Below are positions 1-64,000 of a DNA stretch of 64,000 bases, piece by piece. Made by a program: the position numbers and the translations under genes. Location: positions 114,696,440 through 114,760,439 of the forward strand of contig CM077147.1 of NCBI GenBank assembly GCA_039583875.1. Reading direction: 5' to 3'. Every line of letters starts with the position of its first letter. Within the stretch, counting starts at the first letter, position 1. This DNA comes from Platanthera guangdongensis. Lineage: Eukaryota; Streptophyta; Magnoliopsida; Asparagales; Orchidaceae. The notes beneath the pieces were generated by a model. That model was not told where the DNA came from and ran no database searches. It saw nothing but the letters and a program-made list of their open reading frames with translations.

Positions 1-959
1 AGCATCTGACAACAATGTAGTGGCAGATTCAATAAAGGTTCTATTTTTCCTTTCAGCTACTTCATTTTGTTGAGGAGTTCTAGGAGCTGAGAAAGTATGC
101 CTGATCCCTTCACTCTGACAGAACTCTTTCATAAGAAGAGAATCAAACTCTATCCCATGATCACTTCTGATCAGGGCAATGTGAGTATTGAACTCAATCT
201 GTATACATTTGAGAAACTCTGTCAAACACTTAAAGTTATCAGACTTCTTCCTTAGAAAGAACACCCATGTGAATCTAGAGAAGTCATCTATAACTACTAA
301 AGTGTAAGATTTCCCTCCAAGGCATTGTACTGTAATGGGTCCAAAAAGATCCATGTGCAACAGATACAATATCCTAGGTGAATCACTCTTATTAAGTGAC
401 TTAAAAATATTTTTAGTTTGCTTGCCTAATTGACAAGCCTTGCAGAGTCCTTCCTTCTTGTAGGGGCCAGAAGGTAGTCCTCTAACAAGGTTGTCCTTGG
501 ATATCCTAGCAATAGTTCTAAGGTTTAAGTGTCCTAGTCTCTTATGCCATAAAATATTAGGTCTACAAACAGAAGTGAATAGGCAAATGTCTACATCTGT
601 TGAAAGAAAATCTACTAGATAGATGTTACCTTTCCTTTTACCTGTCAACACAGTTGTGTTGTACTCTGACTTGATCTTGCATAAAGCTTTGCTGAAAGTC
701 ATCTGGTAGCCTTCATCACATAGCTGACTGATGGTTATCAAATTGTGCTTCAGTCCTTCAACATAAGCTACCTTCTTGAATGTTACTGTCCCAATCTGGA
801 CTACACCATATCCTTTAGTTTGTTCAAAGTTTGAATCACCAAAAATAACTTTGGGTCCAAGCTTGGCTTTAAAGGATGTGAGGTTGTCCTTGTTTCCTGT
901 CATGTGCTTTGAGCACCTACTATCCAAGTACCATTGTTGGTTTGATGTTGGATAGGTCT
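1..959 (-). pseudogene. pol: Element A pol fragment: protease start and integrase N-terminal half
   Basis: Reading leftwards, the fragment starts just after gag with a copia protease-type motif around 925-910, where Asp-Ser-Gly reads Asp-Ser-Arg. It continues through the gag-pre-integrase region to the zinc-binding His-His-Cys-Cys motif of integrase (Trp-His-Lys-Arg-Leu-Gly-His near 550, Cys-x2-Cys near 450-440) and ends in the integrase core. No long start-to-stop frame is open here, so the copy is decayed. It keeps an 18-codon segment (about 490-543) that element B has lost. The segment holds the second zinc-binding His, so A shows the ancestral state at this site. The rest of pol is outside the window. 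Confidence 0.8.
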
Positions 960-979
960 TCACCTGCACATAAAATAAT

Positions 980-2987
980 TCATTTGTTTTTGACCCAGTT
1001 TACCTTGGGCCTAGGTTGATAACCTTTAAACTCAGAAATGAAAGACATCCCAGGTTGACTCTTATAACCTTCAGGATGATATCTCCTTGGAGGTATTATC
1101 CATTCAGTATAAGGGTTAAAGCTTTGGGATGAAGGACCCCTAGGATTGGATTTTGATTTGCCCTTGAAGGAATTTCCAGAGCTCTGATCTCTGTTCGACG
1201 ATCGTGGAGCTGCGTTCGACGATCTTGGGTCAGATCGTCGAGCTCCGTTCGACGGTCGATTGTGGAAGAGTTCAGGAATTAGAGATCGTCGACCTGAGTT
1301 CGATGATTTTGCTTGAGATCGTCGATCTGCGTTCGGCGATCGTCGAGCTCCGTTCGACGATTTCTGCTGGAACTTAGTTTTCTTAGGCATATCAGAATTT
1401 TTCCTAGCTACCTCTACAGCTCCCTTCCCTTTATCAGAAATGAACTTGATTGGGGTTGTTAGAACTATAGGTTGGCTGGATGAAGCACCCAAGCCCAGTG
1501 TACTATTAAATCTGGAGTTCACTGTGCTTGTGAAGCCTTATACTTCTCCCATTAAGGGATTCTTCAAGCTTCTTGGCCTCTGATAGCTCACCTTTCAGTG
1601 AAGCTATCTGCTCCCTACAGCACTCCAACTCCTTGGAGAGCTTGAGGTTTTCTGACTTTAAGATATTATGTTCAGATAGATGATTTCTGAGAGAGGTAAT
1701 TTCTTTCTCAGATTTTAGTAAGTCTAAACATAATGCTTTAAACTCAGATTTAAAGTCCTCTGAATTAAAATCAAAAGAACTGATTACCTAGTCTTCTTCA
1801 AGTTGAGTCTCTGAGTCTGACTCTTACTCTTCTTCATCTGAATTGTGGTGAGAGGCATTGATTGTCATCATGCAGAACTCCTTCTCTTCTGCATCATCTT
1901 CATCATCACTAGTGCTGGATGAGGCTTCTGACTCCTCTTCAGTCTCACTCCAGGATTCAGCAACAAACCCCTTCCTTGTGTGTTTGTTCTTGCTTGAGGA
2001 GGGTCTGCCATTGCCATTTTTCTTGAAGTCTTTCTCCTTTCTTCTTTCTTTCTTGTCCCTTCTGTCCTTGTTTTTGTTCTCTAGACAGTCAGGTACAATG
2101 TGCCCTGGTTTCCTGCAACCAAAGCAAACAATTTCTTTATTTTTAGACTTATCATACCTTAGCTTATCATGCTCTTTGTATGATCTACTTCTGAAGTCCT
2201 TTCTGGCCATCTTGTAAAATCATTTAGCCAATAGACTGAGCAGTTCATCATTGCCTGTAACTTTGTCTTCAGGATGATCTTCAGTTGCTTTGAAAGCTAT
2301 TGTCTTCTCTTTTCTTGTGGCTGGTGAGGTAGCATTCTGTTCTTCTTCTCTATTTTTGATTAGCAGCTCATAAGATTTGAGCTTGCCCAAAAGAGCTTCT
2401 GTGGTGATCTAATTCAAACTTCTGGCATTTTTGATTGGCCAGATTCTTGAGTCTCAAGTGCTTGGGAAGCACATTTGGATTTTATCATTAAGTTCAGTCA
2501 GTGAGATCTTCTTATCCAAAGTCTTTTGTTCATTGACTATCAGACTGAGTCTATTATACATATCTCCAACTGACTCAGCTTCTCCCTTCTTGAAATTCTC
2601 ATATTGGGATATGAGGTGGGATCTCCTGTCCTTTCTTTCATCAGCTGAGCCTGAGACTATTTCAGAGAGTTTATCCCAGATTTCCTTTGCTGAATTACAT
2701 TCAGCCACCTTTTGAAAGATGTCATCAGACATGGTCCGGGCTAAGATATTCATAGCCTTTGCATCAGCTACCTTCCACTTCTTGATATCAGCATCTGTTC
2801 CTGATGGAGGTGGAATAGCATTTGTGCTTGTGTTCTCTGGAGGTCTTGGACAGACTGTCAAAACAGAATTAAAAATATCCTCGTCAATAGAATTCATGTA
2901 TAATCTAATCCTTGCTTTCCAAAGTGCAAACTTGGATAGATTACACACTGGAGGTCTGGTGCTAGCATAATCTTTGTTTTGGGCCAT
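980..2987 (-). pseudogene. gag: Element A gag, inactivated
   Basis: This is the Gag polyprotein of a copia element, start codon at 2987-2985. By alignment with the intact gag of element B it has a UBN2-type Gag domain, a CCHC knuckle (CFGCRKPGHIVPDC), an acidic serine-rich stretch, a coiled coil and a C-terminal Arg/Ser-rich repeat. The copy is broken by several nonsense changes relative to B: a Trp codon to TGA near 2454, Glu to TAG near 2410, Arg to TGA near 2222, Ser to TAA at the end of the 128-codon block near 1824, and Gln to TAG near 1788. An 8-nt deletion near 1535 shifts the frame. Three open blocks remain (2987-2454, 2210-1824, 1522-980). The last block contains the family word as coding sequence (1195-1370). 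Confidence 0.9.
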
Positions 2988-3105
2988 GATTTGAGAAGAA
3001 GTAATCTAATAATAAAATCTACAGCAAGCAGATCTAACTAGGAATCTTTGGGTTCAGGTGTTAGCCTATGCAACCACCAAGGTGTAGTATGTTTAACCAA
3101 CCTCC

Positions 3106-3116
3106 CTCTGATACCA
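3106..3116 (-). other. Element A primer-binding site (initiator Met-tRNA)
   Basis: On the minus strand this reads TGGTATCAGAG, complementary to the 3' end of plant initiator Met-tRNA. It lies 2 bases inside the LTR end, the usual position for copia elements. Confidence 0.93.
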
Positions 3117-3118
3117 AT

Positions 3119-4681
3119 TGAAAGTGCAGCTAGATCTGAAATACTCTAGAGGAGGGGTGAATAGAGTATGGTGCTTAAAAACTTTTTACAACAGTTGTTG
3201 TAATCTGAGTGAACAGGGAAGCAAATATTAAATCTAATCACAGAAACTATCTAATCACAAAGTAACCTACAAAATAAATTAATTACAGATCCTAACTAAT
3301 CACAGATCAATCACAGCCAGAAATAAAAATATAGACAAGCAAGCCAGAAGACACAAGGAGCTATAGTGGTTCCCCTAAACTTGGGTACATCCACTCTTCT
3401 ACCACCCTAGGTAGGAATCCATTGCAGGATAAGTTGATCAGGTGTCCTGGGCTCTAATGAGCTTTTGATAAGGTGCTCAAAAACCAAATCAGATTTTTTG
3501 ATCAGGTGTCTTGCCACCAATGAGCTTTTGATAAGGTGCTCGAAAACCAAGCACAAACGTTTGAAGGGAGTTTGAAAAACCCTTTACAGAGATGGGGATG
3601 AGAGAGTTATGGAAGTCTTCTCTTTCTCAAAGCAGCTGAGAAGACTATGTGGATTTTGATGTTGTCAAAGCTCCCCCTGAGTTCTTGAGATGTTCAGGAA
3701 ATGAAGCTTTGCTGTAGGGTGATAGGCCTTCAGAACTTTAATCTCCAGCAATTGATGATTTCAGCAACAGCTGAAATGTTAGGTGTCTGGAGTCTTTGAA
3801 TGATGTTGGCCTTGAACACTTGAATCAAAGGAGATCTGAAGATTTCAGATTTGTTGATCTCCTTTGGTGTGGGTGTTCTAGTTGTTGTTAAGAAAGATGT
3901 TGTTCCAGAGAATGTTTTCTTCTTGTTCTTCTTGTTTTGCTTATCTGTGCTGTGTGTGAGAGAGATTCAGAAAACTTTTGTTTTATTCCCTGGTTCTGAA
4001 TAGAAAATGATCCTCTGTCAAGAATAGTCGTTGGCCTGTCATTAATTGCATCCTTAACTGCAAATGTCTTCTGAGGGAAAGTCCAAAGAAACATTCCTTG
4101 ATAATCCCTTGAAACTTGGTCCAGAAATAAATGAAAACGGCTACAAAATCTTCTGAATTAATTGCTGAATAACTCCTTAACTGTTCTGAATTTGAATCTT
4201 GAAAAACATTGAACTCTTCAGAAAAACGTCGAACTGAGCTCTACTTTCGTCGAACTGAACTCAGCGATTTGGACTTAGACAGCAATAGAGATCATCGATC
4301 TGAGCTCAACTATCGTCGAACTGAGCTCAGAGATAGAGAATCAATACTGAGTCAAGATCGTCGAACTGAGCTCGAAGATCGTCGAATGGAGTTTGACGAT
4401 TTGTTGAAGCCGAGCTCAGCGATCATCAAATGGAGTTCGACGATCCGTCGAATTTGAGCTAGACGATCGTCGATTGGAGCTCGACGATTCGTCATACTGA
4501 GCTCGACGATATGACTTAGTCTCCAAACTGAAAAACCTTGGTCTTGAGGTCAGCTTCCAAACCTAACTACTAACCCTTAGACTCAATTCTAGTTGACCTT
4601 TAGATCTATACAGGAGGTCAAAAACAGGTTTCCTAAATACATAGTGATCCTGACCTAAATTAGTAATAGGGTGTTCCAACA
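3119..4681 (-). repeat. Element A 5' LTR (1563 bp)
   Basis: The LTR begins on the minus strand with TGTTGGAACACCC (4681) and ends with GCACTTTCA (3119), matching both LTRs of element B. It contains a cluster of the family word (TCGTCGAACTGAGCTCGACGATC-like units) at about 4205-4510 and the conserved stem-loop block at 3361-3400 near its 3' end. The partner LTR is outside the window. Confidence 0.92.
4205..4510. repeat. Family word cluster in LTR of element A
   Basis: About a dozen degenerate copies of TCGTCGAACTGAGCTC and GACGATCGTCGA in both orientations, irregularly spaced. The same word occurs in the LTRs, gag and pol-env spacer of element B. Confidence 0.85.
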
Positions 4682-5196
4682 AGATTGATTCTTGAAGTGT
4701 TGGTTCTTTGTTCTGGGGAATTTTTGCATCACCTCGAGCGTGGCTCGGTCCGGGATCCGTTGCCCATGCTCTCATCGAGCTAGCAGGGTAGTAAACTCAC
4801 ACGATGACAGAATGGTTGGGAAAACCTCCTTAATAAATACCCCTATTAAATCTACGGAAAAATAAATTATGAGAGTCAAAAGCTGGAGCGGTACAAGTGG
4901 AGGCACTCGAATCTGGCAATTACGAGGACGGTCTCGCGTACAGCGAGTGGACACTCGCACGAGGCGGAAGGCTCTCTTTAATAATAGTTAAGCATGCTAC
5001 ATCTCTTAAAGCCGCTCGTGCCGGGAGTATCCTGAGCCGGGGCGAGAGTGTTATACCAGTTAGATCTCACAAACAAATAAAATAAGTGACGACTCGCGCT
5101 CCAAAAAAGGTCAAACTCACCTGCGAAGTTGCGAGACAAGATATAGCACTTTCTCGCGGTGTGAGAGCATCGCAGGGTCATCTCGCAGGGTCATCT
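4682..5196. other. Unassigned DNA between elements A and D
   Basis: No convincing gene. The stretch has many short CTCGCG/GCGAG words (for example near 4930-4965, 5090-5190) and a direct repeat of TCGCAGGGTCATC at 5170-5195. Its style is like the LTR word clusters elsewhere in the window, so it may be an LTR piece of a further element, but I found no LTR ends or primer-binding site. Confidence 0.4.
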
Positions 5197-5601
5197 TATA
5201 ACAACCCCATCCGTTCATATAATATATACTAGAAGGTCCGGCCGGGGCCCCATAACATATACCACAAAATAGACTGAGAAGCTACGGAGTGATACCATAG
5301 TAGTGCAGCGCACCCTAACACATTGCATTCTAGCGGAAGCGTAACATTAACATGTGATCTCCATACCTGAATGTCCAATATATAAACTCTCCACAATTTA
5401 TATATCATAGGAATGTCTTACAAATACAAAACGGTTGGCCTTATGGCCTTACAGGGCTTTCAGAATAGTGGCCTCAAATATTGGCGCGTAGGACGGCCAC
5501 ATCAAAAGAAACACAACATTTACACGTCATTTAGCCTTCAAGGGCTAGCAGCGACATGGGCAGTAAAAGCAGCATGGACGTTAACCTCTTTGCGTCCCGC
5601 T
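5197..5601 (-). repeat. Element D 3' LTR, piece 1 (LTR 3' end)
   Basis: Minus-strand end ...GGGGTTGTTATA. Bases 5197-5410 align closely with 34339-34552, the other LTR of the same element, including the shared GGTCCGGCCGGGGCCCC block. Element C is inserted at the right edge. Confidence 0.82.
5597..5601. other. Target-site duplication of element C, left copy
   Basis: CCGCT directly before the TGTAACACC LTR start; the same five bases follow the 3' LTR at 15863-15867. Confidence 0.9.
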
Positions 5602-8317
5602 TGTAACACCCCAGTTTTGCAAGAGGTTCAGTCTGCAGTTCTGGAAATTTTTGGGTTTCTGGCAGGATGCACATGGCCTGCGACACGGGCGTGTCGCAGG
5701 GCGTGTCGAGGCCATGTCGACACTCGGCCCAAGTGTCGACACTTTCGCTCGACAAAGTGTCGAGAGTGGGGCACACGGCCTGCGACACGGGCGTGTCGCA
5801 GGGCGTGTCGAGGCCGTGTCGACACTCGGCCCAAGTGTCGACACTTTCGCTCGACAAAGTGTCAAGAGTGGGGCACACGGCCTGCGACACGGGCGTGTCG
5901 CAGGGCGTGTCGAGGCTGTATCGACACTCGGCCCAAGTGTCGACACTTTCGCTCGACAAAGTGTCGAGAGTGGGGCACACGGCCTGCAACACGGGCGTGT
6001 CGCAGGGCGTGTCGACAGTCGTCCCAAGTGTCGACACTTTTGCTCGACAAGGTGTCGAGACTGGGGCACAGGGCCTATGACACGGGCGTGTTACAGGGCG
6101 TGTCCCGCTTGGTCGACGATCTTCGCTCGACGTTTTTCTGCGGTGTCGACACAAAGCCTGTCGACGGGTGTCGAGACTTGGCACACGGCTTGGGACACGG
6201 GCGTGTCCCAGGCCGTGTCAGCTCTCGGGTTGGTTTCGGGGCCGTGTTGTTGGAGGCACACGGTCGGCCACATGGCCGTGTCACTGGGGACACGGGCGTG
6301 TCGGGTTGAACACGGGCGTGTCGGATGCCCGTGTGCGATTCCAGGAGCATCGATTTGAGACGGCGAATGAGGCACGCGGCCCTGGACACGGGCGTGTGCC
6401 AGGCCGTGTTCGGCCCAGATCTTCTATTTTCCAGGCGAATCGCGGCCATTATTTTTCTGGTTTTGGGATCTAACGGTTCATGCCATCTCTTGGGAAGTTA
6501 AGTCCGATTTTAGGGTTGGAAACCCTCATTGTTTTCCAAGTCTTCTCTTTCTAAGTTCTTGAGAAAAGCTAGAGCAAGGAGGAGGAAGAAGAAGGTCTTG
6601 GGCTATAGGAACGGTTTCAGAGCTCCAAATCGCGAACCGAGTCCGTATCCGTGAAGCTTAGATCGTTGCGAAGATTTCCATCCGGCTATTTTTCCATGGC
6701 AAGGAAGAGGAGTCGGAAGGTAACGACATCTCTCCTCTCGGTCCTTAGGATGCATGTACTAGCGTCATTTATTTTCTTTCTCTCTAATTTTTGGGCACCA
6801 AGCTCTCAAATGAGAGGGGTTTTGGTTTTCCAAAGTTCAAGAGGAACCTCCGGGTTGATTGAGTCCGTCCCTGGCATATTTTTGCATTAGAGATCCGCTT
6901 CTCTAGTGGATTAGGCATGGTGGGTGAAGCCGTGGTCGCGACCGTTAGTCTGACTCGGTGATGTTGCATACGAACTTAGGGATTCGTAGAGATTTCCGTT
7001 GCGGCAAGATGCCGTTTATGTTGTGGTGGTGATTGTCCCGTTTGCTCGAAAAGGTACGTGTAGTCGAACCCGGACAAGGTTAGCTCCTCGTGGCAGTAGA
7101 TGGTTTCCTTGAGGGACAAGGTTAGCTCCGTATGAGTTGGAGATGGTTTCCTTGGTGGATAAGGTTAGCTCCGCACGAGTTGGAGATGGTTTCCTTGGTG
7201 CGCGGGAACGCTGCAGTACAACGATGGATTATGATGTACTTAGTCTTGGTTTGTGATGTGCCAAGGAGTGGCTATGTCTCCGTGGTCGGCTGGCTATCCC
7301 GTAACATGTGCGTCATGTGTGGAGAGTGTCCCGGCGAGACTAGTCCCCTTCTGTGAGACTGACGAGAACGCCAAGCTTGGGGCAAGCCCGGGCAAAGAGG
7401 CCATGAGCGGGTGGGGTCCAGCAAGGCTTCTTAGAATTGGTTGGTCTGTGTTTGTTGGAATCCTGACATGAGACGTCAGAGCTTGTAGGCAAGCCCGGGG
7501 CTAAGCCCACGAGCGGGTGGGGCCTTGGCAAGATTTCCTTGTGGCGGCCTTTACGCCGTTTGAGGGAGAGGTGTCTCCCTTAGTGTTTGCGGCTTTATGC
7601 CAATGGGGAAATGTGAGTACCCAAATGATGTGATGTTGTGCTAGATGCATACGCAGTAGGGTACCTTGGGTGAAGCCCGGGTGTTGCATTCATGTTGCAT
7701 AGTAGGCCCTTTCTTTATATGCTCAACCAATAGAGAACATGTTTGATGATTGAGACATCCAAGCCTGTTTTAAATATTCTTCTGTTTATAGCTATTTTTA
7801 TTACATATGAAGTGCTGACTTGCAGGTTGGAGGGTTCCCCGGGGTCCGTTAGGGGCGGCCGGGAGGAGATGTGTCGTTACACAGTTTGAGGTCAGCCTTT
7901 GCTGACCCACGTTACTAATAATTTTTACAGGGCAAGGATCGCATGCAGGAGCTAGCACGCCGGACAAAAAGGCCTAAGCCCATGAAGTGTTTTTACCTCT
8001 TTTGTAGCACTGCATTTATGATGATGTTGTTTGAGACTCTTTTGTCCGGCTTGCATGCCGAGGTAGACTAGGAGTGCTGAGCACATTCATGATTGATGTA
8101 TTATGTCTCTTTTGGACACTTGATGTTAGGCCTAAAGGCCATTTGTTTTACTCTTTAGTGCTGGATAACTTCTAGTCATGTTTGTTTCTGCTGTGTTGTG
8201 CAAGTGTTTTGAGTTTGGGTAGTTATATCAACTTATAATACTAAAGCTGTGGCGTTCGTATGCTGTGGGGCCCCGGCCGGGCCCATATTATACGTCCACT
8301 ACAGGGGAGGTGTTATA
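5602..8317 (+). repeat. Element C 5' LTR (2716 bp)
   Basis: Starts TGTAACACCCCAG and ends GGGGAGGTGTTATA (the 3' LTR ends TGTTACA, so one end base has changed). It carries a tandem array of a 102-bp unit near the start (about 5667-6070), more GACACGGGCGTGTC words to about 6420, and the GGGGCCCCGGCCGG block near the end that element D shares. Short reading frames in this LTR are by-products of the repeat length and not genes. Confidence 0.95.
5667..6130. repeat. 102-bp tandem repeat in 5' LTR of element C
   Basis: About four copies with starts spaced 102 bases apart (for example 5772, 5874, 5976). Each unit holds the inverted-repeat words GACACGGGCGTGTC and TGTCGACA several times. Because 102 is a multiple of 3, most frames stay open across the array. 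Confidence 0.92.
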
Positions 8318-8320
8318 ATT

Positions 8321-8331
8321 TGGTATCAGAG
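8321..8331 (+). other. Element C primer-binding site
   Basis: TGGTATCAGAG, complementary to the 3' end of initiator Met-tRNA, 3 bases after the 5' LTR. Confidence 0.93.
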
Positions 8332-8381
8332 GGAGGTTAGATTCAAGGTCAGTGCATAGAGAAGTTATCCACATAAGAGTA

Positions 8382-9618
8382 ATGCGGGACCGTGAGTGTC
8401 CTTATGTTTTAGTCTTGAGATTGAAGACTAATCCCTTATTTCTTGTTTTCCTGAAGAGTGCAAGCAACGAGGCGGGCACCTCAAGAGTAAGGGATGATCT
8501 CTCGGCGAGCAGTGCTACTGCTCCAGGTCTTCTGGGCACGGGTGTAAACCCGGCTGACTTCTGCCGTATGCTTGCAGAAGCGATGGTGGCAGCGCAAGCG
8601 GCGGCTGCAGCCCAAGTAGCAACCCCTGCTACACCAGACACGGCGACGGCCGTGCCAGGCGGAGAAGCCAGGCGAGTGGAGCCTTTGGCAGAAAGGGTGG
8701 TGGTAGGACATGGAGACCGACACATGAAGTACTTCCTGTGTTTCCATCCCCCGTCTTTCAAGGGTGTTGGAATGCCAACGGATGCGAAGGATTGGTGTGT
8801 TCGTATTCAAGAACTGTTAAGGGCGGCAGAGACGCCAGAGGAAAAGAAAGCTGAGTATGCGGCGTTCATGTTGGAAGGAGATGCCAAATTGTGGTGGGTG
8901 AGCCATAGCGGCCGCCAGTTCCCGGGACGCACCCCGTCAGTGGAAGAGTTTGGGGACGCTTTTCTTAAGAGGTATATTCCAGTTTCAACACGGTTGGCCC
9001 TGCAGAGGCAGTTTCTGCATCTAATGCAGCGAGACAAAATGGTGGACGAATACGTGCAAGAGTTCACCCGTTTGGGTCGTTATGCGGGAACGACAATGGC
9101 GGATGATGTAGAGAGGGATAACCTCTTCTACCAAGGGTTGAGGGAGAATCTGAGACAGCCCCTCATCTCCATGAAGAGGGCGGGATTTAATGAGCTAGTT
9201 GAAGCCGCCAGGAGTTTGGAGAATGATCTGGAGTGAACCCAGCGTCGAAAGGGTTTTACTCCCAAGCATGGGGAAGGGAAGCCCTCCCAATCTCATGTAA
9301 AGTCTGATGGGAGCAGGTGGAGGAGGAAGCCTCACACTTCCAGATCGGGTGAGAGGAGCACTTGGACGCCTGGGGGTTCTCACTCTAGGGGACCGCCGAC
9401 GTGTTACAACTGCGGGAAGGTTGGGCACATAGCCCGTGCTTGTCAGCAAGGGGGAGCGAGGCAAGAGTCAAAGCAGGAGCAGTCTGTGCGCTCGGGCCCC
9501 AGTGCTACAGAGAAAGGAAAGATGGCGGAGTCGAGCGCTTCTCGGTTCCAACCGGAGCAACCAAGGGCTTACAACGTTGGACAGCAGGAAGCGATCTGTC
9601 AAACCGATGTGGTGACAG
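8382..9618 (+). pseudogene. gag: Element C gag with CCHC zinc knuckle, one nonsense codon
   Basis: This is the Gag polyprotein of a chromovirus. The first ATG in the frame is 8382; the frame itself opens a little upstream. A retrotransposon-Gag (capsid) domain covers about residues 110-275, with the typical segments EGDAKLWW, FLKRYIP and DEYVQEFTRLGRYA. A TGA at 9234-9236 interrupts the frame. The same frame then continues through a basic linker to one CCHC knuckle ([14 protein letters not shown], about 9400-9441) and on to 9618, where a GT splice-donor-like site lies. Without splicing the frame ends at a TAA near 9633. Gag would form the virus-like particle in the cytoplasm. Confidence 0.88.
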
Positions 9619-9692
9619 GTATGAAGAAAATTTAAGTTTGCATTTGTGCTTCATACTTTTAGACCCCCTTTTTGTGAGATGTCTTGTTGTAG
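9619..9692 (+). other. Putative 74-nt GT-AG intron between gag and protease of element C
   Basis: The donor is CAG|GTATGA and the acceptor TTGTTGTAG|GC, with a T-rich tract before the acceptor. The gag frame ends in phase 1 at 9618 and the protease frame begins in the matching phase at 9693, so removal of exactly these 74 bases joins gag to protease in one frame and forms a glycine codon across the junction. The intervening bases contain an in-frame stop. Splicing is inferred from fit; I have no transcript data. Confidence 0.65.
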
Positions 9693-10816
9693 GCTTCGTG
9701 TTAGTTTCCGGATACCCAGCTAGGGTATTGTTCGATACGGGAGCATCGCACTCCTTTCTTGCGGAGAGCTTCGTCCGAAAAATAGGAGTTGGGTCTTTCT
9801 CGTCGGGAGCAGAGCTGAAAGTGCGCATGCCCAATGGGTCATCTATGACCACCGGGGTTAAAGGGCGCATTTGTTGGGAGCTAGACGGAGTTGCCTTTGT
9901 TTTGGAAGCAGCAGTGTTACCATTAGTAGAGTTCGATGTCATTTTGGGCATGGACTGGCTTGCAGAGCAGCGTGCCAACATTGACTATTTATCCAAGGTA
10001 GTGACCCTAAAGAGTAAGGGGCAATCGGAAGTCAAATTTGTGGGCCTTTGTAGAGTAGCCCATTCCCTAATTACGGCCATGCAAATGATGCAGGCGGTTA
10101 ACCAGGGAGGTGTGGCGCTGGTAGCGTTGTTGGAGGTTCGTCTCTCCCAGCTATCTATTGAGGAAGTGCCAGTGGTGGCAGAGTTCAAGGATGTGTTTCC
10201 GGATGAACTTCCTGGAGCGCCTCCTCGGCGGGAGATCGACTTCTCGATCGAGTTAGTGTCGGAGGCTAGACCGGTGTCGCGTCCCCCTTTTAGGATGGCA
10301 CCAAAGGAGTTGGCGGAACTTAAGGTACAGTTACAGGAACTGTTGGAGCAAGGATATATTAGACCCAGTTCTTCACCGTGGAGCGCACCTGTGTTGTTTG
10401 TTAAGAAGAAAGACGGTAGCATGCGCCTATGCATAGACTACCGAGAGCTGAATAAATTGACCGTCAAGAATAAGTATCCGATTCCTCAGATAGACGATTT
10501 GTTTGACCAATTGGTGGGGTCAATGGTATATTCGAAGTTGGACTTGAAGTCAGGCTACTATCAGCTGCGAATTCGAGATGAGGACATACCCAAAACTGCC
10601 TTTGGTACAAGGTATGGGCACTTTGAGTTTACGGTGATGCCGTTCGGGTTGACGAACGCACCATCGGTGTTCATGGATCTGATGAATCGAGTGTTTCGGG
10701 ATTACTTGGATTCGTTTGTGGTTGTCTTCATTGATGACATCTTGGTGTACTCCAAGTCTGAAGTGGAGCATGAGACCCACTTGAGAGTGGTCCTGCAAGT
10801 GTTGAGGGAGAACTAA
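9693..10816 (+). pseudogene. pol: Element C protease and reverse transcriptase, ends at a nonsense codon
   Basis: The aspartic protease motif FDTGAS lies at 9731-9748. Reverse transcriptase follows with the usual gypsy blocks: [43 protein letters not shown], and the catalytic FIDDI at about 10727-10741, intact. A TAA at 10814-10816 stops the frame within the RT thumb region; the downstream frame continues directly, so this is a simple nonsense change. Protease would mature the Gag-Pol precursor and RT would copy the element RNA. Confidence 0.92.
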
Positions 10817-11497
10817 TTGTTTGCAAAGTTCTCAAAGTGCGAGTTCTGGTTAGCCAAGGTGGCGTTTTTGGGCCACGTGATTAGTGGGGAAGGGGTGGCA
10901 GTGGATCCAGCGAAAGTGGAGGCCATCAGAGATTGGCCGGTGTTGAGGACCATGGCGGAAGTCCGAAGTTTTCTTGGACTAGCCGGGTACTATAGGAGAT
11001 TCGTGGAGAATTTCTCGAAGATAGCTCTACCCCTCACCTCACTCACTCGCAAAGACCATAAGTTTGTGTGGACCCAAGAGTGCGGCCAAGCATTTGAGGC
11101 CCTGAAGGAGAGGCTTATGATGGCTCCAATCCTGAGTTTACCGCAAGGGACCGATGGATTTCAGATTTTCAGTGACGCATCGGGATGCGGTTTGGGTTGC
11201 GTGTTAGTGCAGCATGGCAAGGTGATAGCTTTTGGGTCTAGACAGCTGAAACCTCATGAGATGAATTACCCCGTCCATGACTTGGAGTTGGCGGCGGTAA
11301 TCTTTGCGTTGAAAATATGGCGACACTATGTGTATGGCGCAAGGGTGGAGATCTTCACGAACCATATAAGCCTGAAGTATCTCTTGGATCAGAAGGACTT
11401 GAACATGCGGCAACGCAGATGGGTTGAGTTTCTTGGAGACTACGAAGTGGCGATTCAGTATACGCCGGTAAAGCCAATGTGGTGGCGGACGCGTTGA
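10817..11497 (+). pseudogene. pol: Element C RT thumb and RNase H
   Basis: This continues the same frame as the upstream RT: the [11 protein letters not shown] thumb segment, then RNase H with [10 protein letters not shown] (first catalytic Asp), the [17 protein letters not shown] helix and the region before integrase. It ends because one G is missing around 11464-11468 in the run before the conserved VVADALSR segment. That segment is intact in the next frame. RNase H would remove the RNA strand during replication. Confidence 0.9.
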
Positions 11498-12560
11498 GTA
11501 GAAAGTACTCGGGGCAAGGAAATTGGATCGAGCTCATGATAAGCGGTTGGACGGGAATGGGAGTCCCTTGGATTGGAATGTGTTGCCAGAGGCGAGTCTA
11601 GCGTGGCTCAGTTGAACTGGATTGAAGTGCAAAACGACTTATCCGATCGTATTCGGGAAGCGACTCGATTGGATGTGGAGTTTCAACCTTTTGTGTTGGA
11701 GGCTCAAAAGGGCGAGAGCAGCGCCTAGGAGATGATTGGGGGAATCTTGAGAAAGGATGGAAGGGTTTGTGTACCGCAGTTTGGCAATCTCCTTGAGGAG
11801 TTGATGTTTGAGGCTCACTTCTCAAAGTACTCCATCCACCCGGGCAGTACAAAGATGTACTTGGATATGAAGAAATCCTTTTGGTGGCCGGGGTTGAAGC
11901 GAGATGTAGCTTTGTATGTGAGTCGTTGCCAAACATGTGCCTTGGTGAAGGCCGAATGTCAGAAACCGGGCGGGTTCCTGAAGCCCCTTCCAATTCCTGA
12001 GTGGAAATTTGAGGACATCTCCATGGACTTTGTGCATGGTTTGCCTAGATCGCAGCATGGTAATGATGCTATTTGGGTGATCGTGGATCGCCTAACCAAG
12101 GTGGCTCACTTCATCCCAAATCGGAAAGAGGACAGCGTGGAGAAGCTGGTGGAGTTGTATGTTCGCAACATTGTGCGACTGCACGGAGTTCCTAAGAGCA
12201 TAGTCAGTGATCGAGATGGACGGTTTACGTCTAAGGACTGGAGATTGGTTCAGAAGAGCTTGGGCACGAAGCTAAAGTTCAGTACGACGTTCCATCCTCA
12301 AACTGATGGGCAAACGGAGAGAACGAATCGTACTATGGAAGATATGTTGAGAATGTGCGTTCTTGATTTCGGCAAGAGGTGCGAGGATCACCTCTTCATG
12401 GTAGAATTTGCGTACAACAATAGTTTTCAAGCAAGCATAAAAAATGGCGTCATACGAAGCTTTGTATGGGAGGCGGTGTCGAACGCCAATGTCTTGGGCA
12501 GAGGCGGGAGACACCAAACTGTTGGGAAAGGACGGGATGGTTGATGCGTGTGAGTTGGTA
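11498..12560 (+). pseudogene. pol: Element C integrase, zinc-binding and catalytic core domains
   Basis: After a linker with a TAG at 11726-11728, the frame from 11732 encodes the integrase zinc-binding region (H...H, then CQTCALVKAEC near 11930) and the catalytic core: DFVHGLP, IWVIVDRLTKVAHFIP, the second Asp in IVSDRDGRF and the E-containing HPQTDGQTERTNRTMEDMLR. An extra A in the run 12439-12444 shifts the frame shortly after the core; the last part of this block is out of frame. Confidence 0.88.
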
Positions 12561-13076
12561 CGGACCATCCAAGAGCGTATGAAGGTGGCGCAAGACAGGC
12601 AAGCAAAATATTTTAATGCTCGTCACCGAAAGTTGGAATTTGTAGTTGGTGATTGGGTTTATCTGAAGGTCAAGCCGTTCAAAGGCGTCTCACGGATTCG
12701 CCGACTCAAGAAGCTGAGTCCAAGGTTTTTGGTTCCTTTTGAAGTTGTTGAGCGGGTAGGAGAAGCAGCTTATCGGTTGGCGCTGTCCGCAGATTTGAGT
12801 GGAATACATGACGTCTTCCACGTCTCCGTTTTGAGGAAAGCCTTGGTGGAGGCTAGCGTGGTGATTGAGCCGGCATCGGTGCCGATTGAGGAAGACTTGA
12901 GGACGCGAGTTCTTCCAATTGCTATAGAGGATTCGGAGACTCGGCAGTTGCGGAATAAAGAAGTCAAACTGGTGAAAGTTCGATGGGACAACTGCGGTCG
13001 TGAGGAGTTCTCTTGGGAACGAGAACAGGCCATGCTAGAAGATTATCCAGAACTCTTCATGTCAGGTACAATTTAA
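12444..13076 (+). pseudogene. pol: Element C integrase C-terminal domain with chromodomain-like tail
   Basis: From the shifted frame: the GPY/F-type region (YLKVKPFKGVSRIRRLKKLSPRF, GEAAYRLALSADLSGIHDVFHVS) is followed by a C-terminal segment VKVRWDNCGREEFSWERE that resembles the degenerate chromodomain of Tekay/Del elements. Such tails direct integration to particular chromatin in the family. It ends at a TAA at 13074-13076, about 45 bases before the polypurine tract. Element D carries the same tail. Confidence 0.85.
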
Positions 13077-13120
13077 GTTTTGTACCCTTTTGTTTTGAAA
13101 TTTCGGGACGAAATTCTGTT

Positions 13121-13134
13121 AAGTGGGGGAGAGT
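13121..13134 (+). other. Element C polypurine tract
   Basis: AAGTGGGGGAGAGT directly before the 3' LTR; primer site for plus-strand DNA synthesis. Confidence 0.88.
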
Positions 13135-15862
13135 TGTAACACCCCAGTTTTGCAAAAGCTTCAGTCTGCAGTTCTGGAAATTTTTGGGTTTCTGGCAGGA
13201 TGCACACGGCCTGCGACACGGGCGTGTCGCAGGGCGTATCGAGGCCGTGTCGACACTCGGCCCAAGTGTCGACACTTTCGCTCGACAAAGTGTCGAGAGT
13301 GGGGGCAGACGGCCTGCGACACGGGCGTGTCGCATGGCGTGTCGAGGCCGTGTCGACACTCGGCCCAAGTGTCGACACTTTCGCTCGACAAAGTGTCGAG
13401 AGTGGGGCATACGGCCTGCGACACGGGCGTGTCGCAGGGCGTGTCGAGGCTGTGTCGACACTCGGCCCAAGTGTCGACACTTTCGCTCGACAAAGTGTCG
13501 AGAGTGGGGCACACGGCCTGTGACACGGGCGTGTCGCAGGGCGTGTCGAGGCCGTGTCGACACTCGTCCCAAGTGTCGACACTTTTGCTTGACAAGGTGT
13601 CGAGACTGGGGCACATGGCCTGTGACACGGGCGTGTCACAGGGCGTGTCCCGCTTTGTCAACGATCTTTGCTCGACGTTTTTCCGCGGTGTCGACACAAA
13701 GCCTGTCGACGGGTGTCGAGACTTGGCACACGGCTTGGGACACGGGCGTGTCCCAGGCCGTGTCAGCTCTCGGGTTGGTTTCGGGGCCGTGTTGTTGGAG
13801 GCACACGGCCGGCCACACGGCCGTGTCACTCTGGACAAGGGCGTGTTGGGTTGAACACGGGCGTGTCGGATGCCCGTGTGCGATTCCAGGCGCGTCGATT
13901 TGAGACGGCGAATGAGGCACACGGCCCTGGACACGGGCGTGTGCCAGGCCGTGTTCGGCACAGATCTTCTATTTTCCATGCGAATCGCGGCCATTCTTTT
14001 TCTGATTTTGGGATCTAACGTTTCAGGACATCTCTTGGGAAGTTAAGTCCGATTTTAGGGTTGGAAACCCTCATTGTTTTCCAAGTCTTCTCTTTCTAAG
14101 TTCTTGAGAAAAGCTAGAGCAAGGAGGAAGAAGAAGAAGGTCTTGGGCTGTAGGAAGGGTTTCGGAGCTCCAAATCGCGAACCGAGTCCGGATCCATGAA
14201 GCTTAGATCGTTGCGAAGATTTCCATCCGGCTATTTTGCCATGGCAAGGAAGAGGAGTCGGAAGGTAACGACATCTCTCCTCTCGGTCCTTAGGATGCAT
14301 GTACTAGCATCATTTATTTTCTTTCTCTCTAATTTTTGGGCACCAAACTCTCAAATGAGAGGGGTTTTGGTTTGCCAAGGTTCAAGAGGAACCTCCGGGT
14401 TGATTGAGTCCGTCCTCGGCATATTTTTGCATTAGAGATCCGCTTCGCTAGTGGATTAGGCATGGTGGGTGAAGCCGTGGTCGCGACCGTTAGTCCGACT
14501 CGGTGATGTTGCATACGAACTTAGGGATTCGTAGAGATTTCCGTTGCGGCAAGATGTCGTTTGTGTTGTGGTGGTGATTGTCCCGTTTGCTTGAAAAGGT
14601 ACGTGTAGTCGAACCCGGACAAGGTTAGCTCCTCGTGGCGGTAGATGGTTTCCTTGAGGGACAAGGTTAGCTCTGTATGAGTTGGAGATGGTTTCCTTGG
14701 TGGATAAGGTTAGCTCCGCACGAGTTGGAGATGGTTTCCTTGGAGCGCGGGAACGCTGCAGTACAAAGAGGGATTACGATGTACTTAGTCTTGGTTTGTG
14801 ATGTGCCAAGGAGTGGCTATGTCTCCGTGGTCGGCTGGCTATCCCGTTCCATGTGCGTCATGTGTGGAGAGTGTCCCGGCGAGACTAGTCCCCTTCTGTG
14901 AGACTGACGAGAATGCCAAGCTTGGGGCAAGCCCGGGCAAAGAGGCCATGAGCGGGTGGGGTCCAGCAAGGCTTCTTAGAATCGGTCGGTCTGTGTTTGT
15001 TGGAATCCTGACATGAGACGTCAAAGCTTGTAGGCAAGCCCGGGGCTAAGCCCACGAGCGGGTGGGGCCTTGGCAAGATTTCCTTGTGGCGGCCTGTGCG
15101 CCGTTTGAGGGAGAGGTGTCTCCCTTAGTGTTTGCGACTTTATGCCAATGGGGAAATGTGAGTACCCAAATGATGTGATGTTGTGCTAGATGCATACGCA
15201 GTAGGGTACCTTGGGTGAAGCCCGGGTGTTGCATTCATGTTGCATAGTAGGCCCTTTCTTTATATGCTCAAACAATAGAGAACATGTTTGATGATTGAGA
15301 CATCCAAGCCTGTTTTAAATGTTCTTCTGTTTATAGCTATTTTTATTGCATATGAAGTGCTGACTTGCAGGTTGGAGGGTTCCCCGGGGTCCGTTAGGGG
15401 CGGCCGGGAGGAGATGTGTTGTTACACAGTTTGAGGTCAGCCTTTGCTGATCCACGGTACTAATAATTTTTACAGGGCAAGGATCGCATGCGGGAGCTAG
15501 CACGCCGGACAAAAAGGCCTAAGCCCATGAAGTGTTTTTCCCTCCTTTGTAGCACTACATTTATGATGATGTTGTTTTAGACTCTTTTGTCCGGCTTGCA
15601 TGCCGAGGTAGACTAGGAGTGCTGAGCACATTCATGATTGATGTATTATGTCTCTTTTGGACACTTGATGTTAGGCCTAAAGGCCATTTGTTTTACTCTT
15701 TAGTGCTGGATAACTTCTAGTCCTGTTTGTTTCCGCTGTGTTGTGAAAGTGTTTTGAGTTTGGGTAGTTATATCAACTTATAATACTAAAGCTGTGGCGT
15801 TCGTATGCTGTGGGGCCCCGGCCGGACCCATATTATACGTCCACTACAGGGGAGGTGTTACA
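13135..15862 (+). repeat. Element C 3' LTR (2728 bp)
   Basis: Starts TGTAACACCCCAG and ends GGGGAGGTGTTACA. It is nearly identical to 5602-8317, with scattered single-base differences. The 102-bp array occupies about 13200-13610. Confidence 0.95.
13200..13640. repeat. 102-bp tandem repeat in 3' LTR of element C
   Basis: Four copies plus a partial, the same unit as in the 5' LTR, with private point differences. Holds GACACGGGCGTGTC and TGTCGACA words. Confidence 0.92.
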
Positions 15863-15867
15863 CCGCT
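15863..15867. other. Target-site duplication of element C, right copy
   Basis: CCGCT directly after TGTTACA; matches 5597-5601. Confidence 0.9.
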
Positions 15868-16497
15868 GGGCTCTCCAGCACCTGCAATGGGACAGTCACC
15901 CAACTGTGGAAAACAGAGGCAATGGTCAGCACTCAGCTGACCAAATTATAACGACCCTACCACTTCTCTCGGGGCAGCGGTAAGCTTCCCTATAGGCATA
16001 GAAATTCACAAGCATGTGTATATGTCATACAATGTGCTCTCACGCACATACATTCCATCATAATCGTCAGCCATCCGGCCCGACGATCCATGCACTCAGG
16101 GCACATTCTTGGTGTACCTGCGAACCAATTGCCCACCACTGTATCAGGGACGCAACTCAACAACAATTCACTTGAGCATTGACTCCATGGCGTGTAGCCG
16201 GAGTTTTATAGTCTTAGTGAACCGGGATTAGCCCGTAGCCCCCCATTGTATCACGGCGCGTAGGCCTAAGACTCTTGATATGCGCTCCAACAGACCGCAC
16301 TTTCAGGTCTCACGTCGGACGAACATAACGCAGGTCGGATCCTCCACCCCCTATTGCTAAAATCGCCTTGCCATCACCGAGTACATCGTACTCGCGGCTA
16401 AATAAAGGCGCGGGTAGGTCTCACCGATCCTGTTTTGGCATTCAAGCCGGGGTATTTTCCTTACACCCATTTTCTATCACACATCAGCGGATCATTC

Positions 16498-16795
16498 CTG
16501 GGCACACCAGTACTTCCTGTTACTCTCTTCACAGGTGGACAATGCAAATATCACAAATGTCAGTGGTCTTTTCTGGTTACCACACCAGTACTTCCTATTA
16601 CTCCATTTCACAGGTACCACCTATGAACATTAAGCATTACAAAGGATATTTCTTAGAATTCCAATCCAGTACTTCCTGCTATTTCCTTCACAGGTAGAAC
16701 CCAACAGCACAAGCAACACAAGCATTATACGGGTATTTTCTTGGACTACCACTTCAATACTTCCAGCTACTTCCTTTCACAGATCTAACCCGTCG
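16498..16795. repeat. Degenerate tandem repeat, about 75-90 bp units, four copies
   Basis: Units begin CC(A)CACCAGTACTTCC and contain a CTTCACAGG-like box. Starts are near 16503, 16580, 16660 and 16748. Copies differ at many positions. Confidence 0.7.
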
Positions 16796-16898
16796 ACTCC
16801 TAAAGTATGCGTTTATCATGGAGTGTTCTCAGGTTCGTATGCAACATCACCAATCTAGACAAACCTGTCCAGATGTGCTTTAAAAAACATGCCTATTC

Positions 16899-16903
16899 CG
16901 TAC
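16899..16903. other. Target-site duplication of element B, left copy
   Basis: CGTAC directly before TGTTGGAAC; repeated at 28936-28940. Confidence 0.92.
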
Positions 16904-18450
16904 TGTTGGAACACCCTATTACTAATTTGGGTAAGGATCACTATGTCTTTAGGAAACCTGTTTTTGACCTCCTGTATAGATCTAAAGGTCAATTAGAATT
17001 GAGTCTAAGGGTTAGTACTTAAGTTTGGAAGCTGCCCTCAAGACCAAGGATTTTCAATTTGGAGACTAAGTTATATTGTCGAGCTCAGTACGACGAATCG
17101 TCGAACTCCAATCGACGATCGTCTAGCTCAACTTCGACGGATCGTCGAACTTCATTCGAGGATCGCTGAGCTCAACTTCAACAAATCGTCGAACTCCATT
17201 CGACGATCTTCGAGCTCAGTTCGACGATCTTGACTCCAGTTTTGATTCTCTATCTATGAGCTCAGTTCGACGATAGTTGAGCTCAGATCGACGATCTCTG
17301 TTGCTGTCTAAGTCCAAATCGCTGAGCTCAGTTCGACGATAGCAGAGCTCAGTTCGACGTTTTTCTGATGAGTTAAAGGATTTTTCAAGATTCAAATTCA
17401 GGACAGTTAAGGAGTTATTCAGTAATTAATTCAGAAGATTTTCTAGCTGTTTTCATTTATTCTGGACCAAGTTTCAAGGGATTATCAAGGAATGTTTCTT
17501 TGGACTTTCCCCCAGAAGACATTTGCAATTAAGGATGCAATTAATGACAGGTCAACGACTATTCTTGACAGAGGATGATTTTTCTATTCAGAACCAGTGA
17601 ATAAAATACAAGATTTTTTGATCTCTGAGATTATTATTCAGTACAGCACAGACAACACAAACAAGAGGAACAAAAACAAAACATTCTCTGTCTCAAAGAA
17701 TTCATACAAGAACACACATCCAAGGAGATCAACCTTCTGAAACCTTCAGATCTCTTGTGATTCAAGTGTTCAAGGCCAACATAATTCAAAGACTCCAGAC
17801 ACCTAACATTTCAGCTGTTGCTGAAATTATCATTTGCCAGAGATCAACTTCTTAAGGACTATCACCCTACAGCAAAGCTTCATTTCCTGAACATCTCAAG
17901 AACTCAGGGGGAGCTTTGACAACATCAAATTCACATAGTCTTCTCAGCTGCTCTGAGAAAGAGAAGACTTCCATAACTCTCTCATCCCCATCTCTGTAAA
18001 GGGTTTTTCAAACTTCCTTCAAAAGTTTGAGTTTGGTTTTTGAGCACCTTATCAAAAGCTCATTGGTGGAAAGACACCTGATCAAAAACTCTGATTTGGT
18101 TTTTGAGCACCTTATCAAAAGCTCATTGGTGCCCAGGATATCTGATCAACTCATCCTGCAGTGGATTCCTACCTAGGGTGATAGAAGAGTGGATGTACCT
18201 AAGTTTAGGGGAACCACTATAGCTCCTTGTGTCTTCTAGCTTGCTTGTCTTTATTTTTGTTTCTAGCTGTGATTGATCTGTGATTAGTTTAGATCTGTGA
18301 ATAATTTCTGTTGTAGATTATTTTGTGATTAGATTTAATAGTTGCTTCCCTGTTCACTCAAATTACAACAATTGTTGTAAAAAGTTTTCAAACACAATAT
18401 ACTCTATTCACCCCCCCCTCTAGAGTATATCAGATCTAGCTGCACTTTCA
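16904..18450 (+). repeat. Element B 5' LTR (1547 bp)
   Basis: TGTTGGAACACCC...GCACTTTCA. Word cluster at about 17070-17365; conserved stem-loop at 18188-18222; C-rich TTCACCCCCCC run about 40 bases before the end. Confidence 0.95.
17070..17365. repeat. Family word cluster in 5' LTR of element B
   Basis: Repeated GAGCTCAGTTCGACGAT and TCGTCGAACTCC units in both orientations, about 15 in all, many containing the palindromic core TCGACGATCGTC. Confidence 0.88.
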
Positions 18451-18452
18451 AT

Positions 18453-18464
18453 TGGTATCAGAGC
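18453..18464 (+). other. Element B primer-binding site
   Basis: TGGTATCAGAGC, 2 bases after the LTR; initiator Met-tRNA complement. Confidence 0.95.
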
Positions 18465-18581
18465 GAGGTTAGTTAAACATACCACACCTTGGTGGTTGCA
18501 CAGGCTAACACCTGAACACAAAGATTCCTAGTTAGATCTGCTTGCTGTAGATTTTATTATTAGATTATTTCTTCACAAATC

Positions 18582-20597
18582 ATGGTCCAAAACAAAGATT
18601 ATGCTAGCACCAGACCTCCAGTGTGCAATCTATCCAAGTTTGCACTTTGGAAAGCAAGGATTAGATTATACATGAATTCTATTGACGAGGATATTTTTAA
18701 TTCTGTTTTGACAGTCTGTCCAAGACCTCCAGAGAACACAAGCACAAATGATGTTCCACCTCCATCAGGAACAGATGCTTACATAAAGAAGTGGAAGGTT
18801 GCAGATGCAAAGGCTATGAACATCTTAGCCCAGACCATGTCTGATGACATCTTTCAAAAGGTGGCTGAATGTAATTCAGCAGAGGAAATTAGGGATAAGC
18901 TCACTAAAATAGTGTCAGGATCAGCTGATGAAAGAAAGGACAGGAGATCCCACCTCATATCTCAATATGAGAATTTCAAGAAGGGAGAAGCTGAGTCAGT
19001 TGGGGATATGTATAATAGACTCAGTCTGATAGTTAATGAACTCAAGACCTTGGATAAAGAGATCTCACTAACTGAACTTAATGACAAAATTCTAATGTGC
19101 TTCCCAAGCACTTGGGACTCAAGAATCTGGCCAATCAAGGATGCCAGAAGTTTGAATGAGATCACCATAGAAGCTCTTTTGGGCAAGCTCAAATCTTATG
19201 AGCTGCTAATCAAAAATAGAGAAGAAGAGCAGAAGGCTGCCTCACCAGCCACAAGGAAAGAAAAGACAATGGCCTTCAAAGCAACTGAAGATCAGCCTGA
19301 AGACAAAGTCACAGGCAATGATGAACTGCTCAGTCTATTGGCCAAAAGATTTTACAAAATGGCCAGAAAGAACTTCAGAAGGAGATCATACAAGGAGCAT
19401 GATAACCCAAGGTATGATAAGTCAATTAGTAAAGAAATTGTTTGCTTTGGTTGCAGGAAACCAGGGCACATTGTACCTGACTGTCCAGAGAACAAAAACA
19501 AGGACAGAAGGGATAAGAAAGAAAGAAGAAAGGACAAAGACTTCAAGAAAAATGGCAATAGCAAACCCTCCTCAAGCAAAAACAAACACACAAGGAAGGG
19601 ATTTGTTGCTGAATCCTGGAGTGAAACTGAAGAGGAATCAGAAGCTTCATCCAGCTTCAGTGATGATGAAGATGATACAGAAGAGAAGGAGTTCTGCATG
19701 ATGGCAATCAATGCCTCTCAACATAATTCAGATGAAGAAGAGTCAGAGTCAGACTCAGAGACTCAACTTGAAGAAGACCAGGTAATTAGTTCTTTTGATT
19801 TCACTTCAGAGGACTTTAAATCTGAGTTTAAAGCATTATGTTTAGACTTACTAAAATCTGAGAAAGAAATTATCTCTCTCAGAAATCATTTATCTAAACA
19901 TAATACCTTAAAGTCAGAAAACCTCAAACTCTCTCAGAAGTTGGAGTGCTGTAGGGAGCAGATAGCTTCACTGAAAGATAAGCTATCAGAGGCCACGAAG
20001 CTTGAAGAATCCCTTAATGGGAGAAGTATCAAGCTGATGGACATCACAAGCACAGTGAACTCTAGATTTAATAGTACACTGGGCTTGGGTGCTTCATCCA
20101 GCCAACCCATAATTCTAACAACCCCAATCAAGTTCATTTTTGATAAAGGAATGGGAGTTGTAGAGGTAGGTAGGAAAAATTCTGATCTACCTAAGAAAAC
20201 TAAGTTCCAGCAGAAATCATCGAACGGAGCTCGACGATCACCGAACGCAGATCGACGATCTCAGGCAAAATCGTCGAACTCAGGTCGACGATCTCAAATT
20301 CCTGAACTCTACCACAGTCGACCGTCGAACGGAGCTCGACGATCTGACCCAAGATCGTCGAACGCAGCTCCACGATCGTCGAACAGAGATCAAAGCTCTG
20401 GAATTTCTTTCAAGGGCAAATCAAAATCCAATCCTAGGGGTCCTTCATCCCAAATCTTTAACCTTTATACTGAATGGATAATACCTCCAAGGAGATATCA
20501 TCCTGAAGGTTATAAGAGTCAACCTGGGATGTCTTTCATTTCTGAGTTTAAAGGTTATCAACTTAGGCCCAAGGTAAACTGGGTCAAAAACAAATGA
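18582..20597 (+). CDS. gag: Element B Gag polyprotein, intact ORF of 671 residues
   Basis: The ATG at 18582 is 118 bases after the primer-binding site. The N-terminal 200 residues are a copia UBN2-type Gag domain (KWKVADAKAMNILAQTMSDD, SQYENFKKGEAESVGDMYNRL). A CCHC knuckle CFGCRKPGHIVPDC is at residues 288-301, followed by a Lys-rich linker, an acidic serine-rich block (about 340-400) and a coiled coil (about 420-485). Residues about 546-605 are an Arg/Ser-rich repeat (SSNGARRS, NADRRS, NSGRRS), encoded by copies of the same word that fills the LTR. Gag would package element RNA in cytoplasmic particles. It is one of the few long, undamaged frames in the window and shows how element A's gag is broken. 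Pol starts in another context after the TGA. Confidence 0.94.
   Translation: MVQNKDYASTRPPVCNLSKFALWKARIRLYMNSIDEDIFNSVLTVCPRPPENTSTNDVPPPSGTDAYIKKWKVADAKAMNILAQTMSDDIFQKVAECNSAEEIRDKLTKIVSGSADERKDRRSHLISQYENFKKGEAESVGDMYNRLSLIVNELKTLDKEISLTELNDKILMCFPSTWDSRIWPIKDARSLNEITIEALLGKLKSYELLIKNREEEQKAASPATRKEKTMAFKATEDQPEDKVTGNDELLSLLAKRFYKMARKNFRRRSYKEHDNPRYDKSISKEIVCFGCRKPGHIVPDCPENKNKDRRDKKERRKDKDFKKNGNSKPSSSKNKHTRKGFVAESWSETEEESEASSSFSDDEDDTEEKEFCMMAINASQHNSDEEESESDSETQLEEDQVISSFDFTSEDFKSEFKALCLDLLKSEKEIISLRNHLSKHNTLKSENLKLSQKLECCREQIASLKDKLSEATKLEESLNGRSIKLMDITSTVNSRFNSTLGLGASSSQPIILTTPIKFIFDKGMGVVEVGRKNSDLPKKTKFQQKSSNGARRSPNADRRSQAKSSNSGRRSQIPELYHSRPSNGARRSDPRSSNAAPRSSNRDQSSGISFKGKSKSNPRGPSSQIFNLYTEWIIPPRRYHPEGYKSQPGMSFISEFKGYQLRPKVNWVKNK
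20217..20395 (+). repeat. LTR word repeated inside the gag coding region of element B
   Basis: Eight or so units of TCGTCGAACGGAGCTCGACGATC type, in frame, encoding RRS/SSN motifs. The sequence is of the same kind as the LTR cluster at 17070-17365 and the spacer at 23800-24065. Confidence 0.88.
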
Positions 20598-22229
20598 ATT
20601 ATTTTATGTGCAGGTGAATACCTATCCAACATCTAACCAACAATGATACTTGGATAGTTGGTGCTCTAAGCAAATGACAGGAAACAAGGACAACCTCACA
20701 TCTTTTAAAGCCAAGCTTGGACCCAAAGTTATTTTTGGTGATTCAAACTTTGGACAAACTAAGGGATATGGTGCAGTCCAGATTGGGACAGTGACATTCA
20801 AAAAGGTAGCCTATGTGGAAGGACCGGAGCACAATTTGATAAGCATCAGTCAGCTATGTGATGAAGGCTACCAAGTGACGTTCAGCAAAGCATTATGCAA
20901 GATAAAGTCAGAGGACAACACAACTGTGTTGACAGGTAAAAGGAAAGGTAACATCTATCTAGTAGTTTTTCTTTCAACAAATGTAGACATTTGCCTATTC
21001 AATTCTGTTTGTAGACCTAATATTTTATGGCATAAGAGACTAGGACTACCTTCTGGCCCCTACAAGAAGGAAGGACTCTGCAGGTCTTGTCAATTAGGCA
21101 AGCAAACTAAAAATAGTTTTTTTAAGTCACTTAATAAGAGTGATTCACCTAGAATATTGTATCTGTTACACATGAATCTTTTTGGACCCATTACAGTACA
21201 AAGCCTAGGAGGGAAATCTTACACTTTAGTAGTTGTAGATGACTTCTCTAGATTCACATGGGTGTTCTTTCTGAGGAAGAAGTCTGATAACTTTAATTGT
21301 TTGACATAGTTTCTCAAATGTATACAAATTGAGTTCAATACTCACATTGCCCTGATCAGAAGTGATCATGGGACAGAGTTTGATTCTATTCTTATGCAAG
21401 AGTTCTGTCAGAGTGAAGGGATCAGACATACTTTCTCAGCTCCTAGAAATCCTCAACAAAATGGGGTAGCTGAAAGGAAAAATAGAACCCTTATTGAATC
21501 TGCCACTACGTTGTTGTCAGATGCTCACCTTCCTCTATCCTTTTGGGCAGAGGCAGTGAACACCTCCAACTATGTGCTGAATAGAAGTTTGATACATAAA
21601 CTAAAGGGAAAAACTCCCTATGAATTACTCAAAGGGAAGAAACCTAAAGTTGATTATTTTAGAGTTTTTGGTCTGCATTTGTTATATACACAATAATGAC
21701 AAGAGATATTTAGCAAAATTTCAAGCTAAAGCTGATGAAGGAGTGTTTCTGGGATACTCCATGATCAGTAAGGCATATAGGGTTTTTAATAAATCATCTC
21801 TTAAAATTGAAGAATCTGTTCAATATCATTTGATGAATCTAACATGTCTTTCAAGGAGAAGAACACTTCTAACATAGAACCTTTGCAGGAACATTCTCTT
21901 GTTGAAGACTTGAACAAGTTACAGGTTACTCAAAAAGAGGAAAGCAGTGAAGATTAAGAAAGCATTCATCATATTGAAGAAAAACAATTTGAAGAGTCAG
22001 TTGTTGTACCACAAGAGGAAACAACAACACAGGTTGGTGAACAATCAACACCCCCTGTGGATTTAGTAAAATCAAGAGACCATCCAATTTCCCAAATTAT
22101 TGGATACATCTCAGCTGGTGTGCAAACCAGAAATCAGGTGAACCAAAACCTGTTGCACACTTGCTTCCTATCTCAAATTGAACCTCAGTCCATTCAAGAT
22201 ACAGAGCAAGATCCACACTGGTCATTACA
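20598..22229 (+). pseudogene. pol: Element B protease, integrase (decayed)
   Basis: After gag stops there is a pyrimidine-rich stretch ending in GTGCAG, then pol. A TGA near 20644 (Trp codon in element A) precedes the protease-type motif, which reads Asp-Ser-Trp in place of Asp-Ser-Gly. Gag-pre-integrase follows, then the integrase zinc region, from which 54 bases (18 codons) have been lost at about 21045, removing the second zinc-binding His that element A keeps. A TAG at 21307-21309 interrupts the integrase core. The core resumes (RNPQQNGVAERKNRTLIESA, which contains the catalytic Glu region). A small deletion near 21670 shifts the frame. Nothing of this block can make full-length Pol. Confidence 0.88.
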
Positions 22230-23714
22230 ATGCAAGAAGAGTTGCATCAATTTGAAAGGAACAAAGTTTGGGAACTAGTGACAAATTCTAAGGATCACTC
22301 CATTGTTGGAACAAAGTGGGTGTTCAAAAACAAATTGGATGATCAAGGAGTAATTGTAAGGAACAAGGCAAGGCTAGTTGCTCAAGGATATTCTCAAGAA
22401 GAAGGCATAGACGATGACCAGACTTTTGCACCAGTTGCAAGATTGGAAGCCATCAGAATATTCTTAGCTTATGCAGCACATAAAGTCTTCAAGGTATATC
22501 AGATGGATGTCAAAAGTGCATTTCTAAATGGAGACATCAAAGAAGAATTATATGTCAGACAACCTCCAGGTTTTATCTCTCTAACTTATCCTGATTATGT
22601 TTTTAAGTTGAACAAAGTATTATATGGTCTCAAGCAAGCTCCTAGAGCATGGTATGAGATCCTAGCATGCTTCCTTCTGGAAAATGGATTTATAAGGGGT
22701 AGAGTAGAACAAACTCTTTTCATTAGAACCCATAAGTCCCATACCCTACTAGTACAGATTTATGTAGATGATATTATTTTTGGATCTACTGATTCAAATT
22801 TGTGCAGAAGGTTTTCCAACCTAATGCATTCTAAATTTGAAATGAGTAGCATGGGTGAGCTATCCTTCTTTCTAGGATTGCAAGTCAAACAACATGCTGA
22901 AGGCATCTTTATTTCTCAAACCAAGTATGCAAATGAATTGGTCAAGAAATTTGGCATGTCTGAAGCATCTTGCATGAAAACACCCATGCCTACCAATACT
23001 GTATTGGATGCTGATGAACATGAGAAACCTGTTGATCAGACAACATATAGAGCAATGATTGACTCTTTACTGTACCTTACAGCTAGTAGACCAGATATAA
23101 TGTTTGCTACATGTATATGTGCTAGGTTCCAAGTAAGACCTAGAGAGTCACACCTAACACTAGTAAAAAGGATTCTCAGGTATGTTAAAAGTTGTCCAAA
23201 TCGTGGTATCTGGTATCCAAAAGATTCAGCATTTGAATTAACTGGATTTTCTGATGCTGATTATGCTGGATGCAGAATTGACAGGAAAAGCACCAGTGGA
23301 ACTTGTCAGTTCCTTGGTGACAGACTTGTCTCTTGGTTTTGTAAGAAACAAACTTCTGTGTCAACTTCAACTGCTGAAGCTGAATATATGGCTGCAGGCA
23401 ATTATTGTTCACAAATATTGTGCATTCAAAACCAACTCCTAGACTATGGCTACAACTTAGAGAAGTCTAAAATCTTTTGTAATAACACCAGTGCTATTTA
23501 TATAGCTCAAAATCTAGTCCTCCATAGTAGGACAAAACACATAGACATTAGGCATCACTTTTTAAGGGATAATGTTGAGAAGAATAAAATTGAACTTCAA
23601 TATATCCCAACTGATTTGCGAAGGGGAGATATTTTCACCAAACCCTTGGATGAAAAGAAACATACCTTCTTCCTAAATCAGTTAGGAATGCTAGATGGAG
23701 GAAGTCTAAAATAA
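22230..23714 (+). CDS. pol: Element B reverse transcriptase and RNase H, 494-codon open block
   Basis: The C-terminal half of copia Pol, open from 22230 to a TAA at 23712-23714. RT blocks are clear: [52 protein letters not shown] and the catalytic YVDD at residues 178-181. RNase H follows with SDADYAG near residue 342, [20 protein letters not shown] and [13 protein letters not shown], and ends in [10 protein letters not shown]. All catalytic acids I can place are present. It lacks its own true start: it is the downstream part of a longer Pol whose upstream part is broken, so expression as an active enzyme is doubtful. Confidence 0.93.
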
Positions 23715-23799
23715 GTTCCAAGATTTTAAAACTTTAAAAATTGACCAAGACTAGGCAAACATCTTGATTTTTTTCTTAGTGTCTAGAGTGTCTTTCTGG

Positions 23800-24065
23800 T
23801 CTCTGAACTGCGCTCGACGATTTTCCCCCAGATCGGCGAACGGAGATCGACGATTTCCGAAATCGTCGACCTGAGTTCAGCGCTTCTCAGATAGTCTGAA
23901 CTATCTCTTCCGGTCAACGATCGTCGAACGACGCTCGACGATTTTGTTCTCTGAACGATCGTCTAACAGAGCTCGACGCTCTCCAATATCGTCGAACGGA
24001 GATCGACGATATTGAAGACTCTTCAGATTCCTTTAGAAGCCCCGATCGTCGAACTGAGTTCAACG
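23800..24065. repeat. Family word cluster in the pol-env spacer of element B
   Basis: Units such as GAACGGAGATCGACGATT, AATCGTCGACCTGAG and GATCGTCGAACGACGCTCGACGA; the same word as in the LTRs and gag. The cluster sits between the pol stop (23714) and the envelope-like ATG (24203). Confidence 0.88.
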
Positions 24066-24202
24066 ATCTTTCCTTTTCTGCATCGAACCCTAATATAAAA
24101 TTCATTTTTCGCCGTCGTTCTCCTTTTGCGCTTTCGATTTCTCTGCAAAAATTCTCTTTCCCTCCAAATATTTCTACACTTGGTCATTTTGTTTGTTGAT
24201 TT

Positions 24203-27100
24203 TTGCAGGTAACCATGGCCATTTCTGTTGCTGTTCTGGCCGCAATGAAATTTGATGTCGGATTTGATATTGACATGGAATCCTTCAGCACCACTGATCA
24301 AGTTTTCCAGGATATTTTGGAACTCTTCAAAGAGCAGAAAGTTGCTACCATAATGACCACCAGGATCAAGCTGCCTGCTGATGAGATTAAGGAGTGCGTT
24401 TACACTGCCCACAACCAGGATCAAAACACAATAGTTGGTTCAATTTCTGGAATCCAGGTACCCTTGACTCCAGCCATTCTGACAGAAGTTTTTGAGTTAA
24501 GTTCTGGAAGAGATTCTGCTGATTTATCTGGAGAGGAATTTGCTGATCTGCTTGCAAGAATGGGTCACTCTGATGCTAACCCCAGCAAGCTGCTGAAGAA
24601 GAACCTAGCTGTGGAATACAAGTTCTTAGCTGATGTAGTGGGCAAAGTTTTGTTGGCCAAGCACTCAGCACATGATAATATTTCTAGGTATCAGCTGTGC
24701 TTGATGGGAGCTATTATGGACAAGAAACAGTTGAACTGGGGAGAGGTCTTTTTTGACCTGATTAAAAAGAAAATCAACAAGAACTTTGTGAATTTTGGGA
24801 GGATCCTTGGGCTCTTCCTTCAGAACAGATGCCCTACTCTGCTTGTATCTTCTGGGATACATATTAATGCTTCAAAGAGATTGTCCTGTGCCCTATTTGG
24901 TAAATGGGACAGGTAGATAAACAAGCCCAGCAGGCCCTCTGCAAGCACACCTTCAGGCACCAGGACTGTAACAGTCACTTCCCCTCAAGTCTCTACCCCT
25001 GCAGATGACTTGCCTGCTGCTGCCTCTCCTCCTCCTCCAATTCCATCTCCTCCAGTTCCATCCACCACTCAAACTCCATCCACTATCATCATCTCCAGCC
25101 CTTCTCCAACATCTATACCATCTCCAATTCCTACTCTTCCAGTCTCAGAAGAAATCTTCCATCCATTATATTCCTACCCTCAACCAGACATTGAAACATC
25201 ATCCACCATTCCATCCTTCAATCTTCTTGATGATTCCTTCATGGATGATTCACCCTCATCTCCTCCTGAGCTACCCTCCTCATCAACAGCATACAAACAA
25301 CTTCTGCAAGAAATTATTGATCAACCCACCTTCACACCCTCTATCTCCATACCACTGTCTTCCATCTCCACTATACCCTCACCCCAACCATCACTTCTAC
25401 CATACACCAGCTCTCCACCACCATCACTAATTGCTCATCCTCCAGTCTCTACCTCTGCTCACATTCCTGTTGAGCATGTAGATCTTCCATCCCTAGCTGA
25501 CCAGTTATATGAACTACTAGCCCCCAGGCTATCTCTTCTATTGGAGACCTCCTTGGCTCCATTACTTCAGTCAGTAGCACCTCTTTTTGCCAGGCTATCC
25601 TCCTTATTTCCTCAGGCAATCCCTTCATCAGTGTGCCTTGATCCAGCATTCTCTGAATCTAGGCAGGGGGAGATGCCTTATGAAGTTAGCTTGCCTGCTG
25701 TTTCTTCAGTTGTTGTTGCTGTTGCTGCTGCTGTTGTTCCTCAAGCTATAGTTCCACCTCTAGTTGCTGTCTTTTCAATAGACCTTAGGTCTCTGCTATC
25801 AGTGTTTGATACAGCTTACTTCAGTTGTCTTCCAGGGAGAGTTGCTGTCCAGCCATCAGAGGATCTTTCCAAGGCCATTGTGCCCTTCTCATGTTGTGAC
25901 ACCAGCATTATTCATTCTTTTATCAATTCAGTATATGCTGCTGCTATTCCTGCTGAAAGTATTATTGATGTTTCTGTTGCTGCTGCTGATATTGTTGATA
26001 CTGCTGATGAGTTAATCTCTAAGGATATGCAGATGACAGAGGTACATGATTTTGAGCCTTCTGTTTTTGCTGATGATATTCCTGCTGTTGCTGATGTTGT
26101 TGTATCTAAAAGTGTTTTATCTGAAACTGCTGCTGCCCCAACTGCTACTGATATTACTGCTGCTATACCTTCTAAGAGTGTTGCTCCAGAAATCTCTGTA
26201 TCTGTTGCTACTAGTGTTGTATCTGCTGCTGTCACCACTGCTGCTTCATCTGCTTCAACCCAGCTTCAGAAAGAATTGATGAGAAAGATTGATGCTCTAT
26301 ATGATGAGCAAAGTTCTGAAAGTGATGAATTCAGGACTGATTCTGATGACTCCTCTGCCACTATTGCCAGGAAGAGAAAGGCAAGGAGCAAAGCCATGAA
26401 AAGAGTACCTCCAGCCAAAGTAAAGGACACTAATGACATTCCATATTACATTCTTCATGACTGCCCCATAACTGAGCATTGGATGCATTATTCCAAGAAC
26501 CAACTTAAAGCTATGAAGAAGAAGAGGAAGTATGAGAAAGGATCTTCTCAATTTCATCATCCTCATCCTCCTCCACCACCTCCTCCTGATGCAGGTGCAG
26601 GTGGAAGCTCAGCTGCTCAACCTTCTGCCAAAAGCCAAACCCCCTATCAGCCTCATGCAAGATCTTATTATAGGGGAAGCCAGTCCAAAGGTTCTCATTC
26701 TAGAAGAGGAAGTTACAGAGGAAACCAGAGGGAATTCCAAGTTTATTCAAAAGGTTATTCAAGGCAACATCCATACTTCAGGTAAGGACAAGCTTCATCA
26801 GATACAACCTCAGGTCCTTTTCCCTATAAGCTAAAAGTAGTCTCCTCCAGAGCTCCTCAATATAATCCATCCAACAGATATGAGCCTCCAGTGCCATTTG
26901 AGGATCCTGAAAATAACCCTACTGCTTGGACTACCAGGATGAAAGAGCTAGCTGCACTGGACCAAATTAAGAAAGCTAAAGAGCAAGGCAGATATTCTTC
27001 CAACATCACTACATTGTCTGAACAGAGAAAGAAAGAACTGGCAAGATATGCTTCAAGCAAATTCTTTGACTCTGATAGATATATGGAGCTACATCCTTAA
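24203..27100 (+). pseudogene. Element B envelope-like ORF (965 codons, two in-frame stops)
   Basis: One continuous frame from ATG 24203 to a stop at 27098-27100, interrupted only by TAG 24914-24916 and TAA 26783-26785. The N-terminal 237 residues form a compact domain of mixed helix-like character of the kind found downstream of pol in Sireviruses. The middle (about 25010-25700) is Pro/Ser/Thr-rich, then Val/Ala-rich with SVAAADIVDTADE-like repetition. The C-terminal third is basic with RKRKARSK, a run of prolines and RGS repeats, and ends in a short Lys/Arg/Glu helix region. I see no signal peptide or convincing transmembrane segment, so 'envelope-like' refers to position in the element. The second stop lies in CAGGTAAGG, which looks like a 5' splice site. 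Element F has a related, more decayed ORF at 44677-47020. Confidence 0.8.
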
Positions 27101-27377
27101 GCTGTGGTTCCCAGGCCCAAACAACAAACCTCTTTAGGTGCAGCAGATGACAGAAGGTCAAAGATAGAAGCTCTCAATCCTAATAGAGAAATCAAACTTA
27201 TAAAGAGCAAGTAGAAAGAATAATTATTTAAGGTGACAATTATTCTGAATTCTGATTTCTGTCAAGAGATATATAATTGTGGTAAGCAATGTCCTGCTTA
27301 TTGCTTTTCTGCATTGTTGCTTTGTATGTTGTTATTTAATTTTTCCAAGTTCTGTAAATAGTAATCCTAACCCAAAT
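27101..27377 (+). other. Non-coding 3' leader of element B
   Basis: AT-rich stretch between the envelope-like stop and the polypurine tract. No gene seen. Confidence 0.6.
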
Positions 27378-27387
27378 AGGGGGAGAT
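27378..27387 (+). other. Element B polypurine tract
   Basis: AGGGGGAGAT directly before the 3' LTR start TGTTGGAAC. Confidence 0.88.
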
Positions 27388-28935
27388 TGTTGGAACACCC
27401 TATTACTAATTTGGGTCAGGATCACTATGTCTTTAGGAAACTTGTTTTTGACCTCCTGTATAGATCTAAAGGTCAATTAGAATTGAGTCCAAGGGTTAGT
27501 ACTTAAGTTTGGAAGCTGCCCTCAAGACCAAGGATTTTCAATTTGGAGACTAAGTCATATCGTCGAGCTCAGTACGACAAATCGTCGAACTCCAATCGAC
27601 GATCGTCTAGCTCAACTTCGACGGATCGTCGAACTCCATTTGACGATCACTGAGCTCAACATCAACAAATCGTCGAACTCCATTCGATGATCTTCGAGCT
27701 CAGTTCGACGATCTTGATTCCAGTTTTGATTCTCTATCTCTGAGCTCAGTTCGACGATAGTTGAGCTCAGATCGACGATCTTTGTTGCTGCCTAAGTACA
27801 AATTGCTGAGCTCAGTTCGACGATAGCAGAGCTCAGTTCGACGTTTTTCTGATGAGTTAAAGGATTTTTCAAGATTCAAATTCAGGACAGTTAAGGAGTT
27901 ATTCAGCAATTAATTCAGAAGATTTTCTAGCCATTTTCATTTATTCTGGACCAAGTTTCAAGGGATTATCAAGGAATGTTTCTTTGGACTTTCCCCCAGA
28001 AGACATTTGTAATTAAGGATGCAATTAATGACAGGCCAACGGCTATTCTTGACAGAGGATGATTTTTTTATTCAGAACCAGGGAATAAAATACAAGATTT
28101 TTTTATCTCTGAGATTATTATTCAGTACAGCACAGACAACACAGACAAGAGGAACAAAAACAAAACATTCTCTGTCTCAAAGAATTCATACAAGAACACA
28201 CATCCAAGGAGATCAACCTTCTGAAACCTTCAGATCTCTTGTGATTCAAGTGTTCAAGGCCAACATAATTCAAAGACTCCAGACACCTAACATTTCAGCT
28301 GTTGCTGAAATTATCATTTGCCGGAGATCAACTTCTGAAGGCCTGTCACCATACAACAAAGCTTCATTTCCTGAACATCTCAAGAACTCAGGGGGAGCTT
28401 TGACAACATCAAATTCACATAGTCTTCTCAGCTGCTCTGAGAAAGAGAAGACTTCCATAACTCTCTCATCCCCATCTCTGTAAAGGGTTTTTCAAACTCC
28501 CTTCAAAAGTTTGAGTTTGGTTTTTGAGCACCTTATCAAAAGCTCATTGGTGGCAAGACAACTGATCAAAAAATCTTATTTGGTTTTTGAGCACCTTATC
28601 AAAAGCTCATTGGTGCCCAGGACACCTGATCAACTCATCCTGCAGTGGATTCCTACCTAGGGTGGTAGAAGAGTGGATGTACCCAAGTTTAGGGGAACCA
28701 CTATAGCTACTTGTGTATTCTGGCTTGCTTGTCTTTATTTTTGTTTCTGGTTGTGATTGATCTGTGATTAGTTTAGATCTGTGATTAATTTCTGTTGTAG
28801 ATTATTTTGTGATTAGATTTAATAGTTGCTTCCCTGTTCACTCAGATTACAACAATTGTTGTAAAAAGTTTTCAAGCACCATATACTCTATTCACCCCCC
28901 CCCTCTATAGTATATCAGATCTAGCTGCACTTTCA
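27388..28935 (+). repeat. Element B 3' LTR (1548 bp)
   Basis: TGTTGGAACACCC...GCACTTTCA, matching 16904-18450 with a few percent difference. Word cluster about 27555-27845; conserved stem-loop 28670-28706. Confidence 0.95.
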
Positions 28936-28940
28936 CGTAC
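28936..28940. other. Target-site duplication of element B, right copy
   Basis: CGTAC; matches 16899-16903. Confidence 0.92.
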
Positions 28941-29835
28941 TCATTTTTCGGATCTATATGCCCACCAATTGGGGATTCCATGAATCAACCCAAAGACTCC
29001 CACAACAAGCCACCCTCTGGTGGGGGAATCAGATGCATATGCCAAAAGGAAGCCTTCACATGGCTAGGAAGAAAGGTCGTTACCCTCTAAGACCGCTTCG
29101 GTGCCATGATCTCCTAACTGGCTAGGAAGAACCGCAACAGCTTTTCCTTCGCAACGCCGTCCTCGGATCTCTCGTCGGAAAACCGCAGCATCACCAGTGA
29201 CCAGCTCCCTTCCTCCTCCTCCTTCTTCCTCTCTCTTTCTCTCACTAGGAATATAGAAAGAGAAGGCCAAATACAAAATGAGATTTCTCATCTCATCCAC
29301 GACCTTAAGGAAGCAGGGAGGCAGCTCAACCCTTGGATGCCAGCTGAAGGAATGGACGGCCATGATTTGCCACAAAACCATATTGTTTTCCCAACACAGC
29401 CTGTGACACGCCCGTGTCCCAGGACGTGTGCCGCAAGTTGTGCTCAACCGACTTATCCAATCCAGTGACACGCCCGTATCACGGGACGTGTCACCTGACA
29501 CGCCTTCAGACACGCCCGTGTCTGTGGCCGTGTACATCAGGCTGCACAACTTCAAAATCACCTGAGACTCACGCGGCCTGTGACACGCCCGTGTCGCAGG
29601 CTGTGTGCCCATACACGGCACTAGATATGCCCCAGCTCAAATTCATCGGGCTGAGTTCGTCGACCGCGCTGACACGCCCCGTGACACGCCCGTGTCAGAG
29701 GCTGTGTCCTAAGCACTCGACGATCGTCGACCAAATTTTGTCGACCACTCGTCGACTGTTCACCCAGGAAGGACACGCCCGTGTCCCAGGCCATGTCACC
29801 CAACTTTTTCCCATTCTGGGATTTGGGGTGTTACA
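28941..29835 (-). repeat. Element D 3' LTR, piece 3 (LTR start)
   Basis: On the minus strand the LTR starts TGTAACACCCCAAATCCC at 29835. Words GACACGCCCGTGTC (the complement of C's word) cluster at 29405-29790, in the first 430 bases, the same relative place as in element C. No gene supported. Confidence 0.78.
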
Positions 29836-29847
29836 ACCCTCCCATCC
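29836..29847 (-). other. Element D polypurine tract
   Basis: GGATGGGAGGGT on the minus strand directly before the LTR start. Confidence 0.75.
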
Positions 29848-29889
29848 TTACAAAAATTTTGTCCCCGAAATTTGCACAAGGTAAGGAAC

Positions 29890-31219
29890 TCAACTGGAAG
29901 GATTTGATTCCACGAGTATGCAATATAATGTAACACGCATTGCCTTACAGTTACACAAAGAACTCGGGAATTTCAACGCGCATGGTCTGCTCTCGTTCCC
30001 ATGTGAATTCTTCATGGCCGCAATTATCCCACCGGACTTTAACCATCCCGAAGGTCTTATTCTGCAACTGTTTCTCGGCATAACCTTGATCCGAAGGGGC
30101 CTAACTGTCGTCGTTAGCCCATACTCCACCACCACTTGATCATCCCTAATCACCTGCGCTGGATTTTTCACGGCCTTCCGCGGCACCGAGATGTGAAACA
30201 CATCATGCAATCCACTGAAGTCGGCCGAAAGAGCCGATATGCGATTTCTCCAACTCGCTCGACTACTACAAATGGACCAAGGTATCTTGGACTTAACTTT
30301 TTCAGACGTCAAATCCTGGATAAGCCTTTGAAGGGTTTGATTTTTAAGTATACCCAATCGCTTACCGCGAACTCCATGTTCCGGTGCTTGGCGTTGTAGT
30401 ATTTCGCTTGAGCGATCAATAGTCATTCCAGAATAGTGTGCATTGTGGAGTTTGCTTCATCGACTTAATTACACCTATACACTCTGGCTTCACCCGTTTC
30501 TATCCAAGCTATAGGAGTACGACACTTCCGACCATACAAAGCTTCATGTGGTGCCCTACAAATGCTCGCTTGGCAGCTGTTGTTGTAGGCAAACTCCACC
30601 AGATAGAGATGATCTTCCCATCTCTTGCCCAAGTCCAGGGCGTACATTTGGAGCATATCTTCCATTGTTTCGTTGGTTTTTCAGTTTGGCCATCCGTTTG
30701 GGGATGAAAGGTCGTACTGAATGTCAACTTCATGCCCAACAGCTGGTGAACCAGCCTCCAGTCATTTGACGTGAACCACCCATCTTGATCTCGTACGATG
30801 CTCTGAGGAACACCGTGTAGCCGCACAATCTGGTCAACATACAACTTTGCCAAAGTTTCCACCAAATCATCACGTTTGTTCTGCAGGAAGTGTGCCACTT
30901 TCATCAGCCGATCGACAATCACCCAGATGGAATCATTTCCTTGTTGCGATCTCGGCAACCCGTGTACGAATTTCATGAAAATATCGTCAAACTTCCATTC
31001 TGGAATCAGCAATGACTTCAAATAACCGTCCGCCTTTTGGCATTCCGCCTTCACCATAGCACAGGTTTGGCATTTGGCCACATAAAGAGCAACATCGTTC
31101 GTTAGCCCTGGCCACCAGAACAGCTTTTTCATATCCCTGAACATTTTCATGCTCCCAGGGTGCATTGCATCTTTCGTATAATGTGCTTCATGCATCAGTT
31201 CTTCCCTTAATTTACCCAA
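29890..31219 (-). pseudogene. pol: Element D integrase with chromodomain-like tail (decayed)
   Basis: Minus strand from 31219: zinc region CQTCAMVKAEC near 31060, catalytic core with FVHGLPRSQQGNDSIWVIVDRL, a D-containing VRDQDGWFTSNDW and HPQTDGQTE. A one-base deletion near 30690 moves the rest to the next frame (MEDMLQMYALDLGKRWEDH, open to 30465). The C-terminal part (30426-29890) holds SADFSGLHDVFHIS and, after a further shift, the VKVRWDNCGHEEFTWERE chromodomain-like motif at about 30060-30000. The domain order and tail equal those of element C, so D and C are related lineages of different age. Confidence 0.86.
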
Positions 31220-31510
31220 ATTCGGTACTCACAAACGGCCCTCTTTCTTCAAAAGACCGTGATCCCAGGAGAATTTGCCCTCTGGCCCTATCTTTCGTAT
31301 AACGTAGGAGATCTTCATCCAACCCCGTTGCTCGTCGAATCCAGTCTGCAAGGTCACACTATACCTCCGTCCAGTTCAGACATGCATCGACAATAGCATT
31401 CTTGTCAATACACGTGATCTCCAATGCTTCCAACTCCTGGATGAGATGTTCATCATGCCTTTGCAACCAGCTCACCCTTACAGGAGCTCTCCGGCTCAAG
31501 GCATCCACGA

Positions 31511-32722
31511 CTATGTTTCCCTCCTTGGGAGTATAGTGAATCGCAAGGTGTAGCCCCTGAGGACTTCCAACCACCTTCGTTGTCGCATACTCAGGTCCTT
31601 CTGCTCCAACAGGGACTTTAGGCTCTTGTGATCTGTATTGCTCTCCACTTTCACATAAAGATAATGTCGCAACAGCTGTAGTGCAAAGATCACCGCCACC
31701 AACTCCAAGTCATGGACGGGATAGTTTCGCTCATGTACCTTCAGCTGTCGTAAGCCATAAGCAATCACCTTTCCATTTTGCAGAAGAACATAGCCTAAGC
31801 CGCACCCTGAGGCATCACAATAGATCACAAATCCATCGGTACCACATGGCAATGACAACACAGGTGCCGTGGTCAACCGAACTTTCAGCTCTTCAAAAGC
31901 TCGCGTGCATTCTGGCATCCAAATGAACTTTTTATCTTTTCTCGTCAGTGTGGTTAGAGGCAAAACAATCCGCGAGAAGTTTGCAACAAATCTTCTATAG
32001 TAGCCTGCCAGTCCAAGGAAGCTCCTGACTTTGACCAATGAAGCCAACACCGGCCACTCCTGTATGGCCTTTATCTTTGACGGATCCACTGTTATGCCCA
32101 CTCCACTCACCACATGGCCCAGAAAAGCCACCGACGATAGCCAAAACTTGCATTTCGAGAACTTGGCATAGAGCCTATTCTGCCTCAACGTATTCAACAA
32201 CAACCACAAGTGGTTTTCATGTTCAGCTTTCGACTTAGAGTGCACCATGATATCATCAATGAACACGTTCACAAACACGTCCAGGTACTCTCAGAATATT
32301 CGGTGCATCAAATCCACAAACACTGATGGTGCATTGCACAGCCCAAACGGCATTACCGTGCATTCATAATGCCCGTAGGTTGTTCCAAATGCAGTTTTGA
32401 GAATATCGCCCTCCCATATCCTCAACTGGTAATAACCATACTTCAAATCTAACTTCAAGTAGACGGTTAATCTCACTAGCTGATCAAACAACTCATCAAT
32501 CTGTGGAATCAGATACTTAGTTTTCTCGGTCAGCTTATTTAGTTCGCGATAGTCAATACATAACCGCAAGCCACCGTCTTTCTTCTTCACAAATAGAATA
32601 GGCGCGCTCCAAGGTGACATGTTTGGGCGTATATAACCCTGCTCTAGCAATTCTTGCAGTTGGACATTCCACCCCTCCCTTCGGCGCGATGTGATATGGC
32701 GAGCGGGCCACATGTTTCGCAC
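31511..32722 (-). pseudogene. pol: Element D reverse transcriptase and RNase H, one nonsense codon
   Basis: One frame from 32722 to 31511 interrupted only by a TGA at 32291-32289. RT blocks [36 protein letters not shown] and LDLKYGYYQ and the catalytic FIDDI are intact. The RT thumb [11 protein letters not shown] and RNase H with [11 protein letters not shown] and [17 protein letters not shown] follow. Between this block and integrase (31510-31220) the frame is broken. Confidence 0.9.
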
Positions 32723-32869
32723 CTAGTACCAACTTGATCGAGAAGTCAATCTCTCACTAGGGTGGTAGCCCAGGGAGATCCTTGGGAAACACAGCTGCAC
32801 ATTCTGATCCCGGCAGTAAAGATGCAGTGAAACAGATATCCCGACTTCCTAATTGCACCGCAAGCACCA

Positions 32870-33020
32870 TACAACATTCGGCAACACCAACCTGACGCTC
32901 TCTGTCTACCCAAGTTGCGCTAGGAAATATTTAGACAGAAAGAAATACGAAGCACCCATATTAAACAGTGCATGTGTCAGCATGTTCCGAATCATTGGAA
33001 AGCTTGTGGTGTATGCAACA
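32870..33020 (-). pseudogene. pol: Element D protease remnant
   Basis: The minus strand around 32965-32948 encodes ALFNMGAS, aligning with VLFDTGAS of element C. The catalytic Asp is replaced by Asn, so the protease is inactive. The flanking frame is short and broken. Confidence 0.7.
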
Positions 33021-33446
33021 CATACAAGCAACATACAAAAGATGCAAACAAAAAGCAATCAATATCGTTATCGCACACTGGTAACACTTAGTATTGCGCA
33101 TGGGACACAGAGGACTCCACCACTGCTTTTCCCGTCTCCACATAAGACGCTCCTATCTTCTGCTCAACCAGATGTCAACCGCTCCTAATAAGGATGGGGA
33201 AAATTGTCCCCATGTAATAAAGCATCAACAATCATGTAATAAAGAAGCAACGTGCAAATACATTGATCCCAGACATACATGTATTGTACTCATATAGCAT
33301 AAACGTCATATTAGAACTGCCATGCAAAACGGCTTACTGTACATATAACACATGCATAGTCCACCATACATGAGGAGCCCAATTATGTATGTACATCATC
33401 ACGTCGACATTTCCTTCTCATTTATTGTCCGCTAAGAGCCAATGCG

Positions 33447-33566
33447 GCAATCTCGTGCTTTATGTCCTGCTTTACCACACGAATAGCAATTGTATTGCTT
33501 CTTTGGCTACTGAACACCATCCCAACAGTCACGAGCAATGTGTCCTACCTGGCCACAAGCATAACA
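33447..33566 (-). pseudogene. gag: Element D gag C-terminus: two CCHC zinc knuckles
   Basis: Minus strand: CYACGQVGHIARDC (33566-33525) and CYSCGKAGHKARDC (33488-33447). Element C shows only one such knuckle. The flanking frames are interrupted. Confidence 0.82.
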
Positions 33567-33808
33567 AGTACGAGTCTCGAGTCGCTGCCTTTTGCGGTGA
33601 ACAAACTTTCCAACATTTGGAGTTCTCACTTTCCTGGTCGCAGGCATCTACTGGGCTCTTGTCAAGTCCAACTCCAATAGTCTAGCTGACTACACCAGTG
33701 GTTGGAATCCCAATAGCTTAGGACCATCAACAAGAAACAGAGTTCCTGACGTAGCCCATCGTAAAACTGATTGATCTTCATCCCCTCAGTTTCAAACACA
33801 AACTCGGG

Positions 33809-34120
33809 TTATTGTCTCATTGCAACAAATGCATGAAAATAGTCCTCAACAGTGTCATATCCATGGCTCAAACACACGTTCACCGACGGAGCCGATGTGC
33901 TTCCCCTTGCTGTCTGCTCAATTTCACTAACCGGCATGGGGCACAATACCGGATCATAGGGTTGAACCTGTCCCTCATGGTAAGCCTTGAGCATTGCAAA
34001 CACCACATCAACAATCAGTTGAGTCGTCTCTATCGATGGATGAGCTGTTGGTACCAGAGTTGATGTCATGCTTCCCATCGATGGTTGGGGTTCCTGCAGC
34101 CATGCAGTCGCACACGTCAC
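33809..34120 (-). pseudogene. gag: Element D gag N-terminal remnant
   Basis: A 103-codon minus-strand block between the primer-binding site and the zinc knuckles. It ends in DTVEDYFHAFVAMRQ, which resembles a gag capsid segment. The rest of the capsid is not recognisable. Assigned mainly by position. Confidence 0.5.
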
Positions 34121-34325
34121 CTACAGTCATAAAATTACACAAGTAAGCAACAAACATATGGCCAAAAGCAATACTAGGAACACACAGGCTCCCCAAACAC
34201 ATGTATTTGCATTCCTATAATGGACATTCAGGAGTTCATTCGTGTTAACTTGGTTTGCACAGACACGTGCTCGCCACCCCACAAAAGGATTCGACCACGA
34301 CTTCGAGAGGGAAAGAACAAGACAG

Positions 34326-34334
34326 CTGATACCA
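34326..34334 (-). other. Element D primer-binding site
   Basis: TGGTATCAG on the minus strand, 4 bases inside the LTR end TGTTACA. Confidence 0.82.
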
Positions 34335-34338
34335 AAAA

Positions 34339-34552
34339 TGTAACAACCTCATCCATTCATATAATATATACTAGAAGGTCCGGCCGGGGCCCCACAGCAT
34401 ATACCACAAAACAGACGGTGAAGCTACGTAGTGATACTAGAGTAGCGCAGCGCACCCTAACACATTGCATTCTAGCGGAAGCCTAACATTAGCACATGAA
34501 CTCCATACCTGAATGTCCAACATATAAACACTCCACATTTTATATATCATAG
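34339..34552 (-). repeat. Element D 5' LTR, truncated (3' end only)
   Basis: Matches 5197-5410 base for base apart from scattered substitutions. Similarity stops at ATATCATAG; E-family sequence follows. Confidence 0.88.
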
Positions 34553-35285
34553 TTGTTAACCCCAAAGTCGGCGATCCTTCCCAAGGCAGCCAGCTCGCTC
34601 GTCGCAGCCTGCCCCGGGTTCCTCCTGGAGGTCGTGATGCTCTAAGGAGGGCGGACAGAATTCTGTGCCCGCATAGGCCGCGCGGCTTGCCCGGTCTCGG
34701 CAGTCTGACCGACTAGGACGCGCGCCTTCTCTTGGTCGATAGGGGCCGCGGACTGCTCCTGCAGTCCGCCTCTGCAGGCCGCTCCCCTTTTAGCTTAACC
34801 GCAAGGTTGTCTCCGCAGGACCCTCTCTGTCGGACTCAACTACCTACCTACCCCAGACCGACACCGGCTACCCGCCAAGACCACCAATAAGGTCCCGTTC
34901 ATCGTGAGCTCGGTGTAATCAAAGTGTGGTTGAGACGTCCAGTCCACCTTCACCGCCGAACCCCAACAACAGCTAGGCTCTATCTCCAACGCAAGCGGAC
35001 CCAGCTTTGCAGCAGCCACAGGCTTGGTGGACTCTCTTTGCAGTTCGTCTTTACTTTGCCAGCGCCAGCTTCTCGACAACAGCAGGGTCAACGCTTCCTC
35101 AGTCCGCGGTCTTGGCGCGGACTCAGTCTGTAGTGGCGGACTCCTTCCATCCCGCCAGGCATCAGATCCTCCAAGAAGACAGTCCCAGTCCGCATAACCT
35201 CGTGCGAACTCGGTGGACTCCGCTGGCACTCTCCTACTCACGCCCCTTACAACTCGATCAGTTCAGCAGCGGCAGACTCACCGGA
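34553..35285. other. E-family-like internal sequence, unassigned
   Basis: GC-rich sequence using the same vocabulary as element E (CCGCGCGG at 34678-34685, GCGGACT, GACCGC). Several frames are open by chance composition; none encodes a domain I recognise. It may be a fragment of another E-family copy. It has neither a polypurine tract nor an LTR end at its borders. Confidence 0.4.
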
Positions 35286-35947
35286 TGATAAGCCCGGAAT
35301 CCGCGACCTGCCCGCGCAGTTTTCCAGACCGGGCGGTCTGCCTATTCAAGCCGCCAAGCCTCCAAGCCGGGCGGTCTCCATGTCAGGCCGCTGCCAGTGC
35401 CGACCCTGCTCAGCGACAAGGCCCAAGGACCCAGCCGTCAGCTCGCCAGGAGGAATCCGCCAGGCCGCGCGGCTTCCCTCCTTTCTTGTTTCTTTCTCTT
35501 TTGCTTCCCCTCACCTCTGCCCGGTTCTCCTGTACCCCGGGCAGCCGGTAATTTTAGCCCTGCCCGTTTGGGCATTCCCCCGAGCCTATAAATAGGGGGT
35601 GGGTGCACTCCCCAAGACACCATGACTGGGATCCGGGAGCTCGCCTGTTACGAGCTGCGGTCTCAAGTCTAGTGTATTGCGGCTTGTAGCCCGGCCGGCT
35701 TCTCCTTTTACTCGTTGTAACTCTCATTTTTAAGTAAAGGAAAGCCCGCCGCAAGAGTGGTATTTAAGCCGCGGCGGGCGAACTCTGCTGTTGCCGCTGC
35801 CAGCGGCCCCCTTTTTCGGTCTGTCCTTTAGCCGCGACCGCTAGTAACCGATTAGTCGACAGTCTCCTCCTTTCCTTCCCTATTCCCCCGGTGTTCGAAC
35901 CGTTAGCTGGTGGTGACCGACTCCCTGTCCGTTTTCGTGCATCAACA
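35286..35947 (+). repeat. Element E 5' LTR (662 bp)
   Basis: TGATAAGCCCGGAATCC...TTTTCGTGCATCAACA. TATAAATA at 35587-35594, CCGCGCGG at 35465-35472. I could not find a clear primer-binding site after it. Confidence 0.92.
35587..35594 (+). promoter_or_regulatory. TATA box of element E LTR
   Basis: TATAAATA in a GAGCC...GGGG setting; conserved in the 3' LTR at 43600-43607. Confidence 0.75.
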
Positions 35948-36223
35948 GTTAACACGCGACCTTCAGATCTCGACTAATCGATGAAATCAGCGGTCTAGGG
36001 ATCCAGACCGCTCAATCTTCTAGGGTTCGGCGACCTGTCTAGCAAGCCGCGAGTCCGCCGGCTAAGGCTTTCAGCCCGCCTCCCGCACGGTAGAACCTGG
36101 CATTCTATCCGCTCTCTTTTCAGCCGGTTTTCTTATCAGTTTGCAGAATCGTCTAGCCGCCTCGTTAAGCCGCCGCTCTTCTGCGGTTTCTTGTAAAAGT
36201 TCGGCTATTTCTCTCTTTTCAGG

Positions 36224-37333
36224 ATGAATCCTGCAAAGAGTCATGGTACATCGAGCCGCATCTCAGTTATTACGAATCTCTCAGAAGTGCAGGATTGCTC
36301 GTATTTGGATAGTGAAGTTGTTGACCCTCGTAAGGAAATTTTTGCAAATAGTGTTGAGCGTGGAATAGAATCTGTTGCAAATGAACCTCTTTATGAGGAC
36401 GAAGAAGAAACCCCTTCTCCTTTCACTAATCGAATTCGGTGGGATACTGTTTCCGATGATTTCAGAGAACCACGTCTCCCAGAGTATTCTGCATGTGATG
36501 ATCCGTTTTCTCATTTGCAAGCTTTTGAATCAGCTATTTCACTAAGAAAAGTGTCAAATGGAGTAAAATGCAAACTCTTCGTTATGTCTTTTGGCAATGT
36601 TGCAAGGGAATGGTTTTACAGCCTTCCACCTCGATCAGTAACCAGCTTTAAGGATCTTCGAAGTCAATTTATTTCCAGATTCGCTATTTACAGGAAGCGG
36701 AAAAGAGACGTTGGAGCTCTCTTCCGAATCAAGCAAGGAATTCACGAGTCTAATTCAGATTTTGTTGATCAGTTTCAAAAGGAGGTTTTGGATATTTGTA
36801 ACGTCCATCAAGACTATTACTTGCATGCTTTCATAAATGCCCTTCAAGAAGGCCCATTGAAATTCAAGCTTACCACAAAATATCCCAAAAGCTACGGAGA
36901 TCTTATTGATAAAGTTAATACATTCATAATAGGCGAAGAAGCAAACAAAGGTTATGTTTCATTTCTGAAACAAATGGCTAAGCAATCTCAAGGGACTTCT
37001 GGTCAACAGCAATCTATTTCCTCACAAGATGTTTTGCAAGTTGAATATTGCAAGTCTCCTTATATTCTCCGGGATAAAACTCCAAAGTATGAAAAATATT
37101 CAGGTAAGTATGTTAAGTTCAAAATTCCCATGGAAGATCTTTTGATAATCATTCAGGGAATGCCTGAGTTCAAGAAGCCTCGGCGCATGAAATCCAAAAT
37201 CAAGTATCGGCACGAGCAGCTTTTTTGCAAATATCATAAGGATATTGGTCATCTAACAGAAGATTGCAGAGCTCTCAAGGAATTGGCTAATCAACTTGTA
37301 AGAGCTGGAAAGCTACAGGAATATTTCATTTAG
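36224..37333 (+). CDS. gag: Element E Gag, 369 residues, Tat type
   Basis: ATG at 36224, 276 bases after the LTR; open to TAG 37331-37333. The capsid domain (about residues 65-260) has the gypsy Gag pattern: DPFSHLQAFESAI, KLFVMSFGNVAREWFYSLPP, FKDLRSQFISRF, LFRIKQGIHESNSDFVDQF. The C-terminus has a Tat-type histidine/cysteine motif (CKYHKDIGHLTEDCRALKEL) followed by LVRAGKLQEYF, the usual end of the Gag knuckle region in this lineage. Base composition is AT-rich, unlike the GC-rich LTR and antisense genes around it. The ORF looks intact and could supply a particle protein, but no pol follows it. Confidence 0.88.
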   Translation: MNPAKSHGTSSRISVITNLSEVQDCSYLDSEVVDPRKEIFANSVERGIESVANEPLYEDEEETPSPFTNRIRWDTVSDDFREPRLPEYSACDDPFSHLQAFESAISLRKVSNGVKCKLFVMSFGNVAREWFYSLPPRSVTSFKDLRSQFISRFAIYRKRKRDVGALFRIKQGIHESNSDFVDQFQKEVLDICNVHQDYYLHAFINALQEGPLKFKLTTKYPKSYGDLIDKVNTFIIGEEANKGYVSFLKQMAKQSQGTSGQQQSISSQDVLQVEYCKSPYILRDKTPKYEKYSGKYVKFKIPMEDLLIIIQGMPEFKKPRRMKSKIKYRHEQLFCKYHKDIGHLTEDCRALKELANQLVRAGKLQEYFI

Positions 37334-38824
37334 TGACTCTCTAAGACAATCTTCCGTTTCTTGCTCAATGGATCAAGCAGTGATCCCTCTCTCTTTCTAT
37401 AATGAAAAGTGCTTATGTTCAGAATAATGCATAACATCTCTCTCTCTTTCTATAAGGCATGATAAAATTGCAGATATATATCCTTTATCACTTCCTTAAC
37501 ATCGTGCAAATGTTACTTTTTCATTTAAAGCTTATTTTTAGCTTTACTCTTTATGCCTATATGTATGCATGTAGGGGCAAGAGCCCCTTTCGAATTCTTA
37601 AGCCCTCCACATCCTGCTTGACTTCAGTCACAGATAGGCATTACGTACTTGTCCCGCTTGACTTCGGTCACAGATATGCTTTACGTACTTGTCCTGCTTG
37701 ACTTCAGTAGCAGATGTGTAGTGGGTTTTCCGCTTGACCTTCAGTCACAGACAGGCTTTGCGTACCCGTCACGCATGACTTCAATCACAGACAGGCTTTA
37801 CGTACTTGTCCCGCTTGACCTCGGTCGCAGACATTGCGTACTTGTCCTGCTTGACCTCAGTCGGAGACGTTGCGTACTTGTCCTGCTTGACATTGGTCAT
37901 GGATTTTAAGAATTTCGATCTCGCTTATGTGTTCTTTGTGAGGAAAGCAATGCTACACGCACCTGCCCACATCGACACATAAGTGTCTGTCTTCACCTAT
38001 TTTTGCAGGACAAAACGTGCCTATCCGCTGCCTTGCGGTTATATTTAGCGGCCTGTGCAGGTTGTAAATTTAATTACACAAGCCGCCCGGTTTCATTTTC
38101 CGGCTTAAGTTAATTGCCTACCTGACGGATTACTATTAATATATTTGGGAAATCGGCCGACTTTATTCACCTATCCGCTATTCAGTATCTTATTCGGCTT
38201 ATGTATATCAATTGCCGGTTTGTTATTCATATGAAAAAGAGGTCGCCCGACCTGTCTTCTGGCACTTAATTCCTGGATATTGATCTGCCGAAGCTTGTTT
38301 CTCAATTCTTGTTCCTTTAATCAAACGGGTAATTCGCTTCAGAGTTTGCCCTAGCCGCAATCTACTATTTCAATGTTATGGATATTTGCCGACTGCGACA
38401 AGAGACCGCGCGGCTTAGCGGTCACGGCTTATATATGAGCAAGCCGCGGCAATCAAGCTCTTCCAGCAGATAATGTTGAATAATTCATCAAGGAAAAATT
38501 GCGGTTTACATTATTAGCCGCTCGGCTTATTGTTGATATGCACTCCGGTATAAACCGCAGGGAAATGTCTCTCTCTTGCGGATAGCTTTGATGAAGTCGC
38601 AGCGCAAACTCAGCCGGTTTACATACTTATATATTTTAAATCGGAAGCTAACCTGAGACCGCGCGGACTTATTCAAGTAAGAAAAGTAAGATGCAACAAA
38701 GAGTAAGGTAAAAATGCCTTCATTACTATGTCAATAAGTGTTACAAAAACTTTAATCGCGCGGTTACAAAAAATGCCGCCGATTTCAAAAAAGTTCAAAA
38801 TACAAAACCAAGTTATAAAATTTT
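37334..38824. other. Non-coding interior of element E
   Basis: No gene seen on either strand. Contains a tandem repeat (37605-37905) and several CCGCGCGG words (38406, 38659). In a complete Tat element pol would begin in this region. Confidence 0.6.
37605..37905. repeat. Tandem repeat of about 40-43 bp, roughly seven copies
   Basis: The unit reads like CTTGACTTCAGTCACAGA followed by CAGGCTTTACGTACTTGTCC. Copies differ by small indels and substitutions. Confidence 0.85.
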
Positions 38825-40623
38825 CTAATCGTCCGGTTTGAGCTTCTTAGTCGCAGGAGCATCCAAATCACTGTCATCGTCAACATCGACAGATGATAAG
38901 GAATACCCACTGCTAGTCGCGGAGCTCGCTGAACCATCAGAAGATGTCGAGTCAGGCCGCGCGGTCTCCGACTCTTGGCCGCCGGACTCTGGAGACGTGT
39001 GCGGGCTCCGGCTTCCCTGGCCGACCTCTTCCACGGCTTCTCCCGCCACCTCGCCGACTTCTTCCGCGACTTTGGCCTTGCCCTTGATCGACTTGTAGAC
39101 GTCGGCCACCTGCTCCTTCAGGGAAGGGTAGATGTCGGCGCATGTGAAGTCGGTGAAGCCGGTGGCCAAGCCGCCAATGTCCCGGAGGCGGTTAAGCGCT
39201 CCGTCGATCCCTTGGACGAGTTGGGGGAAGACCTGGTCTTGGAAGATCGGGTTGGCGGGGTTGTACATTTCCTGCAAAGCAAAGGTGAAGGTAAGGTCGC
39301 GCGGTTACATAATTCTAACCGCGCGGGTATTGGTAATTACTTACCGCCTCCTTCTCTTTAAGTCGCTTGTTCTCTTCTTGCTGTTCGCCTAACCGTGTTT
39401 TCAGGCCGCTGTTCTCTTTCATCAGCTCCTTGTAGGCAAGCCCCATGAAGTGACTTGCCACGAAGCTCCTCGCGCCGACTTGCGCGGCTAGCCGCGGCAA
39501 GTCGTCTGGAGGAACTCGTCGCATAGCCCTCAAGTTGCGCTTGCCGTACAACGCGCCGCCAACCGCATTAGCATGGCGGCTTACTTCTTCAGCTCCCCAG
39601 TAGGGGAGGGCGGTGGAGATCGTCACCGACTTGCCATCCGGACTCCACCGCAAGGCCGGTTCGCCATGGACGTCCTTCAGGCTGCTGCCGGTTCCTTGCA
39701 GCATGAACTCCCCAGAGGTGTCCGACTCCTCCTCCTCCGCAGCCCGCGCCGGCTTGACCCGCTTCGCCCTCTTTTCTCTTTGTGTGAGGGTCAAGCCGCC
39801 CGGCGTCTGCGGCTTGTTCAGCGGGACCGCCACAGCAGCTGCGAAGACAGAAGCAATGTTAGATATCAGGCCGTGCGGCTAGCAATGCAGTTCGGCCGGT
39901 TTGGAGCTTACTCTCTTCCGCCTCAATTCCAACAAGGGACGGCAGCAGCGGGATGTAGTAGTTCACGTCAAGCCGCTCGCCCCTGAAGAAGTCGAAGATC
40001 TCCTTCTCCTTGCCGTCCAAGCCGCTACTGCCAAAGGCGGCTTCTTCGCGGATTTGGGGGTCGGTCGGCAGCAACCCCAAGTTGCCCTCGAAGATCAGAA
40101 ATCGCTCCGGCCAGTTCGCGATCTTGTTGGCCAGGTTGACTACCTTCAGCCCTCCGCAGCCGAAGTAGAGGTGCCCCCGGAAGATCTTTGTCCCGGAATC
40201 CGGGATAGACCGCACCGAGAAGCACTCTCGGAAGAGCCTCATCGAGAATCGGACTCTTTCTGACCGCAGATAAGAAATGAAGCCGTATATCGCGGCTATC
40301 GAGTTGGGGGGGAGTTGTCCAGGCACAACTCCATAGTGGTCAAAGACCGCTACGGCCTCTAGCAAGACCGAGAAGCTGAAACCGCAGTCGAAATGGTCAA
40401 TGGGGACCGCGATCTGGTTAGCATTGGAAGAGTTGATCCGCTCATCCTGCCTAGGAAGCCGCGCGATCAGCGGGCTTCCTTGCATGTGTTTCTCGACAAA
40501 GGAATCCAGCTCGGCTTTTGTAAGCCGGCATTCCTTGTGGTCAGCTGAGTAGAAGGCGGAGGCCGCGTCTGTCCTGACGGCTGTGGCCTTGTCAGACCGC
40601 GACGATTTGGACTTAGCCCGCAT
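38825..40623 (-). CDS. Antisense gene 1 of element E: three exons, 550 residues, Transposase_28-like protein
   Basis: Minus-strand gene with exons 40623-39912, 39838-39345 and 39271-38825 (sum 1653 bases, 551 codons including the stop). Both introns are 73 nt, GT-AG, with CAG acceptors; exons join in frame. TATAAATA lies 38 bases upstream of the ATG. Exon 1 holds a domain (about residues 65-165: IDHFDCGFSFSVLLEAVAVF, HYGVVPGQLPPNSIAAIYGF, FRECFSV, GHLYFGCGG) resembling the plant 'putative gypsy type transposon' family (Pfam Transposase_28); that match is from memory. Exon 2 ends in a Lys/Glu coiled coil; exon 3 is acidic and Ser-rich, ending near a KKLK basic patch. Such proteins are carried by Tat-lineage elements; their function is not known. 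The reading frame appears intact. Confidence 0.78.
39272..39344 (-). other. Intron 2 of antisense gene 1 (73 nt)
   Basis: Donor GCG|GTAAGTAATT, acceptor TTTGCTTTGCAG|GAAATG. Contains the family word CCGCGCGG (39319-39326). Unspliced, the frame hits a stop shortly after the donor. Confidence 0.82.
39839..39911 (-). other. Intron 1 of antisense gene 1 (73 nt)
   Basis: Donor AGAGA|GTAAGCTCC, acceptor TCTGTCTTCGCAG|CTGC. The phase-1 junction keeps the frame. Confidence 0.82.
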
Positions 40624-40660
40624 CCTTCTTGATTTGTGAAGAATCCAACGGGGTCTGCGC

Positions 40661-40668
40661 TATTTATA
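40661..40668 (-). promoter_or_regulatory. TATA box of antisense gene 1
   Basis: CTATAAATAG on the minus strand, 38 bases before the ATG, implying a very short 5' leader. Confidence 0.65.
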
Positions 40669-41080
40669 GAAAACCCGTGATGCTACAGTGCCCATGTCAA
40701 ATCGCGGCTAGTCGTCATGCCGCGCGGCCTAAGTCCGCTGGAAGTGCAGCTCTGCTTAGTGATCAAGCCGCCGTTTAGTCCGTCAGTCCGCCCGGCTATT
40801 TCCCTGCACTTAGAAAATTCTATGGCGAATCATGTGGATATCAATTATTCAAGCCGGCGCTCTGTTCGCCAGACCGCGCGGCTACTATACTAAACTTCAA
40901 ATTTCTCAGAACAAAGCAGCAAACATGTGGATTATTCAAGCCGCATAAGCCGCATTCAGTTCGCAGCATAATAGAATACAACAGTTTACAGCAATCAAAT
41001 TGTCCAGCATTCCAGAGAAAAAATATATATTACAACACAATATATACGAATGTCCGCGCGGCTTAGTTCTCTCAAGTCGC

Positions 41081-43110
41081 TCAGGATCGTTTGTCGTCTT
41101 CTGGCCTGTCTCGTCCCATGTGCGCGACCTGTTCACCGGTCTGTACAATCGCAACATACACCTGGCTAACCAGATTATGAAGCGCATGCAGAGACCGATG
41201 AATTCGCGCAGCGTCGCGCTCAACTCTCGCAAACGGTATCATGTGGACCGCCTGGGCCCCCAGACCGCTTGGAGCAGCGACCTGGTTAGGCGCCGCGGCC
41301 CCCGGCGGATGCGAAGTCTCGCCAGAGGCCGGGCGGCTAGTTTCCGGCAACTCTGCAAGAGTTGGCGGTGCAGGCCGCTGTTCCCCGCCGGTCTCCGCCG
41401 GCCGGTCTTGTTTTTCGCCGCCTTCAGCATCCGGGATCTGCTCTTTGTCTCCTTCCAGCCGCGCGGCCATCAGCAAGTACTTCTCCGCCCTTTCCTGCTC
41501 CAAGGTGACCTGCATCTCGGCAATCTTCGCCTCAGCGGTTTCCATTGCGGTCTGGAGCCTCGCGGTCTCTTCCTTCATGGCGGCCTGGAGCCTGACAGTC
41601 TCTTGTTCCATTGTCGTCTTCAACCTCGCGGTTTCCTGTTCAAGCGCAGTTTGCCACCTGGCGGTCTCTTGTTCCAGGGTGGTTTGCAACTCTTGGATCC
41701 TTGCTTCCGCAGCCTCCTGGTGAACCCCCTTCTCTTCGTCCTTAATCCGCAGAGTTTCGGTGGCCGCAGTCAAAGCCGCCTGCAGCGAGCCGACCTCCTT
41801 CTGGAAGTCGGCCATCTCCTTCTGACGAACACTTGGCGGAGGCAGCGTAGATATAAACGCAGTCAAGTCGCCCGGTTTCATCGCGGTCTCCGGTGCACCT
41901 GCAGAAGGCAAACCGCAGTCAGGTTCAGCCGGATTGTTGCGACCTTCTTGTAAGGAAATCGGTAGGATAAGACCGCCGGTTTGATGTTTATTTCCTCCAG
42001 AGGCCGCGGTATGAATTTTAATCACTGGCCGCCTGAGCCGCTCAGGATCTATCCTCTTCAGCTTATCTTTCCATAGCCGCTCGGTTTCCTTTCGGCTTTT
42101 CAGTTGAGCCGTGGTCAGGAAAAAGCTGGCCGGCGGATTTAATATTATATTCGCCCCCTTCTTCCTTGACCGCGACTTGTAGAATTTAACAATTCGCCTA
42201 ACGTCCCGGTGTTTACCTTGCAGTAATGGATGTGCGGTCTCCACCGCTTCTCGGCGATCAGTTTCTTCATCTCCTCCATCTTCTCGCGGAGCTTCAGTTT
42301 CTCGGCTCCTTCAGAAGCCGCGGAAGCCGGTTCGCCAGGCTTCTCCCCAATAACCTGGACGTCCGGGCGGTCAACCTCCTCAGAGGCCGCTGGTGTCGAC
42401 AACAGCGCGTCCTGCCGCTGGAGGGTCTCCATGCCCTTCAGGAGCTCGCTGAGCGAGTCGCTAGGCGCAGGTGTACCCTCCAGTTCGCTCGGCTTGCACT
42501 CCGGTGTAAGCGGGTTCTCGGGCACCTCCTTCTCGTGCGGCCTGTGCTGAAGACTGTCCGCGCCGGTCTTCTCAGAGATATTCCGGTTTCTGGCGTGCAG
42601 CTTCCTCATTTTCTTCTTCATCCTTTCTTCAAGGTTTTCGCTCCTTTCCTTCCGCCGTTTCAGGGAGCCGGACACCTTTTCAGTCCGCTCGCGCTGTTCA
42701 GCAACAGTCCGCCCAGGTTCCTGCGCCTTCTCCGGCTCGTTGTCGTCCACGACGATTAAGTCGACCTTGCTCGGCAGTTCGGTCGGTTTCCCAGAATCAA
42801 CACTCTTCTCCTCCGTCCCAGCGATCTTTAGTAGTGGTTCTCCTGATGGGGAGAAAGTCACGTCAAAGGATTTGGCATCTCCGGTTTGCAGTGGAGCAGC
42901 TTTCGAAACCGCTTTGGGGTCGGCTGCGGCCTGCGATGGTCCGCCGACCATCTCTGTCGGCCTCTTTTCAGGTCCAGAAGCCGTTGTTGTCTCCGGCTTC
43001 TCGTTCTTCTTGGCGGTCTGCCGGGCAGAATCATTCGAATTCTCGCTCCGGCTCTGCTTCGTTTCTGTCGGTTTCTTGTTGCGGGCTAGCATCGACGACA
43101 TCACATCCAT
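41081..43110 (-). CDS. Antisense gene 2 of element E: long coiled-coil protein, frame change near 42217
   Basis: First ATG of the upstream frame is at 43110 (frame open to 42145). It overlaps a second frame open from 42244 to 41081. The protein character changes smoothly from one to the other around 42217, where CAAG|GTAAAC resembles a splice donor but no acceptor of the right phase at normal distance is obvious; a one-base frameshift is the simpler reading. The first part (about 300 residues) is Ser/Lys/Glu-rich with KKKMRK and KRRKER basic patches. The second part has a basic segment (FYKSRSRKKGANI) and then an 11-residue repeat (QETARLKTTME-like, at about 41690-41530) predicted to be coiled coil, a Pro-rich linker and a C-terminal helix. 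I do not recognise a family. Confidence 0.62.
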
Positions 43111-43209
43111 CGCTAAAGAAATCGCGTCGGCTTGCAAAATCCTAACCGCAAGTGGCGAGTAGCGACCCGTGCTTGGCAGGAATCCTGAAGAATGTCAAGA
43201 GTCAGGGGA

Positions 43210-43216
43210 TTTTATA
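43210..43216 (-). promoter_or_regulatory. TATA box of antisense gene 2
   Basis: CTATAAAATCC on the minus strand, 100 bases before the ATG at 43110. Confidence 0.6.
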
Positions 43217-43288
43217 GACGATGATGAAGCAGTCGCGGTCTCCGGCTTAGTTCAACATTTTCGAAGTTTTCTGCAAACTTAAAAATGT

Positions 43289-43298
43289 GCGGGGATTA
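43289..43298 (+). other. Element E polypurine tract
   Basis: GCGGGGATTA directly before the 3' LTR start; short and only moderately purine-rich. Confidence 0.5.
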
Positions 43299-43959
43299 TG
43301 ATAAGCCCGGAATCCGCGACCTGCCCGCGCAGTTTTCCAGACCGGGCGGTCTGCCTATTCAAGCCGCCAAGCCTCCAAGCCGGGCGGTCTCCATGTCAGG
43401 CCGCTGCCAGTGCCGGCCCTGCTCAGCGACAAGGCCCAAGGACCCAGCCGTCAGCTCGCCAGGAGGAATCCGCCAGGCCGCGCGGCTTCCCTCCTTTCTT
43501 GTTTCTTTCTCTTTTGCTTCCCCTCACCTCTGCCCGGTTCTCCTGTACCCCGGGCAGCCGGTAATTTTAGCCCTGCCCGTTTGGGCAGGCCCCCGAGCCT
43601 ATAAATAGGGGTGGGTGCACTCCCCAAGACACCATGACTGGGATCCGGGAGCTCGCCTGTTACGAGCTGCGGTCTCAAGTCTAGTGTATTGCGGCTTGTA
43701 GCCCGGCCGGCTTCTCCTTTTACTCGTTGTAACTCTCATTTTTAAGTAAAGGAAAGCCCGCCGCAAGAGTGGTATTTAAGCCGCGGCGGGCGAACTCTGC
43801 TGTTGCCGCTGCCAGCGGCCCCCTTTTTCGGTCTGTCCTTTAGCCGCGACCGCTAGTAACCGATTAGTCGACAGTCTCCTCCTTTCCTTCCCTATTCCCC
43901 CGGTGTTCGAACCGTTAGCTGGTGGTGACCGACTCCCTGTCCGTTTTCGTGCATCAACA
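43299..43959 (+). repeat. Element E 3' LTR (661 bp)
   Basis: TGATAAGCCCGG...CATCAACA; differs from the 5' LTR at only a handful of positions (for example GGGCAGGC for GGGCATTC before the TATA box, and one base fewer in the following G run), which suggests a recent insertion or gene conversion. Confidence 0.93.
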
Positions 43960-44122
43960 TTTGTGGTACCACTTCATCCGGCAGTATGTGGAGCATGTGG
44001 ACATTGATCTACAATTTGTCCTAATAGACAGGCAGATTGCAGACATATTCATGAAGCCGCTGGACGAGGACAAGTTCTCGTTCTTCAAAATGGAACTTGG
44101 AATGCTCAACAAAGAAGATTAG
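43960..44122 (+). pseudogene. pol: Element F pol, C-terminal end of RNase H
   Basis: The frame reads WYHFIRQYVEHVDIDLQFV, then ADIFMKPLDEDKFSFFKMEL and GMLNKED before a TAG. This aligns with the RHHFLRD...[10 protein letters not shown]...LGMLDGG end of element B. Only about 53 codons remain. Confidence 0.85.
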
Positions 44123-44210
44123 AGAAGGTGGACTCATAACATAGCTCAGAGATCAAAGAATTCATCAAAAGTTGAAATTTCTCAAATTCTGACGTAATGA
44201 CGCGAGTAAG

Positions 44211-44410
44211 ATAAAGATCACTCGAGTACTTCGTCAGCCCACTCGAGTACTACTTCAGCCCACTCGAGTACTTCTTCAGACCACTCGAGTACTCCGCAAG
44301 TCACTCGAGTAACTCTACTCGAGTACTTAAGTCCCCACTCGAGAAGTATGAAGATGTCACTTGAGTACCTATATTATTTCACTCGAGTACTGCCAGTCCA
44401 CTCGAATATC
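44211..44410. repeat. CTCGAG word cluster in the pol-env spacer of element F
   Basis: About eight copies of CACTCGAGTACTT-like units at 15-40 base spacing; the core ACTCGAGT is palindromic. The same word fills the LTR at 47610-48210. Confidence 0.9.
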
Positions 44411-44676
44411 AAGAAGGCTTTTTCTTACTTCTATTCAAATTTCTTTATTCGCAACCCGAGGCTTATACCGCCACATTCAAAGGTATGCTAGCTTAATTTA
44501 CTTCTTAATCATTGATAAATTAGGGTTATATTAATAGGAAAAGTCCGAATTTACTTTCTGCACGAATTCAAAATCCTTTCACTCGAGAAAAAGAGAAGTC
44601 TCTTCGTCTTCCGCGACTGTCGCAGAGCCCGCGCCGTCCGCTTCCCCGCACCGAATTTCTTTCAACTCTCTGCATC

Positions 44677-47020
44677 ATGACACCGCCGTCAAAGATTAGA
44701 ATCGGCTATGAACTCATCACCGCTGGTATTGTCGAATTGTCCAATGATTTCAGGAATCTACTTATTCTCCTTGACACCGCCGGGTTGACGTTTGTTCTTT
44801 AGCAACCGTGCAAAAATCTATTTCTAGAAGTCAAAGAGTTCTTTACAAACATCAAGGTAAGAAGGAATGGCGAGGTCCTCAAGTCCACAGTCAAGGGTAT
44901 CAAGAAAAAACTTACCAAAACCTCTGTCTCCAACCTTCTTCGACTGCCCGTGGTTGATTAAGAAGAAATTCTAGGTCATGAGGATTCTGACAGAGCTTGT
45001 ATGTTCTGTGGACTTTAAACAGAATATCTTACCAATCGATGATCAGACCTCAACCCAGAGGATAAATTCCTGGTGGATATAATTAGAAAAATTCTTTTGT
45101 GCAAGACTAGTTCTATGAGAGACATTTCACTTAATTTGTTTGACATCATGATAGCAATCACTTTCACAAAGAAATTTCAATTTGGTATGTTGAATCTTGA
45201 TAAGATTAGGGAGAGCATCAGGCCTCCAAACTATGCCAGGATCATCTCTTTGATGCTGCATGAGATCAATCCTGAAGTTTTTGACTTTTCCAAAGGTACA
45301 ACCCTTCACCACATGACGAAAGTATCCATCTCTTCCATTCAAAAATGGGAATTGAAGCTGCTCAATCCTTCTCATGCTGCCATAGATCATGATCATCCAG
45401 CTCCAGAGGATAGGACTCTATCTCCCTCTCCTCCTCATATTGCCAGCACATCTAGTGCAGCTGCTGAGGGGGAGCCTACTCCTTTCGTTCAAGAAGATAG
45501 GGTACCTACTCCACCAGCTGTTGCCTCTCTCCCTCCATCAACTCCAGAAGATACTCCCTCAGATGCTCAGGTGCAAGACACCATTATTTCCACAGAAGAA
45601 GCCATCAATCAAATGATTGAACAGTTAAGTACTGATGAACCTCTTCCTCCACTCCAATCAGAACAACCTACTGAACCATCAAAGCACCAACACCAGTACC
45701 ATAACCTACTCATACTCCATCTCCTGTATCCCCTATTCACCACTCTCCTGTTGCTGACCAAGAGCAGGTTGAGAATATATTGATTTCTAATGAGCAAAAG
45801 ATGACTCCAGAACCAATTGAAGCTCCTCTGAGGAGCTTAGATTTTACTATTCCTACCATCGTCACTGAAGAAGGAGATTCTCGGATCCACACCACCAGAT
45901 CTCAGAGCACAGTCATTATTGAAGAAGTTATAACATGGTCTGCTCCTCCTCCTCCTTCAGTTCCTTCTACTGCAACACCACCTCCTGCTACAAATGACAT
46001 TTTGAGTAAGATTGAACAAATGCTGCTAGACCAAAGAAAATATTTTGATGAATCCTTCAAAGCTGTCACTGAAAAAGTTACTGCTCTTGAGAAAGAGATG
46101 AGCAGAGGATTTGCTGAAATTCAGTACAATACTGATGGATTAAGACAGCTCTTCAAGATTGGTGGAAAACCACTAGACCAAAACATCAATAGTGTTGGAC
46201 ATGTCATGGAACTAGGTGTCACTCTTGCAAATAACAAGATTCAGTTAGAAAAGTCAGCCCAAGCAACAGATTCAAAATCTGTGAAGAAGTAGGTACCTTC
46301 AAAGAAGATGTCATCAATAATCTCACTGTACAAGTCAGAAAGGGGGAGAATTTAGTCAAAGAGTACTTAGAGAAATCAGATGCTGCCAAGCAAACACTCT
46401 GGGAAGCAAAGCTAAAAGAAATTCATGATGATGTACATAGTCAGATCCAAAGTGTAAAATTCCATACTTATGATACAGCTGTATGGATGCATAATCAGAT
46501 ATTCCCTGATTTCCAAACAGATCCAAATGTTATTCCTCATCACCTAAATCCCCTAGCTCATGTTTCTCCAGTTCCTATCCCACAACCTACATTCTCTCCA
46601 AGACCTGAAGGCTCTAAACCCCCTCCTCCAGAATCTTATGCTCAGGTTTGGGAATCAGATCCAGCAGATATTTTTCTTCAAGCTGCTCCTGAAATTCATA
46701 TACCAAAGAAGAGAAGATATGTTGGTGGAGCCTCTGCCAGTAGATCCATTCCAGTTCCAGATACAGAGAAAAGGAAAGATCCTGAGTTTGCAGAGATTTC
46801 GTCTCCTACATCTAAGTCACTTATCCTTGATACTCTAAAGTTAGTGTTGGACTTCAATGAAAATAGACATGATCACTACAACTCCCAAGAATGGGACTTG
46901 TATGAGAAATCTGTGACAAAGAGAAGTCTCTATGATAGAGAACATGGGAGAAACAATCCTGCTGCTCCTCCAAAGCCTCCTAAGTACTATCCAAAGCATT
47001 ACAGTTACCAAAGGAGATAA
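44677..47020 (+). pseudogene. Element F envelope-like ORF (decayed)
   Basis: The ATG at 44677 opens a frame with stops at about 44801 and 44957 that continues in the same frame through 45073-45783. Two frameshifts then move it to 45780-46292 and 46487-47020. The N-terminal part (LFLEVKEFFTNIKVRRNGEV, KKKLTKTSVSNLLRLP) resembles the N-terminal domain of the element B ORF. The middle is Pro/Ser/Thr-rich with acidic repeats. A coiled-coil-like block (FDESFKAVTEKVTALEKEMS) follows at about 46040. The end is Pro-rich and basic (KPPKYYPKHYSYQRR). The overall plan, folded head, proline-rich middle and basic tail, is the same as in B. Confidence 0.7.
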
Positions 47021-47263
47021 CAAGAAAAGAAGGATAGACAGCAACAACAACAACATCAAGCCTAAGGATGAAGAAAACTATAAGAGTGTGGATAGGAATT
47101 GTGTATAAATGATTTTTGGACAAGTCTAATTATATAATCCTTAATTTTGATCATCTACTTTTTGGTTATAATCTTTGTGCTTATTACTGTATTTTCTATC
47201 TTGCATATCTAGCTCTTTATTTTTCTATATAATTCACCTTATTGTACAGGGTTCTGACTTCCA

Positions 47264-47280
47264 CAAAAAGGGGGAGATTT
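47264..47280 (+). other. Element F polypurine tract
   Basis: AAAAAGGGGGAGATTT before the LTR start, close to the AGGGGGAGAT tract of element B. Confidence 0.85.
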
Positions 47281-49022
47281 TGGGTATTGTATCCACAATA
47301 ACCTTTATTTGGTTAAGTCATCCTTGAACTAATATGAATTAAGTTGTATTTTATGTATTGTTTGAGTTATGTGTTTGTAGGACTAAATTGCCAAGTGTAG
47401 ACCAATGTCAGTCTACAATGGGTCACCAAACACAGGACCATACTATGTAATCCCTCATTGTGTGATCCATGATGTTGACTCATGTGTAGCCTCTCTATTA
47501 GGATACACTTCATTTTCAAGCACTAGGATTGATTGGAGAAAGACGTGTTGATGATTTTATTGAAGAAAGGAAAATCCTCATGAAAGAAAATATTCTAAGA
47601 ATTTCACTCAAGTAGAAGCTTAAGTACTCGAGTTGAACCCTTAGTAAATAATCGAGTAAGTCTGTCTGAATTCGAGTAAGGGAAATGGTTCTCGAGTAGT
47701 CTGAACATAGCTCTCGAGTGGCCAAGTTCATTACTCGAGTAGACCCCTTCTTATTCTCGAGTTAACAGATTTTTTATCTCAGAATTATTCTAAGTACTTT
47801 ACTCGAGTAGTCATGTTAACCACACGAGTAAATAAGCCATTTGTCTCGAGTTACAGAAGGAAAGTTATCGTGAGAATCTACCCTACTCGAGTAGTGAAAT
47901 TTCGGTACTCGAGTAGTCTATCTACTTCTCGAGTGGTCTAGATCCAGTACTCGAGTAACCAGATTTTATCTCCCAGAATATGTTTTTAATTCCTTTTCTG
48001 GAGTAGTTCACTTCTATCTCTCGAATAGTTCATCTCCACCTCTCGTGTGATACATCTAGCACTCGAGTAAGTCTTTTTCCACTCGAGTGATTACAAATTA
48101 TGTTCTTATTTTCCTGAAGAACATCATCTTGAGTTGTTTGATATTGTCCACTCGAGAACTCACATTAGTACTCGATTAGCTTATCTTACACTCGAGTAAT
48201 TCAGTAAATTTTACCAGAATTTCGCTAAGTCCAGAACTAACGGGATTTTCAAATGTCTTGACGTGATTGGTGCATGTGGACGTCATTTATGCTAATTATG
48301 ACCGTTAGGGAGATCTTATATAACCTCTTGTCAAATCGACTAACCCTAACAAGCACTGAAAAGATTATTCTAAGAAATCTGAATCGGAATTTTCTCTGTC
48401 CAAAAACAGAAGCCGCTGCCGCCGATCTTCATAAAGATTGCCTAGGGTTTTCATTGAAGATGAATCAGATCAGTCGACTTAAAATTGAGATTGATCTTCA
48501 ATTTCTTCATCTTCTCTTTGATCTTGTGAGTCAAGAAGTTTCAGATCCAGATCTAGTCGAGCACATTATTCTTATTTTCTGTTAAAGCCACAATGTTCAA
48601 AGGAAGAAGACCTTTGGCCAACATCTCCAGATCTGAGAAAAATATTGTTTGTGTTTCAAATTCTCAATTTATTCGTGTAGGAGATTACTCTCCGAGTGTA
48701 GGAGCTTTGCTCCGAGTTGTAGGAATTTTTTATCTTCCGAGTGTAGATCCGTGTTGTGGATCGAGTTGTAGGAACTTTGTTCCGAGGCATAGGATTGGTT
48801 TCAATCCGAGATAGTGGAGTACCCGAGTCTAGTGTTTTGCTAGATCAATGAGTGGAAAGTGGATGTACCCAAGGTTGGGGAACCACTATAAACCTCTTGT
48901 CGTCTGTGAATGCTTGGTAGATTTTTGTGCATAGATCGCTAATTTTTTATTCCGCAAAAAGACGCAAAACTCACCTTTTCACCCCTCTCTAGGTGATTTA
49001 GGTAGACAACAGAACACTTTCA
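47281..49022 (+). repeat. Element F 3' LTR (about 1742 bp)
   Basis: Starts TGGGTATTGTATCC and ends AGAACACTTTCA. Holds about 14 CTCGAG words (47610-48210), a run of TCCGAG/TGTAGGA units (48675-48810), the conserved stem-loop (48857-48890) and a CACCCCTCTCTAGG block near the end. A short frame at 48274-48585 is within the LTR and not a gene. Confidence 0.85.
47610..48210. repeat. CTCGAG word cluster in LTR of element F
   Basis: Around 14 exact CTCGAG plus degenerate forms, mostly as ACTCGAGTAG or CTCGAGTGG, spaced 15-60 bases. Confidence 0.9.
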
Positions 49023-49157
49023 AAATGTAATCATTTTAATTTTTCGATCACTTTATTTTTCTCCTTTTTTGTTGTGTGTGAGTGTACGAGTTAGGTTTTT
49101 GTTGTTTTCCTTTTTTATGTAAAGTGCGTGTGTGTATGAGATAGCTGTTACTGCTTT

Positions 49158-49411
49158 CATTTCCTGCCTACTCGCTTGAGTAGGGACTTGCGATTTATTG
49201 CTTTCATTTCCTGCCTACTCGCTTGAGTAGGACTTGAAATTTATGCTTTCATTTCCTGCCTGCTCGCTTGAGTAGGACTTGAAATTTACCGCTTTCATTC
49301 CCGCCTACTCGATTGCGTAGGACTTGCAATTTACAGCTTTCATTTCCCACCTACTCGTTTGAGTAGGACATGTCATTTCCCGCCTACTGGTTTGAATAGA
49401 ACTTGTAATTT
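49158..49411. repeat. Tandem repeat of about 50 bp with a hairpin, five to six copies
   Basis: The unit has GCTTTCATTTCCTGCC, then CCTACTCGCTTGAGTAGG (7-bp stem CCTACTC/GAGTAGG with a GCTT loop), then ACTTGAAATTTA. Later copies are more diverged. Confidence 0.9.
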
Positions 49412-49873
49412 CAATTATGTAATTTTTTTGTAACTTAGCTTTATCTTTTTATTATGGCTTTGGTTGAGTGCATGCGTTCCCTTTTTAGTAAGCTTTTCAC
49501 TTTCTAATGTTAGGTTATTTTATTTCTTCTTTTTTTGTAACCCTTCAACGCTTAGTTTAGAACTCAAGCCTCACAAAAATCATAAGTCGTCCCTATCCTG
49601 ATGAGTGGCTAATCACTCTTATCCCTCAGTATCAAAGTGCATTGAGACAAAAATCATTTTAAATAATTAATGGTATTCGTTTTCTTTTAAATTAAGAACT
49701 TAAGGTTTACCACGGGTGTGTAGAACCATATATTGATGTGTGAGCTCTATTTCGGTTATCCATATGCTAGGTAGCCGAGAGGCTGTGCGTATAGACTGAT
49801 CACCCTCAAGTAGAAAGAGGTTTCACACTAACCCACCAGAAAGGAGCAGAATTCTTCCAGATTCGGTTCCCTA

Positions 49874-49903
49874 CCCCCACCCCACCCCCACCCCCCCCCC
49901 CCC
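49874..49903. repeat. C-rich low-complexity run
   Basis: CCCCCACCCC-type sequence ending in 13 C. The minus strand is G-rich and could form a quadruplex. Confidence 0.8.
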
Positions 49904-50347
49904 AATAGTGGGGTTCTTAGCGTAACACAGGCATTAAAAGGAATCCTTCGCCGAACAAGTGCTCGGTCGAATAATCTTAATGTTAAGATGAGTGATTGCC
50001 CTAGAGATAGGTGAGCTCATTCTTTTGGAATATCCACGACCTAGTTGCCATTAATTAATTTGAAATTTTAGATCTCTAGTTATATAAATTTATTTTAGTC
50101 CTAACGTAATTTGATATCGAGCATTATTTATTCATCAATCCTTTTAAGTCTCTTTGCTGTGCTTTTTATATAGCTGCCGTAGATAATCCGACAAAATTAT
50201 TTTTTTGGTAAGATAATAGTCCTATATTACTTGTGATAGGTGCAATTGCCTCCTCCCTTTGTCGCACGAAATCTGAACCCAGAGTGCTCACTAGATAAAT
50301 CAGAGTCGGCTTCGCGCGCATCTTTAGCCTTATATTGAACAACACCC

Positions 50348-50358
50348 CTCTGATACCA
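50348..50358 (-). other. Element G primer-binding site
   Basis: TGGTATCAGAG on the minus strand, 2 bases from the LTR end. Confidence 0.92.
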
Positions 50359-50360
50359 AT

Positions 50361-51245
50361 TGAAAGTATCAAGTGTCAACCTAAATCACCTAGAGGGGAT
50401 GACTAGTTGAGTTCTGCGTCTTTTTACGGAATAAAAATTAATATAAAAAAAACACGCATAAACACAGAGATTTATAGTGGTTCCCCTAGTTGGGTACGTC
50501 CACTGTCCCGCCTCACCTATCTACCATAAAGGGCTAGATTTGGCTACTTCACCTTTTATCTTAGATTGTTCAAATCTTACACCTCTGAGACTGAACTCGT
50601 ATAACTCGGAGACAATGCTCCTACAACTCGGAGAAGAACCTCTCCAATAACTCGGAGAACAACCTCTCTTACAACTCGGAGAACAACCTCTCCTACAACT
50701 CGATCCTAAAATAATGATTTACAACTCGGAGGAAAAATCTCCTACAATATCGTAAAAGATTTACAAAATAGATTAAAGCAAATCTTCTACAGATCTGAAC
50801 ACTTTAGTCTTCCTTTCCACGAAAAGTGAAGCTTGAAAATCTTGAGGAGAAAAAAAATCTGAAAGCTTGAAGGCTCGATCTGAATAAGGAATCCACTAGA
50901 TCTGAATGAATCTTCAACCATTTGAGAATAGAGATCTAGCTAACACTTGTAGAAGATGATCGGATCGTGCGTCGTTAATGTCGGCCGAGAGAGAATCGCA
51001 AAAATACGAGAACCATAGCTGACGGGTCTCTATTTAGAAAGTGTCGATTTCAGCATATATGCATGATTAGGGTTGCTTAAAATCCACCCTACATATATAT
51101 AGGAAACCTTCTTCTGTAACGGCTAGAAACAACCTTCCTTATCGATAAATCAGAAAATTACTGTACATGGCGATCTAGACAAACCAAGCCGAAAATTTGA
51201 AAATAGAAGAAATAATCCTAAGTATAATTTGTCGAGTATCGTCGA
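50361..51245 (-). repeat. Element G LTR, 3' portion
   Basis: Contains the conserved stem-loop (50473-50503) and a run of ACAACTCGGAGA-type units (50590-50760), the complement of the TCCGAG/TGTAGGA run in the LTR of element F. Confidence 0.85.
51241..51245. other. Target-site duplication of the TRIM array, left
   Basis: GTCGA, repeated at 52269-52273. Confidence 0.85.
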
Positions 51246-52268
51246 TGTTGAGATTATATTAGCCAGCATGACACGTGTGTGTGGGACCGCATGTTTGGGC
51301 TTTCCCCATCGCGTTCCAGGTCTGGGTGTTGACCCCGGTGGGCCCCCTTGTGTGGCGGAATATCCCCGCGGTCATGTGGTTGGGGTTAATCCCACACCGC
51401 CTGCAGACTTCTCCCCTTTGTGTTCATGTACCCTGCCACCCTTCATCTCAACAGTTAGAACCCGCCAACCCATTAGTTCATCTCAAAACCCAGGTGTTGA
51501 GATGAAGGGTGGCGTGGTACATGAACACAAAGGGGAGAAGTGTGCAGGCGGTGTGGGATTAACCCCAACCACATGACCGCGGGATATTCCGCCACACAAG
51601 GGGGCCCACCGGGGTCAACACCCAGACCTGGAACGCGATGGGGAAAGCCCAAACATGCGGTCCCACACACACGTGTCATGCTGGCTAATATAATCTCAAC
51701 ACACCCCCGCAGCAGGACAACCTCCTCTGATACCAAGTTAGAACCCGCCAACCCATTAGTTCATCTCAAAACACAGGTGTTGAGATGAAGGGTGGCGGGG
51801 TACATGAACACAAAGGGGAGAAGTCTGCAGGCGGTGTGGGATTAACCCCAACCACATGACCGCGGGGATATTCCGCCACACAAGGGGCCCACCGGGGTCA
51901 ACACCCAGACCTGGAACGCGATGGGGAAAGCCCAAACATGCGGTCCCACACACACGTGTCATGCTGGCTAATATAATCTCAACACACCCCCGCAGCAGGA
52001 CAACCTCCTCTGATACCAAGTTAGAACCCGCCAACCCATTAGTTCATCTCAAAACCCAGGTGTTGAGATGAAGGGTGGTGGGGTACATGAACACAAAGGG
52101 GAGAAGTCTGCAGGCGGTGTGGGATTAACCCCAACCACATGACCGCGGGGATATTCCGCCACACAAGGGGGCCCACCGGGGTCAACACCCAGACCTGGAA
52201 CGCGATGGGGAAAGCCCAAACATGCGGTCCCACACACACGTGTCATGCTGGCTAATATAATCTCAACA
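51246..52268. mobile_element. TRIM array: four short LTRs, the first inverted
   Basis: Four copies of a 207-208 bp LTR-like unit (TGTTGAGATTATATTAG...CTTCATCTCAACA): 51246-51453 on the plus strand, then 51495-51701, 51778-51984 and 52061-52268 on the minus strand. The minus-strand units are separated by 76-bp spacers that contain TGGTATCAGAG (a primer-binding site) and a CTGCGGGGG purine tract, i.e. an LTR retrotransposon reduced to almost nothing. The 41 bases after each minus unit may belong to the LTR. The array is flanked by GTCGA on both sides (51241-51245, 52269-52273). No coding capacity. Confidence 0.88.
51725..51735 (-). other. TRIM primer-binding site (first spacer)
   Basis: TGGTATCAGAG on the minus strand; the same site occurs in the second spacer at about 52008-52018. 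Confidence 0.85.
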
Positions 52269-52273
52269 GTCGA
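52269..52273. other. Target-site duplication of the TRIM array, right
   Basis: GTCGA directly after CTCAACA; matches 51241-51245. Confidence 0.85.
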
Positions 52274-53047
52274 GTATCTACCGGTATACTCTTCGAACCA
52301 CTTGGAAACTCGATGAAATTTACTTGGGCAATTCCAAACAGATCGATCATGTCACTCAACATTTGGCAAAAGAGATACTCAACGAATTCGACGAGTATCG
52401 GCTAGTATACTTGATGAATTCAAAGAGTATCAGCTAGTAGACTCGACTCTTGTTTAAGTGATATTCAACGAATATCACTTAGAGAAAACCAGAGAAGTAA
52501 AGTGAAGATGACTCGATGAATTCATCTTGTATCGACATGTATATTCGATGAGTATCGGTTGATACACTCGACGTGTATACAGTTTATGACTTTTACTTAA
52601 CTAATTTCCAGGATTCAAAGATTATTCTCTAAGTAATTATGATGAATTCGATGTGTGCCAGTAAGCATACACGATGAATTCAATGAGTATTCATGAGTAT
52701 ACTCGACGAATTCGACGAGTATTCGTTGCTATACTCGACGAATTTTACTTAGAGAAAATATGCTCTTCTGAAAGCCGCAACGTGATCTTCTTGGATTCCT
52801 ATAATGTACTTGAAGTAGAAGTACACCCCAATAGAGAGATTACATATGAGTTAACACCTTGTCATACACAATGAAGGATTACATTATATAGTCGTGTGTT
52901 TCAAGACCCACTATAACCTGACATTGGGTCGTACTTAGATATCGTCCTGCAAGCCCATAATTAGAAAATAACATCAAATACAACATTAATTCATCTTATT
53001 TCGAGGGACACTTCTTCAAATCAGAGTTATTATAGATACAATACCCA
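52274..53047 (-). repeat. Element G LTR, 5' portion
   Basis: Word cluster at 52274-52760: CTCGACGAATTCGACGAG, TACTCGATGAATTC and variants. The LTR start TGGGTATTGTATC is at 53047. With the other piece the LTR is about 1.66 kb. Confidence 0.85.
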
Positions 53048-53194
53048 TAGCGAGTGCGAGCCCAGGTTCTCCACTATCTCCATATTCTGTGAGTCGGCCA
53101 AACTCAATGGATCTCTCTCCTCTGACTCAACCGAGACCTAGACCGCATAATACTTGGTCGAGCCTGCTCCTGCCGACCCACACACTGAATAAGG
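53048..53194. other. Short unassigned junction between elements G and H
   Basis: No similarity seen to neighbouring LTRs, no ORF of note. Confidence 0.4.
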
Positions 53195-53848
53195 GGTTGT
53201 ACAAATGATGGTCTTCCTAATCGTCTCTATCGATGCAAAAAAATTCCAAATCACTATCTGTTTTTGTGTGTATTGATATTTTTATCTGGTCAATCAATGT
53301 TCTTGTTCTCAATCTTGTGTCTATATATATATACATTTGACAGAGAACAATCATCTTCTAACGTCTCCAAGAAACAGTTATTCAAATTAAATCTTTGTTG
53401 AATAAACTTAGAACTATTCCCTAGAAAAATTCCGTTCAGAACACTAATCGACGTAACATCAATTTCATATAGTAGTTGCGTTGAACTCTGGCTTGATTCT
53501 GATTGACTATCGACTTAACTCTATAATCAACGTTATGTTGATAAGTTATTGAAGTATGCATCCATATAAACCTTAAAGTAATGTCGGCTGTTTTAATTTT
53601 GTTGCTCTGACTTTAATTGAAATAACGTCAACATTAAGTCGAAGTTACGTCAACTTCAAGTCGACACATGTTTGCATTTCTTGATTTTCCTTTGAAATTT
53701 AGTGTGCCTTTCTCATGTCCTTTACTCTAGTGATATTCTAGGACATATAATCCCATAATAGCTTCTCAATACATCATGTGTAATTAACATAGAATGTAAA
53801 ATCACTTAAAATAATTTGTTAATGTAAATCATAAGGGTTTTCCCAACA
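53195..53848 (-). repeat. Element H 3' LTR, truncated
   Basis: Aligns with about 55660-56309. Starts TGTTGGGAAAACCC on the minus strand at 53848. Words TCGACGTAACATC, AACGTCAAC and GTTACGTCAAC at 53440-53670. Confidence 0.8.
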
Positions 53849-54790
53849 AATATTTTTTTTTATGATCCTTTTTATTGGATCTGTCATTTTGTTCTTCAGG
53901 ACAATCATGTGTTATATATCTAGGCATTCTACAAGCAAAACTAATTATCTCCTTGTTTGGAGTTTTGTCAAATCTAGGCTTCCTCAGACTCATGTCACTC
54001 CTTCTAGAATCTCCTGTCTTGATCCAACTTCTAAATCTCTTGGCTAAGAGATTGAACATTTCTTGTTCTCAAATTGAGGGTTCTCCACCAGTAGCTTTTA
54101 ATGCAATGGACTTATCTCTAGGGGTTGTGACATTGCCCTTTGTTTCTGACTCAACACTACTCTTCAGGATAAGTTCATAGAACTTTATCTTATCTAACAT
54201 GCCATTAGTAGTAATTTCCATGTGGCATCTAAACTCTCCAATAGCCTATATTTTTGAATATCTTGTACTTGAGAAGCACTAAGTAATTTATCATTGATTT
54301 CTGTGAGTAAGGTTTCCATGTTCACCCCTTTGAGTTCATTAATTATAATGTTGAACTTATCATACATCTCAGCCACATATTCCTCAGCTTTCTTCTAAAA
54401 ATTCTCTTATTGAGATATAAGAAGAGATCTTCTGTCTTTTCTCTCATCTAAACTTCCATCAACAATGCTTGATAAATATTTCCATATTTCTTTTACTGAC
54501 TAGAATTCAGTTATCTTCTTGACTATATCATCAAGCATTATTGAAACTAGGATGTTCATGGCCTTTGCATCCCAATTCTTCACTTTCTTATCCTCTTCTA
54601 TCCATTCAGATGTTGGCATAGGTTCTGTGGTTGTGTTGTCATCTGCATCTTTCCTGTATGGATAAGTGATCATATCATAATAGAACCAAATATACATTCA
54701 TCAATAGAATTTATGTATAATTTAATTCTGGTCTTCCATGGCGAAAACTTTTTAAGATTACATACTAGAGGCCTAGTGGATGAAAATAAT
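53849..54790 (-). pseudogene. gag: Element H gag remnant
   Basis: Minus-strand blocks 54697-54500 (WDAKAMNILVSIMLDD), 54376-54194 (MYDKFNIIINELKG) and 54059-53829 (LAKRF, a damaged knuckle CRMPRYITHDC) follow the order of the element B gag. The CCHC motif has lost one Cys. The sequence runs straight into the 3' LTR start, so everything from the knuckle linker to the polypurine tract was deleted. Confidence 0.78.
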
Positions 54791-54910
54791 TTGAAAGTAT
54801 TAGATGATATTTTGAAATTTGGTTTTTATATATCTATATATATTACTTTAGTTTTATAACAGTTCGGATCTTTATAATCAAGGTTTTAACCTTTTCTTAA
54901 TCAACTTAGC

Positions 54911-54920
54911 ACTTATACCA
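54911..54920 (-). other. Element H primer-binding site (mutated)
   Basis: TGGTATAAGT on the minus strand; one change from TGGTATCAG. Confidence 0.65.
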
Positions 54921-54922
54921 AT

Positions 54923-56309
54923 ATAAAGTATGAACTATTGAATAAATCCTTTGAGTATTCTCTAGAGGGGGTGAACAAAGATTAAAACTTATGCTTATAT
55001 TAATTATAATTTTTAGAGAATTTGCATGCACGCATAGATTTCTGACAAGAATTTTAAACACAACAATATAAATTATAGCACAATAAAAAGAATAAACACA
55101 AAAAATGAACAATCACAAATGACACAAAATTATAGTGGTTTCCCAAAATCTAGGTACCTCCACTCTTCTACCACCATGGTAGGAATTCACTATCTCAGTA
55201 CTTGAATTTTTTGAAAAGAAGACTCTCATAACCAATCTGTAGATTTATTGATAAGGAGATCTTGAACCAATACAATCTGAGTCTTTTGGCAAGGAGACTC
55301 TCAGGACCACAATCTAAATCCTTTGAAGTGGGATTCTAAAAACTCTTTTCTCCATCTATAAAAGACAAATTGAATGAGATTGAGAATTAAATTGAAGAAG
55401 AATTGATCTCCCTAATGAGTCCTCTCAGCAAGAATCTGAGGACTATTAGGCATTTAGTGAAATTCATCCTTGATCTCTGATGAATCTTTGATTGAGAAGA
55501 TTCAAGGATTATCTGCCTTTTGATCCAAATGATTTCTTCTTTGATTTTACTAAATTTGTTGTAGCTTTTGTAGGGCCCTAGAGAAAGAGAAGACAAGGCT
55601 CTCTAATTTGATTCAAAAACTTGTTCAAATCAATCTTGGAAGAATATGTTCATCAGAAATTGAAGATTGTCTTCCAAATCAGTTATGTCGATTCAATTTG
55701 ATAATGCACTTTTTATTTCTGTGTATGATCTCTCTACCTCTGTTCATGTCTCTTTCGAACTATGTATGCATATATATACACCTCTGACAGAGAATAGTTT
55801 CCTTATTATCATCAACTTCCAATGTCTCCAAGAATCTTTTATTCCATTAGATCTTCCTTGAATAAGCCTGAATTGATTCTTAGATACTTCTGTTTCGAAT
55901 TCTATTCAACCCAATGTTGACTTCATGTTGTTGTTGTGTCGAGATCTGGCTTCATATTGAATATCTATCAACCTAACATTATAGTCGGTGTTACGTCGAT
56001 AATATGTTGAAGTATACATCAACAAGCACCTTGAGGAAGCATCGAATGATCTTATTATGTTGCTCTGACTTCCAATCAAAGTAACGTTGATATAAGGTCG
56101 ATGTTGCATCAACTTCTAATTAACACATGTTTTCTTTTCATGACTTCTCTCTAGAATTTAGTATGCTTATTTCATGTCCAAGACTCTACAGGGATCCTAG
56201 GACTTCTAAGAACACATTACCCTTTCTATACAACATGGATAATAAGCATAGGATGTAAAATCACTTGAACTATAATTTGTTAAGTTAAATCATAAGGGTT
56301 TTCCCAATA
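54923..56309 (-). repeat. Element H 5' LTR (about 1387 bp)
   Basis: Contains the conserved stem-loop (55131-55167), a CTCTAGAGGGGGTG block near its 3' end and the words listed for the other LTR at 55910-56120. Confidence 0.8.
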
Positions 56310-56880
56310 GGGACCATCTATATGAAAGTGTTCCGAACTCTGCAATAACTTTGTGGAAGCAGTGCTTGCCTCGCGCAAGCACCCTCACCCGACGACAATG
56401 ATAGGAAGAGGTGCACGTACCGTGGACCAAGTGACTGACAAGAAATCTAAAAATAAAATCCCAAGTAACTCACCAGTCGGCAACCCGCCGCTCCTTGATA
56501 AAGTTATCGCCGCACTAGCATATTTAGTGGAAGAGCGGATGCATCAGATAGTAGAATGCCAAGCTCAAGCGCTTGACCTACTGAGGGATGTAGGGACTTC
56601 TAAGTCCCCAGGAGCATATCTTGCAACTACATGCCAGGAATCATTCCCTTCAAGCAACAATTTTCTCAACAAAGTGGCAAGCACCACGTACCACATATAG
56701 ACTAGTAACCGGCAAGTCCTTGGGCGAAGGAACGGTGAGAAAACAAAACAGATTTTTTTCTTATAAGCCTCGATTTCAAGCTTTATTGAAATCAAAGATT
56801 TACATACTTATCTTTGAAAAATAAAATTATGTTTCAACTTCTCTGAATTTCTAAAATTTTATTTCATTTATTTATTTCTG
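56310..56880 (+). other. gag: Possible Tat-like gypsy leader and gag N-terminus
   Basis: GGGACCATCTATATG at 56310 resembles a degenerate form of the Tat primer site seen at 60811. A 115-codon frame (56353-56700) follows with a helical LDKVIAALAYLVEERMHQIV segment. I do not recognise a domain; the assignment to a Tat gag N-terminus is a guess from context. Confidence 0.3.
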
Positions 56881-57061
56881 AGAAAAATCAATTTGTTACA
56901 TTTATCTTTGTTTATAGCTAATGTTGGGTGATACTATGATTGTCGACGATATCATCAGAAACTAAATTTTCCTGAGTCAGCAATTATCTTAGAAAATTTC
57001 TTAGTATTACTTATATTTATAAAACCATGTATTCACCCCCCTAAGGGCATTATTAAATCCA
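56880..57061 (+). repeat. Element I: end of a copia LTR
   Basis: Ends ATTCACCCCCCTAAGGG...AAATCCA, then the primer-binding site. The C-rich block about 30 bases from the end is as in the other copia LTRs. The LTR start was not found. Confidence 0.55.
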
Positions 57062-57066
57062 ATACT

Positions 57067-57078
57067 TGGTATCAGAAC
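57067..57078 (+). other. Element I primer-binding site
   Basis: TGGTATCAGAAC; initiator Met-tRNA complement with one change at the end. Confidence 0.8.
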
Positions 57079-57099
57079 TAGGTTTTTCCAAACAGGTTT

Positions 57100-59925
57100 C
57101 ATAACTGAGAATAATGATGCATCTCAATCATTCTTTTTATGAGGGGGAAGGGATTAGCAGACCTCCCTTATTTACCATATAGTGGCCTCCTCAAAACACA
57201 ATTCACAAGGATGACAACCAAAGCTTTGAGGACAAATCTTACAAGAGTTAAGCCACAACTAGCATGCAAACCATGAACCCCAACCCCTCTCCATCCATGG
57301 GTGGGTTGTTAGAGGCCACAACCTCCCTTCGATGAGAGAAACTCAATAGTTAAATGGATAGAACAGAGACTTCCCAGGAGGCCACCCATACCAATACTAC
57401 TCCCACCCGAGTATGATTAACTATGAAGTTCTTCCACACCTCATCACAAATTGATTTGGATAAATTTGTGATGAGAAGTAAAAGAACTTCATAGTTAAGA
57501 ATGTTCGGGATGGAGTAATTCTGTGATGGGTGACCTCCTGCGAAGTCCTTATGCTACCCACTTAACTTGAGGTTCCTCATCAAAAGGGAGGCCCCGGCCT
57601 CCAGCAACCTGCCTATTGATGGAGAGAGGGTTGGGGTGCATGTTTTGCAGTTCGATTAAGGTCGAACCATTTCAAGCTTAATGTTAGGGGTGCTAGTGGT
57701 CATCTTTTTGAGTTGTATGTTGGGGAACCCAATACACACCGGTACTGATTACAACTACTTGAAAACTAGAATATGTTGTATCTTAAATGCGTTAGATATA
57801 GATGTACAGAATATGGTTGAACAATACTACTCCTATAATTATAGATGAAGATGTTACCATGCAAAAACCTAAGAATAAGTGGGTTGTTATTAATAAATTA
57901 AAATTCACAACGCTAAAGCTATGAATGCATTATTTTTTGCATTAGATAGAAATTAATTCAATATGACTTGTCTTTGTGAGACTGCTCATGATATTTTGAA
58001 TTTACTAGAAATTTCTCATGAAGGTACATTATAGGTAAAGGATTCAATATTTTTTAAATTGGAGTCAGAGTTTGAGAAGTTCTGAATGGAAGTAGATGAA
58101 GTTGTTGATTCAATGTACACACGATTCACCAATTTTGTCAACAACTCGAAAGTACTTGGAAAGTATTTCTCCAATGGTGATTTGGTGAGGAAGATTCTTA
58201 GATATCTCCCACCTAAGTTCAATCCTAAGGTAACGACCATCTCAAAGATGCATGATTTAAAGAAGCTCCAAATCGAGAGTCTTATTGGGAATCTCAAAAC
58301 CTATGAGGTTAAGCTGAAAATTCAACAAGAAGAGAACAATGTGGAACCAAAGGGAAAGGCCTTAGTATTGAAATCAAAGAAGGATGACTATGACAATACT
58401 GATGATGAGAATGAAGAAGATGAATAGAGTTTGTTCGTGAAGAAATTCAAAAGATTCAGGAAGAATCTAGAAAGAAAACACTTTTTGGAAATTTTTCAAC
58501 AAGGAGTCATCTTTGAGAAAAGGAAAAGAGAAAGGTGGCGATGACAATGATGAAGGGAGTGCATCCACCACCAGAGTGTTATCATTACAGAAAGGTCAGA
58601 CACATCTTGAGTAAGTGCCCAAAATTTTTAAAAAAAGAAAAAAATGTGGCACTAGAGAAAAGAGAAGAAATATGCTTAAGGCAGATACTTAAGATGACTC
58701 TGCCTCTGATGAATCCAGCGAATCAACCTCAGGTAATGAACAAGAGATGAACATGTGTTTGATTTGAAAGTGAAGAGCACCATCCAATGATGAATGCAAT
58801 GTCTAAAGTGACATTGAGGTACCTCCTCCATCTTGCGATGATTTATATACTGAATTCTTGAAAACTTATAAATTTGTTGATAAAAGTTTAAAAGATATTG
58901 ATCTTCTAAAATCTGAAAATAAACTATATTAAAAGAAAAAAAGAAATTACCTAATGTTGCTAAGTTATTAGGGAAAGAGAAGATGACTTGCCAAGAGTAC
59001 AATCACTACTTGGCAAAGATGAAAGAATTAGAAGAAGCTCTTGCTAAGTCTCATTTAACTATCAAATTTCTTACTAAAGAAAAGGGGAACTTAGTAAGAA
59101 CTCTTAAGTCATCTTTCTCAAATAGAAGAAGGAAAGAAAACCTTTGTGAATCGGTGTGTTATGCTTGTAATAGAAAACACTGCCTTAAAAGTTCAAATAC
59201 ACGATTTAAACATGGCAATTAAAAAGTTCAAAATTGGACAAAAATCCCTTGACGTTATTTTGGACAACCAATACCATGGAAGTGCGAAATTAGGGCATGG
59301 TTATGTTTCTTGAAAATATCACCCGACGATATCTTCTATCATCAACGATAACAATAATTCCAGTAAAAATCTAATTAATAATAAAAATCTTTAATTTTCT
59401 CTTATTACCTTAACTCCCGTAAGAGTTCACAGACAACTAAGAAAAGGTTCTCAACCTTATTTATAGTGTGTTCCAATTGTCATATATTTGAACACACCAC
59501 TGACTCATGCAAAAATAAAGGTCGAAGTATTGTTAAACAAATCTAGGTGTCTAAGGTTTGTTGTCAGATCTTTACTCTAATCTCTCTTTTAGGTATGTTG
59601 GCAGGCTAAGGACAAAGAAGACGTGTAGTATTTGGACTCAGGTTGATCCTGACACATGATAAGCAACAAATTAAAGTTCTTTAGCCTCATAATGAAGAAA
59701 GGAGGGATGGTGACTTTTGGAGATAACAACAAGGGAAGGATCATTGGGAATCGGTGAAGTGGGTAACAAAACTTTTTTTATTTCAAATACCTTATTTGTA
59801 GAAGGTTTAAAATATAATTTAATTTTAATTAGTTAATGATGTAATAAAGGCTTAAATGTTTTATTTGAATCATCTACAAATCTTTTCAAAATCATAAATT
59901 CTGATGGGGATAAGACTCCATTTAA
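57100..59925 (+). pseudogene. gag: Element I copia gag and start of pol (decayed)
   Basis: Gag starts after the primer site (ISRPPLF near 57155) and is interrupted by a foldback insertion at 57265-57649. It resumes at about 57740 (LKTRICCILNALDID) and is open at 58086-58427 (FTNFVNNSKVLGKYFSNGDL, ILRYLPPKFNPKVTTI: UBN2-type Gag), followed by an acidic tail. A damaged knuckle lies at about 58575-58620, then a coiled-coil block at 58983-59222 (YLAKMKELEEALAKSHLTIK). At 59610-59760 the protease-type motif and the GGMVTFGDNNKGRI gag-pre-integrase segment are visible with stops. The fragment ends near 59925. Confidence 0.75.
57265..57649. mobile_element. Foldback (inverted-repeat) element, 385 bp
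   Basis: Arms of about 190 bases are inverted copies: left TGCAAACCATGAACCCCAAC, right the complement of TGCAAAACATGCACCCCAAC. The centre is TGATTTGGATAAATTTGTGA. It sits inside the gag of element I. I could not define a target-site duplication. Confidence 0.82.
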
Positions 59926-59955
59926 ATGCTTGGGTGTGCATTTAATCACTTCCTC

Positions 59956-60037
59956 CATGATTTCTCCTATTGTGGAGATCATGGGTTTGAACAGTCAAAC
60001 CACTCCCCATGATCTCCACCACAATACGAGAAATCAT
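59956..60037. repeat. Near-perfect 82-bp hairpin
   Basis: CCATGATTTCTCCTATTGTG...GGTTTGA and its inverted copy TCAAACC...CCACAATACGAGAAATCATG with a loop of about 4 bases. It is followed by CCGCC-rich low-complexity DNA to about 60170. Confidence 0.85.
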
Positions 60038-60295
60038 GGGGGCCTCCCATTCAATAACTACCGCCTACTGCCACCACCGCCCACCACTAGCCACCATCGC
60101 CGTCGCCGCCTACCACTGCTATAACCTACAACCGACCGCCGCCACCGGCCGGCTGTCACCGCCAACCGCCACCACCACTTGCAGTTTGGCCACCATTCGA
60201 TCACTACAGAGCATATGTCATCGTCTGATCCATAGGTAACCACCCACTAAACCACCAAGTTAGTGGGGGGTCCATCGCAACCACATCCTGGAGGC

Positions 60296-60302
60296 TATAA
60301 AA
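60296..60302 (+). promoter_or_regulatory. TATA box of element J LTR
   Basis: GGCTATAAAAGGAGCCCC, a typical strong plant TATA, about 500 bases before the LTR end. Confidence 0.75.
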
Positions 60303-60810
60303 GGAGCCCCAGGCCTGCTCATTTCTCAACTTTTCACTCTGGAGTCTTCTTCTTCCTCAGGCCATAGCTCTGGTGATCTCCTCCCTCGGGTCATCCTCAA
60401 TACGGCTACGAGCTAGAGGAACGTCCAAGTCCCCAAGTGCGTAGAGAAGAGAAGAGAAGACGACCACCTCCAGTGCTCAAGCACACCTGCCACTAAGTAG
60501 GCATCTAACACTCCCTCAGTGCAGCCTGTTCCCGGTGCGAGTCAGAAATTCTCTAACCCCCAAGTTATAACGAGGAGGGGCCTATCACCATCGATTCTCT
60601 GAACATATTATAACCGCAACTGATAGTGGACTTTGACCTGCACAGATCCGATCAAGTTGTTTTTTAACGAGTTGAGGGGTGTTTCCATGTTAAAACCTCA
60701 TGTGTCAACTCTCTATTTAAATTGACTTTGTGTGCGCTCGACCGTCTCGAGAGATAAGGCGGTCCAGTTTATTCCAGACTGACTGGGACGTGAGTTAGTC
60801 TGCAATAGTT

Positions 60811-60828
60811 TGGCACCATCTGTGGGAA
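60811..60828 (+). other. Element J primer-binding site
   Basis: TGGCACCATCTGTGGGAA, close to the TGGCGCCGTCTGTGGGAA consensus of Tat-lineage gypsy elements. Confidence 0.8.
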
Positions 60829-60859
60829 GAAATTTAGGAGGCGATCGCAGAAGAATACC

Positions 60860-61870
60860 AACAAGCGGGGAGACGAGAAATTAATACTCGTCGACCACTC
60901 TGCCAAGGCTAGTGTGCTTGAGCGCTGGAGTGTTGGAACTTATATGGGGATCCATTGGAACATGTCAACAACTTCCTGGCTCATATAATTCCGCATGGTT
61001 TCAAGTTGCCGAATATAGAGACATTCGACGGAACAGAAGATCCGTTGGAACATGTATACCACTTCACAACAATCATGAAGATCTATAATGCATGTGATCA
61101 GAAACTTTGTCAAGTGTTCCCAGCCACTCTCAAGGGGAAAGGCCGAACATGGTTTCACTCCTTGATGGTGGGCACCATTCCCAACTTCATTGAGCTAACG
61201 AGACAGTTCGTGAATCAGTTTATTGCAAATAGGAGGATTGTCCGCGACCCTTCCCACTTATCAGGTATCCGCCATAACAAAGGAGAGTCTTTGAAGGTCT
61301 TCTTCCGCAGGTTCTCTGCAGAAGCTCACCAAATCCCTAGTGTCGACCCAGAACTGTTATGAGGAGTGTTCCTTGGGGGTCTCCATCATAGCATCTTTTA
61401 CTCAGCATTAATGAGGGAAACCATCCCTAGCTACCACGTCCTCAAATGCAGCATAGAGGCGCAGATCGCAGTCGGCGAGGCTATTTAGTCTCATTGTCAA
61501 CAGTTCGACAAGAACCTAAAGAGCAAGAGGGAGAAGGATTCGACCCCTCAACACCAAGAAGAAATATTATGAGAAGAACGTCGGTACGGGCAACGCCGCC
61601 GTGTCCGTAAGAGAGATCATTCGCCCCAAGATTATACTCCCCTCAACAACACATGCACCAACGTACTCAAAGCAATCCAGAATTAGCCGGCCCAACATTG
61701 GCCTAAGCACCCGACTCATAACACTAAGAATGACCAGTCCAAATACTGCGAGTTTCATAGAAGCACATGGCACACTACTGAAGACTGTGCCTGTTTGAAG
61801 GAGGAAATTGAGCGCCTTGTTCGCCTAGGGCGGCTTGGAAGGTTTTTACAGGGATGCCTATAAGACCAGC
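60860..61870 (+). pseudogene. gag: Element J gag (Tat type, decayed)
   Basis: The open block 60955-61362 encodes the capsid: LPNIETFDGTEDPLEHVYHF, FPATLKGKGRTWFHSL, FIELTRQFVNQFIANR, KGESLKVFFRRF. After a stop the same frame continues (GVFLGGLHHSIFY, RETIPSYHVLKCSIEAQI). Further on, the Tat knuckle region YCEFHRSTWHTTEDCACLKE and LVRLGRLGRF are visible at about 61740-61850, in another frame. Compare the corresponding C-terminus of element E gag. Confidence 0.82.
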
Positions 61871-61882
61871 AGGAACCACCTA

Positions 61883-64000
61883 TGTAACATCCCATTTCCA
61901 ACTAGACCCCTAAGAATGGTTTTGGCCATGACTAGGTCATGACAAACCCTAGGAAGCCAGTAATGAGCCAAGAGATAGGGGACAGAAAGGTGGGAGATCA
62001 TCATGGTCTGCAAATAGTAGAACTCTAAACAATGGTGTAGGATGACCATGGGCCACACCCTAACCCCAAGACCCTACCACAACACCCCTAATATCTTGGG
62101 AGGCCCATTAGAGCCAAAAGGACCCATTAGGGTCAACCCAAGAGGCTCAGTTGACCAAGGTCAACCCTAGCCCTAAATGGGTCAAACTAGCCTACTTAGG
62201 GTCAATTGACCTACTCCTAGCCTAGAGGACCCCACCTGAGCCCTCCTAACCCTAAAGAGAGGTCAATGGGTCACTAAGGGCACATTGGGGCCAGCCCTAG
62301 AGGCCAGGTTGACCTAGGTCAACTCAACCTCCTACTCTGGTCAAAGTACCCTTGCTAAGGGTATGTGACCTCCAGAGGGCAGGGTAACCCTACATAACCC
62401 TACCTAGACCCTAGGGGAAGCCAATGGGTCACCCAGGACCCATAGGGGTCAACCCAATTGGTCATGTTGACCCAAGTCAACTCTAGCCCTAAAATGGTCA
62501 AAATGCCCTTACCAAGGAGCATGTGACCCCCAAGATGCCCAACCAACCCTACTCAAGTCTTCCTAGAACTTAAGGGAGTCCAATGGGCCACTAAAAACCC
62601 AATGGGGTCAACCCAGATGGTCAAATTGACCAGGTCAACCCTCATTTAGGTCAAGTCAAACCTAGCCCAAAAAGGACTAACCCAAGCCCAAGCCACTTCT
62701 CCCTTAGGCTAACCCCACCCCCATGACCATCATAATCAAGTGGGCTGCATTTAGCTTGTGAGGTTGACTAGTCAACCAGAGGTGACTAGGAGAGAGAAAG
62801 GAGCTCCCCTCCATGATAATGGAGGAGAGAGAAATTGAGGAAGAGGAAGGGGAAGTGCAAGGCTGGCCAAGGGAGGCTAACAGCCACCATTTACGGCTGC
62901 AATCAACTCCTCTAGGGGAGAGGAGTTGATTCCAGCCGTTTCCCGGCCACCAAGGGATGGGTTCAGCCCCCCTCCACTCTACCCGAGCCACACCTTTAAT
63001 GGTGTTAATGGCCATTGAAGAACCAGCCTCCCCTCTCCCCCATTTGCCATTTAAACACCATCAGGGGGCCAAGGGGATCATATTAGAGCGTTTACCTGGA
63101 TGAGACGAGCCATCCCACTGTGCAGTTGTATAAGCCGAGCGCCGCCGCCGTCGTCAATGGCATCCCGCCGCTCCTCTCGCATCCAGGCCGCCAGGAAGGT
63201 CCTCCTCCTCTCCTTAACTCGCGGGTAGATCATAGGGCTCTTTAGGTTTAAGATTCGGGCTCAATTGAGCCCGATCAAATCAAGGATTCCTCATGGTTTC
63301 GGCAAGAAATCTTCTTGCTATAACAGTCGGAAAATGCCTCTCCGGCGGCAGAGCCGCCGCCTGGCGATAGCCACCACCTCAACGGAGGTGTTGGTGGCGG
63401 TGGACGGCGGGGGAAGGGGCTGGATCGCCGGCGGCAAGGCTTGGAAATGGCTCCAGGCGGGATGGATCCTGGCCGTTGGCTCATTGAAGAAGACGACGGG
63501 ATTCCGTTGAATCTGCGTCAAGATTCGTGCCTCCCCTGATTTCAAACTATAGGATTCATTTTATATTCATGTGTATTATGTCACAGATTTTGATATATTT
63601 GGTTTTAAATTTTAAAAATACTTAGGGCCCTCTGCAGGAAAGGTCACCAACACAAAAGTTGTAGCCCTTTGAGTCTATTGCATTTTAAAATTTGTTTGAA
63701 CCCATTTGGTTGCATGGTCTGACCAGGGCACCCATTTTGGTGGGACATACCCTTAGGGCTAGGCAGTAATTAAACTGAGTTCCCACACTTCATCCCTAGT
63801 CCAAATCAGTTGAAATTTTTACAGGGAGTCTACCCTAGCTATACCTAGAGCTGGTCTAAAAATGGGAAGTTTTGGAGAAAATATTTCTATAGTTTTTATA
63901 AAAATTTAATAATCATTAAATAAATTAAATAGGTGCCCTAAACACCTCCAAACCCTCCCAAATTTTGGTGAGTGGTCCCTGGGTTCATTTTAGATATCTG
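61883..64000 (+). repeat. LTR K: start of a long gypsy-like LTR, runs off the window
   Basis: TGTAACATCCCATTTCC resembles the TGTAACACCCC start of elements C and D. From 62096 to 62680 the words GGTCAACCC, GTTGACC and AACCCTAGCC recur every 15-40 bases. After 63120 there is a CCGCC-rich stretch and AT-rich sequence. No gene is supported; the frames at 62704-63015 and 63265-63545 lack any recognisable domain. Whether this is a 5' LTR, a 3' LTR or a solo LTR cannot be told here. Confidence 0.6.

Follow-up and report, generated by a model that had tools for sequence, protein, structure and literature searches.

Family-specific word arrays in plant LTR retrotransposons and the concentration of CpG within them in a Sirevirus-type copia family

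The retrotransposons crowded into the 64-kb window, the whole stretch of DNA analysed here, carry dense clusters of short repeated words, and the question they raise is whether each family has a word of its own and what such words might be for. The original prediction was that at least seven families do, that the words are mostly self-complementary, and that they occupy the same places in each element. Family-specific arrays far above shuffled expectation are present in the copia elements A/B, F and G, which we treat as Sirevirus-type, and in the gypsy elements C/D. The predicted likeness of word style between copia and gypsy elements is borne out. K also has a dense word of its own; the word of E is dispersed and that of H has two copies.

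By exact count in the window, GACACGGGCGTGTC occurs 16 times (11 on the forward strand, 5 on the reverse), every copy lying within C or D LTRs; TGTCGACA occurs 18 times, 17 of them in C LTRs and one in E; and ACTCGAGT occurs 16 times, only in F, with nine copies in the LTR and seven before env. The 11 copies of CCGCGCGG comprise two in the E LTRs (35465 and 43478), eight scattered through the E interior and one outside E, while CTCGACGAATTC occurs once, ACGTCAAC twice on the forward strand in H and once on the reverse strand outside it, and GGTCAAC 22 times with both strands summed, nine of these in the K region. The 14-mer TCGACGATCGTCGA, originally given as the A/B word, is found once, at 29717 in D, and nowhere in A/B; the actual A/B unit is the spaced dyad ATCGTCGAAC-N3-GTTCGACGAT. 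Against an order-2 Markov expectation, each word being taken singly, ATCGTCGA stands at 14 observed versus 0.09 expected in A and 24 versus 0.10 in B, GACACGCC at 8 versus 0.11 in D, and ACTCGAGT at 16 versus 0.16 in F; the best words of K, E and, for comparison, I are GGTCAACC (6 versus 0.38), CAAGCCGC (12 versus 0.91) and AAGATGAC (5 versus 0.24), and no word of H went beyond p 1.6e-3 in these single-word tests. A table of 12 words by 20 partly overlapping regions, scored against 200 dinucleotide shuffles, is nearly block-diagonal, the off-diagonal entries at the floor of P 0.005 being ATCGTCGA with two counts in D (one site) and TTGAC in E (26 versus 13.5). ACTCGA is common to F and G.

The density of palindromes relative to shuffles, named beforehand as the refuting check, gave a mixed outcome across families. 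Exact palindromes are in excess in the C LTR (10-mers, z 5.4), the F region (8-mers, z 5.6), the K region (12-mers, z 4.6) and the G region (8-mers, z 3.4, in a stretch that takes in a block with inverted repeats), and 8-mers give z 1.2 in the A LTR, 1.8 in the B LTR, 1.0 in D, 0.7 in the E LTR and 1.2 in H. For imperfect dyads (8-bp arms with 7 matches and a loop of at most 6), coverage against shuffles is high in the C LTR (z 10.2), in one part of the D LTR (6.4; the other part 1.9), in K (5.1), in the gag and env clusters of B (3.7 and 3.8) and in the word part of G (2.8; the other part -0.9), marginal in the B and F LTRs (2.1 and 2.0), and without excess in the A LTR (0.9), the E LTR (0.3), H (0.3 and 0.2) and the F env cluster (0.6). 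Some word-free stretches also score, namely the rest of B gag (3.7), the rest of E (3.5), C gag-pol (3.2), I (2.9) and B pol (2.6), and others show no excess (B env -2.6, F env -0.2, D pol 0.8, E gag 0.6). Given the block-diagonal word table and the mixed palindrome test, the words track families in the window, but the uniform claim of each family having mostly self-complementary words in the same places overstates the case. The word table and imperfect-dyad coverage led us to reject E and H as members of this group of word families; in E, a gypsy gag-bearing element (35286..43960, forward), CCGCGCGG is enriched but dispersed and is not counted as an array. K (62118..62642, forward) consists of ~158-bp repeats rich in TTGACC/GGTCAA, with a gag like that of E upstream. 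The expectation that all words except that of K contain CpG held, the TTGACC array of K being CpG-free.

The layout is clearest in B, a forward-strand copia element flanked on both sides by CGTAC. Its 5' LTR (16904..18450) carries a word cluster at 17078..17362 made of the dyads described above, and its 3' LTR a word cluster at 27562..27846. The gag ORF (18564..20597; Retrotran_gag_2, as in A) is nearly CpG-free outside an in-gag cluster upstream of pol (20210..20395), where SSNxxRRS-type repeats are written with CGA and TCG codons. Beyond the reverse transcriptase ORF (22182..23714; RVT_2), another cluster lies in the pol/env gap (23800..24065), ending ~30 bp before a TATAWA match at 24094, with the env ATG downstream at 24215. 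The env-like region (24200..26785) is split into two ORFs by an in-frame stop (24914-24916); the first has a Transposase_32 match below its cut-off, and a structure prediction of the env N-terminal part from five sequences (mean pLDDT 50.3) was too poor to judge. A, on the reverse strand, has the corresponding LTR cluster (4220..4515; CpG observed/expected 1.78, versus 0.10 in 3119-4219) and a cluster in reading frame at the gag 3' end (1190..1362; 2.11, versus 0.03 in the rest of gag). Like the repeated motifs (RM) described for Sireviruses, the palindromes sit in the upper LTR and ahead of env. The A/B words have no CGG-CCG core, as is also the case for the exception Tnd-1, and A/B are therefore filed as Sirevirus-type rather than as proven members. 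There is no TATAWA match after the gag cluster or in the B LTR, the A LTR and the 5' and 3' LTRs of B giving only 7-of-8 partial matches. No relatives of the B and C reverse transcriptases were confirmed in viral_contigs.

CpG in B is strikingly confined: 113 of 135 CpGs lie inside the four word clusters, which make up 1,022 of 12,032 bp, and outside them the remaining 22 compare with ~421 expected, CAG/CTG not being depleted. This suggests protein-binding arrays kept by evolution while CpG was lost elsewhere. Codon choice follows the same boundary, as CGA accounts for 10 of 12 Arg codons in the in-gag cluster versus 0 of 34 for CGN elsewhere in gag (Fisher 1.6e-8), and TCG for 8 of 16 Ser codons versus 0 of 71 (Fisher 2.2e-7). 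The in-gag cluster is kept at the nucleotide level. CpG positions differing between A and B are 3 of 52 in the gag cluster versus 5 of 12 outside it (P 0.004), 5 of 63 versus 4 of 9 for the LTR (P 0.011), and 9 of 63 versus 4 of 11 when the B 3' LTR is used (P 0.09). Divergence in the words is no lower than in the spacers between the A and B LTRs (11/173 versus 6/114, P 0.80), between the gags (4/116 versus 4/73, P 0.49) or within the B LTR pair (7/173 versus 7/115, P 0.58), with nine of ten B LTR sites used. CpG islands of vertebrates likewise keep CpG mainly in compact, promoter-linked stretches of CpG-depleted sequence, as A/B do, but here the pattern lies inside one plant retroelement family and is built of repeated dyads.

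Could ordinary decay after insertion account for the CpG loss? Between the B LTRs, 11 of 124 CHG, 7 of 64 CG and 16 of 422 CHH sites have changed, and within the cluster 6 of 63 CpG positions versus 7 of 222 others, so the cluster CpGs of B do decay after insertion and are not immune in that copy. We nevertheless reject ordinary decay as the cause, because the C LTR pair has diverged about as much as that of B and yet has a CpG observed/expected of ~0.8; it is also opposed in B itself, where CHG changes nearly as often as CG and yet CAG/CTG is undepleted in the family.

The words recur outside the LTRs, as had been predicted, in A/B (gag 3' end, and the pol/env gap of B) and in F (pol/env gap); the 14-mer of C or D was not seen again outside the LTR in the window. 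In F the pol/env-gap cluster (44200..44420, forward) is built of ACTCGAGT, and the LTR (47281..49028, forward) has a cluster of 24 sites (47600..48200) upstream of a TATAWA match at 48317. G, a reverse-strand copia LTR, has ATACTCGTCGAATTCGTCGAGTAT-like words (52274..52760), again upstream of TATAWA matches (51101/51099); with two matches in the F LTR and four among the matches listed in G, these count as consensus matches only. CpG is not confined in F and G as it is in A/B (observed/expected 0.52 and 0.82 overall). The gypsy element C (5602..15863, forward; LTRs ~2.7 kb, CCGCT on both flanks) matches gag, protease, reverse transcriptase, RNase H and integrase; after the integrase, where a chromovirus would have its chromodomain, the sole domain match in 12441-13076 is SH3_Tf2-1, 'Tekay-like' being the name used in the original prediction. 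Its 5' LTR array (5670..6420) is built on a 102-bp tandem unit that contains both GACACGGGCGTGTC and GTGTCGACAC, which inflates the word count of C, and the 3' LTR array lies at 13202..13764; there is no TATAWA match in the C LTR. D, on the reverse strand, matches reverse transcriptase, RNase H and the integrase zinc domain, and its LTR cluster, with GACACGGGCGTGTC, lies at 29390..29800; a further stretch, presumed to be LTR (15864..16903), has been separated by the nesting of B and C. C and D have the same word although the alignable part of their LTRs is only ~62% alike. The translated C array, used as a protein query, found no relative among 7,991 candidates scored.

We consider it probable, from position and geometry, that the words are binding sites of dimeric DNA-binding proteins, arrayed at the promoters of the LTRs and of env. 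Among 46 half-sites of A/B, nine convergent pairs are exactly 13 bp apart, and for the six such pairs of B alone, none of 5,000 simulations was as extreme. Successive words lie ~20-24 bp apart in F; in the A/B LTRs the interval is 21-22 or ~44-46 bp. The pitch of F and the A/B LTRs is ~21-22 bp. With every listed site and a simple null of uniform steps, pitch is detected in the LTRs of F (P 0.001), A (P 0.0005) and B (P 0.0035), in F env (P 0.03) and, at P 0.04-0.05, in A and B gag, and not in B env (P 0.18); leaving out one weak site each, 17287 among the ten of the B LTR and 44325 among the twelve of F env, gives P 0.002 for F env. The period that fits the A/B LTRs best is 11.0, not 10.5, and tandem duplication would also yield a period. 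Of the roles proposed earlier, binding sites fit best, on position, fixed dyad geometry, pitch and nucleotide retention in gag, and an RNA hairpin selected for pairing finds no support in arm covariation. On the binding-site reading, proteins of the host or the element would recognise specific sequences, probably as dimers, and the words would be their half-sites and dyads. These would be arrayed at LTR promoters and, in env-bearing copia families, also at what is likely an internal promoter of env, and each family would have drifted to its own specificity; in A/B, array occupancy in source copies might have kept words and CpGs while CpG vanished elsewhere in the element. Protein binding, activation of transcription and shielding from methylation are what we infer. 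A more speculative extension, which we hold doubtful, is that each family's dyad arrays serve as an anti-silencing address, at which a matched and perhaps element-encoded protein would keep the CpG islets in front of every cistron free of methylation, in source copies with gene-body-like, CG-only methylation that lose CpG but not CHG elsewhere.

It is equally unlikely, in our judgement, that transcripts of the arrays fold into hairpins that supply small-RNA silencing or have a role in packaging or translation. All 13 word-cluster pieces examined, taken from A-D, F and G, are more stable when folded than 60 shuffles (z -2.1 to -11.7), and PMC10760457, citing Bousios 2016, reports that small RNAs are in excess where maize Sireviruses have their palindrome clusters. 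The stability is, however, found on both strands, as with any palindrome, and some word-free controls fold well too (C pol z -2.5 and -3.6, B gag -2.2). Compensatory change within palindromes, a check proposed at the outset, did not appear: the arms show no positive covariation in A/B (23 of 49 listed sites, the 3' LTR copies of A and B being omitted as homologous; 167/230 pairs versus 174 +/- 2.8 shuffled) or in F (36 sites; 177/360 versus 182 +/- 6.2), in sets chosen by total match and therefore biased against covariation. The anti-correlation of A/B arms (P 0.9988) is created by that selection and is not claimed.

Less likely still is local amplification, in which slippage or unequal crossing-over spreads a functionless word. 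The 102-bp array of C and the 21-bp periods in F env and A/B speak for it, as does a slight likeness of F LTR spacers (0.333 versus 0.274 +/- 0.007 in shuffles), from which some shared origin by duplication seems likely. But the F LTR words are conserved and their spacers mostly not, the A/B word is found at three distinct locations, of which one is in reading frame with codons kept, and the CpG concentration is left unexplained. That the gag cluster is kept for an RS-rich peptide, with the LTR and env words unrelated, is very improbable in spite of matching SSNxDRRS-type repeats in two gag relatives, of which one comes from the orchid Platanthera, as CGN and TCG codons in gag are confined to the cluster and identical nucleotides are found again in the non-coding clusters.

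Palindromic RM boxes are known from Sirevirus LTRs and the region before env (Bousios et al., 2010, PMC2829016), and A/B, F and G extend this known kind: as described there, family-specific palindromic motifs occur in high copy in the upper LTR as well as ahead of the env-like gene, coincide with CpG islands and have a TATA box downstream (here in F and G), exceptions to the last being reported. The words here differ in having no CGG-CCG core, as Tnd-1 in that paper, in the extra array inside gag, and in the near absence of CpG elsewhere in A/B. That paper also calls the motifs Sirevirus-specific and absent from classic retrotransposons, whereas similar arrays occur here in gypsy C/D. Against the open-licence literature searched, the in-gag array, the CpG concentration of B, the word spacing and the lack of arm covariation are new here. 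The VANDAL/VANC system (PMC5735166, PMC10398659), as those papers present it, is alike in its arrays of short motifs, specific to a transposon family and lying in non-coding DNA, which evolve by tandem repetition and differ between related families; here such arrays are confirmed. There, however, a transposon-encoded protein binds motifs in one orientation and induces methylation loss, whereas here LTR retroelements have inverted dyads and mixed orientations. Should the words prove to be protein addresses, the CpG concentration, together with the array in the gag frame, would record in the sequence alone which DNA of the founder copies was occupied or unmethylated, and this would offer a direct route to retrotransposon anti-silencing in plants and to testing why Sirevirus palindromes exist. 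In sunflower SIRE elements, CG methylation is described as dropping dramatically in the interior while CHG stays high (PMC12844716); a lack of CpG sites such as we describe may be part of the reason for that drop.

Word variants searched as text in open-licence literature gave no plant paper among the matches listed. As for the suggested exchange of words between families, its basis comes down to one exact 14-mer in D and cores common to copia families. The D 14-mer (29717), a single site, was rejected as an instance; G carries both TACTCG, the F core, and TCGTCGA, the A/B core, and such common cores may reflect descent.

Self-comparison, open reading frames and Pfam matches resolve a nested set of LTR retrotransposons in the window, for which we keep the family letters of the original prediction and assign coordinates here. 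A (1–4682, minus strand, cut off by the window edge, gag present) and B (16904–28935, plus strand, with gag, RT and an env-like region) form one copia family with 1.5-kb LTRs. The gypsy element C (5602–15863) has LTRs of 2.7 kb, and D, on the minus strand, is related to it (DNA identity ~69% in the RT/RNase H region). B and C, flanked by CGTAC and CCGCT respectively, both appear to be inserted in the 3' LTR of D; we infer this nesting from the flanking sequences together with the match between 5199–5410 and 34341–34552. E (35286–43960) combines a gypsy gag with an antisense ORF matching Transposase_28 (39859–40659, among long minus-strand ORFs at 39315–43194), and in K ~158-bp repeats come after a gag like that of E (24% identity). 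F represents the 3' portion of a copia element, comprising the end of RNase H, env-like ORFs and an LTR at 47281–49028; G is a minus-strand copia LTR, while only fragments of copia elements make up H and I. The G LTR is split at 51242–52273, between its word cluster and a TATA match, by about three direct copies and one inverted partial copy of a ~283-bp unit.

Each family had been expected to carry its own short palindromic, mostly CpG-containing word. When top 8-mers were compared with order-2 Markov expectation, the words proved real and mostly family-specific within this one 64-kb window, to which all word, CpG and geometry results refer: ATCGTCGA occurs 14 times in A (0.09 expected) and 24 times in B (0.10), GTCGACAC and ACACGCCC 14 times each in C (0.24 and 0.23), GACACGCC 8 times in D (0.11), CTCGAGTA and ACTCGAGT 22 and 16 times in F (0.33 and 0.16), and AAGATGAC, the best word of I, 5 times (0.24). 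The table of 12 words by 20 regions, with 200 dinucleotide shuffles, is nearly block-diagonal. The prediction did not hold for H, which has no strong 8-mer against the same model, and in E CCGCGCGG is enriched (9 against 0.3) yet dispersed; palindrome and dyad tests against shuffles gave a mixed outcome. The top words of the stretch labelled G are ACTCGGAG, which F and G share in the 3' part of their LTRs, and others from the 283-bp block. ACTCGGAG/CTCCGAGT recurs as a second word at ~20–24-bp spacing at 48676–48810 (F) and 50596–50730 (G). In K, TTGAC occurs 24 times against 3.6 expected; TTGACC is the plant W-box core. TTGAC-bearing 36–40-bp tandem repeats also lie 3' of gag in E (37612–37898), in a position comparable to that of the TTGACC repeats of K.

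In B a word cluster lies ahead of every cistron: in the 5' LTR (17078–17362) before gag, in the 3' end of gag (20210–20395) before pol, and in the pol/env gap (23800–24065) before env, the last followed by a TATAWA match at 24094. Directly 5' of the env ATG, TTTTTGCAG (24199–24215) has the look of a splice acceptor. Clusters of F again occupy the LTR (47600–48200) and env (44200–44420) positions. TATAWA follows the LTR cluster in F (48317) and G (51101/51099), there being two matches in the F LTR and at least four in the G LTR (four among the matches listed); the motif scan found none in the B LTR, in the C LTR or 3' of the gag cluster. Bousios 2010 (PMC2829016) reports 13 Sireviruses whose LTRs carry palindromic repeated motifs; these also stand before env where env exists, coincide with CpG islands in many of the 13 and are said to be absent from classic retrotransposons. 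A/B, F and G extend the described kind with new words. In the literature searched we found no description of an in-gag array, of a CpG desert around clusters, or of similar arrays in gypsy elements such as C/D.

In B, 113 of 135 CpGs fall inside the four clusters (the fourth at 27562–27846, 3' LTR), which cover 1,022 of 12,032 bp. Of the remaining 22, one spans a cluster edge and the other 21 are fully outside, where base composition predicts 421; six of the outside CpGs directly follow the env cluster (24084–24135). In A, clusters covering 469 of 4,682 bp hold 53 of 59 CpGs. CpG o/e in B is 0.02–0.06 outside clusters (gag, pol, env, LTR 3' part) versus 1.7–2.0 inside. Outside the gag cluster, CGN makes up 0/34 Arg codons in gag, 2/31 in RT and 0/22 in env2, and NCG 0/261 NCN codons in env2. 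The env ORFs F1 and F3 of F also have no CGN Arg (0/9 and 0/14), and CpG is not emptied everywhere in F/G (o/e 0.80 in the F LTR 3' part, 0.82 in G overall). Since the bodies of C, D and E keep an o/e of 0.68–1.08, the depletion in B is not host-wide. The K repeat block (62100–62660, GC 0.52) has zero CpG in 561 bp, and K gag an o/e of 0.70.

CAG/CTG in B stands at 0.86–1.45 of dinucleotide expectation, and thus there is no CHG loss. C/T differences between the B LTRs affect 7/64 CG, 11/124 CHG and 16/422 CHH sites (Fisher, CHG vs CHH 0.03, CG vs CHG 0.79); within the cluster, 6/63 CpG positions changed after insertion versus 7/222 other positions. Because CHG is not depleted in the family yet shows such changes in the LTR pair, the process that emptied A/B of CpG seems to differ from that acting on the inserted B copy. 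From the sequence we infer CG-only methylation in source copies, or else selection against CpG, as the cause.

The gag word array is in frame and codes for SSNxxRRS-type repeats. In the B cluster Arg is CGA in 10/12 and Ser TCG in 8/16 cases, against no CGN and TCG 0/71 in the rest of gag (Fisher 1.6e-8 and 2.2e-7); the A cluster is alike (CGA 10/12, TCG 9/14). Selection on the peptide alone would give no reason for CpG codons in an otherwise CpG-avoiding gag. The closest named relatives of gag and env are from Platanthera orchids. Three of 23 gag relatives found were aligned as proteins. Repeats of the SSNxDRRS type stand at the matching place in P0004 (52% identity) and in P0005 from Platanthera zijinensis (49%), and P0008 (33%) has none there in the alignment. 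TCGTCGAACNNNGATCGACGATC, one possible coding for SSNxDRRS, is near the word itself.

In A/B the repeated unit takes the form of a spaced dyad, ATCGTCGAAC-N3-GTTCGACGAT, with 9 facing half-site pairs at exactly 13 bp, 6 of them in B alone (0/5,000 simulations as extreme). The dyad of F, ACTCGAGT, is contiguous, preceded by T/C and followed by A, and that of G is ATACTCGTCGAATTCGTCGAGTAT-like, holding the TACTCG of F plus the A/B core TCGTCGA. Three main dyads of G (52274–53047, minus strand, offsets 366, 524, 626) have TGAATTCA in place of CGAATTCG, altered on both sides with symmetry preserved, a number (n=3) too small for a test. The F and G LTRs align over 243 bp at the start (73%) and ~350 bp at the end (69%), the word-bearing middle giving no match in this comparison, so these related families have LTR ends in common and a different word region. 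The 24 sites of the F LTR follow one another at 20–24 bp or about double, and those of the A and B LTRs mostly at 21–22 or 44–46 bp. With every listed site used, the pitch test gave P = 0.001 and 0.03 for F LTR and env, 0.0005, 0.0035 and 0.003 for the A LTR, B LTR and B 3' LTR, 0.04–0.05 for the A and B gag clusters, and 0.18 for the B env cluster; the best period is 10.5–10.8 in F and 10.9–11.0 in the A/B LTRs.

Among mechanisms, we lean towards protein-binding arrays as the best fit to these sequence patterns; the VANC systems (PMC5735166, PMC10398659) are the nearest working analogue. Word divergence between A and B is not below spacer divergence, a comparison of low power since the copies are similar. 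Pairing of the RNA would fit folding beyond shuffles in 13/13 word-cluster pieces of A–D, F and G (z -2.1 to -11.7) and in the K repeats (-4.3, -5.4), with a weaker excess in the E repeats (-2.5, -1.5). A weaker excess also shows in some controls (-2.5 and -3.6 for C pol, -2.2 for the sense strand of B gag), and since the dyad arms gave no covariation in the covariation test, pairing is probably a by-product, which silencing may exploit. Duplication probably contributed to the F array, as its spacers resemble one another modestly more than shuffles do (0.333 vs 0.274 +/- 0.007). The array of C (5386–6309) is built of a 102-bp unit, equal to 34 codons, and so several of its frames stay open on each strand; searching proteins with one translated frame gave nothing. 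An imperfect inverted repeat at 57265–57649 (~77% over ~390 bp) is a possible foldback element.
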